From Oscillospiraceae bacterium (GTDB lineage: Bacteria; Bacillota; Clostridia; Oscillospirales; Ruminococcaceae), in the NCBI GenBank assembly GCA_021200565.1, contig JAJQGJ010000019.1, positions 124,001-188,000 on the forward strand: DNA of 64,000 nucleotides. The letters run 5' to 3'. The position numbers and the translations under genes are program-made. This document shows, one piece after another, positions 1 through 64,000 of this stretch. Numbering within the stretch: position 1 is the first letter of the stretch; each line of letters begins with the position of its first letter. The notes under the pieces were generated by a model that worked only from the letters and a program-made list of their open reading frames with translations, searched no databases and was not told the origin of the DNA.

Positions 1-1
1 A

Positions 2-412
2 GAGGTCAAAGCTCTCGACAAAGAGCTTTCTTCCCTTGATGAGGAGCTGAAAAGGTGCCTGCGCCTCAAAAACCGGCTTTTCGACGACTATTCAGCCGGC
101 ATTCTCAGCCGGGAAGAGTATATGGACTACTCCAGGCTCTATTCTGAGAAAATTGAGCAGGCAAAGAGCCGGAGCGAAGCCGTCTCGGAGGAGAGAGCCC
201 GGCTTATTTCGGAAATTTCGGACGGCGGTTGTATTCGCACTTTCAGAAAATATGCAAATATTACGGAACTGAATAGAACCACTATGAGCGAGCTAATAGA
301 CAAGGTTTTCGTGAAGAGCGGACATATGGAAGTAAAATTCCGCAATGAAGCTGCCATCCGTGCAAGAAAGGAGGCAGCAAAGCATGAATCAGGAATTGAA
401 GCCGCTTTATAG
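2..412 (+). CDS. Large serine recombinase, C-terminal part (cut by window edge)
   Basis: The reading frame is open from base 2 and ends at TAG 410-412, so the gene enters from the left. The visible 136 residues are charged and helical, with heptad-like leucine and glutamate spacing and the phrase FDDYSAGILSREEYMDY. This matches the coiled-coil region that follows the zinc ribbon in large serine recombinases, and the complete recombinase at 2302-3888 has an equivalent stretch. The catalytic and zinc-ribbon parts lie outside the window. The 3' end overlaps the start of the next gene by 29 bases, so the recombinase genes look like one transcription unit. The family call is firm, although no catalytic residues are visible. 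Confidence 0.8.
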   Translation, partial: EVKALDKELSSLDEELKRCLRLKNRLFDDYSAGILSREEYMDYSRLYSEKIEQAKSRSEAVSEERARLISEISDGGCIRTFRKYANITELNRTTMSELIDKVFVKSGHMEVKFRNEAAIRARKEAAKHESGIEAAL

Positions 413-884
413 AGCTGGAGTTTACCTGGCACCAGCCGCATATGGAGAAGCCGTAGCCATGGAGCAGGCACTTTCAGAATGCCAGAAATATCTCGGGAAT
501 AGGGAAGAGCTTAGCCTCACAAGAATCTATCGTGACGAAGAGGTCACTGTTCTGAGAACTCCTGATCGCAGCGGCAGAAGAACTCCTCTCGGAGTCAGCG
601 GCAACGATGCATGGCAGCGTCTACTCCGTGACACCGAAACGCTCGCAATCGAAGCGGTTGTAGTTTATGCTGCAAGAACGGTTGCGCCGAGCATTTCCGG
701 GCTTTCGAAGCTTATCCGGGAGTATTTTCTTCCGTTCGGGATAAGATTCATAGACGTTGAAGCCAGCTTTGACACGAAAACCGGCGATACAGATTGCTAT
801 CTCAGAAGAAAAACCAGCGAGTACCGCAGCTCCCTATGCCGAAAGCCATATTCTGTGAAATCAGGAAAGAAGGTGCAGCTATGA
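384..884 (+). CDS. Serine-recombinase-like N-terminal domain protein lacking the catalytic serine
   Basis: This is a 166-residue protein starting at ATG 384, with a GGAGG site at 370-374. Its residues line up with the first part of the downstream recombinases: an opening YRAGVYLAP where they have the serine-bearing LYARLS, then a helix like NQINYLESYL, then a strand-turn ending FGIRFIDVEASFDT where they have MGVRFISVNDGFDS. The active-site serine and the VKDLSRFGRN motif (here VVVYAARTV) are missing, and there is no recombinase or zinc-ribbon domain. The stop overlaps the next start (ATGA at 881-884), so translation is probably coupled. I infer a catalytically dead partner or accessory subunit of the recombinases; a decayed relic is the alternative, but the intact frame and good ribosome site argue against it. 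Confidence 0.6.
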   Translation: MNQELKPLYRAGVYLAPAAYGEAVAMEQALSECQKYLGNREELSLTRIYRDEEVTVLRTPDRSGRRTPLGVSGNDAWQRLLRDTETLAIEAVVVYAARTVAPSISGLSKLIREYFLPFGIRFIDVEASFDTKTGDTDCYLRRKTSEYRSSLCRKPYSVKSGKKVQL

Positions 885-2305
885 ACAAGCGAAACCGGAT
901 TCCGAAATCCACGGAGAAGTATCTCGAGAGAAAGAAGCGGCGCACCTGGAGCGCCGCTCTCTATGCACGGCTTTCGGACGAAAATAACGGCTTCGAGGAT
1001 GACCGTTCGCTGAGGAACCAGATTAATTACCTCGAGTCATATCTCAAGGAGCACCCGGAGCTTAAGCTATGGGACATATATACAGACAACGGCAGAAGCG
1101 GATTGAATTTTGACCGTGCAGAATTCCAGAGAATGCTTGAGGATATAAGAGAGGGCAAGGTCAACTGTGTTCTCGTCAAAGACCTGTCCCGCTTCGGGAG
1201 AAACCACATCGAGGCAGGATACTATCTCGAAACTATCTTTCCTGAGATGGGCGTCAGGTTCATTTCTGTAAATGACGGCTTTGACAGCCTGAATGAAGAC
1301 GGCGGCGACAGTCTGATTCTTCCGCTAAAGAACATGATCAACGAAATGTATGCCCGTGAAACACAGCGCAAGGTTCTGGCGGTTCTCAGAGCAAAGGAAA
1401 AGGTTGGCGAAAGACCCTTTGCAATGGTGCCGTACGGCTATAAAGTCGACCCAGGATGCAACTATCACCTTCTTCCGGACGAAAACACCTCCTGCTATGT
1501 CAGGCTCGTTTTCAGCATGAAAGCCTCCGGCTGCGGCTTGACGGCTATTGCCGACAGGCTCAATGAAATTGGTGCACCGACGCCTCTTGACTATCTCAAA
1601 TCCCGTGGCAAATATCTTAGTGTCAGAAGCTCCGGAAGATGGGACTACATCAGCGTCCAGCAGCTTCTTTCTAATCGCACCTACACCGGCTCAACCGTCT
1701 ACAACACAACCGGCAAGGGCGACTATATGGTAATCCCGAACACCCACGAGCCGTTCGTTGATGTGAACGTATTCGAGAAGATTTCCCAGGAAATTGCGGA
1801 AAAAGGCAGGCAGAAATCGGAGGCATTAAAAAAAGCTCACCTTCGTGCCGAAGAGCTTCCGAACGTTCTGAAAGGCAAATTCTTCTGCGGAAACTGCGGG
1901 CGTGCAATGCTCTACGACAGAGCCGGAAGCAGAAACTTCCGCTACCGCTGCAGCGGCTACAACGATTTCAGAAAGACCGACCCGGATGCGCCGCCATGCG
2001 CCGTGAAGCTTTCGAGTATCCCTGAGCAGGTGGTACGCAGATTTGTTCTGGAAGAACTGAGAAAGCGTCTCAGAGCCGGATGTTATCAGGAACTTTTTTC
2101 TGAGACAATTCCCGCCGAAACAGCCGGAATCATCAACCTTAGCGACACCTCAAGCGTCGAAATAGTTTCACTTGGCGATCCGGATGAAGTCGAACACCTT
2201 TTGAGAAAAGGCTTGACAAGAGAGCTGGTCATGGCTACGATAGACCGGCTTTCCTACAGCGTGGACGGGACATTCACTATAAAATTCAGAGGGGAGGACG
2301 AATGA
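881..2305 (+). CDS. Large serine recombinase
   Basis: This 474-residue site-specific DNA recombinase of the resolvase/invertase superfamily cuts and rejoins mobile-element ends through a phosphoserine intermediate. The catalytic domain carries LYARLSDEN with the nucleophile at about Ser32, then the DNGRSGLNF loop and VKDLSRFGRNHIE. The central recombinase domain follows, and a zinc ribbon with CGNCGRAML and a later Cys lies near residue 355. The C-terminal tail is shorter than in the next paralogue and lacks the long coiled coil. ATG 881 is preferred because it overlaps the previous stop in an ATGA pair; an upstream ATG at 794 would overlap the previous gene by 91 bases. Together with the flanking recombinases it probably excises or integrates an element, as in other Clostridia elements with several tandem recombinases. 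Confidence 0.9.
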   Translation: MNKRNRIPKSTEKYLERKKRRTWSAALYARLSDENNGFEDDRSLRNQINYLESYLKEHPELKLWDIYTDNGRSGLNFDRAEFQRMLEDIREGKVNCVLVKDLSRFGRNHIEAGYYLETIFPEMGVRFISVNDGFDSLNEDGGDSLILPLKNMINEMYARETQRKVLAVLRAKEKVGERPFAMVPYGYKVDPGCNYHLLPDENTSCYVRLVFSMKASGCGLTAIADRLNEIGAPTPLDYLKSRGKYLSVRSSGRWDYISVQQLLSNRTYTGSTVYNTTGKGDYMVIPNTHEPFVDVNVFEKISQEIAEKGRQKSEALKKAHLRAEELPNVLKGKFFCGNCGRAMLYDRAGSRNFRYRCSGYNDFRKTDPDAPPCAVKLSSIPEQVVRRFVLEELRKRLRAGCYQELFSETIPAETAGIINLSDTSSVEIVSLGDPDEVEHLLRKGLTRELVMATIDRLSYSVDGTFTIKFRGEDE

Positions 2306-3888
2306 TGGTAGCGTTTTACATCCGGCTTTCACGCCAGGACGACGATTTCGATGAGGCGAAGCGGCAAAGCAACAGCGTAGAGAACCAGCGCAGGCTTCTT
2401 AAAGAGTATTTCGAAGAGTCGCCGGAGCTGAGGCAGGAGGATTCCTGCGAGTTTATCGACGACGGCTTCAGCGGCACCAACTTCCAGCGACCGGCATTTC
2501 AGCAGATGCTCTCGCTCATCAAAAAGCGGACCGTCAACACGGTCATCGTCAAGGATTTCTCAAGGTTCGGCAGAAACTACGTCGAGTGCGCCGATTACCT
2601 CGAAAAGCTGTTTCCATTCCTCGGCACAAGGTTTATCTCGATATTGGACAATTACGACAGCGGACGGCAGGAGGACTCGGGGATTGATTTCGCAATGAAA
2701 AACATCGTCAACTCCTTCTACTCGCAGGACCTGTCACGAAAGGTCACGTCAACCTTCGACCTGAAGCGTGAGAACGGCGAATTTTTCTTCGGCGCACCTT
2801 TCGGATACCTGAAGGACGAAATCCATCCCGGAAAGATTCTCATAGATCCGAAAGCGGCGGCTGTCGTCAGACGCATCTTTACTCTTGCCTGCGAAGGCTG
2901 GAAAAGCTGCGATATTGCGAAGATTCTGAATTGCGAGGGAGTCCCGACGGTGGCGGCTTATAACCGTGAGAACAAGATCAAGGGCAAGTCAGGTGCCTCG
3001 AAAAACAGCGATTTTGCGGCATGGACGGGCACTAAGGTGGCGAGCATTCTGAAAAATGAGGTATATAGCGGAACATATATCTCCCAGAAAAGAAAAAGAA
3101 TGGTTGCCGGCTCGAAAAAGAGCAGTCCGGTAGCGAATCCGTTTAAAATTCCGGATAATCACCCGGCGATTGTGAACCCGGAGGAGTTCTCGAAGGCTCA
3201 GGAAATCTTCACTAAGAGAGCCGAGCCGCCCAAAAGCCGGCGTTACCAGCTGAAATCCAAGGTTTATTGCGGCAACTGTGGCTATGCGATGACCTATCAG
3301 GATAACGTCCATGAGGAATGCTTTTTCAGATGTTCCCACTCGGGCGAAACCGGGCTCAGAACCGGCTGCCCGGAAGAAAGATTTCCTGAGGAGCTTCTGA
3401 ATGAAGCGGTTTTCCGCCGCCTCAGGCAGTGGATGATGTTCTTGAATGCAGCTATCGGTCACGCAGAGGAAGCTGAGCGCAGCCGCCAGGAGTGCTTAAG
3501 ACTTCTGGAGGAGGAATCGGCGGAGCTAAGGCATTCGCTTGATGACCTCGAATCAGCGAAGCTTTCGCTTTATGAGAGTTACTGCGTCGGCGAAATTTCC
3601 CGGGAAAAGCTTTTTGAGGAGAAGGAGAGCATGTCCAAAGAATTGGATTCATTAAAGAATAGCCTCGCCACTATTCATGAGAAAGAATCCCGCCTCCGCA
3701 CTCTCCGCAACCGCTATAAGCCGGAGCTCGACGATATGCTCGAAAGCGTCCGCCTTTACGAAAACGAGCCTCACCTGACCTGCAAAATGGCAGAAGTGTT
3801 TGTAGATAGAGTGATTATCTATAATAAATGGCAAATTGAAATAGAATGGAAATCCGAAGAGACAGTGAGGAGAGCGATAAGCGAATAG
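2302..3888 (+). CDS. Large serine recombinase
   Basis: This is a complete 528-residue large serine recombinase. FYIRLSRQDDDF places the nucleophile near Ser10. It is followed by DDGFSGTNFQRPAFQQML, VKDFSRFGRNYVE and the helix YSQDLSRKV, then the recombinase domain and a zinc ribbon (CGNCGYAM near residue 327, with later Cys and the HSGETG loop). A coiled coil of about 110 residues precedes the final DNA-contacting end. The start ATGATG overlaps the preceding stop, so it is co-translated with its paralogue. The C-terminal half is clearly related to the remnant at 41341-42296 at the other end of the locus. A strong terminator follows, so this ends the recombinase operon. Confidence 0.92.
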   Translation: MMVAFYIRLSRQDDDFDEAKRQSNSVENQRRLLKEYFEESPELRQEDSCEFIDDGFSGTNFQRPAFQQMLSLIKKRTVNTVIVKDFSRFGRNYVECADYLEKLFPFLGTRFISILDNYDSGRQEDSGIDFAMKNIVNSFYSQDLSRKVTSTFDLKRENGEFFFGAPFGYLKDEIHPGKILIDPKAAAVVRRIFTLACEGWKSCDIAKILNCEGVPTVAAYNRENKIKGKSGASKNSDFAAWTGTKVASILKNEVYSGTYISQKRKRMVAGSKKSSPVANPFKIPDNHPAIVNPEEFSKAQEIFTKRAEPPKSRRYQLKSKVYCGNCGYAMTYQDNVHEECFFRCSHSGETGLRTGCPEERFPEELLNEAVFRRLRQWMMFLNAAIGHAEEAERSRQECLRLLEEESAELRHSLDDLESAKLSLYESYCVGEISREKLFEEKESMSKELDSLKNSLATIHEKESRLRTLRNRYKPELDDMLESVRLYENEPHLTCKMAEVFVDRVIIYNKWQIEIEWKSEETVRRAISE

Positions 3889-3902
3889 TAAAAGAGAATA
3901 AG

Positions 3903-3950
3903 AAAGCAGGAAGCCAAGCCCATCACGAGCCACGGCTTCCTGCTTTTTTT
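3903..3950 (+). terminator. Rho-independent terminator after recombinase operon
   Basis: A 13-bp perfect inverted repeat (AAAGCAGGAAGCC at 3903-3915, GGCTTCCTGCTTT at 3934-3946) is followed by a T run. It closes the recombinase operon and separates it from the polysaccharide locus. The remaining AT-rich stretch to 4060 contains a small hairpin (GTTCT/AGAAC around 3976-3992) and probably the polysaccharide promoter, but no confident -10/-35 pair stands out. Confidence 0.9.
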
Positions 3951-4060
3951 GTTTTGTGGAGATGTAAGGGCTCGAGTTCTTGTAAATAGAACAAAAAATT
4001 TGTACAGACGGATTGCCATTGAGATAAGTAAAAAGTTTAAGCTAAAAATGTGGTATAGAT

Positions 4061-4855
4061 ATGACGAACGTGACAAGTAAAGAAAGTACATCATTCAAGA
4101 GGAAGATAGACAAATCTCAAATCCCCACCTGCAAAATCTTGGGTGTAGACATAGCTGCCATCGACATGGATTGGCTTCTGAAATACACCGTCGAGAATCT
4201 CGAAAACCTGAGGGGTGACTACTTCAGTGTGGTGAATGTCTACTCAGACGTCACCGCCTACAATGACCTAGAATTCTGCAAAATCCTGAACAGTTCTGCT
4301 CTTTGTATGCCCGACGGCGGTCCTCTTGCGACAGTCGGTCGTCATCGTGGCTACAAGCAAATGCAGAGAACCACTGGACCGTCCTATATGGGCGAGATTT
4401 TTAAAATAAGTGCTGAGAAGAACTACAAAATGTTCTTTTATGGTTCAACGGATTCCACGCTCGAAAAGCTTCGTGAGAGATTGTTAGATGCCTACCCGAA
4501 TCTCAACATAGTGGGAATGTACAGTCCACCATTCAGAGCCATGACGACGGAAGAGGACAAGCTTATAGTTGACCGAATCAATGAGCTCCAGCCGGACTTC
4601 ATTTGGGTGGGACTCTCCTGCCCGAAGCAAGAGCACTGGATGTATGAGCACTTTGGAAAGATAACCGGTCTCATGGTCGGCGTTGGAGCCGGTTTCGATT
4701 ACTATGCCGGCAATATCAGCAGAGCACCTGAATGGATGCAGAAACACAATCTGGAATGGGTCTATAGGCTTATTCAGGAGCCAAAGAGACTGTTTATGAA
4801 GTATTGGCATACGAATATTCCGTTTATTTGGAATGCTATGATTAGGGGGAAGTAG
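4061..4855 (+). CDS. WecG/TagA/CpsF family glycosyltransferase
   Basis: This 264-residue member of the WecG/TagA/CpsF (GT26) family transfers an amino sugar such as N-acetylmannosamine to a lipid-linked carrier early in surface polysaccharide or teichoic acid assembly. Family signatures are visible: the start ILGVDIAAIDMDWL, the VVNVYSDV strand, the MPDGGPLA motif near residue 86, RTTGPSYM near residue 103 and VGLSCPKQEHWM near residue 184. Length is normal, about 245-265. ATG 4061 lacks an obvious ribosome site, but no better start is seen before the conserved domain. It is the first gene of the polysaccharide locus, 6 bases before rfbA. No undecaprenyl-phosphate sugar transferase is visible in the window, so the initiating enzyme may be elsewhere. 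Confidence 0.9.
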   Translation: MTNVTSKESTSFKRKIDKSQIPTCKILGVDIAAIDMDWLLKYTVENLENLRGDYFSVVNVYSDVTAYNDLEFCKILNSSALCMPDGGPLATVGRHRGYKQMQRTTGPSYMGEIFKISAEKNYKMFFYGSTDSTLEKLRERLLDAYPNLNIVGMYSPPFRAMTTEEDKLIVDRINELQPDFIWVGLSCPKQEHWMYEHFGKITGLMVGVGAGFDYYAGNISRAPEWMQKHNLEWVYRLIQEPKRLFMKYWHTNIPFIWNAMIRGK

Positions 4856-4861
4856 AAAACC

Positions 4862-5758
4862 ATGAAAGGCATTATATTAGCCGGCGGTTCCGGCACGAGA
4901 CTTTACCCATTAACCAAAGTAACATCGAAGCAGTTGCTCCCGATTTACGACAAGCCGATGATCTATTACCCAATGTCTGTTCTCATGAACGCAGGCATCC
5001 GGGACATCTTGATCATCTCGACACCGCAGGACACACCTCGTTTTGAGGACTTGCTCGGTGATGGTCATCAGTTCGGAGTTCATCTTACATATGCTGTCCA
5101 ACCGTCTCCTGATGGTCTCGCACAGGCATTCATTATCGGCGCAGACTTTATCGGCGATGACACTGTGGCAATGGTCTTGGGTGACAACATCTTTGCCGGA
5201 CATGGTTTGAAGAAGAGATTGAAAGCCGCTGTTGAGAATGCAGAAAACGGCAAGGGCGCAACGGTCTTCGGTTATTATGTGGACGACCCGGAGCGTTTCG
5301 GTATTGTAGAATTCGACAAGGACGGCAAGGCGATTTCGATTGAAGAGAAGCCCGCACATCCGAAGAGCAATTACTGTGTAACAGGTCTCTACTTCTATGA
5401 CAATCGTGTCGTTGAGTATGCAAAGAATCTCAAGCCCTCAGCTCGTGGAGAACTCGAAATCACCGACTTGAACCGTATCTATCTCGAAAATGGCAACTTG
5501 AATGTAGAGCTCCTCGGTCAGGGCTTCACTTGGCTCGATACCGGCACTCACGAGAGCCTTGTTGATGCTACCAACTTCGTAAAGACTGTTGAACAGCATC
5601 AACACAGAAAGATAGCCTGCCTTGAAGAGATAGCTTACTTGAATGGCTGGATTTCGAGAGAAGAAGTCTTGGCTGTCTATGAGGTACTTAAGAAGAACCA
5701 GTACGGACAGTATTTGAAAGACGTACTTGACGGCAAATATCTTGACGTATTGCATTAA
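4862..5758 (+). CDS. rfbA: Glucose-1-phosphate thymidylyltransferase
   Basis: This 298-residue enzyme makes dTDP-glucose from glucose-1-phosphate and dTTP, the first step to dTDP-L-rhamnose. The nucleotide-binding signature [11 protein letters not shown] opens the protein, followed by [16 protein letters not shown], the metal-site region [12 protein letters not shown] near residue 106, and [11 protein letters not shown] near residue 160. Length and end match the RmlA family. It is followed 14 bases later by rfbB and then by rfbD and rfbC, giving the full rhamnose set with one unrelated small gene inserted between rfbB and rfbD. Confidence is high. Confidence 0.97.
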
Positions 5759-5772
5759 GAGAGGGAATCAAT

Positions 5773-6792
5773 ATGACAATCATAGTAACCGGCGGAGCCG
5801 GCTTCATCGGCTCAAACTTCATCTTCCATATGCTCGATACTTATCCCGACTATAGAATCATCTGCTTGGACAAGCTGACCTATGCGGGAAATCTCTCGAC
5901 ACTCGCACCCGTCATGGACAACCCCAATTTCCGTTTCGTCAAGGCGGACATCTGCGACAGGGAAGCAGTATACAATCTTTTCGAGGAGGAGCACCCCGAC
6001 ATCGTCGTCAATTTCGCCGCTGAGAGCCACGTTGACCGTTCGATCGAGGATCCCGGAATTTTCCTCAAGACAAATATTATCGGCACCAGCGTCCTGATGG
6101 ATGCTTGCCGGAAGTACGGCATTACTCGTTACCATCAGGTTTCGACTGACGAGGTTTATGGAGATCTCCCTCTTGACAGACCCGACCTCTTCTTCACCGA
6201 GGAGACACCGATTCATACAAGCAGTCCGTATAGCAGTTCAAAAGCAAGTGCAGACCTCTTGGTTCTCGCTTACCACAGAACCTATGGCTTGCCTGTGACG
6301 ATCAGCCGTTGCTCCAATAACTATGGACCTTATCACTTCCCTGAGAAGCTGATTCCGTTGATGATTGCAAATGCTCTGAATGACAAGCCTCTGCCTGTTT
6401 ATGGCGAAGGACTTAACGTCCGTGACTGGCTCTATGTCGAAGACCACTGCCGTGCAATCGACCTCATCATCCACAAGGGCAGAGTCGGCGAGGTCTATAA
6501 CGTCGGCGGTCATAATGAGATGCGAAACATCGACATCGTTAAGATTATCTGCAAAGAACTCGGAAAGCCTGAGAGCCTCATCACCCACGTCACCGACCGC
6601 AAGGGTCACGATATGCGCTATGCTATCGACCCGACCAAGATTCATAATGAACTTGGCTGGCTCCCCGAAACAAAGTTCGAGGACGGCATCAAGAAGACGA
6701 TTCAGTGGTACTTAGATAACCGCAAATGGTGGGAGACTATTATCTCAGGTGAGTACCAGAATTACTATGAGAAAATGTATGGGAATAGGTAA
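5773..6792 (+). CDS. rfbB: dTDP-glucose 4,6-dehydratase (copy 1)
   Basis: This 339-residue extended short-chain dehydrogenase converts dTDP-glucose to dTDP-4-keto-6-deoxyglucose. It has the NAD motif TGGAGFIGSN at residues 6-15, AAESHVDRSI, STDEVYGDL, and the catalytic tyrosine-lysine pair in SPYSSSKASADLL. Length is normal. A second copy on the opposite strand (39028-40002) is about nine-tenths identical in protein but clearly diverged at synonymous positions, and it lacks the last 15 or so residues. This copy sits in the rhamnose operon and is presumably the working one. Ribosome site GAGGGA precedes the ATG. Confidence 0.97.
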   Translation: MTIIVTGGAGFIGSNFIFHMLDTYPDYRIICLDKLTYAGNLSTLAPVMDNPNFRFVKADICDREAVYNLFEEEHPDIVVNFAAESHVDRSIEDPGIFLKTNIIGTSVLMDACRKYGITRYHQVSTDEVYGDLPLDRPDLFFTEETPIHTSSPYSSSKASADLLVLAYHRTYGLPVTISRCSNNYGPYHFPEKLIPLMIANALNDKPLPVYGEGLNVRDWLYVEDHCRAIDLIIHKGRVGEVYNVGGHNEMRNIDIVKIICKELGKPESLITHVTDRKGHDMRYAIDPTKIHNELGWLPETKFEDGIKKTIQWYLDNRKWWETIISGEYQNYYEKMYGNR

Positions 6793-6806
6793 GGAGGAAA
6801 ATTTTT

Positions 6807-7115
6807 ATGTTTAGAATAAATCATAATGAGGCTATTTCTCTTGAAAATTTAGTGTGTCGTGTGTATAGTTGCGATCGCTCCGGGATTTCTGGAATGGCTG
6901 ATGCAGATTATTTTGAAGGGCATCCGATACAGGCGGCTGTACTTGTCGTTGCATATATTCATGCACATAGGATGGAAGTAAATGATTACCAATACGATGA
7001 GTTTTTAAGTAAGTATGAAATGATATTCAAGTATCCTGATGAGAATGATACAAAAATTGAAGTTCGTAACTATATCCATGAACTTACGGAGATCGTTGAT
7101 GACATTATGAAATGA
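6807..7115 (+). CDS. Small acidic protein of unknown function inside the rhamnose operon
   Basis: This 102-residue protein has a strong TAAGGAGG site just upstream and starts 14 bases after rfbB. I do not recognise the family. It is acidic, appears soluble with no membrane segment or signal peptide, has two conserved-looking cysteines in the first third, and ends in a helix-forming stretch. Codon use is more AT-rich than in rfbA and rfbB. It separates rfbB from rfbD in an otherwise standard rml cluster, which suggests a later insertion. The good ribosome site and clean frame support a real gene. Confidence 0.65.
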   Translation: MFRINHNEAISLENLVCRVYSCDRSGISGMADADYFEGHPIQAAVLVVAYIHAHRMEVNDYQYDEFLSKYEMIFKYPDENDTKIEVRNYIHELTEIVDDIMK

Positions 7116-7143
7116 CTATATTTACACTGTTTGGAGAATTGTG

Positions 7144-8040
7144 ATGAAAGTTTTGGTTACTGGCGTTGCAGGGCAGTTAGGAAGCGACGTTATAGGAGAA
7201 TTAAACCGTAGAGGCATTGAATTTGATGGCACCGACTTGGGTCTGGCATTAAAAAATGACAGTAAGTTCTTTGATCTTGATATTACCAATAGGGAAAAGG
7301 TTGATGAAGCCTTCGACAAGCATCAACCTGATGCTGTAATCCATTGTGCTGCGTGGACAGCAGTCGATGCTGCGGAAGATAAGCGCGAGCAAGTCTTTGC
7401 TGTAAATGCAGACGGCACGAAGAATATAGCCTTAGCTTGTGCAAAACACAATTGCAAAATGATGTACATCAGCACAGACTATGTTTTTAATGGACAAGGC
7501 ACAGAGCCTTGGAAGCCTTGCGATGATTGTGCTCCGCTAAATGTATATGGAGAAAGTAAATATTTAGGCGAAGAGTGGGTTAGAGCAAATGTAAAAAAGT
7601 ATTTCATCGTAAGAATAGCGTGGGTGTTTGGAATTAATGGTAAAAACTTTGTAGATACAATGCTGAAAGTCGGCAAATCTCATGATACTGTGAGAGTTGT
7701 CAACGATCAGATCGGAACGCCGACCTATACATATGACTTGGCGAGACTCCTTGTAGACATGATTGAAACCGACAAGTACGGCTACTACCATGCCACTAAC
7801 GAGGGCGGATATATCAGTTGGTATGACTTTGCTTGCGAAATTTACAGGCAAGCAGGGTACACAACAAAAGTTATCCCAGTTACCACAGAGGAGTACGGTT
7901 TGAGTAGAGCGGCTCGTCCATTCAACAGTCGGTTGGACAAGAGTGACTTGGTTAAAGCAGGCTTTGAGCCACTACCAACGTGGCAAGATGCTTTGAGTAG
8001 ATACTTAGAATTCAGAAATAGAAAAGTAGAAATATACTGA
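7144..8040 (+). CDS. rfbD: dTDP-4-dehydrorhamnose reductase
   Basis: This 298-residue NADPH-dependent reductase makes dTDP-L-rhamnose in the last step of the pathway. It has the Rossmann motif VTGVAGQLGSDV, the AAWTAVDAAEDK and ISTDYVFNGQG stretches, and the catalytic YGESKYLGEE. ATG 7144 is chosen over the adjacent GTG 7141 because GGAG at 7132-7135 gives better spacing. Base composition is lower in GC than rfbA, B and C, so the operon may be a mosaic. Length is normal for RmlD. Confidence 0.96.
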   Translation: MKVLVTGVAGQLGSDVIGELNRRGIEFDGTDLGLALKNDSKFFDLDITNREKVDEAFDKHQPDAVIHCAAWTAVDAAEDKREQVFAVNADGTKNIALACAKHNCKMMYISTDYVFNGQGTEPWKPCDDCAPLNVYGESKYLGEEWVRANVKKYFIVRIAWVFGINGKNFVDTMLKVGKSHDTVRVVNDQIGTPTYTYDLARLLVDMIETDKYGYYHATNEGGYISWYDFACEIYRQAGYTTKVIPVTTEEYGLSRAARPFNSRLDKSDLVKAGFEPLPTWQDALSRYLEFRNRKVEIY

Positions 8041-8061
8041 GCAGACATTGGAGAAGAGATA

Positions 8062-8676
8062 ATGGGACAGATAAAAGTTGAGAAAGACGTCGCAGGCATC
8101 AAAGGCTTGTGCGTAATAGAGCCTGCCGTTCATGGCGACAGTCGCGGCTATTTCATGGAGACCTACAGCCAGCGGGACATGGAAGAAGCTGGGATCGACA
8201 TTACTTTCGTTCAGGACAACCAGTCGATGTCCACAAATGGTGTCCTCCGCGGGCTTCATTTCCAGAAGAATTATCCGCAGACAAAGCTCGTCAGAGTAAT
8301 TAAAGGTTCAGTTTTTGATGTGGCGGTCGACCTCCGCTCTGGTAGTGAAACCTATGGCAAATGGTATGGCATCGAGCTGACCGAAGAGAACAAGAAGCAG
8401 TTCCTGATTCCGAGGGGATTTGCACACGGTTTTCTCGTTCTGAGCGATACGGCAGAGTTTTGCTACAAGTGCGACGACTTCTACCATCCCAACGACGAAG
8501 GTGGCTTGGCTTGGAATGATCCGGAGATTGGAATTGATTGGGCGAGACTTGGAGTAACAGGCACTTACAACGGAACCGCTTCTGCGGATGGGTATGCGCT
8601 TGAAGATGGTACGCCACTTAAGCTGAGTGAGAAGGATCAGTTGTGGGTGGGGTTGAAAGATACGTTTAGGTTTTAG
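8062..8676 (+). CDS. rfbC: dTDP-4-dehydrorhamnose 3,5-epimerase
   Basis: This 204-residue cupin-fold epimerase acts between RfbB and RfbD. Key features are the DSRGYFMETYSQRD start, the DNQSMSTNGVLRGLHFQ segment with the catalytic histidine, VFDVAVDLRSGSETYG, and IPRGFAHGFLVLSDTAEF. Length fits RmlC. It closes the core rhamnose set. A second, more divergent epimerase homologue lies at 26662-27189. Confidence 0.96.
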   Translation: MGQIKVEKDVAGIKGLCVIEPAVHGDSRGYFMETYSQRDMEEAGIDITFVQDNQSMSTNGVLRGLHFQKNYPQTKLVRVIKGSVFDVAVDLRSGSETYGKWYGIELTEENKKQFLIPRGFAHGFLVLSDTAEFCYKCDDFYHPNDEGGLAWNDPEIGIDWARLGVTGTYNGTASADGYALEDGTPLKLSEKDQLWVGLKDTFRF

Positions 8677-8713
8677 TACTCAAATAAAGCTATAAACCTG
8701 GAAAGATACAAAA

Positions 8714-9894
8714 ATGGACAAAAAATATAAAATCCTACTAGTCCACAACTACTACCAAATCCCTGGTGGCGAGGACACCGTAGTTGCCAACGAGAAAAAA
8801 CTTCTCGAAGACCACGGTCACGAAGTCATCATCTACACCCGAAACAACTCGGAGCTCAAAACCATGTCAAAAGCTCAGAAGCTCATGCTTCCGTTCACAA
8901 CAGTTTTCAATCCGAAGACATATAGAGAAGTCAAGAAAATCATCAAAGATGAGCATATAGACATTGTCCACGTCCACAATACTTTGAATTTGATTAGTCC
9001 ATCCGTCTACTATGCAGCATTTTCCTGCAAAGTGCCCGTAGTGCAGACCATACATAACTTTCGCTTGTTGTGTCCAGGAGCGACTTTCTATAGAGACGGG
9101 CATATCTGCGAGGATTGCGTTGAGCACGGTTTGGGCTGTGCTGTGAAGTATTCCTGTTACAGAGGTAGCAAGCTCCAAACTCTGATGTGTGTGATTACGA
9201 CAAAGATTCATCGTGCACTCGGAACTTACGGAAAGCTGAATTACATCTGCCTGACGGAGTTCAACAAGCAGAAGCTGTTGCAACTAAACAGACCTGGCAA
9301 GAAACAGATTATTGACCCTGCAAGAGTATATGTAAAACCGAACTTTACGTTTGAAACTGTTGAGTGTGGGGGGTACTCGAAAATGAGTATTTCCTCCTCA
9401 TCGGACGAGTCGAAAGAATAAAGGAATTAGACATACTTTTGAAAGCATTTGCAGAGTTGCCGGACGAGCACCTTGTAATCGCCGGCACAGGTACGCAGTT
9501 TGAAGAATACAAGGCTATGGCGACTAATAATGTTGAGTTCGCTGGATTCCTGAATCGTGAGAAATTGGCGGAAGTGACACGAAAGGCAAAAGCAGTGATA
9601 GTGACGTCTCAGTGGTACGAGACATTCGGAATGATTATCGCCGAGGCGTATGCGGCACACAAGCCGGTCATTGTAGGCGACATCGGAAACATTGCTTCAC
9701 TGGTTGATGACAGAAAGACAGGGTTAAAGTTTAAGTACGATTCCGCCAAATCACTTAAAGAAGCAGTCGAGCAATTTGAGAATCTCGATAGCACTAAGAT
9801 TGGCGAAGAAGCCTACAGTAAGTATAGAAAAGAGTTTGCCCCAGATGGCAACTATCAGACATTAAAGGCTATATATGATAGTGTGAGGAATTAA
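8714..9894 (+). CDS. GT4 family glycosyltransferase, frame broken at a poly-G tract (phase-off form)
   Basis: This is one group-1 glycosyltransferase in two frames. The first part runs from ATG 8714 and holds the N-terminal Rossmann domain (start KILLVHNYYQIPGGED, then VHVHNTLNLISPSVYYA). It hits G6 at 9368-9373 and stops at 9421 after about 17 aberrant residues. The second frame continues past the tract with YFLLIGRVERIKELDILL and the nucleotide-sugar domain, including the E-rich motif ETFGMIIAEAYAAHKPVIV, to TAA 9894. A tract of 7 or 4 G would join the frames into about 393 residues with a normal GT4 layout, the tract falling in the interdomain linker. As written, the gene makes only a truncated first domain. 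A sequencing indel is the alternative, weakened by five similar tracts in the same locus. Confidence 0.85.
9368..9373 (+). repeat. Poly-G tract 1 (G6)
   Basis: Six G residues in the context AGTGTGGGGGGTACTCG, inside the GT4 gene at the domain linker. The present length puts the gene out of frame; 7 or 4 G would restore it. GAGT before and ACTC after the tract are reverse complements. Confidence 0.9.
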
Positions 9895-9902
9895 ACGTAA
9901 TC

Positions 9903-10424
9903 ATGCGAGATTATTTTATCTATGTCGGCAGACTGGACGAGCTAAAAGGAATAAAAATCCTCTTTGAGGCATGGAAACAGATGGGTGGGCAAGCCCCAAA
10001 GCTGGTCGTCTGTGGCACAGGACCGCTTGAAGATTGGTGCCACGATTTCTTGAAAGTCAACCCGAAACTGAATATAGAAATGCTCGGTTTCGTACCTAAT
10101 GCAGAAGCCAAAAAGCTAATCGCAGACGCAAAAGCCTTGATTTTGCCGACGCAGTGGTACGAAGGCTTCCCAATGACGATTCTGGAGGCGTATTCAGTAG
10201 GAACGCCGGTGATTGGTTCGGACATTGGAAATGTTGGGGATCTGATTGAGGAAGGCTTGACAGGGTATAAGTTTAAATTTGATTCGGCTTCTTCTCTGGT
10301 TGGTGTAATCCAAGGGCGCAACTTCAATATTTGCGAAAGTGTTAAGAGAGTATACGAAGATCAGTATTCAAGTGAACATAATATCATCCAATTAGAAGCT
10401 ATATATGATCGAGTCTCACGGTAA
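9903..10424 (+). CDS. Orphan C-terminal domain of a GT4 glycosyltransferase
   Basis: This 173-residue protein contains only the second, nucleotide-sugar-binding domain of a group-1 glycosyltransferase: DYFIYVGRLDELKGIKILFEA, GTGPLEDW and the EGFPMTILEAYSVGTPVIGSD motif. There is no acceptor domain. It is a paralogue of the second half of the preceding gene and begins at the same domain boundary where that gene has its poly-G tract. The frame is open back to 9882, only after a stop, so no N-terminal half is encoded directly upstream, and the start lacks a clear ribosome site. It could be a leftover of a domain duplication, a donor for domain exchange by recombination, or a subunit pairing with a separate acceptor domain. 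Confidence 0.75.
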   Translation: MRDYFIYVGRLDELKGIKILFEAWKQMGGQAPKLVVCGTGPLEDWCHDFLKVNPKLNIEMLGFVPNAEAKKLIADAKALILPTQWYEGFPMTILEAYSVGTPVIGSDIGNVGDLIEEGLTGYKFKFDSASSLVGVIQGRNFNICESVKRVYEDQYSSEHNIIQLEAIYDRVSR

Positions 10425-10440
10425 AAGGGGCAAAAACCTG

Positions 10441-11355
10441 ATGAGTGATATGAAAAGTACGTCTGGCATATTGGAACAGGCACTGAAATTTGAAAAAACT
10501 AAAATGAAGGACTCATCGCACTTTGTTCTTTGCAACAGAGATAAGATTCGATACATAATAGCTCCCAGCGGAAAGAAACGGCTGAGTCAGAATATCTCGA
10601 CGTATTCCGGCAAGCTGGGACTGCTGATGAAATATCTGAACTGCATTCCATTTTGGCTGCTCGAAAAAGCTGGAATGGGCTATTTTGCAAAAATAGAGCT
10701 TCATTCTGAAATAGAAAAGGCGTTCGAGCAGACTGGCAAGAGCGTATGGAACATGATTGTCGGAACATATGATGAGAAGCAAAAACTCGTAATGCAGTGC
10801 TTTGGAAATGATACAGAGGATGCGGTCTTTATAAAGATAGGAAACTCAGCTACTGTTAAGGAAATGACGGCGGAGATGGATTTCTTGAATCGGTCAGGAA
10901 AATATAGAACTTTTAAAGTTCCACAGCTGGTCGCAATTTTAAAAGCTGATAATACTAATCCGTTCAATATGCAGCTTACAAGGGAGTTTAAAGGTGAAAA
11001 AGTCGAACCGGTTCTTACAGAAGATATTGTCGAAATTTACAAGGAAATATCGGCTATAAAATTTGGAAAGCAACCGGCAGAATATGAATTTTCACATGGT
11101 GATTTTGCGCCTTGGAATATAAAAAAGACGGGAAACTGCTATACGGTATTTGACTGGGAGCAATGTGGCTACAGAATGGCAGGCTATGACATCATGCATT
11201 ATGTAACAGTTATAGGCGTTGCTCTGAATAACCTTTCTTTTGAAGATGCTTATGAAAGTGGCATTAAAGAGATTAGAAGGTATATCCCTAAGTTTGAGAT
11301 AGACAAAGAAACATTTTTAAACGAGTTTAGAAGACTGATAACACAGCTTGCATAA
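10441..11355 (+). CDS. Aminoglycoside-phosphotransferase-fold kinase
   Basis: This 304-residue protein has the kinase catalytic loop SHGDFAPWNI followed by VFDWEQCG, the Brenner and metal-binding motifs of the APH/choline-kinase fold. The N-terminal third carries a hydrophobic patch (IPFWLLEKAGM) and no signal peptide. ATG 10441 is preferred with AAGGGG upstream; the earlier ATG 10405 would overlap the previous gene. Within this locus it lies next to two nucleotidyltransferase-like proteins and probably phosphorylates a sugar or polyol rather than an antibiotic (inference). Its stop is directly followed by the next gene. Confidence 0.75.
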   Translation: MSDMKSTSGILEQALKFEKTKMKDSSHFVLCNRDKIRYIIAPSGKKRLSQNISTYSGKLGLLMKYLNCIPFWLLEKAGMGYFAKIELHSEIEKAFEQTGKSVWNMIVGTYDEKQKLVMQCFGNDTEDAVFIKIGNSATVKEMTAEMDFLNRSGKYRTFKVPQLVAILKADNTNPFNMQLTREFKGEKVEPVLTEDIVEIYKEISAIKFGKQPAEYEFSHGDFAPWNIKKTGNCYTVFDWEQCGYRMAGYDIMHYVTVIGVALNNLSFEDAYESGIKEIRRYIPKFEIDKETFLNEFRRLITQLA

Positions 11356-11376
11356 GTGAAAAGGGCAGTGGATGAT

Positions 11377-12693
11377 ATGAGTTGCGAAGTTGATTTCGTG
11401 AAAGCCATATTTAAGGCGTTTGAAAAGGACAATATAAAGTTTTGTGTGCTCCGCAATGCTGATGAGGTCGAGTATGGTGATGCACACGATATAGATATGA
11501 CTGCCGATGCAGACAGGTTGGTTGATGTTGAAAACATCATGCTTAGAGTTGCCGGTGAATGTGGTTGGAAAATACACATAAAGACTGGTTCTTCTAAAGA
11601 CAAGATAAATATTAAGTGCTATCATTTTTATTTTGCTGATGAGAATTTGAAAGAAATACATATTGCACATTTTGATGTGTTTCCTACATTCGCTTGGAAC
11701 GGCTACGTTCTTCTCGAAAATGCAAGCTTTATAGATAACATCGACAGCAGCAGTGTAATACATAAGGCTGACCCTGCCGTAGAAGCCGTTACAAAGCTCT
11801 TTATCAGACTTCTTCACAATGGATATATCAAGAGCAAGTATAAGGAATATATAAGCGATGTATTTTCTTCTCATGAGAAGTCTGTTAAGACTCTTATGGA
11901 GAACTTTCTTGATGCTGACACGGTTAAATTCGTTTATCAGGGTGTTATGAACTCTGAGTGGACTAAGATAGAAGAACAGCGTGATAGGATAGTCAAATCA
12001 ATCCAAAAGTCAGCGAGGAAAAGTAAGATTTCTTACTATAAATATCTTCTGAAGAAAGCGAAGGACAAGCCAGGCTTGATGGTTGCCTTTGAAGGGACAG
12101 ACGGTAGCGGCAAGAGCACGATTATTGACGGCTTAGAGCAGGTACTTGAAAACTCATTTCCTAAAGGAATGTTTGACTATAACCACTGGAGACCTGGAGT
12201 CATTGTAAAGAAAAAAGGCGGTGCATCCGGCGAAAGCATTGTCGTCACAGAGCCACACGCAAAAAAGCCATACGGACGTATAAAGTCTTTTTTGAAGTTC
12301 ATGCTTTTCAATTTTGATTACCTATTCGGCTATTGGCTTAAGGTGAGGAAACAACTTTCAAAGGGACACTTAGTTGTATTCGATAGATATTACTACGACT
12401 ACTACATGGATAAAATTCGGTATCGTCTCAGTATCAGCGACAAGGTTCTTGATTTCTTTAAATTCATGATTCCCAAGCCGGATGTGACATTCCTACTTAT
12501 CGGTGATCCACAGGTTTTGTACGAGAGAAAGAAAGAAATTGATGTGAGCGAAATAGAGGAGCAGATTCAGCGGCTGAGAGCAAATGAGCACAAATTTGCT
12601 CATGCGGTGGAGATTGATGTTAACGAATCCATTGATGATGTCGTGTATAATGTTGCAAAGGAAATTTTAAATTCATGCGATGCGAAGTGCTAA
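11377..12693 (+). CDS. Nucleotidyltransferase-like plus thymidylate-kinase-like fusion protein
   Basis: This 438-residue two-domain protein has an N-terminal part resembling the nucleotidyltransferase fold (FCVLRNADEVEYGDAHDIDM with paired aspartates near residue 38). The C-terminal part, from about residue 235, is a P-loop kinase of the thymidylate-kinase type with EGTDGSGKST at 239-248 and a later DRYYYDYYMDK motif. It sits directly after the kinase-fold gene and before a paralogue of its first domain. Members of this architecture are found in polysaccharide loci, but the substrate is not known to me; phosphorylation of a sugar intermediate or polymer end is a guess. ATG 11377 has GGGCAG upstream; GTG 11356 is the alternative start. 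Confidence 0.75.
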   Translation: MSCEVDFVKAIFKAFEKDNIKFCVLRNADEVEYGDAHDIDMTADADRLVDVENIMLRVAGECGWKIHIKTGSSKDKINIKCYHFYFADENLKEIHIAHFDVFPTFAWNGYVLLENASFIDNIDSSSVIHKADPAVEAVTKLFIRLLHNGYIKSKYKEYISDVFSSHEKSVKTLMENFLDADTVKFVYQGVMNSEWTKIEEQRDRIVKSIQKSARKSKISYYKYLLKKAKDKPGLMVAFEGTDGSGKSTIIDGLEQVLENSFPKGMFDYNHWRPGVIVKKKGGASGESIVVTEPHAKKPYGRIKSFLKFMLFNFDYLFGYWLKVRKQLSKGHLVVFDRYYYDYYMDKIRYRLSISDKVLDFFKFMIPKPDVTFLLIGDPQVLYERKKEIDVSEIEEQIQRLRANEHKFAHAVEIDVNESIDDVVYNVAKEILNSCDAKC

Positions 12694-12721
12694 GTAAAAT
12701 ATCGACATGGAGGAGTAGGCA

Positions 12722-13683
12722 ATGAGAAAAGATATAGCATATATCATAGATTGCTTTAGTGAATTTGAAAAAGCCGGTATTAGATACTGTGTGCTTCGTA
12801 ATGCAGATGAGATAATAAGCGGAGATTTACACGATGTTGATATAGCGGTTGATTTGAAACATAGTGATCAAATTCTAAAAATCATACGCAGAAATGGCTG
12901 GAGGGTTGTCTACTCCGTTTGGCGAGATTTTGGGAATGTGTGGACGGTTGTTACATCTGCAGATGAGGGAGAGTATATTGCTCATTTCGATTTCCAATCA
13001 TACGGTTGGGATGGCATTAACTTACTGTCAGCAGAAATGCTTTTAGAAGATAGACGGAAAGTCGATGGGATTTATGTAGCAAGTGATTCTGTTCAAGCAG
13101 TGACGATGCTTTTCTCAAGATATTTATATCATGGCTACATAAAAGAGAAGTACAGAGATTTTATACGCAAAGTGTATTTATCCAATCAATGCAAAGTAAA
13201 AGAATTGATGAACTCATTTCTTACAACAGAGTTTGTGAATGTAATATATGAAGATGTTGTTTCGGAAGATTGGAAAAATATTGAACAGGAATGTCCTGTA
13301 GTAAGACGTACGATCAGATTAGTCAACAAGAAAAAGCAGAAGAGTAAAGTTTCAAAAGCTAAGTTTTATCTAACCAGAATGATAAATCCACGAGGTATTA
13401 TCTTAGATGTCTCTCAGCTCGATGAGGCTGACTGCAAGAATATGATTCGCATATTGCCACAGCAACTCAATCATCTTTTTACAAAAGATGAATTGATAGA
13501 AAGCAGCAGTGTGGGGGGGTACTCGCACATTTGTGCAAGGGTCAATGTGTTGTTGCTGAGAATGTTCCCTTGATATTACATCGATATTCTTGTAAGATTG
13601 AAAACGAGGATATAAATGATTGTATGAAGCTTAATAAAAAAGTTATATCAAAAATGAATTCATTATATGATGTTAAGTGGTAA
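12722..13683 (+). CDS. Nucleotidyltransferase-like protein, frame broken at a poly-G tract (phase-off form)
   Basis: The first 260 or so residues are a paralogue of the first domain of the preceding protein (YCVLRNADEIISGDLHDVDI). As written the gene passes through G7 at 13513-13519 and stops at 13573 after an odd tail (283 residues). The alternative frame past the tract reads GVLAHLCKGQCVVAENVPL and continues cleanly to TAA 13681-13683. A tract of 8 or 5 G would give about 320 residues. The downstream frame shows ordinary protein-like composition. A GGAGGAG site lies before ATG 12722. No P-loop is seen, unlike the preceding gene. Function in the locus is unknown; a role in glycan decoration is inferred. 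Confidence 0.75.
13513..13519 (+). repeat. Poly-G tract 2 (G7)
   Basis: Seven G residues in the context CAGTGTGGGGGGGTACTCG, inside the nucleotidyltransferase-like gene near its 3' end. Flanks on both sides match tract 1 closely. The gene is out of frame at this length; 8 or 5 G restores a longer product. Confidence 0.9.
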
Positions 13684-13697
13684 GGAGCGACTTCGCT

Positions 13698-14813
13698 GTG
13701 AAATACAACTACCTGATAGTCGGCTCCGGCTTATACGGAGCAATCTTCGCACACGAGGCGAAAGAAAAAGGAAAGTCAGTTCTTGTTGTGGACAAGCGTC
13801 CGAATATCGGCGGCAATGTATATACAGAAAAAATCGAGGGCATCAACGTTCATAAGTATGGCGCACATATCTTCCATACTAACAACAAGAAGGTCTGGGA
13901 CTATGTGAACCAATTTGCTGAGTTCAATCGCTTCACGAACTCGCCGGTTGCGAACTACAAGGGTGAGCTTTACTCGATGCCGTTCAATATGTACACCTTC
14001 AACAAGATGTGGGGCGTTGTCACTCCAGCGGAAGCCGAGGCAAAGATTAACGAGCAACGGGCGGAAGTTACTCACGAGCCTCAGAATCTTGAAGAACAGG
14101 CAATTTCACTTGTTGGGCGAGATGTCTATGAGAAGCTCGTCAAGGGCTACACTGAGAAGCAGTGGGGACGTGACTGCAAAGACCTTCCGGCGTTCATCAT
14201 CAAGCGTCTTCCGGTGCGTCTGACTTTCGACAACAACTACTTTAATGCTCTCTATCAGGGCATTCCAATTGGCGGTTATACAAAACTGATTGAGAATCTT
14301 CTCGATGGCATAGAAGTTCGGCTGAATATTGATTATTTGGAGAATAAGGCAGAATTGGATTTGATGGCGGAAAAGGTTGTCTACACCGGTCCGATTGATG
14401 CGTATTTCGGCTATAAGCTTGGCTATCTTGAGTATCGCTCGGTTCGTTTTGAGACCGAACTTCTCGACATTCCGAATTTCCAGGGCAATGCGGCTGTCAA
14501 CTACACCGACCGTGAAACGCCTTGGACAAGAATCATCGAGCATAAGTGGTTCGAGTTTGGCAAGGACGAGAACGGCAACGACCTGCCGAAAACCGTCATC
14601 AGCCGTGAATATAGCTCCGAGTGGAAGCCAGGCGATGAGCCGTACTATCCGGTGAATGACGAGAAGAATAGCAAGCTGTATCAGCAGTACAAAGAACTCG
14701 CTGAGCAGGAGACCAATGTTATTTTCGGCGGACGCCTTGGCGAGTATAAATACTATGATATGGATCAGGTTATTGCCGTTGCATTGGATATGTGTGAAGT
14801 AGAACTATCTTAA
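13698..14813 (+). CDS. glf: UDP-galactopyranose mutase
   Basis: This 371-residue FAD enzyme interconverts UDP-galactopyranose and UDP-galactofuranose, so the polysaccharide probably contains Galf. The FAD motif YLIVGSGLYGAIFAHEA opens the protein. Family stretches follow: KRPNIGGNVYTE, GAHIFHTNN, the EKQWGRDCKDLP region near residue 150, and the end with YKYYDMDQVIAVALD. Length is typical. GTG 13698 is preferred as start, 10 bases after AAGGAG at 13682-13687. It directly follows the extended frame of the phase-off gene upstream. Confidence 0.95.
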   Translation: MKYNYLIVGSGLYGAIFAHEAKEKGKSVLVVDKRPNIGGNVYTEKIEGINVHKYGAHIFHTNNKKVWDYVNQFAEFNRFTNSPVANYKGELYSMPFNMYTFNKMWGVVTPAEAEAKINEQRAEVTHEPQNLEEQAISLVGRDVYEKLVKGYTEKQWGRDCKDLPAFIIKRLPVRLTFDNNYFNALYQGIPIGGYTKLIENLLDGIEVRLNIDYLENKAELDLMAEKVVYTGPIDAYFGYKLGYLEYRSVRFETELLDIPNFQGNAAVNYTDRETPWTRIIEHKWFEFGKDENGNDLPKTVISREYSSEWKPGDEPYYPVNDEKNSKLYQQYKELAEQETNVIFGGRLGEYKYYDMDQVIAVALDMCEVELS

Positions 14814-14826
14814 GGAGATAAATTTG

Positions 14827-15586
14827 ATGGACATTAAAATTGTGATTGCAGCTCACAAGAAGTATTGGATGCCAGACAATCCTATGTATATTCCAGTTCA
14901 TGTTGGTGCGGAAGGCAAGGAATCGATTGGATATGTCGGTGACAACACTGGCTATAATATTTCAGAAAAAAACAATATGTATAGAGAACTCACAGGGATG
15001 TTGTGGGGGGTACAACCTAAAGTTTGATTACTTTGGATTAGCCCATTACCGAAGACATTTCTGTTATAAGAAAAAAGGCTCTGCAAAAGACAGTATCCTG
15101 ACTAAGAGTCAGGCTGAAGAGTTGTTTAGGACAACGGATATTATTGTTCCTAAGAGACGTAAGTATTATATTGAGTCGCTAAGTAGCCACTTCAATAATA
15201 TGAGATTGTCAACGGATACCGATTTGGCAGTATTAAGGAATGCTGTTGTGAAAATATCACCAGACTATGGCTCTGCCGTTGATGTGGTTTTGAGCCGTTC
15301 ATGGGGGCACATGTTTAACATGTTCATCATGAAAAAGGATATTTTCGAGCGGTATCGTGACTGGTTTTTTGCGGTGCTTGATGAAGTTGAGAAAAACATA
15401 GATATGTCTTCGAGTATACACCCAAACAGAAGTAGCATCATTGGATATGTTGCTGAATTTTTGTTGGACATATACTTAGAAGCAAACAATCTGCCTTACA
15501 AGGAGATTAACACAGTTTTCTTGGAGAGGCAGAACGAAATGAAGAAGATATATAAATTCTTCATTCGAAAGTTTAGAAAAAACTAA
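14827..15586 (+). CDS. DUF4422 glycosyltransferase-like protein, frame broken at a poly-G tract (phase-off form)
   Basis: DUF4422 proteins are capsule-locus glycosyltransferase-like enzymes. The N-terminal part starts IKIVIAAHKKYWMP at ATG 14827, after AAGGAGA, and reaches the expected YRELTGMLWG segment. It then meets G6 at 15005-15010 and stops 8 codons later at 15027. The next frame begins exactly there with YNLKFDYFGLAHYRRHF, the hallmark DUF4422 motif, and runs to TAA 15586. With 5 or 8 G the joined protein is about 252 residues, the usual length. The present sequence would make only a 66-residue fragment. The exact fit of the two halves argues for length variation of the tract rather than gene decay. 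Confidence 0.85.
15005..15010 (+). repeat. Poly-G tract 3 (G6)
   Basis: Six G residues in the context GTTGTGGGGGGTACAAC, inside the DUF4422 gene. GTTGT and ACAAC flank it as inverted arms. The gene is out of frame; 5 or 8 G restores it. Confidence 0.9.
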
Positions 15587-15640
15587 GTTCTGTTCATACT
15601 AGAATGATATATCCAATCCTGCTAAGGGAAAGGATGTATC

Positions 15641-16849
15641 ATGAAGATTTTACTATCAGCATATGCTTGCGAACCAAATAAAGGATCAGAGCCTGGTGTA
15701 GGCTGGAGCTGGGCAAATGAGTTGGCAAAACACCATGAAGTCTGGGTTTTGACAAGAGATAATAATGAGCCGACCATTTCTGATTATTTGGAGAAAAATC
15801 CGGAGTACAAGAATGATAGCCTTCATTTCATATATGTTGGTTTATCTAAGAAGCTGACGTTTTGGAAAAAAGGTCGCCGTGGAATGCGCTTATTCTATAT
15901 GATGTGGCAAAGAAAGGCGTTGAAAGTAGCAAGAGAGTGGCACAGTAAAATACACTTTGATCTAGTTCAACACGTTACTTTCGTGTCATATACTCAGCCG
16001 ACATATATGTACAAACTGGGGATTCCGTTAATTTGGGGACCTGTTTCTGGCGGAGAAAATATTCCTTCAGAAATTAAAATTGAGATGACGACCAAAGAAA
16101 GGCTGATTGAAGCGGTCAGAAAGCTTTCTCAAACAACAGCATTAGTTACGCCGTCTATTCGGAAGACAATGAAGAATGCGAAAGCTATTCTTGTAGCAAC
16201 CGAGGAGACTAAAGCCAAGATACCTGAAAAATATCAGAGCAAGACTAGGGTTATTCCTGCAATCGGCTTAGAAAAGATGCCAGACGTACAGCGAATAGAA
16301 AGAAATGATGGCAAAGTCAAGATCGTCATGGCAGGACGATTGATTTACTGGAAAGCCTTTGACATCGGTCTCAAAGCGTTCTTGCGAATAGCGGATAAGC
16401 ATCCTAACGCTGAGTTACATATATTGGGCGAAGGAAACCAAAAGTCTGCATTGCAGAAGTTGGCCGGAGAGTATCTGAATAAACAGGTTTTCTTCGACCC
16501 GCCAGTGCAGCATGATAAGATTTTTAAGTACTACAGCCAGTTTGATTTGTTTGTGAATACAACTTTGCGTGATTCTGGATGTATGACAATGATGGAAGCA
16601 ATGAGTGTCGGATTGCCGTGCATAGCTATTGCAGCAGGAGGCCCCAAGATTCTATTAGGAGAGAACTTGGAAGGCTGCATTAATGCAAGAAGTTATGACT
16701 ACTGTATATCTGCTTTGGCTGATAAGTTGGGCACTTTGATTAACAGTCCAAGTACGTTGAAAGAGCTGAGCATACAGCAGAATCAATATATTGAGGACAG
16801 TTGCTTAATGAGCCGAAAAGTACAAAGCATGAGCGATTTATACACCTAA
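15641..16849 (+). CDS. GT4 family glycosyltransferase
   Basis: This 402-residue retaining glycosyltransferase has both Rossmann domains intact. It starts ILLSAYACEPNKGSEPGVGW, a form common in capsule GT4 enzymes; the C-terminal domain has VMAGRLIYWKAFDIGLKA, LGEGNQK and GCMTMMEAMSVGLPCIA with the catalytic glutamate region. The ribosome site is AAGGA. No run of six or more G is present, so it is outside the switching set. Acceptor and donor are not deducible. Confidence 0.9.
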   Translation: MKILLSAYACEPNKGSEPGVGWSWANELAKHHEVWVLTRDNNEPTISDYLEKNPEYKNDSLHFIYVGLSKKLTFWKKGRRGMRLFYMMWQRKALKVAREWHSKIHFDLVQHVTFVSYTQPTYMYKLGIPLIWGPVSGGENIPSEIKIEMTTKERLIEAVRKLSQTTALVTPSIRKTMKNAKAILVATEETKAKIPEKYQSKTRVIPAIGLEKMPDVQRIERNDGKVKIVMAGRLIYWKAFDIGLKAFLRIADKHPNAELHILGEGNQKSALQKLAGEYLNKQVFFDPPVQHDKIFKYYSQFDLFVNTTLRDSGCMTMMEAMSVGLPCIAIAAGGPKILLGENLEGCINARSYDYCISALADKLGTLINSPSTLKELSIQQNQYIEDSCLMSRKVQSMSDLYT

Positions 16850-16866
16850 AGTGAGGAAAATAAAAA

Positions 16867-17631
16867 ATGGGCGAGAAAGTTTCGATAATCACAATTTCAT
16901 ACAATTCAGAGAAAAGCATTGAAGCTACGATGTGTTCTGTCTTAGAACAAACCTATCGCCCATTGGAGTATGTGCTTGTTGACGGCGGATCAACCGATGA
17001 AACAATACATTTGATAGAATCGTATATCCCCAAATTCCGTGAGGCAGGTATTGAGACGAACTTCAAATCGGAACCCGATAAAGGCATAAGTGATGCTTTT
17101 AATAAGGGAATTGAACGGTCAACTGGAGATATTATCGGGATTATAAATTCGGATGATAGGCTTGTTGATAAACAAATTCTTAAAAAAATAGTAGATTCAT
17201 TTGATAGTGACTGTGAAGTAATATGCGGAGATATATTGTGGGTCGATGAAGTTAATAATATGCAATATGTCAGAAAATCATCTATGAAGCTCAAGAAGCT
17301 AAAGTATGACATGGTTCTTATGCATCCGGCTTGTTTTGTAAAGAAGACAGCTTATCAGAAGTATGGAACATTTGACGTTGAGTTTCGTTATGCAATGGAC
17401 AAAGATTTAATGGCGCGGTTCTACAGTAATGGGGCTAAATTCCAAAGGTTCCCAGAAGTCACTACTATTATGTCTGCCGGAGGAGCAAGCGATGAGAACG
17501 CAAAAAAGGTGTTTCAGGAGGGTGTTGAGATTGGAGTACGTAACGGAGTTCCTAGATTGGTAATGAGAACAAGAGAAAAGTATAAGACAGCACGCTTGAA
17601 ACTGATAAATATTTGGAAGCGTGGGGGGTAG
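16867..17631 (+). CDS. GT2 family glycosyltransferase
   Basis: This 254-residue inverting GT-A fold transferase of the WcaA type has VSIITISYNSEKSIEATM at the start, the DGGSTDETI turn, INSDDRL as the metal-binding DxD-type site near residue 97, and the AMDKDLMARF helix near residue 177. The gene ends in GGG-TAG formed by the 3' edge of poly-G tract 4, so its stop depends on the tract length. With 7 or 4 G the frame runs on into the acetyltransferase downstream, making a fusion of about 447 residues. With 5 or 8 G it ends about 7 codons later. Confidence 0.9.
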   Translation: MGEKVSIITISYNSEKSIEATMCSVLEQTYRPLEYVLVDGGSTDETIHLIESYIPKFREAGIETNFKSEPDKGISDAFNKGIERSTGDIIGIINSDDRLVDKQILKKIVDSFDSDCEVICGDILWVDEVNNMQYVRKSSMKLKKLKYDMVLMHPACFVKKTAYQKYGTFDVEFRYAMDKDLMARFYSNGAKFQRFPEVTTIMSAGGASDENAKKVFQEGVEIGVRNGVPRLVMRTREKYKTARLKLINIWKRGG

Positions 17632-18203
17632 AAGATTTAGAAAGACTCCGTAGAAAGCCCTATTTGTATGACTTATATCGTTGGACGGGTAAAACAGATT
17701 TTAGGACTTGGGTTCATTGGATGGGCATTTCCAAATATAGAGTAATGTATTTATTTCGAAAATGCAAAAAATATAAGGATAGGAATAAATTATTATTTTA
17801 TTTCTGGCGGATGATATATGGTCATTATGCTACCAAGTATGGAGTAGATCTTGGAACGACAACACAAATTGGATCTGGTTTTATAATCAGACATGTCGGA
17901 GGCATAGCAATAAATGGCGGTGTTATTATTGGAAAAGATTGCGAGATACTTCAAGGTGTCACTATCGGCTATGAGCGTAGAGGCAAGCGTCAGGGGAATC
18001 CGACAATAGGCGATAGAGTCTGGATTGGCTCAAACGCAATAATGGTTGGTAATATAAAGGTAGGCAATAATGTGTTGATTGCTCCGGGAGCATTTGTAAA
18101 TTTTGACGTGCCTGATGATAGTATTGTTATTGGCAATCCGGGGAAGATAATTCCATCGGAGAAAGCGACTGATGGATATGTTGTTAACACGTTGGATATT
18201 TAA
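17613..18203 (+). CDS. Serine-acetyltransferase-like left-handed beta-helix acyltransferase
   Basis: Up to 196 residues. The N-terminal helices (RKPYLYDLYRWTGKTDF) and the hexapeptide-repeat domain (IGSGFIIRHVGGIAINGGV, then GNPTIGDRVWIGSNAIMVG and NNVLIAPGAFVNFDVPD) match the CysE-like acetyltransferases that decorate polysaccharides. The start is doubtful: the conserved part begins about residue 12, the TTG at 17613 has no ribosome site, and no ATG is suitably placed. It may be translated only by run-on from the GT2 gene when the poly-G tract between them has 7 or 4 G, or by re-initiation at the tract. Acetyl transfer to a sugar is inferred. Confidence 0.75.
   Translation: MEAWGVEDLERLRRKPYLYDLYRWTGKTDFRTWVHWMGISKYRVMYLFRKCKKYKDRNKLLFYFWRMIYGHYATKYGVDLGTTTQIGSGFIIRHVGGIAINGGVIIGKDCEILQGVTIGYERRGKRQGNPTIGDRVWIGSNAIMVGNIKVGNNVLIAPGAFVNFDVPDDSIVIGNPGKIIPSEKATDGYVVNTLDI
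17623..17628 (+). repeat. Poly-G tract 4 (G6)
   Basis: Six G residues in the context AAGCGTGGGGGGTAGAAG, at the junction between a GT2 gene and an acetyltransferase gene. The TAG stop of the GT2 gene overlaps its 3' flank. Tract length decides between separate proteins and a fusion. Confidence 0.9.
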
Positions 18204-18221
18204 TATATATCGAAATAAAGC

Positions 18222-19571
18222 ATGAACATTTTAAAGAATACTAGAACGAGGTTAAAAAGAGGAAAAAAGAGAATGGTTGATAGATTTTCTATAATGATTT
18301 TATTCATAGCATTATATCCGATTTTGCCGACTTATTTTGTTGTCGGGAATATTTCTGGAGTTTTCCTTCTTGTAGCCCTGTTTTTTATTCTCTATTTGTT
18401 TACAACACACGGAAAGCTTACTCTGAAAAGACCTTCAAATTGGACAGACATCTTTATGGCTTTATTTGTGGTATCTACATTTGTAAGTGGAATTGTCAAC
18501 GAGAAATGGGTATCAAATATTTATTATATCGCATATGTGCCTGTTTTAGGAATTCTCATTATCAATGAGGTTGATTCTGAGGAAAAATTCAACAGAGTCT
18601 TTGAAGTTCTTGTCTCAGTGGCGGGTCTATTATCTATATTTGCAGTTATTGAAACAATCACCGGATTTAATGTTTTTTATCTACTAAATACTAGCCAATC
18701 TGAAATAACAGATCAAATTAGACTGGGACTAGTGCGTGCAAAATCTTTTACTTATCAGTCAAATTCGTATGGTGCTTTTAATTTGCTTATTTCACCACTA
18801 TGCGTGTATTCACAGAACAAAGCTCAGGATTCAAGAGAAAAGTTAAAATACAATATCATATATATGTTACTGTTTGTTGGAACAATTTGTACTATATCGC
18901 GAGGTAGTATTGTATTCTTTATCATTTGCCAAATTCTTATTTGGATGAGTCTTGGATTTCATGATTTTGCAAAACGACTGCTTGGGGTATTAGCAGCACT
19001 TGTAGTCGTCTTATTTGTGTCGACGTTATTGTCGAGTGGAACATCTAACATTATGAGAAATCTATTGTACACAATTTTATCTGTATTTGATGATAGCTTT
19101 GCAGATAATATTTCAGGCTCCGATACTGGCGTTGGGACTGCTGAGGGACATCGTATTCTGCTTTATGCATGGGTTTTTGAAAAAGTTAAAGAACATCCAT
19201 TGTTTGGATATGGTGCAGGCGCAACATTGGATTACGAGTATTATATGGGTAATGTATCATATGGTTACTATGCCACTAAAGAAAGTATAGAAGTAGAGGT
19301 ACTGAATTGGTTGTACAGATATGGGATATTTTCATTAGTAGCCAAGGTATTGCTTTATTTAAGTGCACTGAAAGACTGCTTTGCTGTGAAGCTTAGTAAA
19401 ATCCCTGACCGTTATGTTTCTTTGTTTAAAATGATTGGAATCGGTTTTTTGACGTATTTTTTGACCTTATTTAGCATAGCTCAAGACACTGAGTCTCGGA
19501 TTTTTTACATAATTCTGTTCTTGACATTTGCAGCTCGAAAAAATGGCTTTTTACTTGAAGAGGAAAACTAA
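18222..19571 (+). CDS. O-antigen polymerase/ligase-like membrane protein (Wzy type)
   Basis: This 449-residue integral membrane protein has roughly ten to twelve hydrophobic segments and one large extracytoplasmic loop in the second half containing DTGVGTAEGHRILLYAW and HPLFGYGAGATL. This arrangement, with arginine and histidine in the loop, is typical of Wzy polymerases and O-antigen ligases. It has few ribosome-site features, and its AT-rich composition is common for Wzy. Together with the flippase at 23736-25115 it indicates the Wzx/Wzy-dependent pathway. Confidence 0.8.
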   Translation: MNILKNTRTRLKRGKKRMVDRFSIMILFIALYPILPTYFVVGNISGVFLLVALFFILYLFTTHGKLTLKRPSNWTDIFMALFVVSTFVSGIVNEKWVSNIYYIAYVPVLGILIINEVDSEEKFNRVFEVLVSVAGLLSIFAVIETITGFNVFYLLNTSQSEITDQIRLGLVRAKSFTYQSNSYGAFNLLISPLCVYSQNKAQDSREKLKYNIIYMLLFVGTICTISRGSIVFFIICQILIWMSLGFHDFAKRLLGVLAALVVVLFVSTLLSSGTSNIMRNLLYTILSVFDDSFADNISGSDTGVGTAEGHRILLYAWVFEKVKEHPLFGYGAGATLDYEYYMGNVSYGYYATKESIEVEVLNWLYRYGIFSLVAKVLLYLSALKDCFAVKLSKIPDRYVSLFKMIGIGFLTYFLTLFSIAQDTESRIFYIILFLTFAARKNGFLLEEEN

Positions 19572-19588
19572 TATATAAGGAGTACTAT

Positions 19589-20734
19589 ATGAAAATCATA
19601 GCTTTTTATTTGCCACAATTTTATGCATTTCCAGAAAATGATAAATGGTGGGGAAAAGGATTTACAGAATGGACCAACGTAAAAAAGTCAAAGTCCCTAT
19701 TTCGTGGGCATGTGCAGCCAACTATTCCGCTGAACGATAATTTTTATTCTCTGGAGGAAAAGTCGACTTTTGAGTGGCAAATTTCACTTGCAAATAAATA
19801 TGGTGTATACGGCTTCTGCTTTTACCACTATTGGATGGGAGAAGGACGTCAACTCATGGAGAAGCCGGTTGATATATTTTTAGCCAACAAAGATTTAGAC
19901 CTTCATTTTTGTTTGAGTTGGGCAAATCATAATTGGGCGCGTACTTGGACTGGCGGAGATACAGACATACTGATGGATGTTAAGTACGGTGACGAAGAAG
20001 AGTGGGAGAAGCATTTTCAATATTTACTACCGTTTTTTAGGGACGGCAGATACATTAAGTTTGATGGAAAGCCGTTACTTGTTATTTATCAGCCCGAAAA
20101 AATAGAGTGTGCAGATGACATGTTTGCATACTTAAATCGCAGGGCAGTTGAAAGCGGTCTTAATGGGATTTCATTTGTTTCTCAATCTCAGACTTATTTG
20201 ATGAATAATGCATCCGTAAGTTGTATCAGCAAATCGATTCAGTACGAGCCAGACTATTCTAAAACGTGCTATATGAGACATCGTATGAGTACTGTTTGCA
20301 AAAACCTAATGAAGAATCCAAAGTTTATATTCAACATGGTGGGACAAGACTGTAAAAAGGCATTGAATTCTTTGACAAAAGGAAAAATCAAATCATTACA
20401 TTTATGCAAGTATAACTACGATGGAATTTGGAAGTTCATTTTGCAAAGACAAGCACAAGAAAATATCATTCCGTGTGCATTTGTGAATTATGATGCCTCT
20501 CCTCGTAAAGGGTTTAATAGTACAATTGTATGCGGATTCACTCCTGATAAATTTGGAAAGTATCTAAAGCAGCTGATTGCAAAAGCGAAAAATGAGTACC
20601 ACACTGACTATCTGTTTCTTATGGCTTGGAACGAGTGGGGCGAAGGAGCTTATGTTGAGCCGGATGAGCATAACAAATATAGTGTTTTAGAAAATATAAG
20701 GAAGGCACTTTCTTCAACGGGGGAATTAGAATGA
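19589..20734 (+). CDS. WbsX-like glycosyltransferase
   Basis: This 381-residue protein has the opening IIAFYLPQFYAFPENDKWWG and FTEWTNVKKSKSLF, and later FCLSWANHNWARTW near residue 108 and LMAWNEWGEGAYVEPD near the end. These are landmarks of the WbsX family (also drawn as glycoside hydrolase 99-like), found in O-antigen and capsule loci. It is cytoplasmic, with no signal peptide. It overlaps the next gene by 4 bases (ATGA), so the two are coupled. Whether it transfers or hydrolyses sugars is not settled from sequence. Confidence 0.88.
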   Translation: MKIIAFYLPQFYAFPENDKWWGKGFTEWTNVKKSKSLFRGHVQPTIPLNDNFYSLEEKSTFEWQISLANKYGVYGFCFYHYWMGEGRQLMEKPVDIFLANKDLDLHFCLSWANHNWARTWTGGDTDILMDVKYGDEEEWEKHFQYLLPFFRDGRYIKFDGKPLLVIYQPEKIECADDMFAYLNRRAVESGLNGISFVSQSQTYLMNNASVSCISKSIQYEPDYSKTCYMRHRMSTVCKNLMKNPKFIFNMVGQDCKKALNSLTKGKIKSLHLCKYNYDGIWKFILQRQAQENIIPCAFVNYDASPRKGFNSTIVCGFTPDKFGKYLKQLIAKAKNEYHTDYLFLMAWNEWGEGAYVEPDEHNKYSVLENIRKALSSTGELE

Positions 20735-21891
20735 AAATAGGCTTGTTAGGCTTCGTAGCAGAAGATGCGAATAAGGGATGTGAAGCCCTTACATATTCCT
20801 TTTTAAGTATGTTGGATAAAATGACAAATGATGATTTGGAGGTCCATTTTTTTACTCCGGATGCTTCTCTTGATAGATTGATGAATCAATTTCCCAATAT
20901 CAAAATGAGCATCGGCAGATTGAAAATCAAGGACCCTAAATTTAAGTGGCGTAAAATGATAAAGTCCTGCGATTTTGTTTGTGATATTACCTGTGGCGAT
21001 GGGTTCTCAGATATATATTTTCCCAAGAATGTATTTTATACTACGCTATTTAAAATACTAGTTGAAAAATGTGGAACACCGCTCTATTTGTTGCCACAGA
21101 CATATGGACCTTTTAGCGATAAAAAGCTGGAAACGATGGCAAAGTATGCGATTAAGCACGCTGATTTTGTAACAACAAGAGACCAGTTATCAGCTGAATA
21201 TGTGAGAAAGCTTACAAGGGTTAATCCTATGGTTGTTACTGACTTAGCTTTTGCTTTACCGTATGATTCAAAGAAATATTCTGTTGATAAAAGAAAGCTG
21301 AATATTGGAATCAATGTATCGGGATTATTGTGGAACGGTGGATTTATTAGGAACAATCAATTTTCGTTATCAGTTGATTACAGAAGATATATTACTGAGT
21401 TGATTTCAGCTCTAAAAAAGAGGGATGACGTTGAAATACACATTATTCCTCATGTAATTGAGACTGATTCAGATGATATTGATGGAGATGTTAGTGTATG
21501 TAGGGGCATAGCAAAAGAGCACAGCTTAATAGCTGCACCAGCTTTCACAGATCCTACTGATGCAAAGAGTTATATTAGTAGCATGGACGTATTTCTTGGG
21601 TCAAGGATGCACTCAACTATAGCTGCGTACTCATCTCATGTTCCGGTTGTTCCCTTTTCATATAGCCGTAAGTTTGAAGGATTATATGAGAATCTCAATT
21701 ATGATTATGTTATTCATGGTTGCACAGATAGCACGGAAGCTGCAGTTGAAAAATCGTTAGAGTGGATTGAAGATAAAGATAATCTCAGAAGCGCAATAAA
21801 TAAATCTATGAATACTATTGATCAGTATCTATATGATTTTGAAAACGCTATGAGGGGTGAAATAAGTAAATTGAAAGGGGAACAGTCTTGA
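20731..21891 (+). CDS. Polysaccharide pyruvyl transferase family protein
   Basis: This 386-residue member of the family adds pyruvate ketals to sugars using phosphoenolpyruvate, which puts negative charge on the polymer. It opens KIGLLGFVAEDANKGCEALT, and continues with LPQTYGPFSDKKL near residue 118, TRDQLSAEYV, and near the end LGSRMHSTIAAYSSHVPVV, the GSRMHS turn that marks this family. ATG 20731 overlaps the previous stop. The next gene, an FrhB-like protein, is the usual neighbour of this family in capsule loci. Confidence 0.88.
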   Translation: MKIGLLGFVAEDANKGCEALTYSFLSMLDKMTNDDLEVHFFTPDASLDRLMNQFPNIKMSIGRLKIKDPKFKWRKMIKSCDFVCDITCGDGFSDIYFPKNVFYTTLFKILVEKCGTPLYLLPQTYGPFSDKKLETMAKYAIKHADFVTTRDQLSAEYVRKLTRVNPMVVTDLAFALPYDSKKYSVDKRKLNIGINVSGLLWNGGFIRNNQFSLSVDYRRYITELISALKKRDDVEIHIIPHVIETDSDDIDGDVSVCRGIAKEHSLIAAPAFTDPTDAKSYISSMDVFLGSRMHSTIAAYSSHVPVVPFSYSRKFEGLYENLNYDYVIHGCTDSTEAAVEKSLEWIEDKDNLRSAINKSMNTIDQYLYDFENAMRGEISKLKGEQS

Positions 21892-23054
21892 GTTTTTATG
21901 ATTTTTGTTCCGGCTGTGGTCTTTGTCACGATATTTATGATATAGACTTTTGCAAGGATAGTAAAGGTTTCTATTATCCCAACTTTGAGGGCAAAGAAGC
22001 AGAAAAAGCATCTATGGTTTTCGTTCGCCCATTCGGGAAAAATGGTGTGAGAAAGTATAATGGAAGTGTATGGGGAGATTATCACGGAGTATTCCAAGGG
22101 TGGTCCACGGATGAAGAACTACGAACTAAAGCATCTAGTGGTGGCGTGGTTTCTGCTTTAGCGGCGTACCTTTTGACTCATAGCTTGGTTGACGGCGTTA
22201 TTCAAGTAAAAGCCTCGGAACATGAGCAATATTCAACAGATGTTGTATGTTCAAGATGTGTTGAAGACATATATTCTTGCTCTGGATCACGTTATTGCCA
22301 ATCATCTCCTTTGTATAATCTTTCCGCTTTTTTGAGAGAAGGAGAAAGATACTGCTTTATCGGAAAGCCCTGTGACGTAGCTGCAATCAGAAACTATATG
22401 GATTCCGATGAGGAACTGAGGAAAAGAATTCCGTATTTAATCTCTTTCTTCTGTGCTGGAATCCCAAGCGAAGATGCAAACAAGAAATTGCTTGATGAAT
22501 TGAAATGTGACAAATGCAAGGAGCTTCGTTATAGAGGAAATGGATGGCCTGGGCTTACAACAGCCATAGATGACGATGGCAATGTACACACAATGGAATA
22601 TGAGAAAAGTTGGATTGAGATTCTCGGCAGGGATATAAGAAAGTCATGTAAGTTTTGCTTTGATGGAATTGGCGAACGGGCAGATATTTCATGTGGTGAT
22701 TATTGGTATTTAGATAGCGATAATAAACCGAATTTTACTGAGAATAAAGGTAGAAATATTGTTTTTGCATGGACAGAAAAAGGCGAAGGCTTATTGAATA
22801 AAGCATCCGCAGAAAATGTGATTCATCTGGATGAAATTGATGATCAGATGGGCATCTTCAAGTTTGTTCAGCCAAATCATTATTCCAAAAGAACAACTAT
22901 TCTTAGTAAGGTTCTTGCACTGAGGTTTATGAGGAAGAACGCACCTGGATATAAAACAGTAAATATGCTTGGTTATGCAAAAAACATATCGCTTATTTCG
23001 CTTTTGAAATCGTTTAAGGGAACCGTAAGCAGGGCAAGGAAAAACACGCTGTAA
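21888..23054 (+). CDS. FrhB/coenzyme F420 hydrogenase beta-subunit-like protein
   Basis: This 388-residue protein starts at TTG 21888, overlapping the previous stop. Cysteine motifs CSGCGLCHDIYDIDFC at the N-terminus and CKFCFDGIGERADISCGD near residue 262 suggest iron-sulphur clusters, and GKPCDVAAIRNY with SSGGVVSALAAYLL match the FrhB-type domain. Such proteins commonly pair with pyruvyl transferases in polysaccharide loci, where their redox role is uncertain. True F420 chemistry is unlikely in this context (inference). Confidence 0.85.
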   Translation: MSFYDFCSGCGLCHDIYDIDFCKDSKGFYYPNFEGKEAEKASMVFVRPFGKNGVRKYNGSVWGDYHGVFQGWSTDEELRTKASSGGVVSALAAYLLTHSLVDGVIQVKASEHEQYSTDVVCSRCVEDIYSCSGSRYCQSSPLYNLSAFLREGERYCFIGKPCDVAAIRNYMDSDEELRKRIPYLISFFCAGIPSEDANKKLLDELKCDKCKELRYRGNGWPGLTTAIDDDGNVHTMEYEKSWIEILGRDIRKSCKFCFDGIGERADISCGDYWYLDSDNKPNFTENKGRNIVFAWTEKGEGLLNKASAENVIHLDEIDDQMGIFKFVQPNHYSKRTTILSKVLALRFMRKNAPGYKTVNMLGYAKNISLISLLKSFKGTVSRARKNTL

Positions 23055-23084
23055 GTACTATGGGATAACTAAGGAGTATAAGAG

Positions 23085-23717
23085 TTGAATATTAAGTTTT
23101 TTGACTTTCCTTTTTTGGGGAAACATTTTATTATGCCTAAAGTAATTCGTAAAGAGGGCGGGCAACAACAGTCGAAAAGTTTGCGTAGTTATTATCAAGC
23201 GCGGTATAAAGTAAGTGTAGATATGTATAGTTACGGTTGTTTCGATCCGGATTTCAATTATGCTGTGGGCGGAGAAATTCATGTTGGAAGATACTGTTCC
23301 TTTGCCAAAGACGTGCATTATTTCGCAGCTAACCATCCGATGAATTATGTTGCAATGTCTCCGTATTTTTATAATCCTTCCTTTGGACTTAAAGTTAATG
23401 ACGTTGAAAGAGGTACATTATCAATTGGGCATGGTGTGTGGTGTGGATACGGTGTTCTTATAACTTCGGGATGTAAAAGTATTGGTAATGGTGCTGTTTT
23501 GGCGGCGGGATCGATTGTAACGCATGATGTTCCAGCATATGCTGTTGTTGGTGGTAATCCTGCACGAGTGATTAAATATCGTTTTGATGATGATACTATA
23601 AAGGAAATTGAAGAATCGAAGTGGTGGGAGCATAATCCAGATGAAATTATGGAGTTCTATGGCTTGATTGATAAGCCGATTGAATTTTCTAAAAAGATTG
23701 TATCTTGCAAACATTAA
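23085..23717 (+). CDS. CatB-type hexapeptide acetyltransferase
   Basis: This 210-residue left-handed beta-helix acyltransferase of the chloramphenicol/virginiamycin type has GGEIHVGRYCSFAKDVHY, the catalytic-histidine region FAANHPMNYVAMSPYFYN, and GHGVWCGYGVLITSGCKS. TTG 23085 is chosen because AAGGAGT lies nearby upstream. In this locus it is probably an O-acetylating enzyme for the polysaccharide, not a resistance enzyme. Confidence 0.88.
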   Translation: MNIKFFDFPFLGKHFIMPKVIRKEGGQQQSKSLRSYYQARYKVSVDMYSYGCFDPDFNYAVGGEIHVGRYCSFAKDVHYFAANHPMNYVAMSPYFYNPSFGLKVNDVERGTLSIGHGVWCGYGVLITSGCKSIGNGAVLAAGSIVTHDVPAYAVVGGNPARVIKYRFDDDTIKEIEESKWWEHNPDEIMEFYGLIDKPIEFSKKIVSCKH

Positions 23718-23735
23718 CCTTGGAGGTGTCTGTAC

Positions 23736-25115
23736 TTGCAAAATAACTCGTTAAAAAGCAATATAATGAGGGTTCTATCTGCGAATTTTTTAGTAGCAGC
23801 TGTTGGCTTTATTGGCAGCTTTATTTTCCCTAGAATTTTATCTATTGATTCATATGCCCAATACCACACATTCACCTTATATGTTAGCTACATAACAATA
23901 CTGCATTTGGGCTTTCCTTCAGGAATGGTTGTGAATTATGCGGGAAAGGATGTTAGTGATTTAGATAAGAACCGCTTGAAGACTGAAAGTCTGATCACGT
24001 TTTTTATTTTACTTTTCTTCTCCATCGTTTTTACAGTAATCGCTCTGGTATCAAAAAGCGAAATACTGTTTTATATAGCAATTGTAATATTGCCGTTTTG
24101 TAGTGTAGGAAGTTATAGATCTTTATTGCAAGCTTGGAGTCAGTTTAAAACTTATTCACGCATAAGCATGGTGTTATCGGTATCTGTGCCATTGCTTGCA
24201 TTGACAATATATTTAGTATCTGGTAGTCTCTCAGGACGACAGTACATATTGTCCTATTTGTTTGTGTACTGGGCGGCATTCGTGTGGATGCTTTTTCAAG
24301 TATTTCGTATTTTGAAAGGCTCTCATTGTACTAAATTTTTAAGTAAGGATAATCTAGACACAGAGAAAACAGGTATTGTGATGGTTTTGGGCAGCTATAT
24401 CAATACTTTATTTACATCAGTTGATAAGCAGTTTGTTAACTCCTTTTTTAGTACATCGGATTTTGCTTATTATTCTTTTGGGCTTTCCTTGCAGTCGTTA
24501 ATGACAGTTTTCATTACTTCAATAGCGCAACCTTTATTTCCTGCAATGGCGCAGGGAAGATGGGAGGATAAGGAATACAATAGCATAAAAGAGTTGCTTT
24601 TTATCTTCGGAACGCTATCTGGGTGTGCTTATTTCGCGGCTTCTATAATCGTTAAGGCTTTTATACCGAAATATGTAGATAGCTTAGAAGTCATTGTTGT
24701 CTATTTTTTGGTTTTCCCCGCTATGGCAGTTGTGAATTGCATATATGTAAACTTATACAAAATTAAGAAGAAGACAGCAACATATACTAAAACATTAATT
24801 GGTCTCTTGCTTTTAGCTGTTGTTTTAGACACCATAGCTGTCCGTGCCTTGAATAACTATATCGGAATTGCAATCGCAACAGTGATTATTTATTATATAT
24901 GGCTTGTGGTGGGCGGATTCCAATTTAAATTTATAAAAATTAAGCTACGAGACGTATTGTACCTGTTGCTTTTTGTTGCTGTATTTCTTGTATTTGTAAA
25001 TTGCATTAATAACGATTTTGTTGGCTTCTTTGCATACTTTATAGTAATTGCTTTGCTTGACTTGGTCGTCTATGGTAAGAATTTAAAGAAATACATTTCA
25101 TTTTATAAAAAGTAA
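23736..25115 (+). CDS. Polysaccharide flippase (Wzx/MATE-like)
   Basis: This 459-residue protein has about twelve to fourteen hydrophobic segments and the family opening NFLVAAVGFIGSFIFPRIL. FTSVDKQFVNSFFSTSDFAYYSFG in the middle corresponds to the loop seen in oligosaccharide flippases. It would carry the undecaprenyl-linked repeat unit across the membrane for polymerisation by the Wzy-like protein. TTG 23736 follows a GGAGGTG site. Confidence 0.9.
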   Translation: MQNNSLKSNIMRVLSANFLVAAVGFIGSFIFPRILSIDSYAQYHTFTLYVSYITILHLGFPSGMVVNYAGKDVSDLDKNRLKTESLITFFILLFFSIVFTVIALVSKSEILFYIAIVILPFCSVGSYRSLLQAWSQFKTYSRISMVLSVSVPLLALTIYLVSGSLSGRQYILSYLFVYWAAFVWMLFQVFRILKGSHCTKFLSKDNLDTEKTGIVMVLGSYINTLFTSVDKQFVNSFFSTSDFAYYSFGLSLQSLMTVFITSIAQPLFPAMAQGRWEDKEYNSIKELLFIFGTLSGCAYFAASIIVKAFIPKYVDSLEVIVVYFLVFPAMAVVNCIYVNLYKIKKKTATYTKTLIGLLLLAVVLDTIAVRALNNYIGIAIATVIIYYIWLVVGGFQFKFIKIKLRDVLYLLLFVAVFLVFVNCINNDFVGFFAYFIVIALLDLVVYGKNLKKYISFYKK

Positions 25116-25169
25116 GATGTCAGTAAGAGCTAAGCTTTGTAAGAGCACGAAAACTTGGAGGATGCCGAT

Positions 25170-26220
25170 ATGAACTATAAGGAAAATTCTTTTGACGTAA
25201 TTAGATTAGTTGCTTCAGTACTGATCATGTTTTCTCACTATTCTGTTGCGGTTTTTGGATTAGAAAACCTGGCATATAGTAGATTCCTTTTTGCTGGTGC
25301 TTCATTAGTTGCTTTCTTTGTAATATGTGGTTTCTTCCTTATACCATCTTTGGAGCGGTCAAGTGGAGGAGTTTATCTTACGAAGAGATTCTTCCGAATC
25401 TACCCTGTATATATCGTTAGCATTATCGCCATGATTATAGCTGCATATGTGCTGAGTGTGATTCAGGGGGGTACAACTTAGTGCCGAGGGTGTACTGATT
25501 TTTGCAGTAAAAATGATATTAAAGCCAAACGGTAATGAGATATGTGGCATCAGTAACGGAGCAATATGGGCTATATGGATTGAACTTCAGATTTACGTGC
25601 TAGCGGTGCTTTGTAAAAAAGTGCTTCTTGGCAATAGCAGCAAGATCTTTTGGGGGATTATATTTGCGTGTGCTTTTCTTATTAATCTGATTGGAAATGC
25701 GTTTGTCAAACTTTGTCAAAATAATGGATTTGGAATTGTGGCTAAAGTATATTCTAGCAGCTTTTTGCCGTATCTGTACTTTTTCTTGATTGGAGTGCTG
25801 GGATATAAGTTCAAAGACAGTGTAATACGATTTATCTGTAATAATCTCATTTACATAACAGTCGCATTTTTGGCATGGCATTTGCTGATAAAGTATCATG
25901 TCGAAGCACTTGCAGAAGCGGGATATTATACAGATCCTATAACTGTACTGTTAGCAGGAATGTTGACATTAGGTCTTGCGTTTCGGTATGGAAAGTGTCG
26001 CCCTAAGGTTGAATTATCGTATGGAATATATGTATGGCATATGCCGATAATAACTTTTCTCATACAGGTTATTTCAGGAAGAGAATGGTTGTTGATTCTG
26101 ATTTCAATGGTATTAACATTTATATTTGCCACTTTGTCTAATATTTTCATTGAAAAGAAAATACAAAAAATAGAGAGCCACATTTTACAGAGAGGGGTAT
26201 TTAGAAGTGAGTGTCAATAA
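25170..26220 (+). CDS. Acyltransferase 3 family membrane protein, frame broken at a poly-G tract (phase-off form)
   Basis: O-acetylating membrane enzymes of this family modify surface polysaccharides. The N-terminal part (ATG 25170, FDVIRLVASVLIMFSHYSVA with the catalytic-histidine motif, then RFFRIYPVYI) reaches G6 at 25466-25471 and stops at 25485 (TAG 25482-25484). The next frame picks up after the tract and gives ISNGAIWAIWIELQIYVL and eight further membrane segments to TAA 26220. With 5 or 8 G the joined protein is about 349 residues, the normal family length. The present allele yields only about 105 residues. Stop positions: the downstream frame has no ATG before 25513. Confidence 0.85.
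25466..25471 (+). repeat. Poly-G tract 5 (G6)
   Basis: Six G residues in the context GATTCAGGGGGGTACAACTTAG, between two membrane segments of the acyltransferase. It shares TACAAC with tract 3 on the 3' side. The gene is out of frame; 5 or 8 G restores it. Confidence 0.9.
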
Positions 26221-26640
26221 ATGTTTGCGATTAGGAAGAAAAGTGTGGGGGGTAGGCGCCTGATTAGTTGGTTTATGTGCCATTACTATGGATGTGATAT
26301 TCCACTAGATACTAATATTGCTGAAGATGTTTCATTCCAGCATTCTGCATTGGGTGTTGTGATTAGCAAGTACGCAGTTGTTGAATCTAAGGTTATTATT
26401 CAGCATGGTGTCACATTAGGAGCTTCAAAAGGCTTGGAAAATGCACCCATAGTTCGTAAAGGAGCAATTCTTGGGGCAAGAGCTACAATTATTGGGCATG
26501 TTGAAATTGGTGAAGGCGCGATTGTTGGTGCTGGCGCAATTGTAACTAAAGATGTGCCACCATTTCATACAGTAGTAGGTGTCAACAAAGTATTTCCCAA
26601 TTCATCAGAAATGGAGACTATTCGTAAGAGCTTTGAATGA
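26221..26640 (+). CDS. Serine-acetyltransferase-like O-acetyltransferase, phase-on form
   Basis: This 139-residue hexapeptide-repeat acetyltransferase has CDIPLDTNIAEDVSFQHSAL, VIIQHGVTLGASKGLENA and GEGAIVGAGAIVTKDVPP. Shorter than CysE, it resembles the polysaccharide-locus forms. Codons 9 to 11 run through poly-G tract 6 (G6), and the gene is in frame as written. Losing or gaining one G would stop translation early unless re-initiated at ATG 26275. The start directly follows the TAA of the acyltransferase. Confidence 0.85.
   Translation: MFAIRKKSVGGRRLISWFMCHYYGCDIPLDTNIAEDVSFQHSALGVVISKYAVVESKVIIQHGVTLGASKGLENAPIVRKGAILGARATIIGHVEIGEGAIVGAGAIVTKDVPPFHTVVGVNKVFPNSSEMETIRKSFE
26247..26252 (+). 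repeat. Poly-G tract 6 (G6)
   Basis: Six G residues in the context AAAGTGTGGGGGGTAGGCG, in codons 9 to 11 of the acetyltransferase gene. Same GTGT before and TA after as most other tracts. This tract is in the in-frame state. Confidence 0.9.
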
Positions 26641-26661
26641 TTTATAAGGAAGTGTTCAGAG

Positions 26662-27189
26662 TTGAGACAAGATTCTGTTATTGTTTTTAAAGGTCTGGAT
26701 GTTTACTCAGACGATAGAGGGTATACCTCAGTTTCTCTGGAGATTGATTCTGCGAGAAAACTTGGAATCAATTTTCATGTATGCCAAATAAATCATGGAT
26801 ACAGTTATAAAGCCAACACTATGCGTGGATTGCACTATCAATCTTTTCCATATGAACAGGCAAAACAGGTCAATTGTCTTCGTGGATCAATCTATTCTGT
26901 TGGTGTTGATTTGCGGAAAGAATCTGATAAATTCGGTCAATATGTCGGTGAAATTCTTTCGTATGAAAATAGAAAGATTATGTACATACCAAAAGGATTT
27001 GCTCATGGTTATCTCACCTTAGAGGATGATGTTCTTATGCAGTGGTGTATAGATGGAGAGTTCAAAAAAGAAGCAGCGTGTGTGCTCAGATACGATGATC
27101 CTGATGTTCGAATAGAGTGGCCGAAGCTCAACGACAAGTTAATTATTTCCGATAAAGATATTGAAGGGATGGAGTTAAAGCGAATTTGA
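26662..27189 (+). CDS. dTDP-4-dehydrorhamnose 3,5-epimerase-like protein (second copy)
   Basis: This 175-residue cupin resembles RfbC: DDRGYTSVSLEI, the catalytic-histidine segment ANTMRGLHYQSFPYEQAKQV, IYSVGVDLRKESDKFGQYVG and YIPKGFAHGYLTL. It is shorter and diverged from the RfbC at 8062-8676. It may epimerise another dTDP- or CDP-hexose, or isomerise it. TTG 26662 follows AAGGAAG. Presence of two epimerase homologues suggests a second deoxysugar in the polymer (inference). Confidence 0.85.
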   Translation: MRQDSVIVFKGLDVYSDDRGYTSVSLEIDSARKLGINFHVCQINHGYSYKANTMRGLHYQSFPYEQAKQVNCLRGSIYSVGVDLRKESDKFGQYVGEILSYENRKIMYIPKGFAHGYLTLEDDVLMQWCIDGEFKKEAACVLRYDDPDVRIEWPKLNDKLIISDKDIEGMELKRI

Positions 27190-27242
27190 GGAGTGTCGAT
27201 GAATTAACTTCTCTCTGTTAAAATAGGATGGTGACAGTTTTT

Positions 27243-28418
27243 ATGAGATTCATAATCACCAATTTAATATCCGCATGGTCTAGTAACCAAACTGTGCCTC
27301 CAATCACCCTGTCCACTGACTGGTCCGCCATCTACAAAGAGCTCACAGTCCAATCCATCGCCTATCTCTTCACCGACATGGTCGCAGATGTTGTGCCAGA
27401 TGATTTGTCGGAGAAGTGGATCAATGCTACTATGTACAACATTCACCTGTTCACCAAAATTCAGAACGAACAGCATGATTTGTACGAGCTTCTTTCATCT
27501 CACAATATCGAAATGGCGATTCTGAAAGGGACGGCAGCGGCTGTCAATTATCCTAATCCTGAGTACAGGGCAATGGGCGACATCGACTTTCTCGTTCCGA
27601 TAGAAAAGTTTGATGAAGCCTATCATCTTATGCTTGACAATGGCTACGTTCTAACCTATGACGAGGATAATGTCGATTACCACTATACCCTTGAGAAAAA
27701 CGGCATTACATTTGAGATTCATAAGTATCCTGCAGGAATGAAAAGTGATGATGAGTATCTTTTTGGACTGTTTCAGGACAGTTTAAAGAATGTACAGTTG
27801 ATCCCATGCGAAACCTACGAAGTACCTGTTCTTCCAACTTTGCAGAACGGTCTAGTCCTTCTGCTACATATTGTCAAGCATCTTGATGGAGGCTTGGGCT
27901 TCCGCCAGATTATTGACTGGATGATGTTCGTGGATAAGCACTTGGATGACATCGCATACATCAATGAGTTCAAGCCGGTCTTTGAAAAAGCAGGTCTTGA
28001 TGTTATAGCGAAGACGGTCACGAAGATGTGCCAGATGTATTTAGGACTTCGTGAAGAAATCACGTGGTGCTCTGATGCTGACGAAGATCTCTGCACGGCA
28101 TTGCTTGATTATTTCTATACACAAGGAAATTTCGGTCGGAAAGTCAAAGAAAAGCCTGAAGAAAGAGGAACTTCATTATTTTCAAAGTGTAAAAATATCG
28201 GCGACTTTTTTAAAACACTCCAGAAATACGGAATGGGCAACTGGAAAGCTGTAAAGAAACATCCATGGCTAAAGCCGTTTGCTTGGCTGTATCAAGCAGG
28301 ACGATATGCGAAAGCAATCCTGACCGGAAAATATAAGTTGAAAGGGCTCAAGAGTGATTTAGCTGAGGGAAAACAGCGGAGAAGTATGGTTGAGGCGTTA
28401 AGAATATTTAAAATATAG
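27243..28418 (+). CDS. Nucleotidyltransferase family 5-like protein
   Basis: This 391-residue protein has MAILKGTAAAVNYPNP and AMGDIDFLVPIEKFDEAY, the KG and GDIDxLV motifs of the putative nucleotidyltransferase family seen in surface-polysaccharide and peptide loci. The C-terminal half is helical and basic and I do not recognise it. ATG 27243 is preferred over ATG 27228 on family alignment; neither has a strong ribosome site. It ends the recognisable polysaccharide part of the region. Confidence 0.7.
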   Translation: MRFIITNLISAWSSNQTVPPITLSTDWSAIYKELTVQSIAYLFTDMVADVVPDDLSEKWINATMYNIHLFTKIQNEQHDLYELLSSHNIEMAILKGTAAAVNYPNPEYRAMGDIDFLVPIEKFDEAYHLMLDNGYVLTYDEDNVDYHYTLEKNGITFEIHKYPAGMKSDDEYLFGLFQDSLKNVQLIPCETYEVPVLPTLQNGLVLLLHIVKHLDGGLGFRQIIDWMMFVDKHLDDIAYINEFKPVFEKAGLDVIAKTVTKMCQMYLGLREEITWCSDADEDLCTALLDYFYTQGNFGRKVKEKPEERGTSLFSKCKNIGDFFKTLQKYGMGNWKAVKKHPWLKPFAWLYQAGRYAKAILTGKYKLKGLKSDLAEGKQRRSMVEALRIFKI

Positions 28419-28429
28419 GATGAGATAAC

Positions 28430-29396
28430 ATGGATTACGTTTTTATAGATTCAAATATATGGTTGTCATTGTATCACTTTTCACGTGATGATTTAAAACA
28501 GTTTGGAAGATTGAAAACTCTTGTTGATGCAGAGACTAAGCTTATTATCCCTTCTCAGCTTCGTGACGAACTAATAAGAAACCGCGAAACTAAGCTAAAA
28601 GAATCAATGAAAGACTTTGATGTAAAGCAGCCTAATGTTCCTACTTTTGCAAAGGAATATGCGGAGGAGTACGATGCTTTCAATATAGCATATAGAGAAG
28701 CAGAAAAGAAATTTAAAATCTGGAAAGGAAAAATTGATGCTGATATAAAAGCAGAAACGACACCAGCGGATAAAGTGATTATGGATTTATTTAATATTGC
28801 TGCAATTATCGATTGCGATGATTCAATGGTTTCATTAGCATATGACAGATACAACAGAGGAAATCCGCCCGGGAAAGATAAGAAATATGGTGATGCAATT
28901 AACTGGGAATGTTTGCTTAAAACTGTTCCAGAAGGCAGTGAACTGTACTTGGTCAGTGCAGATAAAGATTATCGCTCAGTGCTTTCCGATGATGAGTTAA
29001 ACCCTTTTTTTGAGACACGAATGGCGGGTAAAGAAGAAATCGAATATTTATTTTTATACATCATTGGTTGATTTTTTGAGTGCTAAGTTTAAAGAGATAG
29101 AGTTGCGTGATGAAAAGGAAAAGAAAGATTTAATATCTGGTCTACTATCCAGCAGCAATTATGCAACCACGCATCTGATTATAAAGGGGCTGTCCAAGTT
29201 TTCTGATTGGACTTCTGAACAGCGAGAATCATTGTGTGAGGCTGCAGTATGGAATAGTCAGGTAAAAAACATTTTAGGCGATGCAGATGTATTGAAGTTT
29301 TTCAAGAATCTGCTGTCAAAAGTTGATTACAATAAGATAGGCGATTGCTGCACAAGAACTTTGATGGAAACTATTTTTGGCATTGATGGAGGTTAG
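28430..29396 (+). pseudogene. PIN-domain protein with a probable frameshift
   Basis: The first frame (28430-29071) holds a PIN-like nuclease domain: VFIDSNIWLSLYHF with the first acidic residue, DELIRNRETKL, then GDAINWECLLKT and SADKDYRSV near the end. It ends at TGA 29071, but the frame that starts upstream at 29010 continues the expected sequence (YFYTSLVDFLSAKFKEI) to 29396. One base lost or gained around 29030-29060, near an A-rich and a T-rich stretch, would join them into about 321 residues. RNA cleavage in a stress or defence setting is inferred. Whether this is real decay or an assembly error cannot be told. Confidence 0.65.
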
Positions 29397-29718
29397 AAAG
29401 GCTTCAGCAATGAACGGACTCGTTTAATTAAAATCAAATTAGGCAATGTATTATAAAAATGATATTGCTTTTTTAGCGCATTGAGTTTGCTTTTGCGTTG
29501 TTAGTATTATTTTCATTCAGGCAGGGGGCTAAAGGCTAGTCTGCACACCTGGATTCAAGTTCTCATATCTTGAGCTGAAAGTGTTATTTTTCAAGTGCTT
29601 TGAGAAATCATTGCAAAGTTAATAGCGTGATTAAATCAGGCAATAAAGCTATATTGTAAACGGATTTTGTGAATAGACATGGCATTTAGGTTAAAAACAA
29701 GAATAAATTGAGGCTATT
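29397..29718. other. Gene-free AT-rich spacer
   Basis: About 320 bases with no reading frame, repeat or hairpin I can defend. It may carry the promoter of the downstream Nudix gene. It contains a G5 run that lacks the TA flank of the poly-G tracts. Confidence 0.5.
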
Positions 29719-30237
29719 ATGGAGTATATCGATATTTTTGATTCTTCTATGAAGACGATTAGGTCTAATTTCAAGAGAGGAGAACGCATTCCCGCCGGAG
29801 GCTATTACTTGGTTGCGGAAGTGTGGACTGTGACTAATGATGGTCACATACTAGTAACATTAAGATCTCCTGAAAAGAAATCAGAGCCGAACAAGTGGGA
29901 AAACACAGGGGGTGCCGTTATGACAGGAGAATCCAGCAAGACGGCAGCGGTGAGAGAGTTGAACGAAGAAACAGGTATATCTATTTCAGAATATGAGTTA
30001 GTTCATATTTCAACACATAAAGGATATAATTTGGTCGTGGATACATTTTTCCTTAGAAAAGATGTCGATTTGAAATGTATAAGATTGCAGAAAGGAGAAA
30101 CTGTTGATGCAAAGCTAGTTGAATATGAGGAATTGAAGAGGATGATTGACGAGGGTGTGTTTTCTGCATCAATTGCTGAACGGCTTAGTTTCATTCAAGA
30201 TAACTTCTACTCATTCCTGAAACAGTCCTCTGTTTGA
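29719..30237 (+). CDS. Nudix hydrolase
   Basis: This 172-residue protein has the Nudix box close to consensus: GAVMTGESSKTAAVRELNEE followed by TG. It would hydrolyse a nucleoside diphosphate linked to another group, with substrate unknown. It lies just upstream of a membrane protein and a histidine phosphatase, so the three may form a small operon acting on nucleotides or phosphosugars (inference). Confidence 0.88.
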   Translation: MEYIDIFDSSMKTIRSNFKRGERIPAGGYYLVAEVWTVTNDGHILVTLRSPEKKSEPNKWENTGGAVMTGESSKTAAVRELNEETGISISEYELVHISTHKGYNLVVDTFFLRKDVDLKCIRLQKGETVDAKLVEYEELKRMIDEGVFSASIAERLSFIQDNFYSFLKQSSV

Positions 30238-30301
30238 TCTATTATATTTTCTGCTATATAGCGAGAGCATGAAGCTCACTAAAAAAGGAAGGGAAACAAA
30301 A

Positions 30302-31078
30302 ATGAAGCAAAAAGTAGTGGACTGGATTAGTTCACATCTTGTCGAAATCCATGGTGTATTAGTATTAGGTGTATTTTTAGTAAGTCTTATATCAGGCATT
30401 AATAGTAACGATACTGTCATAATGATAGCGTTATTAGTATTTGTTGGAACAGAATTTTTAGTTCTTTCTGTTGGCTATTTAGAGAGAATTTCGAACGATT
30501 TAAAACAACTAACAGAAGATGAAAAAAATAAAACTTACGATGTGACTGTAAATGAATCATTGGTATGGACTTATATGGCTAAAACAGCTAAGTTCGATTT
30601 TATTATTTGCACACCGACAGGAGGATCGCTGTATAACTATAGGCGTGTATTTGATGAGATGCCAAGTAATGTTAAAATTCGTATTATAATTTTTAACCTT
30701 GATGATAATGCTGCTCTAGACGCCTATTGTACAGTTGTTAAGCCGAGACTTTCAGCATTACAGTTAAAGCAAAAAAACTCATCATTTAAAATGCTTGCCA
30801 CTGGTCTTTCGAGCAGACCGAATGTCGAGATTAGGATTTCAAAGACACCATTTGATACCGTGTATATCGGTAAGGATGTATTTGGAAATACAAGTGATGC
30901 AAAGATTAAAGTGCAACATTTGTTAAGAAAATACGGAAAGGCAGATAACATGGATATTGTTGACGATAAGCTTATTTACAGCATTGATTCAGATGCTCCA
31001 CATTATCAGGTGTACTATAGACAGATAAAGGCTATTTGGGATGATGGTGAAACGTATTTAAGTGCGAAGCATAATTAA
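30302..31078 (+). CDS. Membrane-anchored protein of unknown function
   Basis: This 258-residue protein starts at ATG 30302 after AAGGAAGGG. Two hydrophobic segments (about residues 18-37 and 40-60) are followed by a cytoplasmic domain of about 190 residues with alternating strands and helices, including FDFIICTPTGGSLYNY and VYIGKDVFGNTSDAKIKV. The layout recalls a membrane-anchored phospholipase-D-like or nucleotide-sensing effector, but I see no HKD motif and will not assign a function. It sits between a Nudix hydrolase and a histidine phosphatase. Confidence 0.6.
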   Translation: MKQKVVDWISSHLVEIHGVLVLGVFLVSLISGINSNDTVIMIALLVFVGTEFLVLSVGYLERISNDLKQLTEDEKNKTYDVTVNESLVWTYMAKTAKFDFIICTPTGGSLYNYRRVFDEMPSNVKIRIIIFNLDDNAALDAYCTVVKPRLSALQLKQKNSSFKMLATGLSSRPNVEIRISKTPFDTVYIGKDVFGNTSDAKIKVQHLLRKYGKADNMDIVDDKLIYSIDSDAPHYQVYYRQIKAIWDDGETYLSAKHN

Positions 31079-31093
31079 TAAGAGGGTTATTAC

Positions 31094-31770
31094 ATGAAAG
31101 TTATACTTATGAGACATGCTGAATCTCAAAAAATATAGCAAAAACCTTTGCTACAGTTGAAAGTGAAGAGCCGTTGACACAGCGAGGCGAAGAGGTGGCA
31201 CTGTTATCAGGGAAAGCAATACTCGGATATATTGACGATAGAAAATTAGTGTGCGGAAATATCTATGCTGCAAATTCACTTCGTGCTAGAACAACTGCTG
31301 AAATTATATCGAATACTCTCGATACTGCACCTGTCATTTCTGTGAGCGAATTTGTTTCTCTTAAAAATGATTTTTCTTTAGCAGGTCACAGCGAAGAAGA
31401 CGCTAAAATGATTGATAGACATTTTTTGCAAGAGCTATCTTTAAGCAGGGCTGGAATTTTTAATGGATATAGATTTTCATCTAACTGGACCGAGAAAATT
31501 GTTCGCTTGCATGAGATGACTGCATATGAAAAATATCTTGAAATTCTGAGGATGAATGAAAAAGAGGATTTGATATTAATGATTATGCATCATTCGTCAA
31601 TTACAGCTGTTCTTATTAATATTGCAAGACAGTATTATGGATACCCCTTAGACTTCTTTGGCAATGTTGAATGTGATTTATGTAATATTTTTCTCGTGGA
31701 ATATGAAGGCGGAATAGCAAATATTAAGCTTGCAAATGTAGGAGCAGATGAACTTTTAAGGCTGACTTAA
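31094..31770 (+). pseudogene. Histidine phosphatase family protein, frameshifted at an A6 run
   Basis: The first frame gives MKVILMRHAESQKI and stops at 31138. The next frame continues as NIAKTFATVESEEPLTQRG and the rest of the domain, including SLRARTTAEIIS near the middle and IMMHHSSITAVLINIAR late. The break is at A6 (31128-31133); with A7 the two frames join into a 225-residue phosphoglycerate-mutase-like protein with the RHAES catalytic motif. Slippage on a poly-A run, or a sequencing indel, are both possible. It would remove phosphate from an unknown substrate. Confidence 0.75.
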
Positions 31771-31864
31771 ATCTTTAACGTAGAAAACGAATATCAAGAT
31801 AATTATAATATATACATCACATTATAGAATTCAATATGAATAATGATAGCATTACTATATGTAG

Positions 31865-31893
31865 TTGCAAGAATGAGGCTTTTGGTGTATAAT
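31865..31893 (+). promoter_or_regulatory. Sigma-A-type promoter for the Panacea-domain operon
   Basis: TTGCAA at 31865-31870 and TATAAT at 31888-31893 with a 17-base spacer. It lies 32 bases upstream of ATG 31926, so the three-gene operon has its own promoter. Confidence 0.75.
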
Positions 31894-31925
31894 AATATAA
31901 GAAAAATGGAAACGAGGTAGCTATA

Positions 31926-32354
31926 ATGTACAGTGCTCTAGACGTCGCTCGGTATATTGTAGACAAATGCAATGCAGCATTAAGCGCAATTACCAATCTA
32001 AAACTACAAAAGATATTGTATTTTGTCCAAGCAGAGTTTCTTGTTAAGAAGCATACACCATGTTTTAGTGAAGATATTTATGCTTGGAATTATGGACCAG
32101 TGGTTCCTTCAGTTTATAGAGAGTATAAAGTATACGGTGGATCTAGTATTCCTTCTTTTTCTAAGCGTGATCGGAAAGAGTATGGGATAGCCGATTCTGA
32201 TATGGAATTGATAAATGAAGTTGTTAAGCAGTGCCAGCGGTATTCTGCATCTGAGTTAGTTGAAATTACGCATGACCAAGCACCGTGGAAAGATGCATTT
32301 AGGAATGGCACTGGTATAATTAAGAAAGAAGCTATCTTGAGCTACTTTGAATAA
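31926..32354 (+). CDS. Panacea-domain (DUF4065) protein, likely antitoxin-like
   Basis: This 142-residue protein has the Panacea domain: YSALDVARYIVDKC, TNLKLQKILYFVQAEFL and EDIYAWNYGPVVPSVYREYK. Panacea-domain proteins are known as broad antitoxins that neutralise many unrelated toxins. Here it heads an operon with a membrane protein and a small soluble protein, which fits a toxin-antitoxin or defence unit (inference). The promoter lies directly upstream. Confidence 0.85.
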   Translation: MYSALDVARYIVDKCNAALSAITNLKLQKILYFVQAEFLVKKHTPCFSEDIYAWNYGPVVPSVYREYKVYGGSSIPSFSKRDRKEYGIADSDMELINEVVKQCQRYSASELVEITHDQAPWKDAFRNGTGIIKKEAILSYFE

Positions 32355-32394
32355 CGGTAATAGAAGACAATAAATCAGTGGGTTGGGATTCAAT

Positions 32395-33489
32395 ATGTAT
32401 GAAGATATAAATAATGCTGATAGCATCAGTAATGACTTTGTTTTTACCAAAACTGATAGTTGCGGTAGTAATGCTGATGGTGATAACAAGCTGGATGTTA
32501 TAGATGCCATGACACAAAAGATCAACGAGATGTGTGGAAAATTGATCATGTCCAAGAATGATTTTAATGCTATCGATTTCGTCGAAATGTTAACAACGTA
32601 TATAGAGGAATATGATAGAATTTTATACAGCCCAATCAGTAATTGCATCTATCACTGCTATATCACGCAATCATTCGACGAAGCCGCGCAGATGGTAGAT
32701 AATATTAATGAAAACATCATAGTTGTATTAGGATTTGTTAATTCGAAAGAATACCAAAGTAAAGTTGACGCCGAGGCAAATGAAGAGAAAAAGAAAGCTA
32801 TGCAGGATGTAAAAAAGAGTGCCTTAAAGATTTGGGATCATGCTAATCTTGCTGATAAGCAATATCAAAGTCTGAAGCAAACTGATGATGAATTCAGAAC
32901 AAAGTTCGATGAACGGTTTAACAAAGAATTTTTAGATAGCATGACTCCAGTAAAAGAAAATCTGACTAAAGAAATGAGTGCCCAATTAATCACTATGGTT
33001 GGCATCTTTACAGCGTTGGCATTCTTGATTTTTGGTGGCATAAGTAGCTTGGACAATTTATTTACGAATCAGGATTTATCAATCCCACGTCTTATGATTA
33101 TTGGTTCTGTTTGGGGACTTTGTATTCTAAACTTGGTCTTTGTATTTCTGTTTTGTGTAGGCAAGATGACAAAACTTAATTTCAAGTCAACCGAAGACAA
33201 AGGTGCGTCTATTTTCTGCAAATATCCTATTGTATGGTGGTGTGATTTCGCTATTTTGATGGTCTTGGGCGGGAGCATTTGGCTTTACTACTTAACAACT
33301 CGTGATGGACTGGGGTGGTTGGACGAGTGTTGCAATAGTTCCCCGAAATTATTCGCAATAGTTGGCTCTATATTACTTGTTATCATTTTTGTAGTATTAG
33401 CTATTGTTCTTAGCAAATTAACAAGATATAGAGAGCCTGAAAATAAGGACTCAAGTGTAGAAAAAACAGAGACTACCAAGAATGGATGA
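32395..33489 (+). CDS. Four-pass membrane protein, candidate toxin partner
   Basis: This 364-residue protein has a cytoplasmic N-terminal part of about 195 residues, helical and acidic, and then four hydrophobic segments at about 200-220, 236-256, 281-301 and 318-341, ending in a charged tail. I do not recognise the family. Lying after a Panacea-type gene, in the position where membrane-acting toxins often occur, it is a candidate toxin (inference). ATG 32395 is preferred over TTG 32383. It overlaps the next gene by 4 bases. Confidence 0.6.
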   Translation: MYEDINNADSISNDFVFTKTDSCGSNADGDNKLDVIDAMTQKINEMCGKLIMSKNDFNAIDFVEMLTTYIEEYDRILYSPISNCIYHCYITQSFDEAAQMVDNINENIIVVLGFVNSKEYQSKVDAEANEEKKKAMQDVKKSALKIWDHANLADKQYQSLKQTDDEFRTKFDERFNKEFLDSMTPVKENLTKEMSAQLITMVGIFTALAFLIFGGISSLDNLFTNQDLSIPRLMIIGSVWGLCILNLVFVFLFCVGKMTKLNFKSTEDKGASIFCKYPIVWWCDFAILMVLGGSIWLYYLTTRDGLGWLDECCNSSPKLFAIVGSILLVIIFVVLAIVLSKLTRYREPENKDSSVEKTETTKNG

Positions 33490-34115
33490 TGAAAATGCCA
33501 AATAGTTTGACCAGAGATGAGTTAATGCGCAATTACTGGCGTTATTATTTTGTTCTTGAGTCTAAATTTCTACATATATTGGATTACGTTGAACTTGATG
33601 AGAGTAACTACAATACATATTCTCATGAATTTGCAATGTTACAGCAGTCTATCGGTGCGGAACTAGACGACTTCTTTAAGGTGTATTGCGGATTTGAAAC
33701 TTCTAATAATAAAAATATATCTGATTACGCAAACTATATATTGAGTGAGTATCCTGAAATAGTAAATCAGAAAATATCATTGATGGGTTATGACACTTTT
33801 ATTACTCCTTATGCTGGTTGGAATGTGGATGAGCCGAGCAAGTCGCTCTTTTGGTGGAAAGCTTTTACACAAGTTAAGCATGACAGGAGTCTAAAGTATA
33901 AGGAAGCTAATCTAAAAAATGTGCTGTACATATTGGGAGCCTTGTATATCTTAGAACTGAGATATTTGAGCAAGGTAGCTGACAATGAGCCGGATGTGCC
34001 TGATAAAGAGTCATCGATTTTTGAAGCCATGAATTGGAATTACAGATATATACCACTTGGAAAAAATTTTGCTATTATTAACGGTGCGGTTCATTTCGTG
34101 ATCGAGGAAGGTTAA
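33486..34115 (+). CDS. Conserved-looking protein of unknown function, possible HEPN-like helical fold
   Basis: This 209-residue, mainly helical protein has WWKAFTQVKHDRSLKYKEAN in the middle, a signature resembling HEPN-like or abortive-infection proteins with a KHxR-type helix; I cannot confirm it. It overlaps the membrane-protein gene by 4 bases (ATGATG/TGA), so the operon has three coupled genes. If HEPN-like it could be an RNase or an accessory sensor (inference). Confidence 0.55.
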   Translation: MMKMPNSLTRDELMRNYWRYYFVLESKFLHILDYVELDESNYNTYSHEFAMLQQSIGAELDDFFKVYCGFETSNNKNISDYANYILSEYPEIVNQKISLMGYDTFITPYAGWNVDEPSKSLFWWKAFTQVKHDRSLKYKEANLKNVLYILGALYILELRYLSKVADNEPDVPDKESSIFEAMNWNYRYIPLGKNFAIINGAVHFVIEEG

Positions 34116-34174
34116 TACAGTACGATTCAAATGAATATGTTAAGGTAGCATGAATGTAGAGGAGGTATTCAGCA

Positions 34175-35089
34175 ATGTGTAGTAACACTAATCTCTTCGC
34201 CAACTCCTACATCTCCTCCTCCCGCATAATCTACACCCCAAGCTCATTTGCAAGAACCTCCCTCCTCCACCTCCAGGAAACCGGCACGCTTCAAGCCGTT
34301 CGTCCACACGTCTCCTCCCGCCAGAACCTACAATCCTATCTTTTGCTTGTGGTAACAAGCGGAAGTGGCTATGTCGAGTATGAGGGCACAAGGTACGAAC
34401 TAAAAGCGGGTGACCTTGCCTTAATCGATTGCAGCAAAGGCTATAGCCAGAGCAGCAGCGAAGACCTGTGGAGCCTGAAATGGTGCCACTGGAACGGCAA
34501 CAATATGCCAGCTATGTACAACAAAATCATAGAACGTGGCTTATCACTCGTATTCCATCCAGAAAACAGTAACGTGTACACCTCACTCTTAGATGACTTG
34601 TATAAGACAGCCTCCTCGGACAGCTTCGTCCGCAATGCACTCATCAATGAGCTTCTCACACGCCTCGTCACTGAGCTTATGAAGGAAACTGTCTACGAGG
34701 AAGAGAATCTATCTGAGTCAAACACAGAGCTGGAGAAAATCGATGTTGCGGAGATAAAAGCGTATATCGACCAGAACTTCGCTTCTAAACTTTCGTTGGA
34801 GAGCATAGCCGACCGTTTCTACTTCAACAAGAACTATGTCGCAAGAAATTTCAAAGAAATCTACGGTACAAGCATCGGCTCGTATATTCAAATTGCTCGC
34901 ATCGGCAAAGCAAAAGAGCTCCTGAGATTCAGCAATAAGACGGTAGAAGCAATCGGCTCCGAGTGTGGTTATGATGATAAGAACTACTTCTCAAGAGTGT
35001 TCAAGAAAGTAGAGGGCTGTTCGCCAAGTGAGTTCCGAAAACTATGGACGAGCAGAAGCTACAGAGCGGAAAAATCAAATAGAAAATAG
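34175..35089 (+). CDS. AraC family transcriptional regulator
   Basis: This 304-residue protein has an N-terminal cupin-like sensing domain (SSRQNLQSYLLLVVTSGSG, YEGTRYELKAGDLALID) and a C-terminal double helix-turn-helix: FASKLSLESIADRFYFNKN and IGSECGYDDKNYFSRVFKKV. It probably senses a sugar and activates a carbohydrate operon; no target is evident nearby. The ribosome site GAGGAGG is strong. The HPr-like gene starts 5 bases after its stop. Confidence 0.92.
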   Translation: MCSNTNLFANSYISSSRIIYTPSSFARTSLLHLQETGTLQAVRPHVSSRQNLQSYLLLVVTSGSGYVEYEGTRYELKAGDLALIDCSKGYSQSSSEDLWSLKWCHWNGNNMPAMYNKIIERGLSLVFHPENSNVYTSLLDDLYKTASSDSFVRNALINELLTRLVTELMKETVYEEENLSESNTELEKIDVAEIKAYIDQNFASKLSLESIADRFYFNKNYVARNFKEIYGTSIGSYIQIARIGKAKELLRFSNKTVEAIGSECGYDDKNYFSRVFKKVEGCSPSEFRKLWTSRSYRAEKSNRK

Positions 35090-35094
35090 CGAAT

Positions 35095-35373
35095 ATGAGT
35101 AGCAACAAAATGAAAGAAAGTTTTACCTACAAAATCACAGGAAACGCAGATAACACGGCTCTAGCTCTTCTTGCACATGAATCCGCAAAGTACTCATGTA
35201 ATATCTATGCAACAAAACCCAGCTCGTCACCAAAAGATGCAAAGAGCATTATGTCGTTAATAACGGTTTGCTTCAAACAAGGGGACACAGTTGAGTTTAT
35301 ATTTGATGGTTCCGATGCGGATGTAGCTGCAAAGAATATAAAAACAGCATTGGGAGATTCCATTGGACTCTAA
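35095..35373 (+). CDS. HPr-fold protein lacking the active-site histidine
   Basis: This 92-residue protein aligns with HPr of the PTS along its length: AHESAKYSCNIYA and KSIMSLITVCFKQGDTVEFIF correspond to the HPr helix, the Ser46-containing loop (KSIM) and the following strand. The GIHARP segment that carries the phosphorylated His15 is replaced by GNADNTA, so it cannot act as a normal phosphocarrier. It directly follows the AraC gene. It may be a regulatory HPr homologue such as a Crh-type protein (inference). Confidence 0.7.
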   Translation: MSSNKMKESFTYKITGNADNTALALLAHESAKYSCNIYATKPSSSPKDAKSIMSLITVCFKQGDTVEFIFDGSDADVAAKNIKTALGDSIGL

Positions 35374-35387
35374 GATAGCGTAAAAAG

Positions 35388-35440
35388 AACCCCTGTGGTT
35401 TCCAGAGAAAACTCTGGGAGCCACAGGGGTTTATTTATTT
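35388..35440 (+). terminator. Rho-independent terminator
   Basis: A stem AACCCCTGTGG (35388-35398) and CCACAGGGGTT (35421-35431) encloses a second small stem CCAGAG/CTCTGG, and T-rich sequence follows. It closes the AraC/HPr-like operon. Confidence 0.9.
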
Positions 35441-35836
35441 TCACTGTACTCTATGGGAAGTTCCCAATCTCAAGATACTTATCTATGTCAACAATCTCTA
35501 CCCCGTGCCAAGCAGGCGCCGCTTTAGACAAGATACAAGTCCGCAACATAAATAAAGCATAACATAAGTAACCACGCAGACCCCGTGTTCATCAAAATTT
35601 CAGAAAATAATCCCACATTCGTTGCCTTTGTGTTGTTGTATTGGCTCCGCCTAAGTGATAAAATAAAGAGGAGCAATCTATGTTGCAAAAACCGGATTGA
35701 CATTACGCCCAAACCATATCGTGGGCTTTTCTCCCATTCGTCACCCCAATGTGCCGGAGAAGCGCAGACGCTATCAGAATCCGAACGTCACGCTTAATGA
35801 TATGATGCAATCTGAATTCCATGTGAGGGGATAATT
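35441..35836. other. Gene-free spacer
   Basis: About 400 bases without a gene I can support. An open frame at 35585-35797 of 70 residues has no ribosome site and no recognisable domain. The last 30 bases carry an apparent GAGGGG ribosome site for the SDR gene. Confidence 0.5.
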
Positions 35837-36745
35837 ATGAGTTGGAAATTAGAAGATATACCTGACCTTTCCGGCAAAGTTATGATTGTGACAGGTGCAA
35901 ACAGCGGTCTGGGCTTTGAGACTGCTAAGGAACTTTCTCGCAAAGGTGCAAAAGTTGTGATGGCCTGCCGCAATCCGAAAAAGGCGGATGCCGCCATGCA
36001 AAAGATTCGGGACGATGTTCCGAATGCGGATTTGGATGCTATGCACTTAGACCTTGCCAGTCAAAAAAGTGTTGCGGATTTTGCAGATCAATTCAAGCAG
36101 AAATACAGTCGCCTCGATGTTCTCGTCAATAATGCGGGAATTATGGCTGCGCCGTATTCTGAAACCGTTGATAGCTTTGAAAATCACTTTGCAACGAACT
36201 ATCTCGGTCACTTTGCGTTGACAGGAAGATTACTTGACCTGTTGGAGGCAACTCCTGGCGCAAGAGTTGTCAGTGTCAGCAGTCTTGCATACTTTTTCGG
36301 AAACAAGATAGATTTTGATAATCTGTACTATAAAAATAAAAAGGGCTTCGGCAGATGGAGAGCATACGGACGCTCCAAAATGGAAATGCTTTTGTTTGCG
36401 TATGAAATGCAACGGCGTCTTACACGTACAGGCAAGTCTACGATCTCACTTGCTGCACATCCTGGAATAGCACAGACAAACATTATGCCGGCTCAGGCGA
36501 ACAACGCTTTCACTAAAGGATTCCTGACGTTTGTGGCAAGCTTTCTGAAGCCTACCATCTATGGTGCAATGCCGTTGATTCGTGCGGCTACAGATGAAAC
36601 AGTCAGAGGAGGCGAATACTTCGGACCGTCAAAGGGCAGGATGCCTGATGTAGTCAAATCCAATAAAGCGTCGCATAATCTGGATACAGCAAAAAAGCTG
36701 TGGGAAGCTTCTGAAACATTAACGGGGCTTCACTACTTGGATTAG
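35837..36745 (+). CDS. Short-chain dehydrogenase/reductase
   Basis: This 302-residue NAD(P)-dependent SDR has TGANSGLGFETAKELSRKGA near the start, NNAGIM near residue 95 and the YGRSKMEML catalytic segment (Tyr-x-x-x-Lys) near residue 177. The closest kin by layout are retinol-dehydrogenase-like SDRs of about 300 residues. The substrate is unknown, and nothing nearby suggests a pathway. It lies in the cargo region, not the glycan operon. Confidence 0.9.
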   Translation: MSWKLEDIPDLSGKVMIVTGANSGLGFETAKELSRKGAKVVMACRNPKKADAAMQKIRDDVPNADLDAMHLDLASQKSVADFADQFKQKYSRLDVLVNNAGIMAAPYSETVDSFENHFATNYLGHFALTGRLLDLLEATPGARVVSVSSLAYFFGNKIDFDNLYYKNKKGFGRWRAYGRSKMEMLLFAYEMQRRLTRTGKSTISLAAHPGIAQTNIMPAQANNAFTKGFLTFVASFLKPTIYGAMPLIRAATDETVRGGEYFGPSKGRMPDVVKSNKASHNLDTAKKLWEASETLTGLHYLD

Positions 36746-36811
36746 GCATTTTTCAAACCAAGTTAACCTGTTGGATATGCGCAAAACTTTATGGAGATCA
36801 AGAAAAAGAAT

Positions 36812-36866
36812 AACACAATCCTTCCGAAAGAGATTCTGAAGTGACTCTCTTTCGGATTTTTGTGTT
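36812..36866 (+). terminator. Rho-independent terminator after the SDR gene
   Basis: A long stem with arms AACACAA/TTGTGTT and TCCGAAAGAG/CTCTTTCGGA, with TTTTT following the inner stem. It ends the SDR transcript. Confidence 0.85.
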
Positions 36867-36884
36867 GGCGAGACAAGATATGCC

Positions 36885-36913
36885 TTGCACGACCTCAAAT
36901 TATATGTTATACT
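36885..36913 (+). promoter_or_regulatory. Sigma-A-type promoter for the Sel1-repeat gene
   Basis: TTGCAC at 36885-36890 and TATACT at 36908-36913 with a 17-base spacer, about 60 bases upstream of ATG 36976. Confidence 0.65.
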
Positions 36914-36975
36914 TCAATCAGAGCAACATTTGCAGAAAATGTGGAGCCAATATCCGATAAGAAAGGAAATTATAT

Positions 36976-39021
36976 ATGTTTTTTAACAGAAAGAAGAAAA
37001 AGGAACCTATCGCAGAACTGGCTGATAATAACGTAAAGGTTGTAGAGGCTGTAAAGAATGATGAGCCGGAATCGACCACGAAAGTGGCTGAAATTGAGCC
37101 AAGTGCAGAAGAAATCGCAAGGCGTGAAAAAGCTTATAACTATTATAAGCTTTTTGAGAAGTACTTTAAGTATGCGGATGATTATGAAATACACTATGAA
37201 GAAGCACTTGAGTATGCTTTGAAAGCTGCCAAGTGTGGGCTTGAATCGGGACTTTATGATATCGGGAATTATTATCTGAGACTTAGAGATGCGACTGATG
37301 CTGATAAGGAAAGAGCGTTCAACGCGTTTAAAGCTGGTGCCGAATTAGGCGGAAACATCTCACGGTTTTCGCTTGCTCAGTGCTATGAACGTGGCGAAGG
37401 AACCACAGTCGATGAAGAAAAAGCAATTTACTGGTACAAGGAAGTTTTGAAAAACGATAACGGCGGTTTTGCCAAAGATGCGATGCGAAGGATCGAAGAG
37501 CTGGAAGCCAGAAATAATTCCGCTCTTGCCGAAAAATTAGCTGAAAAGAAGGCAAAAGAAGCGGAGGAAGAAAGAAAAGGGCAGAAAGAATTGGAAGAAT
37601 ATAATAACAGTGAAGAGGGAAGGCGGAAATTATACGAGCGTTATTTATCCGGCGCTTTGGAAGGTTACGCTGTATCGCAGTACAGTCTTGGCGTATGTTA
37701 CAAAGAGGGAAGGGGCACTGCTGTTGATAAAGGACAGGCCCTTCGCTGGTTTATGGTTGCTGCCGGAAACGGGCACTTAGGAGCAATGTATGAACTGGCC
37801 AGATGTTATGAAAACGGTGAAGGTACCGCCGTTAATAAACCTGTAGCTTTTTACTGGTATTTAAAAGCTGCCAGAGATGGACACGAGACTTCCCAAAACA
37901 TTGTCAAGCAAATATCGCCTGATGAAGCCATCAGTTATTTAAACAGTGTAAGTGAAACTGAAAATGAAAAACTGCGCTCAGATGCCAAGAGATTAAAAGA
38001 GCTTATAGAATTCGACTTATATAAAAATGGTGCTGAAAATGGCAACGCAGTTGCGATGAGAAATCTCAGCAAATGTTATGAAGAGGGAATCGGAACCGAC
38101 GCTGATCCTTCTCAGGCATTTTACTGGTACAAAAAAGCTGCTGAAGCGGGAGATGCCGATTCACAATATCATTTGGGCTTGTATTACGAGAAAGGTACAG
38201 GCACAGAAAAGGACGAAAATCAGGCGTTTTACTGGTACAAGACAGCTTCCGATAACGGACACATTGATGCCTTGTATGAGCTTGCAACCTGCTATGATCT
38301 TGGCACGGGAGTCGCCAAAGATCTGAATCAGGCGTTTTATCTTTACGATCAGCTCTGCCAGAAAGGATACATTAAGGCACAGTACGCCATGTGTTATCTT
38401 GTAATGAGCGACCTGACCCCCGAACAAAGGAATAAAGCCATGTATTGGCTTGAACAGGCTGGTGAGGCGGATTACAGTGATTCACAAAGCTGGCTTTACA
38501 CTTTTTATTCACACGGAATGTATAGTTTAAAGCCAGATGAGAAAAAAGCCCTCTATTGGCTGGAAAAGCTTGCAGAGGGCGGAGATATAGAGTCGCAGCG
38601 TGAAGCGTACACGCATTATAATGAGGGGATAGGAACGGCTGTCAATAAACAAAAGACGGTTTATTATCTTAGCAAAATAGCCGAAGGTGGTGATATGAAT
38701 GCCCAGATTGATCTGTACAACATGTACAGAACGGGAAAAGAAGGTGTTCAGAAGGATGATAAGAAGACATTTTACTGGTGTCAGAAGCTTGCCGAAGAAG
38801 ACTTTGAGCAAGCGTACCATAATCTCGCACTGATGTATCTGAAAGGTGAGGGAACCAGCCGGAATGACTATAAAGGCTTTTATTGGGCGAAAAAAGCTGC
38901 AGAGGCAGGGAATGTAAAGGGCATGGAAATGCTGTATAGGCTATATTATGATGGTGTAGGGACAGATGCAGACATGTCGCAGTATCGCTATTGGTATAAA
39001 ATGTGGAAACAGAGCAAGTAG
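36976..39021 (+). CDS. Sel1-like repeat protein
   Basis: This 681-residue protein is built of at least eleven Sel1-type helical repeats, with signatures such as LAQCYERGEGTTVDEEKAIYW and LGLYYEKGTGTEKDENQAFYW. No signal peptide is visible, so it is probably cytoplasmic. The N-terminal 60 residues are charged, and a coiled coil rich in lysine and glutamate lies near residues 185-215. Sel1 proteins scaffold protein complexes; no partner is evident here. It ends 7 bases before the end of the convergent rfbB copy. Confidence 0.92.
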   Translation: MFFNRKKKKEPIAELADNNVKVVEAVKNDEPESTTKVAEIEPSAEEIARREKAYNYYKLFEKYFKYADDYEIHYEEALEYALKAAKCGLESGLYDIGNYYLRLRDATDADKERAFNAFKAGAELGGNISRFSLAQCYERGEGTTVDEEKAIYWYKEVLKNDNGGFAKDAMRRIEELEARNNSALAEKLAEKKAKEAEEERKGQKELEEYNNSEEGRRKLYERYLSGALEGYAVSQYSLGVCYKEGRGTAVDKGQALRWFMVAAGNGHLGAMYELARCYENGEGTAVNKPVAFYWYLKAARDGHETSQNIVKQISPDEAISYLNSVSETENEKLRSDAKRLKELIEFDLYKNGAENGNAVAMRNLSKCYEEGIGTDADPSQAFYWYKKAAEAGDADSQYHLGLYYEKGTGTEKDENQAFYWYKTASDNGHIDALYELATCYDLGTGVAKDLNQAFYLYDQLCQKGYIKAQYAMCYLVMSDLTPEQRNKAMYWLEQAGEADYSDSQSWLYTFYSHGMYSLKPDEKKALYWLEKLAEGGDIESQREAYTHYNEGIGTAVNKQKTVYYLSKIAEGGDMNAQIDLYNMYRTGKEGVQKDDKKTFYWCQKLAEEDFEQAYHNLALMYLKGEGTSRNDYKGFYWAKKAAEAGNVKGMEMLYRLYYDGVGTDADMSQYRYWYKMWKQSK

Positions 39022-39027
39022 TAATGG

Positions 39028-40002
39028 CTACCTGCTGCTCTCCCACCACCCCCAATTCCCAAGATACCACCTCACCGTCTCCTTGATCCCATCCTCAAAC
39101 CTCATCTCTGGCACCCATCCAAGTTCCTCCCGAATCTTCGTCGCGTCAATGGCGTACCTCAAATCATGCCCCTTCCTGTCGGGAACATAGGTGATGAGGC
39201 TCTCCGGCTTCCCGAGCTCCCGGCAAATCATCTTTACGACGTCGATATTCCTCATCTCGTTGTGCCCGCCGATATTGTAGACCTCGCCGTCTCTGCCCTT
39301 TTGGATGATGAGGTCGATCGCCCGGCAGTGGTCTTCGACATAGAGCCAGTCCCGGACGTTGAGACCTTCGCCAAAGACCGGCAGAGGTCTGTCGTTCAAG
39401 GCGTTCATGATCATGAACGGAATCAGCTTTTCCGGGAACTGATACGGACCATAGTTATTGGAGCACCGGCTGATTGTCACCGGCAAGCCATAGGTCCTGT
39501 GATAGGCAAGAACCAGCAGGTCAGCCGAAGCTTTGCTCGAACTATACGGACTGCTTGGACGAATAGGGCTTTCTTCGGTAAAGAAGAGGTCGGGTCTGTC
39601 AAGAGGCAAATCCCCGTAAACCTCATCAGTCGATACCTGATGAAAGCGAGTTATGCCATACTTCCGGCAGGCATCCATAAGTACACTCGTGCCGATAATA
39701 TTGGTCTGGAGGAAGATTTCGGGCTCCTCAATCGAGCGGTCAACATGGCTTTCAGCAGCGAAGTTGACGACGATACCAGGCTTTTCTTCTTCAAAAAGCT
39801 TGTAAACAGCTTCGCGATCGCAGATGTCAGCCTTCACAAACCGAAAATTCGGCTTGCCCATGACAGGTGCCAGCGTCGAAAGATTACCCGCATAAGTCAG
39901 CTTATCGAGGCAGATTATGCGGTAGTCAGGGTATGTCCCCAGCATATGAAAGACAAAGTTCGAGCCAATAAATCCAGCCCCACCAGTTACGATTATAGTC
40001 AT
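39028..40002 (-). CDS. rfbB: dTDP-glucose 4,6-dehydratase (copy 2)
   Basis: This 324-residue homologue of the rfbB at 5773-6792 has the NAD motif TGGAGFIGSN, AAESHVDRSI, STDEVYGDL and the YSSSKAS catalytic segment intact. It reads from ATG 40002 with GAGGAAAC upstream; an earlier TTG start is less likely. The proteins are nearly identical through most of their length, but the DNA differs at many synonymous positions, so it is not a recent duplication. It ends about 15 residues short of copy 1. It lies alone on the opposite strand, far from other rhamnose genes, and may be active or redundant. Confidence 0.9.
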   Translation of the reverse strand: MTIIVTGGAGFIGSNFVFHMLGTYPDYRIICLDKLTYAGNLSTLAPVMGKPNFRFVKADICDREAVYKLFEEEKPGIVVNFAAESHVDRSIEEPEIFLQTNIIGTSVLMDACRKYGITRFHQVSTDEVYGDLPLDRPDLFFTEESPIRPSSPYSSSKASADLLVLAYHRTYGLPVTISRCSNNYGPYQFPEKLIPFMIMNALNDRPLPVFGEGLNVRDWLYVEDHCRAIDLIIQKGRDGEVYNIGGHNEMRNIDVVKMICRELGKPESLITYVPDRKGHDLRYAIDATKIREELGWVPEMRFEDGIKETVRWYLGNWGWWESSR

Positions 40003-40331
40003 ATTCAGTTTCCTCATTCCTTTGATTTTACAGAGCATTCTTACTCATCCGGCAAGAAGTAGATTGCAGTAATAGTCATTCCTTTCTTGACCTGAGAGAG
40101 GCGTGGTCAATTAGCATCTCGGCATCTATGCCAAACTCTCTCATAGGTTGATGCGAGTGCCAACTGCCCCATAGTGAAGATATAACGCTTTGCGAAGCCG
40201 CCCTGCATTTACTTCTTGCACTTTCTGTATGACTTCAAAAAGTCTCGCTCTGCCCGGAATCCCGTAAGCTTTTAAAGAAGGGGAGACAGCGAGACAGATC
40301 TTTCATCTATGTAGTATGCCCCAGAGAGACT
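40003..40331. other. Gene-free spacer with a terminator hairpin
   Basis: About 330 bases between rfbB copy 2 and the XRE gene, both minus strand. A minus-strand open frame of 22 residues (40076-40144) looks like a fragment, perhaps a relic. I see no complete gene. The hairpin described at 40236-40296 ends the XRE transcript. Confidence 0.5.
40236..40296 (-). terminator. Rho-independent terminator for the XRE gene
   Basis: Minus-strand arms GTCTCGCT (40288-40295 on the plus strand as AGCGAGAC) and AGCGAGAC (40242-40249 as GTCTCGCT) enclose a long loop, and minus-strand TTTTT follows at 40237-40241. Confidence 0.7.
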
Positions 40332-40766
40332 TCACTCAGCCGGGGATTCCTCCTCATTTCCGTTATTAAGATACTTTTTAGGAGTGTATTTCTTGTTGAT
40401 CTCCTTTGCCCTCCAGTATGCTTCCTGAATAGCTTTCATCATTGCATCCATATCTTCTTCGTCAAGAGTTCCGCCGGCATACAGCCCGGCGACTTCTTCG
40501 GTCAGCTTCAAAGCCTGCTTCTTTCCTTTGTAGCCGTACTTCTCAGCAACCTCTAATACAAACTCGGCATTGTCATCCAAGAGAGCATTTTCATCAAGAT
40601 GAAGCTCCTTCGCTAGAATGGTGTAGGTTTCACGCTTTTTAGGCATACGTTGACCAGCTTCATAGTTCTGAATTGTCCTTAGTGAGATTCCCGTCATCCT
40701 GGACAAGTCCTTCTGTGAAAGCCCAGCATTAACTCTCGCAGCTCTTACCTTTTCTCCGAATGTCAT
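40332..40766 (-). CDS. XRE-family helix-turn-helix regulator
   Basis: This 144-residue protein has an N-terminal Cro/C1-type HTH: LSQKDLSRMTGISLRTIQNY followed by EAGQRMPKK. The C-terminal half is charged and helical. GGAG precedes the ATG. It lies at the right-hand end of the mobile region, beside a recombinase remnant and a second HTH fragment, and is probably the element's own regulator. The plus-strand spacer upstream (40767-40960) contains repeated CTTGCGG/CAAGTTGCGG motifs that could be its operator. Confidence 0.9.
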   Translation of the reverse strand: MTFGEKVRAARVNAGLSQKDLSRMTGISLRTIQNYEAGQRMPKKRETYTILAKELHLDENALLDDNAEFVLEVAEKYGYKGKKQALKLTEEVAGLYAGGTLDEEDMDAMMKAIQEAYWRAKEINKKYTPKKYLNNGNEEESPAE

Positions 40767-40960
40767 GTTCTCATGTTCTCCTTCTTATAGAGTAAAAATT
40801 TCGGATTTTTCAATGTTGCGTCTTAACATTACGAAACTCAGAGCGTGTAATGTACTTAAACCGCAACTTGCACTACAATAATACCGCAAGTCAGAACATT
40901 TGTCAAGATGGGTTTTCAAAAAAGTTTTGAAAAAGAGCATGAAGTGAGTTACGGCAAAAG

Positions 40961-41149
40961 TTGTTTGAAAATGTAAGTGCTATAATCCAAGATAGAGGAT
41001 TGAAAATCGGGGATGTGGAATCTGCGGTAGGCATATCCGCAGGGTACTTGTCGAGACTGAGTAAAAAGGATTCAGACGCTTCTATCTCGGTGGATCTGGT
41101 TTATAACGCCATTCGTTATTATATAACAAATTTAACACATATGGAGTGA
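40961..41149 (+). CDS. Short HTH protein (62 aa)
   Basis: This 62-residue protein starts at TTG 40961 and contains a lambda-repressor-like helix-turn-helix: IGDVESAVGISAGYLSRLSK. The C-terminal part is short and hydrophobic. It reads away from the XRE gene. It could be a small regulator or the stump of a longer one; the TTG start has no strong ribosome site. Confidence 0.55.
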   Translation: MFENVSAIIQDRGLKIGDVESAVGISAGYLSRLSKKDSDASISVDLVYNAIRYYITNLTHME

Positions 41150-41218
41150 CTTGCTGTATAATTGATATAGCAGATATTAGGAACGATGAAAAACGCCACA
41201 TGAGGGAGGCGAAGAATC

Positions 41219-41326
41219 TTGGCAGAAAAGAGAGAAGCTATAAGTGCAGATATGGAGGAGCTTGTAGCAAACATAAAGCGATACAGGCGAAGAGGGACTG
41301 GCGGGGAAGCTCGGAGGTACATATAA
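41219..41326 (+). CDS. Small protein of 35 residues
   Basis: TTG 41219 lies 8 bases after a GGGAGG ribosome site, and the frame codes AEKREAISADMEELVANIKR and a basic tail before TAA 41324. The site and helix-like composition support translation, but the family is unknown. It may be the truncated 5' end of an element gene, since recombinase remnants begin directly after it. Confidence 0.35.
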   Translation: MAEKREAISADMEELVANIKRYRRRGTGGEARRYI

Positions 41327-41340
41327 TGCCAAGATTCTGA

Positions 41341-42296
41341 GCGAATACGAACATGGGTACAGAAATGTACTCACAGGATTTGTCCCAAAAAGTAAATTCC
41401 ACGCTGAACATGAAGCGAGAACGTGGAGAGATATTCTTCGCAGCAAGGTCGCTGTAGTCGGCATGAAAAAGTATGTGAAAGTTGAAGACTCAAAGAGAAT
41501 TCCAAATAATCACCCGGCAATAGTAGATAGGGAAACATTCGAGAAAGCTCAGAAGATACTTCGGGGTAAGAAAATTAACGCTCATACCAATAGACGTTAC
41601 CCGCTGAAATCCAAAGTGTTCTGTGGTAACTGTGGCTATGCAATGGCATATCAGGAAAACGTCTATGACGAGTGCTACTTTTACTGTAAACACAAAATAG
41701 AAACTGGAAAGAATGCTGGTTGCTTCGATGATCGTCTCCCAGAGGAATTCCTCAATGCAAGAGTTTTTACTCAGCTCAAATCCTGGATGATGCTTTTGGA
41801 AACAGCTTGTGGAAATATAGATGAAGCCGAGCAGAAGCGTTGGCATGGCTTGAGGATTCTTAATGATGAGGCAGAAAAGCTGCAAGCTGAGTTCAAAGCC
41901 CTACAATCCAAGAAGCTTGAGCTTTATGAGAACTACAGCGACGGGAAGATTGATAAAGAGGACTTTGCTACAGAAAAAGAAAAGCTATCAAGTGAGATCG
42001 ATTCAATTCGAGCTGAACTAAACAAGCTTCACGAGAAAGAATCAAAGCTCAGAAAGACCAGAAACCAGAGAAAGCCAGAGCTTGATTCATTGATGGAGAA
42101 CGTGAGGCTTTTCGAGAATGAGACAAGGCTCACTTGCACGATGGCGGACGTATTTGTGGAGAAGGTTATTGTCTACGATAAATGGTGCATGGAGATAAAC
42201 TGGAAGTGTGAGGATTTGGTGGAGAAGGCTTTGAGTGAGATGATGGAGGTTGAAGAGGTGTTGGATGAGGTTGTGGATGAGAGAATGGTGGGATGA
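41341..42296 (+). pseudogene. Large serine recombinase remnant
   Basis: Two fragments of one recombinase survive. In the first frame (about 41341-41457) YSQDLSQKVNSTLNMKRERG matches the end of the catalytic region of the recombinase at 2302-3888 before stopping. The second frame (41463-42296) continues with IPNNHPAIVDRETFEKAQ, the zinc ribbon CGNCGYAMAYQENVYD and the coiled-coil C-terminus (LTCTMADVFVEKVIVYDKW). The serine-bearing N-terminus and most of the recombinase domain between them are missing, so the gene is dead. It pairs with the intact recombinases at the left and marks the far side of a mobile region. Confidence 0.85.
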
Positions 42297-42297
42297 A

Positions 42298-42336
42298 TAA
42301 AGAGCGGTCACATCACAGCGACCGCTCTTATTTTAT
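42298..42336. terminator. Bidirectional terminator between recombinase remnant and abiEii
   Basis: Stem AAGAGCGGTC (42300-42309) and GACCGCTCTT (42320-42329), with T-rich tails on both sides. It serves both converging transcripts. Confidence 0.9.
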
Positions 42337-43296
42337 CTACTTCTGTGTTTTCTTCCCACACTTCCAAACAGCCATCGGATGTTGCTCAATTCTCGTCAGT
42401 ATCTCAGCATTATCAAACAGCAATTCCGGCTTATACTCACCCTTTGAAAATTCAGTCCAGAACGACAAATCATCCTCCGGCAGAAGAATCCCTTTCAGAT
42501 ATTCTTCCACCTGTTCCTGTGCTTCTGAAAGATTGAAGTGCTCGGCTTTTCGCAACACGGGAACTAAATCCGTTCTTATCTTCTGCGCTGAGATTTTCTC
42601 AATCTTGTTGAAATCGAAGTGTTCTGGCACTGTTTCTGAAGCTATGGCGAAGTAAAAGATGATGCACTTCTTGAATAACTCCTCTTGCGACTCGTCAAAT
42701 AGCCTGTATTTCTGCAAATTGAAAATGTCGTACAGATCCCGTGCGGCTGCCCGATTGAACAATGCGACTACTTTGGCTGAGAATATTTCCATAGGATCAA
42801 CGCTAAGTACAGTAAGTTCACTTTCATTCCAAGGAAGTTTCACAGCTCTGCGAGAAGTAGGGAAGACATGACACCGTAACATATAGTTGATTTCGATTTT
42901 CAGATTGTCCCTCATCCCGCCAGCATTGATATACTCAAACACGAAAGAATCCAGAGCATGGTACTGCTTTGATTTTGGGCTTAGAACATATCCCGAAGCA
43001 ACCATATATTTTTGAATATGGCTGTTAATTTGCTCCCGCTCCTGGAGCATGTCTTCTCTTGGCGCATTTCGCAAATAATCCAGATCGATATCCACAGATA
43101 AGCGTGGCAGGTCAAATACAGTGAGGTTTATTGCCGTCCCACCTTTTAGCGCAAGGCTTTCGGAAAGAACTTTGTCGTTTTCCATGAAAGAGAGAACGTC
43201 CGCAAGTCTGCACACCTTCTCGAACGTATCTCTGACAAAGCCCAATTCCTTTGCCTGTCTGCCAAGCGATATTCTATCAAATTGCATCATAGCCAT
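42337..43296 (-). CDS. abiEii: AbiEii/AbiGii family nucleotidyltransferase toxin
   Basis: This 319-residue toxin of a type IV toxin-antitoxin abortive-infection pair is expected to inactivate RNA such as tRNA by adding nucleotides (family knowledge). Visible motifs are LALKGGTAINLTVFDLPRLS with DIDLDY (nucleotidyltransferase site near residue 68) and KVVALFNRAAARDLYDIFNL near residue 190. The start overlaps the stop of the antitoxin gene by 20 bases. Confidence 0.92.
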   Translation of the reverse strand: MAMMQFDRISLGRQAKELGFVRDTFEKVCRLADVLSFMENDKVLSESLALKGGTAINLTVFDLPRLSVDIDLDYLRNAPREDMLQEREQINSHIQKYMVASGYVLSPKSKQYHALDSFVFEYINAGGMRDNLKIEINYMLRCHVFPTSRRAVKLPWNESELTVLSVDPMEIFSAKVVALFNRAAARDLYDIFNLQKYRLFDESQEELFKKCIIFYFAIASETVPEHFDFNKIEKISAQKIRTDLVPVLRKAEHFNLSEAQEQVEEYLKGILLPEDDLSFWTEFSKGEYKPELLFDNAEILTRIEQHPMAVWKCGKKTQK

Positions 43297-44041
43297 CTAC
43301 CCCTTTATCAATAAGTTTCTTCAAGTCTGCCGGTGCATACAGTCGCCATTTTTTGTGAAATACGAAATCATCCTGCTTCTCAAACAGATAAGCTTTGCTG
43401 GAGGACGATTTAGCCACACATTCAGAGAAAAATTCATCTGACAGCGACAGTTCCTCAGCATAGGCTTCGAGAATATACCCCGCTTTCTGATAAAGCTGAC
43501 TTCGATTGTGCATTTCCAATGCTTCAAGAAGCTTATTTTCGTCAAGGGAAGGTATCAGAGAGAGGCAACGAAGCAGCTCTTCCAATCCGCCGATTTTTGT
43601 AAAGTCAGCTATGCTGTCTATCACGGTTCGTTCGAGAGAAGTTACCCGTACTCCTATATTCGTTTCGACAATACCAGTGTCACCTCGCCATATTACAGGC
43701 TGATAATGCACGCCATCATAGTCGAATGGCTGTATTGTCTTCTCTGTTGTGAAATACACATCGTAAAACACTTGATTAGCATACCCATAAAATTCAAAAG
43801 CACTGTGGTGAGACACGCATGAATCGTCTGTTATGCGGGATGCGATTTGAAATCGGCTTGGTATAGGCTGTTCTGTCTCCATGCTTATGACGGCGTACAA
43901 GTTACGGCGTACTCTTTCTATAGTTCCCTTTTCAAGACAGCTTTTTATTCGCTGTTTAGCCGCGCTGTTCGAACCTGTAATCTGAACCATGTCGCTATGG
44001 GTAAAGCACCGAGTGGCAGCTAATTCTTTATATAAGTCCAT
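43277..44041 (-). CDS. abiEi: AbiEi antitoxin/transcriptional repressor
   Basis: This 254-residue antitoxin and autoregulator of the type IV pair has an N-terminal winged-helix region (FTHSDMVQITGSNSAAKQRI) followed by an AbiEi-type C-terminal domain (VRVTSLERTVIDSIADF and GGLEELLRCL). It sits upstream of and overlaps abiEii, the standard order. Ribosome site AAGGAGGG precedes the ATG. Operator-like inverted repeats lie directly upstream (44073-44165). Confidence 0.92.
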   Translation of the reverse strand: MDLYKELAATRCFTHSDMVQITGSNSAAKQRIKSCLEKGTIERVRRNLYAVISMETEQPIPSRFQIASRITDDSCVSHHSAFEFYGYANQVFYDVYFTTEKTIQPFDYDGVHYQPVIWRGDTGIVETNIGVRVTSLERTVIDSIADFTKIGGLEELLRCLSLIPSLDENKLLEALEMHNRSQLYQKAGYILEAYAEELSLSDEFFSECVAKSSSSKAYLFEKQDDFVFHKKWRLYAPADLKKLIDKGVDGYDAI

Positions 44042-44072
44042 CGTAAGCCCTCCTTATTTCGTTTCTATTTTA

Positions 44073-44165
44073 GCACAAAAGGAGTGAAAAAGCAAGCCTT
44101 TCGTGCAAATTCAGAAACGAATATTTTTAAATTCGCATGTAAGGTACGAAAATACACTCCTTTCG
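44073..44165 (-). promoter_or_regulatory. abiE promoter and probable AbiEi operator repeats
   Basis: GCACAAAAGG (44073-44082) and CCTTTCGTGC (44097-44106) form an inverted pair with one mismatch, and CACTCCTTTCG (44155-44165) is an inverted copy of the AAAGGAGTG that overlaps the first arm. A minus-strand TTGCTT/TAAAAT promoter (17-base spacer) overlaps the first pair. AbiEi proteins are known to bind inverted repeats at their own promoter, so autorepression is likely (inference). Confidence 0.6.
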
Positions 44166-44337
44166 ATGATTTTTAAAAACGAAGTTTTGCTGGACATACT
44201 CACAATTCCTCGCTCTATTTCTCTCAAAAGATTGTGTACCTTATTCCTCACAAATGACTGGCTATTTCGCATCAAAGACGGTAATATGGTTATACCGAAT
44301 GGGACAGCAGTCCCACAGTGAAAGGAGATAGCAAGCA

Positions 44338-44598
44338 ATGTTTTATCATTTGGCAATGTACTCATTTAGCATAAGCAAGCCCGTGACTGGGTCATTTGTA
44401 ACGAGAGATGAAGCATGGACGGCAATGAGTAAAAACGCAGAGAACGAGCAAGCGGAATCAGAAGCACTTGGTTTGGAGACCACTACCACATTCGATGAGG
44501 ATAGCGGAGAAATCATGCTTACTGAGAGTAGCGAAATTGAAGACACATCAACTACATGGATTTTGTTTGAGATAGAGGAAAGGAGCAGCAATGAATAA
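44338..44598 (+). CDS. Small acidic mobile-element-type protein
   Basis: This 86-residue protein opens MFYHLAMYSFSISKPVTGSF, a pattern I have seen in small genes carried by Clostridia elements, and ends acidic. AAGGAG precedes the ATG. It overlaps the next gene by 8 bases (44591-44598). Function unknown. It is the first gene after abiE, reading toward the right edge of the region. Confidence 0.65.
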   Translation: MFYHLAMYSFSISKPVTGSFVTRDEAWTAMSKNAENEQAESEALGLETTTTFDEDSGEIMLTESSEIEDTSTTWILFEIEERSSNE

Positions 44599-44839
44599 GA
44601 TAACATTCAACCCAAATGACTTGAAAGGAATGCAGAATCTCATGAAGACCTATGGGGATTCCAAAGAACCGTTTTGCGGTGAGAACGAGAACGGTGAGCC
44701 TATGGCAATATCAATTTTTCCAGATAGGATTACAGTTGTGACCACGCAAGGTAACATGAGGGACAGTGAAGTTGCGACTGCTGATGCTGTTCAGATCCAA
44801 CACCTACCTCCTACTCACAATCCCATAATACGCCTCTGA
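44591..44839 (+). CDS. Small element-type protein, C-terminus runs into the next gene's DNA
   Basis: This 82-residue protein opens MNKITFNPNDLKGMQNLM and reads PFCGENENGEPMAISIFPDRI before an atypical tail. The last dozen codons overlap, on the other strand, the 3' end of the conserved ABC permease (stop at 44804). That suggests the element's own sequence ends near 44.79-44.81 kb and the frame continues by chance into chromosomal DNA. Function unknown. Confidence 0.55.
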   Translation: MNKITFNPNDLKGMQNLMKTYGDSKEPFCGENENGEPMAISIFPDRITVVTTQGNMRDSEVATADAVQIQHLPPTHNPIIRL

Positions 44840-46810
44840 TGTAATCTTATACACAACCGTATACACCACAACCACGACACCGAGGCACGCCGCTGCTATT
44901 CCCAGAAACAGCCATGTATTCATGAAGCCACACATCTTGAGAAGCTTCAGCATAATCGGCGAGGCGAAGGCGATGTGCACTGCCGCCATCACGACCGGCA
45001 GGAGGAAGACCGAGAGCATCTGCGAATTGATGCTCTTTTTTATGTCTGCCTTGGTCATGCCGACCTTTTGCATTATCTCAAATCTCGAAGCGTCTTCGTA
45101 GCCTTCCGAAATCTGCTTGTAATAGATGATGAGCACCGCCGACAGGACGAATAAAAGACTCAGGAAGATGCCCAAGAACAAGAGCCCTCCGAACAGACCA
45201 TAGTAGTCGGAGCGGTTTCTCGCAAGGGAATCCCAGCTTATATGATAATTTATGCCTGTGTTGTACAGACCGAGTGTCTCTTTCAGGAGTGGTGTGCCAT
45301 GTGTGCCGTAATAGTAGCTCTGCTCAGATTCGCTCAGACCGGGAACATCGAAGCCGTACCACCACATCCGGTAGATATAAATCTCGTTGCCCTTATCCCC
45401 GAGCAAATCAAAAATCGGATTGAATACGTCCAGATTGTCGACGACGATAACAAGCATTCCGTAAACAGTGCGCTGGAGGGGACAGAAGCTCGGGTATTCT
45501 ATCTCAGATTTGACAGCGAAAGTGCCGAGCGTGTCAATATTGATTTCCGAGCCATCAATACTTTTAGAATAGTAGAGAAGAATCTCGCCATCGCCGAGAG
45601 TCTCACTCGAACCGTTCAGCCGGTTATAGGTGTCGACATCGAAGGCACAGACTTCAACATAGTCGTCATCCGTATAAAGATAGTCAAGCGCAAGGTTACC
45701 ATCAGTAAAAATACCGTTCGTCATGATATACTCATATTCGAGCTCGTTCTGGGTCTCAAGGTCGTCATCTACCGCAAGACTCTTGACGACCTCTTTCTGC
45801 TCATCGGTAACTTCTTTGTGAGTTCCAAATTGGACGATTAAATCTCTCGGATAGAAATCTTCGAGGATGTCCTCTATTCCCATCATAATGCTCGAAGTAG
45901 ACGACAGCATAACAAGAACAGCAGTCAAGAGAATACAAATTGAGGCAAGCCCTGCGCCGTTGCGCTTCATGCGGTAGGTCATCGACGAGACAGAGACGAA
46001 GTGGTTAGGCTTGTAATAGTAGCGCTTCGACTTCTGCATTATCCTGCACATCAGGACACTTCCCGACATGAATAGCATATATGTCCCGATCATGACGAGA
46101 ACGGCGGCGAGGAGGAAGCCCATCATCATCGCCATTGGGCTTTCAAGCGTCAGGGCGAGATAGTAGCCGAAGCCTAAGATTACGGCTCCAAGAAGACCGA
46201 AGAACCAGTTCGCCTTCGGAGGCTTTTCTCCCATGCTTTCACTTTTCAGAAGCTCAATCGGGTTCGTCAGACGCACTTTAAGCAGTGAGAAAACAAACAG
46301 GAGTAGAAATATTATCGCAAACAACAGTGCAGTTTCGGGGATAGCCTGCCATGCAAGCTCTATCGTGAATGTCACGTCTCCCGAAATGAGCTGAACGAGC
46401 ACCAGCTCCGCAAGCTTATAAAGAATTATCCCGAGAACGATTCCGCCGAAGATGGCAATTCCCGCCGTCAGAACGCTTTCCCAGATGAGAATTCTTGCGA
46501 TGTTATGCTTGCTCATTCCCAGTACATTATAGAGTCCGAACTCTTTCTGTCGCCGCTTCATCAGAAACGAATTCGTATAGAAAAGAAATATCGCCGCAAA
46601 GAGTGCTATGACGCCTTTTCCTAGCATAAGAAGCTCCTGCGCCAAATCTCCGCCGGACATCAATCTTATTACATCCGATTCGGCAAGCGAGGTGATTATA
46701 AAGTAGAGCATCACCATGCCAATGCTGGCCAAAATATGCGGAAGATAGAGCTGTCGGTTGCCCTTGATGCCATTCATGGCAAGGCGACGGTATAGACCAC
46801 GCTTTTTCAT
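44804..46810 (-). CDS. BceB-type ABC transporter permease
   Basis: This 668-residue FtsX-like permease of the peptide-antibiotic resistance type has about ten hydrophobic segments and one large extracytoplasmic domain between the seventh and eighth, the layout that lets BceB sense bacitracin-like peptides. The C-terminus with four segments is intact. It overlaps the ATPase gene by 4 bases. With the ATPase, kinase and regulator nearby it forms a Bce-like detoxification and sensing module. Its 3' end abuts the mobile region. Confidence 0.92.
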   Translation of the reverse strand: MKKRGLYRRLAMNGIKGNRQLYLPHILASIGMVMLYFIITSLAESDVIRLMSGGDLAQELLMLGKGVIALFAAIFLFYTNSFLMKRRQKEFGLYNVLGMSKHNIARILIWESVLTAGIAIFGGIVLGIILYKLAELVLVQLISGDVTFTIELAWQAIPETALLFAIIFLLLFVFSLLKVRLTNPIELLKSESMGEKPPKANWFFGLLGAVILGFGYYLALTLESPMAMMMGFLLAAVLVMIGTYMLFMSGSVLMCRIMQKSKRYYYKPNHFVSVSSMTYRMKRNGAGLASICILLTAVLVMLSSTSSIMMGIEDILEDFYPRDLIVQFGTHKEVTDEQKEVVKSLAVDDDLETQNELEYEYIMTNGIFTDGNLALDYLYTDDDYVEVCAFDVDTYNRLNGSSETLGDGEILLYYSKSIDGSEINIDTLGTFAVKSEIEYPSFCPLQRTVYGMLVIVVDNLDVFNPIFDLLGDKGNEIYIYRMWWYGFDVPGLSESEQSYYYGTHGTPLLKETLGLYNTGINYHISWDSLARNRSDYYGLFGGLLFLGIFLSLLFVLSAVLIIYYKQISEGYEDASRFEIMQKVGMTKADIKKSINSQMLSVFLLPVVMAAVHIAFASPIMLKLLKMCGFMNTWLFLGIAAACLGVVVVVYTVVYKITSEAYYGIVSRR

Positions 46811-47571
46811 TTGCCGACACCTCCCCTGCTCAGCATGGTGAGGGTGTCGGAAATCTTCTGATAGAGAATCTCGTCACTCTGCCCGCCACGGTAGACCTGA
46901 TGGAAAACCACGCCGTCCTTGATGAAAAGAACCCTGTTCGCATGGCTCGCCGCCTTGACCGAGTGGGTGACCATTAAGATAGTCTGCCCACAGGAATTGA
47001 CTTTTGAAAAGAGATTCAGAAGCTCGTCGGTGGCTCGACTGTCGAGAGCACCAGTGGGCTCATCGGCTAAGATAATTCTCGGCTCGGTGACGAGTGCTCT
47101 TGCGACTGCCGCCCTCTGCTTCTGCCCGCCGGAGACCTCATAGGGATATTTCTTCAAGATGTCCGAAATCCCGAGTAGCTCCGCTATCGGCTCGAGCCGC
47201 TTGTGCATCTCTTTGTAGGACATTCCCGACAGCACGAGTGGGAGATAGATATTGTCCTCGAGGGTGAAGGTGTCAAGAAGGTTGAATTCCTGAAAGACAA
47301 ATCCCAGATTGTCTCGCCGGAATGTCGCCATGTCCTGCTCGTGGACTTTAGAAATATCTTTGGCATCTAGGATGACCTGTCCGCCTGTCGGCTTGTCGAG
47401 GGCAGCGAGGATATTGAGAAGTGTCGTCTTTCCTGAACCGCTTTCGCCCATGATGGCGACATATTCGCCCTGTTCAACCGAAAAATTGACGTTTTTAAGA
47501 GCTTCGACACTCGCTCCTCCCATCCGGGAAGTGTAGACTTTCTGAAGATTTTTGACAGTTAATAATGGCAT
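46807..47571 (-). CDS. BceA-type ABC transporter ATPase
   Basis: This 254-residue ATPase has Walker A GESGSGKTTL, the signature VSGGQKQRAAVARAL, Walker B IILADEPTGALD, and the closing ATHS-type histidine in MVTHSVKAA. Its partner is the permease that starts 4 bases before its stop. Start ATG 47571 follows AGGAGA. The upstream promoter has paired TTAC/GTAA operators. Confidence 0.95.
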   Translation of the reverse strand: MPLLTVKNLQKVYTSRMGGASVEALKNVNFSVEQGEYVAIMGESGSGKTTLLNILAALDKPTGGQVILDAKDISKVHEQDMATFRRDNLGFVFQEFNLLDTFTLEDNIYLPLVLSGMSYKEMHKRLEPIAELLGISDILKKYPYEVSGGQKQRAAVARALVTEPRIILADEPTGALDSRATDELLNLFSKVNSCGQTILMVTHSVKAASHANRVLFIKDGVVFHQVYRGGQSDEILYQKISDTLTMLSRGGVGK

Positions 47572-47600
47572 AAGATTTCTCCTTTACTTTTGTTACCCCG

Positions 47601-47666
47601 ATTATAGCAAAAGAGAAACCCATGAATCCATCGATTTCCCTTACAGTTTTCTTACGTTTTTGTAAG
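47601..47666 (-). promoter_or_regulatory. BceAB promoter with probable response-regulator operator
   Basis: On the minus strand an extended -10 TGCTATAAT (plus-strand ATTATA at 47601-47606) is preceded by CTTACAAAAACGTAAG and CTGTAAG (plus-strand 47640-47666). The TTAC/GTAA pair resembles the binding sites of BceR-type regulators. It lies between the kinase and ATPase genes, where Bce-type loci have it. Confidence 0.65.
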
Positions 47667-47669
47667 ATT

Positions 47670-48578
47670 TCAATTCATCTCTACCTGCTTTTTCGAGAGA
47701 TCAAGCCTTATAGTTGTGCCCTTGCCGAGCTGAGATTCCGCCGAAATGTCATAGCCCAAGTCGTCGCAGATTCTCTTGCAGAGCCAAAGCCCGATGCCAC
47801 TTGCTTTCTTGTCCGTTCTGCCGTTGTAGCCGGTGAAACCCTGGTCGAAGATTCGGGGCAGGTCGTCAGGAGCTATCCCGATTCCCGTGTCTTTTATTGC
47901 AAGAACCTGCCCGGGCTCCATATAAATAGAAATGCTCCCGGCAGGTGTGTATTTTAGCGCATTTGAAAGCACCTGCTCGATAACGAACGAGAGCCATTTT
48001 TCGTCCGTGAGAACCGTTTCCTGAACGGGTTCATAAATAAGCTCAATCTTTCTGGCAATGAATTCGCCGGAAAACTTCCTGACGCAGGACCTGATAATGC
48101 TATCTAAATTACATTCTGCAAAAACATAGTCGGTGCTCTCCGAATCGAGCCGAAGATAGGTCATAACCATGTCGGCATAGCTTTCGATTCGGTTAAGCTC
48201 TGCGCCAAGCTTTCGGCTTAAAGCGCTGTCCTCGCCCTGAAGGCTCAGGCGCATGGAAGCAATCGGCGTCTTGATCTGGTGCGCCCATACGCTGTAGTAG
48301 TCCATTCTCTGGCGGGACTTTGCTTTTTCCGAAGAAATCATTTCGGTAAGCCTCGAAATCTTATTTTCGAGTTCTGAAATCTTCTCACATTGCTTCTTAT
48401 ATTTTCCGTAATCGACCACAAGATAAGCAATTACCAGCAGTAATCCAAGCCCCATCGGATAGGCGACTGCCGCAAACGGGAGCCTATACAGCGCAAAGCT
48501 CACACAAAGCATTGCGAAAATCAGGGCGTAGAGTGCCAGAAATGCTATTTTTGATTTTATGTAATCCAAGAAATTCAT
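47670..48578 (-). CDS. BceS-type intramembrane-sensing histidine kinase
   Basis: This 302-residue kinase has two N-terminal membrane segments (about 11-31 and 36-57) with almost no extracellular loop. HisKA carries WAHQIKTPIASMRL with His100, and the ATPase domain has SNALKYTP, IKDTGIGI and ASGIGLWLC. This matches BceS-like kinases, which take their signal from the paired transporter. GGAGG precedes the ATG. Confidence 0.93.
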   Translation of the reverse strand: MNFLDYIKSKIAFLALYALIFAMLCVSFALYRLPFAAVAYPMGLGLLLVIAYLVVDYGKYKKQCEKISELENKISRLTEMISSEKAKSRQRMDYYSVWAHQIKTPIASMRLSLQGEDSALSRKLGAELNRIESYADMVMTYLRLDSESTDYVFAECNLDSIIRSCVRKFSGEFIARKIELIYEPVQETVLTDEKWLSFVIEQVLSNALKYTPAGSISIYMEPGQVLAIKDTGIGIAPDDLPRIFDQGFTGYNGRTDKKASGIGLWLCKRICDDLGYDISAESQLGKGTTIRLDLSKKQVEMN

Positions 48579-48592
48579 GTCAGCCTCCCGGA

Positions 48593-48624
48593 CGTTACGG
48601 GCGGATAATATCCGCCCCTACAGA
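48593..48624 (-). repeat. GC-rich palindromic repeat, copy 1
   Basis: The plus-strand core GGGCGGATAATATCCGCCCC (48599-48618) is a near-perfect palindrome. Read on the minus strand with its flank CTGTA it matches copy 2 at 54988-55013 with one difference over about 26 bases. It encodes the C-terminal residues of the response regulator. Confidence 0.85.
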
Positions 48625-49284
48625 ATATCCGACGCCGTGTTTGGTTGTGATAAAGTTTTCGAGCCCAAGAGCATCCAGTTTGCGACGAAGACGATTGATA
48701 TTGACCGTCAGCGTGTTGTCATCCACGAAGCTGTCCGTCTCCCAGAGCCTCTGCATCAGCTTCTCACGGGAAACGGTTTTGCCCTTGCTCTCAAGAAGAG
48801 TGAAGAGAATCCGGTATTCGTTTTTTGTGAGGTCTATCTTCTGACCGTTGAAAATTGCACTCGAGTCTTCGGTTTTCAGGCTCAGGCCCCGATGGTTAAG
48901 AACCGGGCTTCCTACGTAGTTGTAGCTCCGACGGAGCAGTGCCTGCACCTTCGCAGTCAGCACTCCCATGTCGAACGGCTTTGCGATGAAATCGTCGGCA
49001 CCCATGTTGACCGCCATGACGATGTTTAGGTTGTCCGATGCCGACGAGATGAAGATGATCGGCACGTTCGATATTTTCCGGATTTCCTCGCACCAGTGAT
49101 AGCCGTTGTAGAACGGAAGCATTATGTCGAGGAGTACGAGCTGGGGCTCATATTCCTCAAATTCTCCGACAATGTCAGAGAACTTCGTCGCCACCCGGCA
49201 CTCGAAGCCCCATTTGGTAAGATCCGAAGCCACGCTCTCGGCAATGCTTCTGTCGTCCTCGGCTATATAGATTTTGTAAGGCAC
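48595..49284 (-). CDS. BceR-type response regulator
   Basis: This 229-residue OmpR-family regulator has the receiver with phospho-acceptor Asp53 in VLLDIMLPF and a C-terminal winged helix (REKLMQRLWETDSFVDDNTLT). GTG 49284 is chosen 8 bases after GGAG, rather than TTG 49299. The last residues (VGADIIRP) are encoded by the GC-rich palindromic repeat at 48599-48618, so the end of the protein comes from a repeat insertion. It precedes the kinase gene. Confidence 0.93.
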   Translation of the reverse strand: MPYKIYIAEDDRSIAESVASDLTKWGFECRVATKFSDIVGEFEEYEPQLVLLDIMLPFYNGYHWCEEIRKISNVPIIFISSASDNLNIVMAVNMGADDFIAKPFDMGVLTAKVQALLRRSYNYVGSPVLNHRGLSLKTEDSSAIFNGQKIDLTKNEYRILFTLLESKGKTVSREKLMQRLWETDSFVDDNTLTVNINRLRRKLDALGLENFITTKHGVGYSVGADIIRP

Positions 49285-49312
49285 TGCGCTCACTCCCAAA
49301 CCAGTTTTGATT

Positions 49313-49342
49313 ATTATAGCATATTGAGCGGGATGAGTGCAA
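49313..49342 (-). promoter_or_regulatory. Promoter of the BceRS-like operon
   Basis: Minus-strand TTGCAC (plus GTGCAA at 49337-49342) and TATAAT (plus ATTATA at 49313-49318), spacer 18 bases, about 30 bases upstream of the GTG start. Confidence 0.7.
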
Positions 49343-49396
49343 CTGGGGGAAGCTGACTTTGGAGAAGTTCAAGAATATGTACATAAAACAAAACAG

Positions 49397-49426
49397 TTGA
49401 CAATCTGCCCCTATTCGGTTTAAAAT
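49397..49426 (+). promoter_or_regulatory. Sigma-A-type promoter for the glycoside hydrolase
   Basis: TTGACA at 49397-49402 and TAAAAT at 49421-49426, spacer 18. The ribosome site GGAGG follows and ATG is at 49459. Confidence 0.65.
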
Positions 49427-49458
49427 AGGATAAAACAACCGTGGGAGGAACAAAAATA

Positions 49459-51345
49459 ATGCCTGCTGAAACTATGGAAATCAAGGGCGGTCCAATCAGT
49501 GTAACCTTCGACTGTCAGAGCCTTCTCTACACCGTCCGCACCCCTTGCCGCATCTGGCAACAATCCGGCACTTTCCAACCTCACTTCATCCTGCAGGACG
49601 GCAGTATTTTGCTGTTTTCAAGTGCAGACGAAATCCGCCACGAGCAGTACAAAAGCGGCGTGGGCGATGGGATTCTCTCTCACTATGAGTGGAAGGAAAC
49701 CGGCTTTTCGTTCGAGACGCTTGTCTGGATCGAGACAGCCACTCAGGCAGTGCATTTCGAATTGATACCGGGTGAGGGCTCAATTTCGTTCCGGAAAATT
49801 CTCTATCCCGGCTATTTCTCTTTCGAAGAGAATAACGAGCGAGCCTACACAGTGATGCCGGTTTTGCAGGGAATTCTGATTCCAAACACCTGGGAGAACG
49901 AGGTCGGAAAGCTTCCGTTTGACGGTCAGTTCTGCTCGTCCGGAGCCTATATGCCCTGGTTTGGACAGGTTGAGGATGAGAGCGGCTACATCGCAATCTG
50001 TGAGACTCCGTGGGATGCCGGCTACTATGTCGACCATCCTGCAGGCGGTCCATATACTCATGTCGGAGCCTACTTCCTCCCGAGCCTCGGTGAATTCTCC
50101 TATCGCCGCAGCCTCCGCTATATTTTTTCGGACGATTGCGACTATAACGATCTTTGCAAGATATATCGTGCCTACGCCATAGAAACCGGTCTTCTGACGA
50201 CTTTGAAGGAGAAAGCCGCACGCAATCACATTGTCGACGAGTTAATCGGCTCGGTAATTGTCCATAAGGGAATCAAGAAACATGTTTCTCCCGATTCGAG
50301 ATATTTTGATAAAGAAAATCCCGAAAATAACGATTCAGTTGTCCCGTTCCATGCCCGTGCCACTGAGATTAAGAGATACCATAGCAAAGGCGTCAAAAAG
50401 CTCTACCTTCACCTTGACGGCTGGGGCGCACCAGGCTACGACAATCAGCATCCGGACTATCTTCCGGCATGTCCTGAGGCTGGCGGCTGGGACGGCTTAA
50501 AGGAGCTCTCTGACACTATTGCCGACTGCGGCTACCTATTTGGACTTCATGATCAGTATCGTGATTACTATATGGACGCCGCAACCTACGACAGAGAATT
50601 TGCGCTCCAATCGCCGGACGGCTCTGTCTTTGAAATGTCCGTCTGGGCAGGAGGACGGCAGAATTATCTCTGTGCCACTCAGGCACCATACTATGTCAGG
50701 CGAAACTTCGATGAGGTTTTGCAGCACGGAATCAGGCTTCAGGCGTCATATCTCGACGTTTTCACCTGCAACGAGCCGGACGAATGCGCACACCCGAGGC
50801 ATCGGATGACACGAAAAGAGTGTCTTGAGTACCGCAGCGAATGCTTTTCATATCTCTGGTCAAAGGGAATCCTGCCAAGCAGCGAGGAGTGCTCAGACTG
50901 GGCGATGAATGAACTCCTCTTCTGCCATTATGGACCGTATGATTTTATGCTTGAGAGCCCTGGAAGCCCACGTCGTGGCGTTTCGGTGCCGCTTTTCAAC
51001 CTCGTCTATCACGACTGCATGATACTTCCGTGGTTTATGGACAAGACCGACACCGATGACTATATGCTGTATGCGCTTCTCAACGCCGGCGCACCATATC
51101 TTGACAGAGACGGAGCGTATCCGAACACCGACGGCTCTTTTGACAGCGAAGCCGAAAAGCGTCTTGATGAAGAGATTGCCCGCTGCCGGGTGGTAACTGA
51201 TTTGCAGGAGAAAGTCGCTAAGTGCGAAATGCTTGACCATTGTTTCCTGAACTCAGACTACACTCTCCAGCGCACCACCTTCTCCGATGGCACCACAGTA
51301 ACCGTGAACCTGAAAACGGGGGAGTATGAGATAGCAGGTGAATGA
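49459..51345 (+). CDS. Glycoside hydrolase, GH129/GH101-like (DUF5696-type)
   Basis: This 628-residue protein has no signal peptide, so it is probably cytoplasmic. Strand-rich N-terminal half, then a TIM-barrel-like half with LYLHLDGWGAPGYDNQHPD, ECSDWAMNELLFCHYG, and later VPLFNLVYHDCMILPW. The layout and length match alpha-N-acetylgalactosaminidase-type hydrolases (GH129/GH101 relatives), which remove GalNAc from mucin-type chains. I cannot place the catalytic acids with confidence, so the assignment is provisional. ATG 49459 follows GGAGG; a terminator follows the gene. Confidence 0.6.
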   Translation: MPAETMEIKGGPISVTFDCQSLLYTVRTPCRIWQQSGTFQPHFILQDGSILLFSSADEIRHEQYKSGVGDGILSHYEWKETGFSFETLVWIETATQAVHFELIPGEGSISFRKILYPGYFSFEENNERAYTVMPVLQGILIPNTWENEVGKLPFDGQFCSSGAYMPWFGQVEDESGYIAICETPWDAGYYVDHPAGGPYTHVGAYFLPSLGEFSYRRSLRYIFSDDCDYNDLCKIYRAYAIETGLLTTLKEKAARNHIVDELIGSVIVHKGIKKHVSPDSRYFDKENPENNDSVVPFHARATEIKRYHSKGVKKLYLHLDGWGAPGYDNQHPDYLPACPEAGGWDGLKELSDTIADCGYLFGLHDQYRDYYMDAATYDREFALQSPDGSVFEMSVWAGGRQNYLCATQAPYYVRRNFDEVLQHGIRLQASYLDVFTCNEPDECAHPRHRMTRKECLEYRSECFSYLWSKGILPSSEECSDWAMNELLFCHYGPYDFMLESPGSPRRGVSVPLFNLVYHDCMILPWFMDKTDTDDYMLYALLNAGAPYLDRDGAYPNTDGSFDSEAEKRLDEEIARCRVVTDLQEKVAKCEMLDHCFLNSDYTLQRTTFSDGTTVTVNLKTGEYEIAGE

Positions 51346-51355
51346 TGAATACTTG

Positions 51356-51392
51356 AGAGCGACTCACGCACAAAGTCGCTCTTTTTGTTTTT
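51356..51392 (+). terminator. Rho-independent terminator
   Basis: Stem GAGCGACT (51357-51364) and AGTCGCTC (51374-51381), then TTTTTGTTTTT. Ends the glycoside hydrolase transcript. Confidence 0.9.
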
Positions 51393-51438
51393 CGATTGCT
51401 GACACCACATTTTTTCCTTTTCGTTTATTCGAAATCAC

Positions 51439-51467
51439 TTGCAACTCACTCGCTTTTGGAGTATAAT
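51439..51467 (+). promoter_or_regulatory. Sigma-A-type promoter for the lipoprotein/two-component operon
   Basis: TTGCAA at 51439-51444 and TATAAT at 51462-51467 with a 17-base spacer, about 48 bases before ATG 51515. Confidence 0.8.
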
Positions 51468-51514
51468 AGAATCTGGCTTGATATGTTTACTGTATTTGCT
51501 TGGAGGCGGTTTCG

Positions 51515-52825
51515 ATGAAAAGAATATTTCTTTGCATCTTAGCTTGCCTGATGCTCACCGGCTGTGAGGCTTTCACCTTCTCTGTGGACGAGCTTCTGAC
51601 TGCTCCAAGCATCTCAGACGACCAGGAGGCGCTCAAACAGGCTCTTTATGACAATGTCGGGCACTCGGTGACACTTGCTTATCCACAGTCGGGAGATTAT
51701 CGCTCGACGTTTGTGATTGCTGACCTTGATGGCGACGATAACGACGAAGCACTTGTTTTCTACACCGCTTCAAGTGCCACAGCCTCCGCTACCGGCGAAA
51801 ATGTCCGTGTTGCGGTCTTCGACAGAGACGACAGCGACGACTGGCATGCAATGTATGAGATAGCGGGCGGCGGTTCTTCTGTAGACACGGCCATAGTCAC
51901 CGCCTACGGCGACGCCACGGATATAGTCATCGGCTACGGCACTTCGGTTCACGATGAATCTGTCGTGAGCATTTACAGATACGAAAACGGAATTCTCCGT
52001 TCTACCTATGACGGCTGGTATACGGAAATGATAAGTGCAGACATAGACTTATGCGGCAGAGATGAGATAGTTCTCTTCAAAAAGTCGGGAACGGCGGTTT
52101 CAGTCGGAGTCATCAAGTCGAGCGATGGCTTAAGTTATGTAACGGCTGAACGAATGCTCACTTCGAGCGTTTCAGCAATTTCAAACTACGTTTGCGGAAT
52201 CCTTTATGGCGAGACTGGTGCGCTATTTATAGACCTGACCGACGAGGATGGCTATCTTCTGACGGAAGTGGTCTATCTTGTTGGAGACACTTTAGTATGC
52301 CTTTCGGCAGTGTATTCAGAGCTTCTCTGGATAACCGAGAGAACCGGCGGCTACCTCTCGATGGATTATGATAACGACGGAATAGTTGAGATTCCAACGC
52401 TCGGGCTCTTCTCCGGCTACAGTGCCGGAAGCGGCGCTGAATACATGGTGAACTGGCTGAGCTACAGCGAGGAAGAGCGTCTGTTTACTGCGGAATCGAG
52501 CAGCTACTACAGCCTTTCAGACAGCTATCTCTTCAAGCTCCCGTCGAGATGGACAAACTTTGTATCTGTTATCCGTGACAGCGACACCGGTGAGATAACC
52601 TTTGTAGAGTACGACAGAACAGCCGACAGCCTTTCTGAGATGACAAAGCTTTTAAGCATAATTTCTGTTAGTACAAGAAACGCCCAGACCTATCTTGACG
52701 ACGGCTACACGCTGATTGCAGATACTGAAAGCACAGCGTATCTCTACAAAAAGCTTGCTTCCGACGACGAGCCGCTGCTGCTGACCCAGGATGAGATTTC
52801 CGATAATTTATATATAATAGACTGA
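51515..52825 (+). CDS. Secreted lipoprotein with VCBS/FG-GAP-like repeats
   Basis: This 436-residue protein starts at ATG 51515 after a GGAGG site. Signal peptide MKRIFLCILACLMLTGC has an ideal lipobox (cleavage before Cys17). The mature part is rich in Asp, Ser and Tyr with repeats such as FVIADLDGDDNDEALVFY and LSMDYDNDGIVEIP, which resemble FG-GAP or VCBS-type calcium-binding blades. It heads an operon with a response regulator and a kinase and may be the extracytoplasmic sensor or output of that system (inference). Confidence 0.85.
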   Translation: MKRIFLCILACLMLTGCEAFTFSVDELLTAPSISDDQEALKQALYDNVGHSVTLAYPQSGDYRSTFVIADLDGDDNDEALVFYTASSATASATGENVRVAVFDRDDSDDWHAMYEIAGGGSSVDTAIVTAYGDATDIVIGYGTSVHDESVVSIYRYENGILRSTYDGWYTEMISADIDLCGRDEIVLFKKSGTAVSVGVIKSSDGLSYVTAERMLTSSVSAISNYVCGILYGETGALFIDLTDEDGYLLTEVVYLVGDTLVCLSAVYSELLWITERTGGYLSMDYDNDGIVEIPTLGLFSGYSAGSGAEYMVNWLSYSEEERLFTAESSSYYSLSDSYLFKLPSRWTNFVSVIRDSDTGEITFVEYDRTADSLSEMTKLLSIISVSTRNAQTYLDDGYTLIADTESTAYLYKKLASDDEPLLLTQDEISDNLYIID

Positions 52826-52852
52826 TACTGATACTGATAAGGAGAAATTTGC

Positions 52853-53557
52853 ATGAAGCGTGTTTTGGTCTGCGAGGATGAGGATTCGATAAGAGAATTC
52901 GTCGTTCTGAACCTCAAAAGGAGCGGCTATGATGTCGTCGACGTCAACTGTGGCGAAGACGCAGTGAAAGCCTTCGACGATGCCGGAGGCAATTTCGATG
53001 CAGCTTTACTCGATATAATGATGCCCGGAATGGATGGCTTTGCAGTCTGCAAGAGTCTCCGTGAAAGAAGCGCAAAGATTGGAATAATCATGCTTTCTGC
53101 CAAGAGCCAGGAGATGGACAAGGTTTCATCTCTTATGATGGGCGCAGATGACTATATTACAAAGCCTTTCTCGATTTCAGAGCTTGTTGCACGTGTCGAT
53201 GCCATCTGCCGAAGAGTCGGGCTTATGGATTCACAGAAAGCCGACAACGGCGACGAAATAACCTCCGGACCGTTTGTAATCAACCTCAAGAGCCGTGTCC
53301 TTCTCAAGAATGGCAAGCCGGTTGACTTGACGCAGGTCGAGTATCAGATAATGGAGTTCTTTCTGAAGAACCAGAATACAGCCCTTGACAGGATGACAAT
53401 TCTTCGCCGGATCTGGGGAGAGAACTACTATGGCGAGGAAAAGATAGTCGACGTAAATATCCGAAGAATCAGAATGAAGATAGAGGACGAGCCGTCTGCT
53501 CCCAGATACATAATCACAATCTGGGGCTACGGCTACAAATGGAGCTCCGGCGAATGA
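52853..53557 (+). CDS. OmpR-family response regulator
   Basis: This 234-residue regulator has receiver acidic residues in VLVCEDEDSI, phospho-acceptor Asp54 in ALLDIMMPGMDG, KPFS with the conserved lysine, and a C-terminal winged helix (LRRIWGENYYGEEKIVDV). It starts at ATG 52853 after AAGGAGA. It lies between the lipoprotein and the kinase, and pairs with the kinase. Confidence 0.95.
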   Translation: MKRVLVCEDEDSIREFVVLNLKRSGYDVVDVNCGEDAVKAFDDAGGNFDAALLDIMMPGMDGFAVCKSLRERSAKIGIIMLSAKSQEMDKVSSLMMGADDYITKPFSISELVARVDAICRRVGLMDSQKADNGDEITSGPFVINLKSRVLLKNGKPVDLTQVEYQIMEFFLKNQNTALDRMTILRRIWGENYYGEEKIVDVNIRRIRMKIEDEPSAPRYIITIWGYGYKWSSGE

Positions 53558-53570
53558 GAGTTGAGCCTTG

Positions 53571-54983
53571 ATGGTAAAGAAGAAAATAGGGCAGAGTATA
53601 ACCAGCAGATGGCTTGTTAACTCGATGGGCATCGTCCTTTTGGTGCTTCTCGTGGTTGACGTGCTTGCGATTGTCATTTTCAGCAATTACTATGCAAACG
53701 CCGCAGAACAGAACCTGACAACAAAGCTCGAATCGGTAATATCGCCGCTGTCGAGGTATCAGACTGCCTCCGGTCTCGAAAGCGAAATTAAATCCTCAGT
53801 GACTGAGTTTGACGAGAAAGAAAAGTATGAGCTCCTGGCACTCAGCACATCAGGAGAAGTGCTTCTCACGAGCTCAGGCTTTGAGCCGTCCGACTGGCTT
53901 GATCTCAGCGGCTACGAAAAAGCACTTGACTCTGATGATGGCGAATACTGTGAAACCTTCAGGCTTTCAAGCGGCGAAAAGGTCATGTGTTGCACCGTTG
54001 TCCTGTCATCTCTTCAGAGTGAATATGGCGCATTGATGCTTCTGACATCAATAGATCTTATAGACAATCAGATTTTAAAGATTGGCGTTGTGCTCAGTAT
54101 ATCGCTTCTTGCGATAATACTCCTGATGCTCTTTGCCGGGCTGTCGTTTGTTCGTTCGATAGTTGTTCCCGTCCGGCAGATGTGCGACATATCGAAGAAG
54201 TATGCCGAAGGCGATTTTCGTGAAAGAATCGAGCAGACGAGCTTTGACGAAATAGGAGAGCTTGCTGAGTCCATTAACTACATGGCAACCGAGCTCGAAA
54301 ACTCGGATAAAGTCAAAAACGAATTCATATCCTCGGTATCGCACGAACTCAGAACGCCTCTGACGGCTATAAAAGGCTGGAGTGAAACGGCTCTTGAAAT
54401 GTCAGATGACCCTGAAACCATCCAGAAAGCGATGAAGGTGATAACCGGCGAAACGGAGCGCCTTTCCGACATGGTCGAGGAGCTTTTAGACTTCTCAAGA
54501 ATCGAGGATGGAAGATTCACCTTGAACCGTGAAACCTGCGATATACTCGCAGAATTAGGCGAAGCCGTACTCATCTACGGCGAGCGTGCAAAGTCGCTTG
54601 GAATCAAGCTTGAATACTATGAGCCGGAAATGCTTCCTTTTGTCTATGGTGACCGTGCAAGGCTCAGGCAGGTTTTCATAAATATTATCGACAACGCCGT
54701 AAAGTACTCAAATTCCGGCGGAACAGTCTCAGTGGAGGCATTTGAAAAGAATAAAGAAATAGTAGTCCTGATTTCGGACACCGGAGTAGGAATCGCTCCC
54801 GGGGATCTTCCGAAAGTAAAGACGAAATTCTATAAAGCAAATCACACACGCCGTGGCTCGGGAATCGGCTTGGCAGTTGCCAACGAGATTGTCGAAATGC
54901 ACGGTGGAAACTTGACCATAAACAGCGAACTCGGAAAAGGAACGACGGTTCGCATAACCCTACCAATTACCGAGCAATTTTAG
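53571..54983 (+). CDS. Sensor histidine kinase
   Basis: This 470-residue kinase has membrane segments at about 19-41 and 170-194, an extracytoplasmic loop of about 130 residues, a HAMP linker, HisKA with SVSHELRTPLTAIKG (His258), and an ATPase domain with NAVKYS, SDTGVGI and GSGIGLAV. TTG 53568 or ATG 53571 are both possible starts. The upstream lipoprotein may contact its extracellular loop (inference). Confidence 0.95.
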   Translation: MVKKKIGQSITSRWLVNSMGIVLLVLLVVDVLAIVIFSNYYANAAEQNLTTKLESVISPLSRYQTASGLESEIKSSVTEFDEKEKYELLALSTSGEVLLTSSGFEPSDWLDLSGYEKALDSDDGEYCETFRLSSGEKVMCCTVVLSSLQSEYGALMLLTSIDLIDNQILKIGVVLSISLLAIILLMLFAGLSFVRSIVVPVRQMCDISKKYAEGDFRERIEQTSFDEIGELAESINYMATELENSDKVKNEFISSVSHELRTPLTAIKGWSETALEMSDDPETIQKAMKVITGETERLSDMVEELLDFSRIEDGRFTLNRETCDILAELGEAVLIYGERAKSLGIKLEYYEPEMLPFVYGDRARLRQVFINIIDNAVKYSNSGGTVSVEAFEKNKEIVVLISDTGVGIAPGDLPKVKTKFYKANHTRRGSGIGLAVANEIVEMHGGNLTINSELGKGTTVRITLPITEQF

Positions 54984-54987
54984 AAAA

Positions 54988-55013
54988 CTGTAGGGGCGGA
55001 TATCATCCGCCCG
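54988..55013 (+). repeat. GC-rich palindromic repeat, copy 2
   Basis: Core GGGGCGGATATCATCCGCCC at 54993-55012 with flank CTGTA. Matches copy 1 at 48593-48624 in the reverse orientation with one difference. A second small hairpin (GGGCATGG...) follows to 55041. Confidence 0.85.
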
Positions 55014-55064
55014 ACCAAAGGGCATGGCATTTGCGTTGCCCAATTATACGAACAGGAGGTTCCA

Positions 55065-56039
55065 ATGAGTAAAACAGCAAAAACAGAAACAAAAAACGAG
55101 CCTGAATTCAAGTCGAAAATCGGCGGTCAGGCACTCATAGAGGGAGTAATGATGCGTGGCGTCGACACCGAGGCTATGGCGGTCAGACTTCCGAACGGCG
55201 AAATCGAGGTTGAACAGTGGGAATTGAAGCCTGCAAAGTGGTACCGCAAGGTGCCGTTCATCCGTGGCTGCGTCAATATGGTTGTGAGCTTCGTCGATGG
55301 CTACAAATGCCTCTCTAAATCCGCCGACAAGTCCATGGAGGGGATTGAGGAGGAAGAGCCCTCGAAGTTCGAAAAGTGGCTCACAGACAAGTTTGGCGAC
55401 AAGCTGATGAACGCCGTGATGGTGGTTGCAACCGTTCTGGGAGTGCTTCTTGCGCTTCTGCTCTTCATGTATCTTCCCGCACTCGCCACAAAGGGTCTTT
55501 CGCTTCTTATTCCTGCACTTGCCGAGATGAGCTTTGTAAAGAACCTCATCGAGGGCATAATCAAGATAGCTATATTTGTAGCTTATCTCTGGGCGACAAG
55601 CCTTCTTTCGGATATGCGCAGGACTTACGAATACCATGGTGCTGAGCACAAAACGATTTTCTGCTATGAGCACGGGCTTGATTTAACCGTTGAAAACGTT
55701 AAGAAACAGAAGAGATTTCACCCGAGATGCGGCACTTCGTTCACATTCTTAGTTCTCTTTATCTCGATTTTCGTATTTTCAGTTTTCCAGGTTTCCTGGG
55801 ATTCGCTTCTCTTAAGAGTCGGAATCAAGATTCTACTTCTGCCGATAATCGTAGCCATTGCTTATGAGCTCATCCGCCTTGCCGGAAAGTATGATAATAT
55901 CTTCACAAAGATTATCTCCGCACCAGGTCTATGGATCCAGAGACTCACGACAAAAGAGCCGGATGATAGTCAGATCGAAGTCGCAATAGCCGCATTCAAG
56001 CCCTGCATCCCTGAGGACAGAGAGCGGGACAGATGGTAA
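55065..56039 (+). CDS. DUF1385 (YqhQ-like) membrane protein
   Basis: This 324-residue protein has the family opening IGGQALIEGVMMRG, then two N-terminal and several C-terminal hydrophobic segments around residues 125-145, 160-180, 225-245 and 260-280. YHGAEHKTIFCYEHG near residue 190 is another family hallmark. YqhQ-like proteins have no settled function. The genes prmC, recA and rimO follow, a common Clostridia neighbourhood. GGAGG precedes the ATG. Confidence 0.95.
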   Translation: MSKTAKTETKNEPEFKSKIGGQALIEGVMMRGVDTEAMAVRLPNGEIEVEQWELKPAKWYRKVPFIRGCVNMVVSFVDGYKCLSKSADKSMEGIEEEEPSKFEKWLTDKFGDKLMNAVMVVATVLGVLLALLLFMYLPALATKGLSLLIPALAEMSFVKNLIEGIIKIAIFVAYLWATSLLSDMRRTYEYHGAEHKTIFCYEHGLDLTVENVKKQKRFHPRCGTSFTFLVLFISIFVFSVFQVSWDSLLLRVGIKILLLPIIVAIAYELIRLAGKYDNIFTKIISAPGLWIQRLTTKEPDDSQIEVAIAAFKPCIPEDRERDRW

Positions 56040-56881
56040 GCTCGCTGTATAACGAGACCTTATCCGCCCTTGAATCAGCCGGCATTGAAGACTCAGACTT
56101 TGAAGCAAACGTAATATTTGAAGAGGTCTATGGCAGGGATTTCAAGCTTAGGCTGCTGACCGGTCAGCTTGACCGAAAAGAGACAGAAGCCGAATCAGCA
56201 AGACTTGATGAAATGCTCCATAGGCGCATTTCTGGCGAGCCGCTGCAGTATATAGTCGGCAGATGGGGCTTTTACCGTGGAGAGTTCACCGTCGGAGAGG
56301 GAGTTCTCATCCCAAGACAGGACACCGAAACCCTTGTAGAATCGGCGTATCAGCTTTTGAAAGACACCCCGAGCCCGAAAATTCTCGATCTCTGCTCCGG
56401 CACCGGTTGCATAGCGATAACTCTGAGTGAACTTCTGCCCGAAGCTGAGGTTCACGCAGTCGAATTGTATGATAATGCATATAAGTATCTCGAAAAGAAC
56501 GTCACCGGGCATGGCAGTAACGTAATTCCACATAAGCTGGATGTTCTGGATGAGTCCTCAGCCGGGCAGTTCACAGGCTTTGATCTCATAACCTGTAACC
56601 CGCCATATTTAACAAGTGAGGACATGGCAGAACTTCAAAAAGAAGTCACTCACGAACCCGCAACCGCTCTCTTCGGAGGCACCGACGGTCTCGACTTCTA
56701 TAGAGCTATCCCGACGATATGGAAACCAGCGCTAAAGCTTGGAGGCTATATCGCATTCGAGATAGGTGCAGCCCAGGGCGAAGCGGTGAAGGCAATTCTT
56801 GAAAGTGCTCGATATACTGATATAAGAGTTATCAAAGATTTGTGTGGGAAAGACAGAACGGTTATTGCAAAAAATTTGTGA
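56033..56881 (+). CDS. prmC: Release factor glutamine methyltransferase
   Basis: This 282-residue methyltransferase modifies the GGQ glutamine of release factors. The SAM motif [12 protein letters not shown] and the catalytic TCNPPY motif near residue 187 are present, with the N-terminal helical cap. It overlaps the DUF1385 gene by 7 bases, so they are coupled. Confidence 0.96.
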
Positions 56882-56907
56882 AGTCCACTTTTCCGTACCC
56901 AAAAACC

Positions 56908-56936
56908 TTTACAAACCCGTTCCCATAGTGTATAAT
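56908..56936 (+). promoter_or_regulatory. recA promoter
   Basis: TTTACA at 56908-56913 and TATAAT at 56931-56936 with a 17-base spacer, about 63 bases before ATG 57000. No convincing LexA box was found around it. Confidence 0.75.
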
Positions 56937-56999
56937 ATAGAAAACGGCACAAAAGTGTCAAATATAATACCAAATATAAATAGAAACGAGGAAAACGAT

Positions 57000-58184
57000 A
57001 TGGCAATGAAGAAGACTGCTGAGAAGAAGGTTGTCGCTGATCCGCAGAATCAGGAGGAGAAAAAGAAGGCTCTTGAAACCGCAATAGCGCAGATTGAGAA
57101 AACCTATGGCGCCGGCGCAGTCATGCGTCTCGGTCAGAACTCCACTCTCAACGTCGAGTCTATACCGACAGGTTCGATGACTCTTGACATGGCTCTGGGA
57201 ATCGGCGGTGTTCCGAGAGGAAGAATCGTCGAGATTTTCGGTCCGGAAAGCTCAGGCAAGACGACTGTCGCACTCTCCATTGTTGCCGAAGCCCAGAAGC
57301 TCGGCGGCGAGGTGGCGTTTATAGACGTTGAGCATGCGCTTGACCCGACCTATGCGGCGGCCTTGGGTGTAGATATAGATTCGATGCTCGTGTCCCAACC
57401 AGACTCGGGCGAGCAGGCTCTTGAAATTGCCGAGGCTCTGGTCCGCTCGGGTGCTATTGATGTAATAGTCCTCGACTCGGTAGCTGCTATGGTCACAAAA
57501 GCTGAGATTGACGGCGAAATGGGCGACACCCACGTCGGTCAGCTCGCAAGGCTCATGTCTCAGGCTATGAGAAAGCTGACAGCTGTTATTTCAAAGTCTA
57601 ACTGCGTTGCAATATTCATCAACCAGATCCGTGAGAAGATAGGCGTAATCTACGGCAATCCCGAAACCACTCCCGGTGGACGTGCCTTAAAGTTCTACGC
57701 CTCCGTCAGAATCGATGTCAGAAAGGGCGAAGCCATCAAGAACGGCTCTGAGGTTATAGGAAACAGAACCAGATGTAAAGTTGTCAAGAACAAGGTTGCA
57801 CCTCCGTTCAAGGAAGCTGAGTTCGACATGATTTTCGGAAAGGGCATTTCCCGAATCGGCGAGGTCGTCGACGTTGCTGTCGAGCTCGACATAATTCACA
57901 AAGCTGGCGCATGGTTCAGCTATAACGGCGAAAAGATTGCCCAGGGCAGGGAAAAGACCAAGGAATATCTCTTAGCTCACCCAGACGTCATGCAGGAGGT
58001 CGAGGACAGGATCAAGGCGGAGCGTTCAAACGTCTCAATGCTCTCCGGCAAGAATAAAAAGGAAGCAGCTCTTAGGGAAGCCGCCAACACCGCCCAGGCT
58101 ATAGAGCCAGCAGTGTCCAAGCCTGCATCTGTAGTAGTAGAGCCGGACGACGAAGACTTCGATGAATTCACACCAGCGGAATAA
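57000..58184 (+). CDS. recA: Recombinase A
   Basis: This 394-residue RecA has Walker [10 protein letters not shown] at 81-89, [10 protein letters not shown] as Walker [18 protein letters not shown] and [19 protein letters not shown], and the closing acidic tail. ATG 57000 is chosen with GAGGAAAA upstream; an upstream frame extension to 56844 lacks a ribosome site. It is followed by recX. Confidence 0.98.
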
Positions 58185-58196
58185 CGACGCTTCGCA

Positions 58197-58323
58197 TCGC
58201 CCCCTCAGTCGCACTACGTGCGCCAGCTCTCCCAGAGGGAGAGCCAAGAAGCATTCCTCTCTGAAAATCTCGGCTCCCCCTCTGGGGGAGCTGTCAGCCG
58301 AAGGCTGACTGAGAGGGTGCGCA
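58197..58323. repeat. Inverted pair of GC-rich mobile repeat units
   Basis: Two arms of about 50 bases, one near 58197-58250 and one near 58272-58323, are imperfect reverse complements (the plus arm contains GGCTCCCCCTCTGGGGGAGC and the other arm CAGCTCTCCCAGAGGGAGAG). Each arm is itself a hairpin. This type of unit is scattered through Oscillospiraceae genomes (my recollection, not checked). The pair sits between recA and recX. Confidence 0.75.
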
Positions 58324-58338
58324 GCAGGAGAATAAGCT

Positions 58339-58965
58339 ATGCCCACAATAACATCCATAGAAAAATACAAAGGCTCCACCATGCGCATCGATTTTGATGA
58401 GGGCGAGCCGCTGTTTATAAACATCGATGTTCTGAATGAGTACCATCTCCAAAAAGACATAGCCGTTCCACAGTCCGCAATCGATCAGATCGTCCATTCA
58501 AACGATTTCCGGCGAGCCAAGGAGCGTGCGCTCTATCTTTTGGATGAGCGTGACTACTCATATATCGAGCTCTACAAAAAGCTTGAGAGAAACTACAGTG
58601 AGGACATCTGCCTAGAGGTGTGTAATCGCCTCTCTGAAATTGGCTGCATCAATGACCGGCGGTATTCCGAGCGTCTCGCCGAGCACTACTGCCAGACCAA
58701 ACGCTTCGGGCTTCGCCGTGCAAGGGAAGAAATGCGCAAGCGTGGCATCTCGAATGAACTGATAACAGAGGCTCTGTATCCGTATGAAGACACAGCTTCT
58801 GAACGGATAGCGGAGCTTATAGACAAAAAATATGCAAGGTATCTAACCGACGAAAAAGGAGTTCAGAAGGTCAAGGCGGCTTTGGTCCGTCAGGGCTACT
58901 CTTTTTCAGAAGTGAACAAAGCCTTGGCTGAATATGAAAGTGAAATGGAAGAGGGAGAAGAGTAA
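58339..58965 (+). CDS. recX: Regulatory protein RecX
   Basis: This 208-residue RecX-like modulator has the repeats ALYLLDERDYSYIELYKKL, RLSEIGCINDRRYSERLAEHY and VKAALVRQGYSFSEVNKAL. It inhibits or adjusts RecA. Ribosome site GGAG precedes ATG 58339. It is followed without gap by rimO. Confidence 0.95.
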   Translation: MPTITSIEKYKGSTMRIDFDEGEPLFINIDVLNEYHLQKDIAVPQSAIDQIVHSNDFRRAKERALYLLDERDYSYIELYKKLERNYSEDICLEVCNRLSEIGCINDRRYSERLAEHYCQTKRFGLRRAREEMRKRGISNELITEALYPYEDTASERIAELIDKKYARYLTDEKGVQKVKAALVRQGYSFSEVNKALAEYESEMEEGEE

Positions 58966-60297
58966 ATGGCAGTCACTGTCGGAATAGTGTCATTAGGCTG
59001 TGCCAAAAATATGCTCGACGCCGAGCATATGGCATATAATTTAAGGGAAGAGGGGTATGAACTCCAGCCGGATGCCGCACTTGCAGATGTCGCAGTGATA
59101 AACACCTGTGGCTTTATCGAATCCGCAAAGCAGGAGGCAATCGAGACGATTTTGGAGTTCGTTGCCCTCAAGGAAGAAAAGCGAATCAAGGCGATAATCG
59201 TCACCGGCTGTCTTGCCGAAAGATACCGTGAAGAGATTCTGAAAGAGCTTCCCGAGGTCGACGCCGTCCTTGGAATCGGAGCAAATGAGCTTTTGGGCGA
59301 GACAATCCGCAAGGTTCTTGCCGGCGAAAACGGCATTGAAATGTTTGGCGACAAGTATTCCCTCATCATCGGCGGCAGAAGAATCGTCTCAACCGAAACC
59401 TATGCCTACATAAAGATCGCCGAGGGCTGCAGCAACCACTGCACCTTCTGTGCAATCCCCGGAATAAGAGGAAATTATCGCTCCCGCCCGATGGAGAGCA
59501 TCATTGATGAAGCCAAGTGGCTTGCCAAAGTCGGCTACCGTGAGATTATTCTTATAGCTCAGGACACCTCCCGCTATGGCGAAGACCTCTATGGCACACA
59601 GAAGCTTGCCGAGCTCTTAAAAGAGCTTTGCAAGATAGACGGCTTAAAGTGGATAAGAACCCTTTATTGCTATCCCGAGCGAATCACCGACGAGCTTATC
59701 GACGTTGTGGCAACTGAGCCGAAGTGCGTCAAATATTTCGACATCCCGATCCAGCACTGCTGCGACAGGGTCTTGAAGAGAATGAACCGCCGTTCATCGG
59801 AAGCCGAGATAAGAGAGCTTGTAGCGAAGCTCAGAGCCAGAATCCCGAATGTCATCATCAGGACAACAATCATGACCGGCTTCCCGGGTGAAACCGAGGA
59901 GGAGTTCGAAAGACTCTGCGAGTTCGTCAAGGAAATGCGGTTTGATAGATTAGGCTGCTTCGCTTATTCTCAGGAGGAGGGAACAGCTGCCGCCAGGCTC
60001 GACGGTCAGCTTGATGAAGACGAAAAGAATCGCCGTGCCGAAATAATCACCCAGGAGCAGATGCTTGTGAGCGACCAGATGACTCAAGAAATGCTCGGGC
60101 GTGTCTATGAAGTAGTCGTCGAGGGCTATGACCGCTATGCCGAATGTTGGTTTGGAAGAAGCCAAAACGAAGTTCCCGAGATTGACGGCAAGATTTTCTT
60201 CACGTCCGAAATTCCGCTTAAGGTTGGAGACTATCAGTATGTTCGGATAACCGACACGATGGACTATGACCCGATCGGTGAAGTCGTACTGAATTAA
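58966..60297 (+). CDS. rimO: Ribosomal protein S12 methylthiotransferase
   Basis: This 443-residue radical-SAM methylthiotransferase modifies S12. N-terminal cysteines at residues 12, 48 and 82 belong to the MTTase domain, the radical-SAM CSNHCTFC is at 155-162, and a TRAM domain closes the protein. It starts at the base after the recX stop. Confidence 0.97.
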   Translation: MAVTVGIVSLGCAKNMLDAEHMAYNLREEGYELQPDAALADVAVINTCGFIESAKQEAIETILEFVALKEEKRIKAIIVTGCLAERYREEILKELPEVDAVLGIGANELLGETIRKVLAGENGIEMFGDKYSLIIGGRRIVSTETYAYIKIAEGCSNHCTFCAIPGIRGNYRSRPMESIIDEAKWLAKVGYREIILIAQDTSRYGEDLYGTQKLAELLKELCKIDGLKWIRTLYCYPERITDELIDVVATEPKCVKYFDIPIQHCCDRVLKRMNRRSSEAEIRELVAKLRARIPNVIIRTTIMTGFPGETEEEFERLCEFVKEMRFDRLGCFAYSQEEGTAAARLDGQLDEDEKNRRAEIITQEQMLVSDQMTQEMLGRVYEVVVEGYDRYAECWFGRSQNEVPEIDGKIFFTSEIPLKVGDYQYVRITDTMDYDPIGEVVLN

Positions 60298-60313
60298 TGC
60301 GTAATTCGTAATT
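60295..60313 (+). repeat. Short repeat, TAATGCGTAATTCGTAATT
   Basis: The sequence at 60295-60313 reappears in reverse complement around 62829-62875, where several overlapping AATTACGCATTACG-type copies are found. This looks like a dispersed intergenic repeat family. Confidence 0.7.
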
Positions 60314-60328
60314 ATATAGGAGTTTGAC

Positions 60329-60898
60329 ATGAATCTTCCAAATAAACTTACTATCCTGAGAGTAGTATTAATACCATTCTTTGTGCTATTCGCACTGTGG
60401 GAATTCTCAAGCGTGAACCTGTTCATAGCACTCGTAATTTTCGCAGTCGCATCCATAACTGACATGCTCGACGGCAAGATTGCCAGATCCCGAAATCTTA
60501 TAACCAACTTCGGGAAGTTTTTAGATCCGCTTGCTGATAAAGCACTCGTAATGGCGGCGCTCCTCGTGTTTGTCGACAAGAACTGGGTCAGCTCAGTTCC
60601 GGTCATGATAATTCTTTTCAGGGAATTCATGGTTTCTGCGCTCCGACTTGTGGTTAAATCCGGCAATGGAACCGTCGTTGCAGCTGGTTGGCTCGGAAAA
60701 GTCAAGACCGCATTCACGATGGTCGCAATAGTTGTGACTCTCTTCCTGCATGGGCTTATGGCAGTTGGAGTTGGAACTGACGGCGCCGTGGTCTGTGTTA
60801 TAGACAACGTACTTGTCTGGGCGGCGGCAATCTTAACAGCAGTTTCAGGAGCACAGTATTTGTGGGCATACCGCAGTGCAATCGATACAAACGAATAA
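60329..60898 (+). CDS. pgsA: CDP-diacylglycerol-glycerol-3-phosphate 3-phosphatidyltransferase
   Basis: This 189-residue membrane enzyme makes phosphatidylglycerophosphate. The CDP-alcohol phosphatidyltransferase motif is visible as SITDMLDGKIARSRNL and FGKFLDPLADK, with four to five membrane segments. Ribosome site GGAG precedes ATG 60329. It ends 20 bases before the GH5 gene. Confidence 0.95.
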   Translation: MNLPNKLTILRVVLIPFFVLFALWEFSSVNLFIALVIFAVASITDMLDGKIARSRNLITNFGKFLDPLADKALVMAALLVFVDKNWVSSVPVMIILFREFMVSALRLVVKSGNGTVVAAGWLGKVKTAFTMVAIVVTLFLHGLMAVGVGTDGAVVCVIDNVLVWAAAILTAVSGAQYLWAYRSAIDTNE

Positions 60899-60918
60899 TT
60901 TTTGAAGGAGACACCGAA

Positions 60919-62073
60919 ATGAAACAGTTTTCATTCAAGAGACTTCTGGCACTTCTGACAGTTCTTGTAGTGTGCTTGGCAACGTTCACCGCATGCGGAG
61001 ACACTTCGACCGACGGACATGTTCACTATGGCGAAAATGCCGAAACCACTTCGATTTCTGCAAGCAACCTCATCACCGACATGGGTCTCGGCTGGAACTT
61101 AGGCAACACCTTTGATTCAACCGGCGATTCCGAAACCTCATGGGGCAATCCATACACGACAGAAGAGATGATCGACACCATTGCTGAGCTTGGCTTCAAA
61201 ACCATCCGAATCCCCGTTTCATGGAGCTATCACTGCGATTCTGAATACAATATCGATGAAGACTGGATCGAAAGAGTTCAGGAGGTAGTTGATTGGGCAC
61301 TTGAGAACGACATGTACGTCATCTTAAACTCCCATCATGACAACGATGTCTATTATCCCTCAGCTGATAATCACGACGCAGCGGTTGAGTATATAACAAA
61401 AATCTGGACTCAGATTGCCGAGTACTTCAAGGATTATGACCAGCACCTCATCTTTGAGCCTATGAACGAGCCAAGACCCACCGGCACCGACTATGAGTGG
61501 TACTATTCCGAATGGGTTACCACCTGTCAGGAAGCCTTGACTACTATCATGGACTGCAATCAGGCTTTTGTGGACACTATCAGAGCCTCCGGCGGCAATA
61601 ACGGGACAAGATATTTGATGGTTTCAACCTATGCGGCTTCTCCCGATGCAGCGTTGAGCGATAACTTCGAGCTTCCCTCAGATCCGAGCGACAAGCTCCT
61701 CATGACCGTTCACATGTACACACCATATAATCTTGCCATGAGCGACAGCTACGCCTACACCCAGTTTGACGAATCCTGCGAAAGTGACATCGACTACTAT
61801 ATCGATGCCCTCTATGAGAAGTTCGTCGCAAACGGCACTTATGTAATAATCGGAGAGATGGGCTGCACCAATAAGGACAACCAGTCTGCCCGTGAAGCAT
61901 GGGCTGAGTATTTCGTTTCAAAAGCTAAGGAGAGCGGCATGGTCTGTGTCGTCTGGGACAATAACTACATCGACGCCGGCTCAGAAGCCTACGGTCTCTT
62001 CGACAGAACGAACCTAAAAATCTTCGACGATTGCTTGGATTATTACAACGGTCTCATGGCGGGATTGGAGTAA
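60919..62073 (+). CDS. Secreted lipoprotein endoglucanase, GH5 family
   Basis: This 384-residue cell-surface beta-1,4-glucanase-like hydrolase has a lipoprotein signal peptide ending TACG with Cys26. The barrel has GWNLGNTFDST, RIPVSWSYHCD, the acid/base in FEPMNEPRPTG (Glu184) and the nucleophile in IGEMG (Glu313). Cellulose, xylan or mixed-linkage glucan are possible substrates. GAAGGAG precedes ATG 60919; a terminator follows. It fits a plant-fibre-degrading gut organism. Confidence 0.93.
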   Translation: MKQFSFKRLLALLTVLVVCLATFTACGDTSTDGHVHYGENAETTSISASNLITDMGLGWNLGNTFDSTGDSETSWGNPYTTEEMIDTIAELGFKTIRIPVSWSYHCDSEYNIDEDWIERVQEVVDWALENDMYVILNSHHDNDVYYPSADNHDAAVEYITKIWTQIAEYFKDYDQHLIFEPMNEPRPTGTDYEWYYSEWVTTCQEALTTIMDCNQAFVDTIRASGGNNGTRYLMVSTYAASPDAALSDNFELPSDPSDKLLMTVHMYTPYNLAMSDSYAYTQFDESCESDIDYYIDALYEKFVANGTYVIIGEMGCTNKDNQSAREAWAEYFVSKAKESGMVCVVWDNNYIDAGSEAYGLFDRTNLKIFDDCLDYYNGLMAGLE

Positions 62074-62083
62074 ATAAAAAACA

Positions 62084-62118
62084 AAAAGGACAGTCCCAAA
62101 AGCTGTCCTTAATTTTTA
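62084..62118. terminator. Rho-independent terminator
   Basis: Stem AAGGACAG (62086-62093) and CTGTCCTT (62103-62110) with T-rich sequence after it. It lies between converging transcripts and may serve both. Confidence 0.88.
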
Positions 62119-62487
62119 TTCGTCCTTCAGAATGTCATCTAAAGCTTCAGAAAATGAGTTGTATTTTTTGTACTTCTCCGGGTGCTTCAGCATTTCTTCG
62201 CCTTCGGCAAACGCCGCAACGGTTTCAGCGTTCGGAATGTCCGGAATTTCCTCGCTGTTCTCATATAGCTCATGCGGGGCAATGTCCTGTCCGTCAGCCC
62301 ATTCGATTCCTGAACCATTCGGTAGAACGTGCACAGTCGAAAAGTACGAAAAGTCAGCCAACTTCCCGAACCAACTGCCTTTGATGTATGGTGATACATC
62401 AAATCTTTTTCTCTCGCCAGTTTCATAAAGCAGAATCAAACCATTATCCCTGACCGGCTCAACTTTAACAATTGCAGGTTGTAACAT
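62116..62487 (-). CDS. DUF2442 domain-containing protein
   Basis: This 123-residue protein from ATG 62487 has VKVEPVRDNGLILLYETGER and YIKGSWFGKLADFSYF, matching DUF2442. It directly follows the DUF4160 gene, the standard pair in many bacteria. The function is unknown; the pair has been likened to a toxin-antitoxin arrangement. The longer frame to 62568 overlaps the DUF4160 gene and is not preferred. Confidence 0.85.
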   Translation of the reverse strand: MLQPAIVKVEPVRDNGLILLYETGERKRFDVSPYIKGSWFGKLADFSYFSTVHVLPNGSGIEWADGQDIAPHELYENSEEIPDIPNAETVAAFAEGEEMLKHPEKYKKYNSFSEALDDILKDE

Positions 62488-62503
62488 CTCATACACCTCC
62501 GAA

Positions 62504-62770
62504 TCACTTGAGAGGGTCGATTCTGAAGTGCTGTTCTCCACCGGATAAGAGCTTCCAGTTAGCTTCAAGATCCTCTCTATGAATTTCTACCCATGCTTCT
62601 AATAGCTTCATTTTGTTTTTGGGGAGCGAACCCTCAATTACCGTACCGTCAAGAGCCATAACGACTTCTTCACCGTAATACTCAGCATGTATATGTGGAA
62701 GATTATGCTTTCCGCCAACTTCGTTGTACATGCGTACTATAATACCATAAAACGTACTCAATACAGGCAT
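62504..62770 (-). CDS. DUF4160 domain-containing protein
   Basis: This 88-residue protein has the DUF4160 hallmark HNLPHIHAEYYGEEVVMALD and ends GGEQHFRIDPLK. It is upstream of the DUF2442 gene in the same operon. GGAGG precedes the ATG. Function is unknown. Confidence 0.88.
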   Translation of the reverse strand: MPVLSTFYGIIVRMYNEVGGKHNLPHIHAEYYGEEVVMALDGTVIEGSLPKNKMKLLEAWVEIHREDLEANWKLLSGGEQHFRIDPLK

Positions 62771-62801
62771 TTCAAAATTCCTCCCTTGTACCTCTACTGT
62801 A

Positions 62802-62830
62802 ATTATATCATTTCAACTACTGTCTGTCAA
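62802..62830 (-). promoter_or_regulatory. Sigma-A-type promoter for DUF4160-DUF2442
   Basis: Minus-strand TTGACA (plus TGTCAA at 62825-62830) and TATAAT (plus ATTATA at 62802-62807), spacer 17 bases, upstream of the DUF4160 gene. Confidence 0.85.
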
Positions 62831-62875
62831 TAATTACGCATTACGAATTAAGCATTACGCATTAATAATAATCAT
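62829..62875. repeat. Dispersed AATTACGCATTACG-type repeats
   Basis: Several overlapping copies of AATTACGCATTACG and variants, related in reverse to 60295-60313. They lie between the queA stop region and the DUF4160 promoter. Confidence 0.65.
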
Positions 62876-63907
62876 CGCATCCCCGAAGCTGAAGAACCTA
62901 TACTTTTCCTCCACAGCACACTTATACGCCGCCATGGTTTTGTCCTTGCCTAAGAACGCAGAGACGAGCATGATGAGCGTGCTTTCGGGGAGGTGGAAGT
63001 TTGTGATTAGCCCGTCGATGGCTTTGAACTGATAGCCGGGATAGATGAAGATGTCGGTGTTGCCGTCATCAGGTCTTATTTCGCCGTTGAATTTTGTCGC
63101 AACACTTTCGAGCGTCCGGCAGGAGGTTGTCCCGACGGCTATAACCCTGCCGCCGTTTGCCTTGGTGCGGTTTATGAGTTCCGCAGTTTCCGGCGGGAGG
63201 TCATAGTGCTCCGAGTGCATCTTGTGCTCCGAAATGTTCTCTTCCTTGACCGGTCGGAAAGTGCCCAAGCCGACATGAAGGGTAACATGACCTATATTGA
63301 TTCCGTCGGCTTGAAGCTCCTCAAGCTGCTCAGTTGTGAAGTGAAGCCCGGCAGTCGGAGCGGCGGCGGAACCCACTTCGTTTGAATATACTGTCTGGTA
63401 TCTCTCGTTATTCTCAAGCTTCTCTTTTATGTATGGCGGCAGCGGCATCTGACCTATCTCGTCAAGCACCGTGTAGATGCTGCCCTCGCAGTCGAATTTT
63501 GCGATCCGGTTGCCGTCCTCCATAACGTCTATAATCTCGGCTGTGAGCTTTCCTCCGCCGAAAATAAACTTCGTGCCTATCTTAGCCTTTTTTCCGGGAC
63601 GGCAAAGAATCTCCCAGACCATATTTTCCTTCTGTTCGAGCAGAAGGAACTCGATAAACGTGCCATTGTCAGCTTTCTCGCCATAGATTCTTGCCGGAAG
63701 AACCCTTGAGTCGTTGACGATTAGGGTGTCACCTTTTTTCAGGTAATTGCGTAGATTGTAGAAGTGATCGTGTGTGATGCCGCCGGTTTCACGGTCAATG
63801 ACCATAAGCCGGGAAGCGTTTCTCGGCTCGACGGGAGTCTGTGCGATGAGCTCCTCCGGCAGATAATAATCAAAGTCGCTTGTTTTCAGATCGGTAACAA
63901 TAGTCAT
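62855..63907 (-). CDS. queA: S-adenosylmethionine:tRNA ribosyltransferase-isomerase
   Basis: This 350-residue enzyme of queuosine synthesis has [46 protein letters not shown] near residue 185 and [18 protein letters not shown]. Complete, with ATG 63907. It is the last gene in the window. Confidence 0.97.
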
Positions 63908-63951
63908 GATAATGTTGCTTCTTTCGAATAAAATTTGGTGTATTTTAAGGT

Positions 63952-63980
63952 TGACGGATTTGGAATGTCGCTGTATAATA
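63952..63980 (+). promoter_or_regulatory. Strong sigma-A-type promoter reading out of the window
   Basis: TTGACG at 63952-63957 and TATAAT at 63975-63980 with a 17-base spacer, plus strand, divergent from queA. Its gene lies beyond the right edge. Confidence 0.85.
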
Positions 63981-64000
63981 TATTAGGTATAGGTTGCGGA

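Follow-up and report, generated by a model that had tools for sequence, protein, structure and literature searches.

Short G runs followed by TA as probable phase-variation tracts in surface genes of a clostridial genus

In Neisseria porA and opc, a poly-G run lies between the -35 and -10 boxes and alters the length of the promoter spacer. Phase variation driven by repeats at many loci has been described chiefly in pathogens, for which database bias is one possible reason, according to the accessible part of a 2025 review (PMC11868660). In Campylobacter, the cut-off for hypermutable runs is 7 G, with a peak at 9–10, and flanking sequence in C. jejuni is reported to be without influence on slippage products, as far as the available parts of the two sources go (PMC6321876; PMC4965091). 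For ten C. jejuni tracts tabulated in the part of PMC7173850 at hand, the next bases on the sense strand are TAT (Cj1318 and Cj1335), T (four tracts, for which the base after the T is absent from the table), AGG (Cj1296) and A (three). Mixtures of G-tract lengths were measured in Bifidobacterium breve UCC2003, according to the available text of PMC9187656.

Here we describe 35 runs of G6–9, each followed by TA, by which a clostridial genus very probably phase-varies genes that mostly concern the surface and in some cases may face phages, presumably through slippage and switching within populations. The proposal of multi-gene phase variation goes back to an initial annotation and is backed by the random frame phase at the tracts, by length differences and opposite states in homologues, and by promoter spacers that hold tracts.

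The window, i.e., the whole 64-kb stretch of DNA that was analysed, has only six G or C runs of at least six, all of them G6-7. TA is directly 3' of all six. GT is just 5' of five, the exception being the tract at 25466, where it is CA, and AGTGT or GTTGT stands just 5' of four. Re-counting confirmed the initial annotation on the positions, the flanks and the lack of other such runs. On both strands of the window, TA follows 4–10% of G1–G4 runs and 0 of 13 G5 runs; with a base rate of 7%, the chance of TA at all six tracts is about 1e-7. The tracts and the frames around them, all on the + strand, are as follows, with the evidence in brackets.

8714..9421, + strand: N-terminal half, Glyco_transf_4, the frame ending shortly past the tract (ORF, Pfam)
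9364..9894, + strand: C-terminal half, Glycos_transf_1, in a different frame (ORF, Pfam)
9368..9373, + strand: G6-TA tract, where the halves of a GT4-type glycosyltransferase are joined (run count, frames, Pfam)
12722..13573, + strand: open frame upstream of the 13513 tract and continuing across it, without Pfam match (ORF, Pfam)
13513..13519, + strand: G7-TA tract close to the 3' end of a gene without assignment (run count, frames)
14806..15027, + strand: first part of DUF4422, profile 1–60 (frames, Pfam)
14846..15586, + strand: frame with the second part of DUF4422, profile 63–219 (ORF, Pfam)
15005..15010, + strand: G6-TA tract inside the DUF4422 gene, which it splits (run count, frames, Pfam)
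16867..17631, + strand: glycosyltransferase family 2 (ORF, Pfam)
17613..18203, + strand: hexapeptide-repeat transferase (ORF, Pfam)
17623..17628, + strand: G6-TA tract between the GT2 frame and the hexapeptide transferase frame (frames, Pfam)
25155..25481, + strand: Acyl_transf_3, profile 2–97 (Pfam)
25466..25471, + strand: G6-TA tract splitting the acyltransferase, Acyl_transf_3 (frames, Pfam)
25513..26220, + strand: Acyl_transf_3, profile 114–323 (Pfam)
26221..26640, + strand: hexapeptide acetyltransferase, open in the source genome (Pfam)
26247..26252, + strand: G6-TA tract in the hexapeptide acetyltransferase, eight codons past the ATG and in frame with it (run count, frames)

The initial annotation held that four genes are out of frame at their tracts. 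Frames are indeed interrupted, and the count is five: the long frames on either side of the tract disagree at 9368, 13513, 15005, 17623 and 25466. Its statement that the halves meet at domain sequence stands for the three tracts with split Pfam domains (9368, 15005 and 25466), whereas at 17623 and 13513 the split is seen in open frames. In the related genome G006, the homologue of the 13513 tract is also G7, with frames that likewise disagree, and the homologue of the 25466 acyltransferase has G6 as well and is also split. The G006 counterpart of the 17623 stretch has G7 and a single continuous frame. The 26247 gene has an alternative start 13 codons upstream of the tract in another frame, so the frame state of this tract hinges on the start chosen; the G006 homologue has G7, and its frame relation to the ATG start therefore differs. 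Independent switching of the glycosyltransferase, acyltransferase and acetyltransferase genes would give mixed glycans within a clone.

The system is wider than the polysaccharide locus of the window and takes in other gene classes. GGGGGGTA occurs at 35 sites in the source genome (G000) vs 0 in the reversed control. The genus total over 31 genomes is 712 vs 148, and 28 of the 31 exceed their own reversed control. Thus, as in contingency loci, a homopolymer tract is found far above chance, and the search of related genomes for G6+TA sites suggested in the initial annotation yielded an excess across the genus. G6+ runs in G000 number 53 by recount (the statistics used 52), and TA follows 35 of them. 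Eight genomes hold 253 GGGGGGTA sites, of which 154 were read at the locus level. Placement of the genus in Clostridia relies on how the carriers of a related UDP-galactopyranose mutase are named, among the best 80 loci listed. As the loci were picked for carrying the pattern, TA shares and TA conservation at the locus level are biased; the unbiased figures are the whole-genome GGGGGGTA counts, the G6+ run counts, the G5TA and control counts, and the count for G065 (see below). At loci chosen by pattern, 121 of 156 tracts have GT or GC just before them, and a same-strand frame of at least 100 aa lies over, or close 3' of, 144 of 154 sites. The 154 sites fall into three classes by a rough script: coding sequence, promoter spacers and structured 5' leaders. 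The 119 forward matches in G113 are mostly an array with ~65-bp spacing, CRISPR-like, and are not the same phenomenon. Draft assemblies may hold false indels.

Replication slippage would change the G count, and in a coding tract such a change would shift the frame, leaving the gene whole or split. The frame states themselves are seen. Among clear coding cases, defined by at least 60 open codons before the tract and at least 100 after it, the flanking frames disagree at 14 of 19 G6+TA tracts; at other runs they disagree at 44/468 (G4), 13/62 (G5), 22/153 (A6+) and 8/77 (T6+), and the Fisher test gives 2e-10 vs G4 and 5e-5 vs G5. With looser limits, disagreement is found at 22 of 30 G6+TA tracts. 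The 14/19 is near the 2/3 expected of random phase, and the 5/19 in the same frame fits 1/3. We regard it as improbable that gene decay or homopolymer assembly errors account for the split frames. The assemblies are drafts with many contigs, and homopolymer indels are a common error, but the splits cluster at G6+TA and not at A6+, T6+ or G4 runs, the same-frame share matches one third, and a run of only six or seven G is a short target for errors in sequencing. If programmed ribosomal frameshifting, or slippage in transcription, took place at the G run, fused proteins would be made and the genes would never be off. A slippery run within genes and the hairpin 3' of some tracts suit this explanation, which is made quite improbable by homologues in different phases, by a frame shift that varies between sites, and by the lack of excess structure downstream of 41 coding-like tracts (mean z -0.23).

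Phase variation through tract length also agrees with the comparison of relatives, in which the tract is more variable than other sequence. Among 21 homologous pairs with flank identity of at least 88%, nine have tracts of unequal length (8 of 17 between genomes), the pairs being partly dependent since L012 and L026 are identical copies; other homopolymer runs in the comparison differ in 8 of 65 (p=0.004 vs tracts). Three more pairs below 88% flank identity, with lengths 7/7, 6/6 and 7/6, were left out. In the five coding pairs above the limit, the compared flanks are without indels, and the tract differs in three. For three genes, orthologues from two species have opposite frame states: between the window tract at 17623 and L034:10970 of G006, between the window tract at 26247 (its state being start-dependent) and L034:2349, and between G011 L072:13021 and G014 L078:1653.

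The gene products have their role at the cell surface or, in some cases, possibly against phages. Beside the polysaccharide enzymes of the window, sites in the source genome are associated with genes for pilins, for BspA-like and other secreted proteins, for an ABC exporter and for a PD-(D/E)XK nuclease. Pfam matches were obtained for 9 of 14 further proteins of the promoter, leader or coding class, and none for the other 5; the matches include SpaA or other pilin domains, LPXTG anchor, BspA LRR, InlB-type repeat, ABC transporter, GDSL lipase and PDDEXK_2. At L016:6712, a G tract separates a pilin signal-peptide frame from an LPXTG frame.

Tract length thus sets the frame in coding sites; in the other two classes it sets promoter spacing or, by prediction only, RNA structure. 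Near-consensus promoter boxes are present at 22 of 24 scanned promoter-class tracts, with the tract inside the spacer. The spacers of these 22 promoters are of 14 (5), 15 (11), 16 (4), 18 (1) and 20 (1) bp. The optimal promoter spacer is 17 bp, and a change in G count, by altering the distance from TTGACA to the -10 box, would be expected to affect the promoter. In the leader class, a promoter-like site lies 30–110 bp upstream in 31 of 47 leaders vs 3 of 47 random positions, and 38 of the 47 genes have a signal peptide or membrane start as judged by eye. In many leaders the G run pairs locally with ACCC, or it may pair with a GGAGG hairpin further downstream, through the CCUCC arm; the leaders mostly belong to secreted-protein genes. 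GGG:CCC pairs are retained in 19 of 20 aligned leaders, whose stems have 12 different 5' arms. Predicted G-run:CCTCC pairing exceeds 0.5 in 2/18 (G6), 7/14 (G7), 3/3 (G8) and 0/1 (G9) of short-spacer leaders, counts into which related leaders enter more than once; with the fold begun at the tract, the length effect weakens, and pairing exceeds 0.5 in 4% (G6), 19% (G7), 29% (G8) and 0% (G9) of leaders. By folding prediction, then, G-run:CCUCC pairing would make longer runs favour opening of the hairpin, although the single G9 leader runs against this, and no length effect was predicted in 16 long-spacer leaders.

A hairpin 3' of the tract is a property of leaders (mean z -1.77) and not of coding tracts (-0.23), and a perfect stem is found in 24 of 47 leaders vs 9 of 68 coding sites. 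The REP-like hairpin was accordingly rejected as the common cause. It is very improbable that the tracts mark the termini of a REP-like mobile or repeat element, or that they recruit an antiterminator (ops/LoaP-like). Leaders do show a G-rich foot and a hairpin, and GGGGGGTAG resembles ops. Against this, coding sites have no hairpin excess, and their consensus, drawn from 46 sites selected by hand, spans only about five bases per side. The absence of a shared body at coding sites also led to rejection of a REP/MITE-like element. LoaP/RfaH recruitment was rejected because the nine genomes searched (five in the genus) have a single NusG match apiece, which indicates no RfaH/LoaP paralogue. A T-box or other known riboswitch was ruled out at the loci searched with Rfam: G000 loci L009-L015 and L017-L026 plus the window (267620 bases) gave one tRNA and no other match, and at a loose threshold L022 and four more loci gave a tRNA adjoining the L037 leader, the rest being below the gathering score.

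Slippage alone leaves the TA flank unaccounted for. C. jejuni flanks being reported as without influence, slippage offers no obvious reason for TA. Simple slippage also predicts a pile-up at five G of tracts that no longer slip, and counter-evidence comes from G000 and G011, where G5TA is not in excess (24 vs 32 and 22 vs 42 in the control) and the lower length edge is at six G. In G017-G029, G5TA is mostly above control, which is against a strict six-G edge in that part of the genus. It is possible, if doubtful, that a sequence-specific factor, protein or RNA, binds GYG6-9TA, that such binding is the primary role of the G run, and that the factor promotes the length change. The TA share among G6+ runs of G000, the preceding GT or GC and the same-strand frames at pattern-chosen loci, and the edge at six G would all agree with such a factor. 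So would G-TA runs in other clostridial genera, which have their own lengths (at pattern-chosen G166 loci, TA follows 22 of 28 G6+ runs), and the G8TA count of 248 vs 119 reversed over 293 genomes of the class. Tract lengths are 6–7 in the source genus, mostly nine in g133 and mostly 8–11 in G166. An unlikely extension is that, in several Clostridia lineages, a dedicated trans factor recognises G-Y-G(n)-TA, sets the lineage length, and drives or biases change; one sequence code would then serve to switch tens of surface genes, in DNA as well as in RNA.

The initial annotation took the shared flank as a hint of a dedicated element; the flank is real and genus-wide, and no candidate factor was found among NusG and MutS-like proteins. 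NusG has one match per genome. A third MutS-like protein is present in 5/5 genomes of the genus and 0/4 others in a nine-genome search, and was rejected as the dedicated factor, as a wider search gave a 69% identical copy in G065, where tracts are not in excess (2 vs 3 in the control). Part of the TA rule has local reasons, since TA belongs to the -10 box in promoters and to the stem in leaders. Loss of mismatch repair was rejected as far as MutS goes: all nine genomes carry two long MutS_V proteins, MutS1 and MutS2 by length. With these two proteins, and with six or seven G being below the usual hypermutable length, slippage rates could be low.

To summarize, ~35 tracts appear to let a clostridial genus switch its polysaccharide enzymes, its pili and secreted proteins, and perhaps defence genes, at three control levels. 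Annotation and strain-level metagenomics would score many of these genes as broken. The TA flank and the six-G edge make it testable whether contingency-locus slippage is passive or guided by sequence-specific machinery. None of the open-access papers screened by title and the start of the abstract described phase variation by G tracts in Clostridia. The mechanism is already known from Campylobacter; novelty lies in the host, in how short the tracts are, in the RNA mode and in a TA flank that is nearly obligatory.

As in Neisseria porA/opc, a G run in the promoter spacer changes the spacing, but here the tracts precede ABC exporter, lipoprotein-like and PD-(D/E)XK nuclease genes, among others, and their flank is common to coding and leader tracts. 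The leader class is like the system of PMC8295292, in which, from the part of that paper available, the 5' leader holds a G run of variable length that controls expression through the RNA; in that system the run is read by a trans sRNA, whereas the partner proposed for the source genus is in cis, ACCC or CCUCC. The sortase-dependent pili of B. breve UCC2003, also a gut Gram-positive, have a tract between pilin signal-peptide and LPXTG frames, as at L016:6712, but with G11 and G12, no more than one or two such pilus loci in a genome and coding tracts only, in the accessible account (PMC9187656). The C. jejuni phasome is similar in having many G tracts per genome, surface-glycan genes, random phase and lengths that differ between relatives. 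The source genus differs in its 6–7 G, compared with the 9–10 peak of C. jejuni in what is available of PMC6321876, and in its promoter and structured-leader classes; and where T follows 6 of the 10 C. jejuni tracts in the table cited above, with no TA rule (PMC7173850, available part), TA follows the tracts of the source genus nearly always.

The window (G000:C17:124001-188000 in the source genome, G000, which spans 2.18 Mb in 24 contigs) carries runs of six or more G exactly at the six positions named in the initial annotation, and no other G or C run of at least six. TA follows all six tracts and GT precedes five. Within the window, TA follows 4–10% of G1–G4 runs and 0 of 13 G5 runs. The claimed frame interruption was found at five of the six tracts, where the long frames before and after the tract differ; by Pfam, a domain is truly split at three (9368, 15005, and 25466). 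The tracts are as follows.

9368, split of a GT4-type transferase (Pfam)
13513, split without Pfam support
15005, split of DUF4422 (Pfam profile 1–60, then 63–219)
17623, GT2 frame meeting a hexapeptide transferase frame
25466, split of Acyl_transf_3 (Pfam profile 2–97, then 114–323)
26247, gene open from a nearby ATG, with a second start slightly upstream in a different frame

The proposal of multi-gene poly-G phase variation in this polysaccharide locus is upheld along with the observation, and we infer that switching occurs within populations.

The tract pattern, GGGGGGTA, occurs 35 times in G000, and the reversed control is absent. TA follows 35 of 53 G6+ runs (merged pattern counts). The remaining 18 runs were all inspected, and none has long, differently phased open frames on both sides. 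A few of them resemble the promoter or leader types described below with another flank, so the TA flank is near-obligate, not absolute. These runs, in fetched loci (L numbers), are:

L009:6239 and L198, G run before a -10-like box
L199, leader with TT

Some of the long G runs lacking TA belong to a recurrent palindromic repeat in which five to seven G come after CCCCCTCT (window 58276-58288, L013:7616, and L028:4635).

The pattern is present in 31 of 31 genus genomes (712 occurrences versus 148 controls), 28 of which exceed their control. Outside the genus, 145 genomes of the family were compared with their own controls; by our own count, 103 do not exceed the control and 42 do, mostly slightly. 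G113 is an outlier among these family genomes because of about 100 GGGGGGTA copies at C2:173320-180303, spaced about 65 bp apart like a CRISPR array. In G000, G5TA is not in excess (24 versus 32 controls), nor is it in the genus relative G011 (22 versus 42); therefore, the lower edge at six G is sharp there. Several genomes near G000 likewise lack a G5TA excess, and most of the genus relatives G017–G029 have G5TA above the reversed control, e.g., G023, with 220 versus 86.

In eight genomes, 154 of 253 sites were read. A script, as a rough sorting, assigned 68 as coding-like, 47 as leader, 23 as promoter, and 16 as unclear. In 144 of the 154, a frame of 100 aa or more on the same strand covers the site or lies within 600 bases downstream. 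Five sites are inside an opposite-strand frame of at least 150 aa, and one of these, L060:1809, has no same-strand frame. Where a coding tract is preceded by at least 60 open codons and followed by at least 100, the frames differ in 14 cases and agree in 5. Differing frames at other runs in the same loci are found at 44/468 G4, 13/62 G5, 22/153 A6+, and 8/77 T6+ runs. An in-frame share of one third is the expectation for random tract length.

Among 21 close homologous pairs, tract length differs in 9, versus 8 of 65 other homopolymer runs. Three genes have opposite frame states and different tract lengths between two species:

window 17623 and L034:10970 of G006
window 26247 and L034:2349 of G006
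L072:13021 of G011 and L078:1653 of G014

Of 341 directed homologous matches, at identities down to 66–70%, 335 have a partner that likewise carries G6+TA, the partner loci having been fetched for the pattern. In addition to two longer MutS proteins, the genus genomes encode a third, MutS-like ATPase, about 565 aa long (L178:3364-5061), which is patchy in the family.

The protein after 38 of 47 leaders has a signal peptide or membrane start, as judged by eye; proteins of this class include SpaA pilins, a BspA-type LRR protein, and an InlB-type repeat protein. A promoter-like site lies 30–110 bp upstream of 31/47 leaders versus 3/47 random positions. In 24 of the 47, TA is directly followed by a perfect stem with four or more pairs; these stems have 12 distinct 5′ arms, and CCC comes after 20 of them. 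Alignment of 20 chosen leaders shows GGG:CCC pairing around sequence-diverse stems and then a CCUCC:GGAGG hairpin, which in the folded leaders ends close to a U run or start codon. The consensus fold has a small covariation term (-0.38), with two-sided change in 3 of 11 pairs. In natural leaders with spacing of at most 35, folded from -60, capture of CCUCC by the G run is predicted with a probability above 0.5 in 2/18 G6, 7/14 G7, 3/3 G8, and 0/1 G9 cases (Spearman 0.42, p=0.01, related leaders being counted repeatedly). The length trend is weaker when the fold begins at the tract and is absent in the 16 long-spacing leaders. Three species have similar intergenic stretches (L022:4414, L030:2287, and L059:1907) in which a promoter-like site lies upstream of a G run of variable length and a terminator-like hairpin; by eye, no same-strand gene starts nearby. 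These may represent a small RNA bearing the tract; no Rfam model matches L022 above the gathering score.

Near-consensus -35 and -10 boxes are present in 22 of 24 scanned promoters, with spacers of 14 (five), 15 (eleven), 16 (four), 18 (one), and 20 (one). Spacer length is uncompensated, as cassettes identical in their other bases carry six or seven G. Genes 3′ of promoter tracts encode, among others, a PDDEXK_2 nuclease and ABC exporters, or have lipoprotein-like starts. A TTGACATTTGC-like cassette with G6/7 and TA recurs in L024:7192, L064, L065, L067, L069, L072, L073, and L080, with two closely spaced copies in L067 and L069; in G000 (L024:7192), a PD-(D/E)XK (PDDEXK_2) gene lies downstream at 7644-8594. 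The genes behind these cassettes are possibly phase-variable defence genes.

The TA flank is partly due to the -10 box and the leader stem; coding sites have neither. Among 46 coding sites picked by hand, position -2 is G in 39, position -1 is T in 33, and position +3 is C in 28. Recombination is an unlikely means of spread, since the genes belong to different families and the consensus is just about five bases per side. Outside the genus, the flank recurs within the class at different tract lengths. TA follows 22 of 28 G6+ runs in loci fetched from G166, 19 of the 22 having 8–11 G. Among 293 class genomes, G8TA occurs 248 times versus 119 reversed, and in 13 genomes picked for G8TA excess TA follows 106 of 188 G8+ runs. 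In the genus g133 (six genomes; L212–L223, L229, and L230, found by the G8 pattern), 16 of 18 fetched sites have exactly nine G, the others eight and ten; the nine-G sites are both coding and non-coding, and the length spread is narrower than usual for slippage. Across 80 loci of other genera, TA follows 6 of 86 G6+ runs.

One table of ten C. jejuni tracts gives mixed flanks, with T first in six (PMC7173850), and C. jejuni slippage products are reportedly unaffected by flanking sequence (PMC4965091). The mechanism here belongs to a known class, simple-sequence-repeat phase variation, and is distinct from known cases in its host, short tracts, leader mode, and flank.
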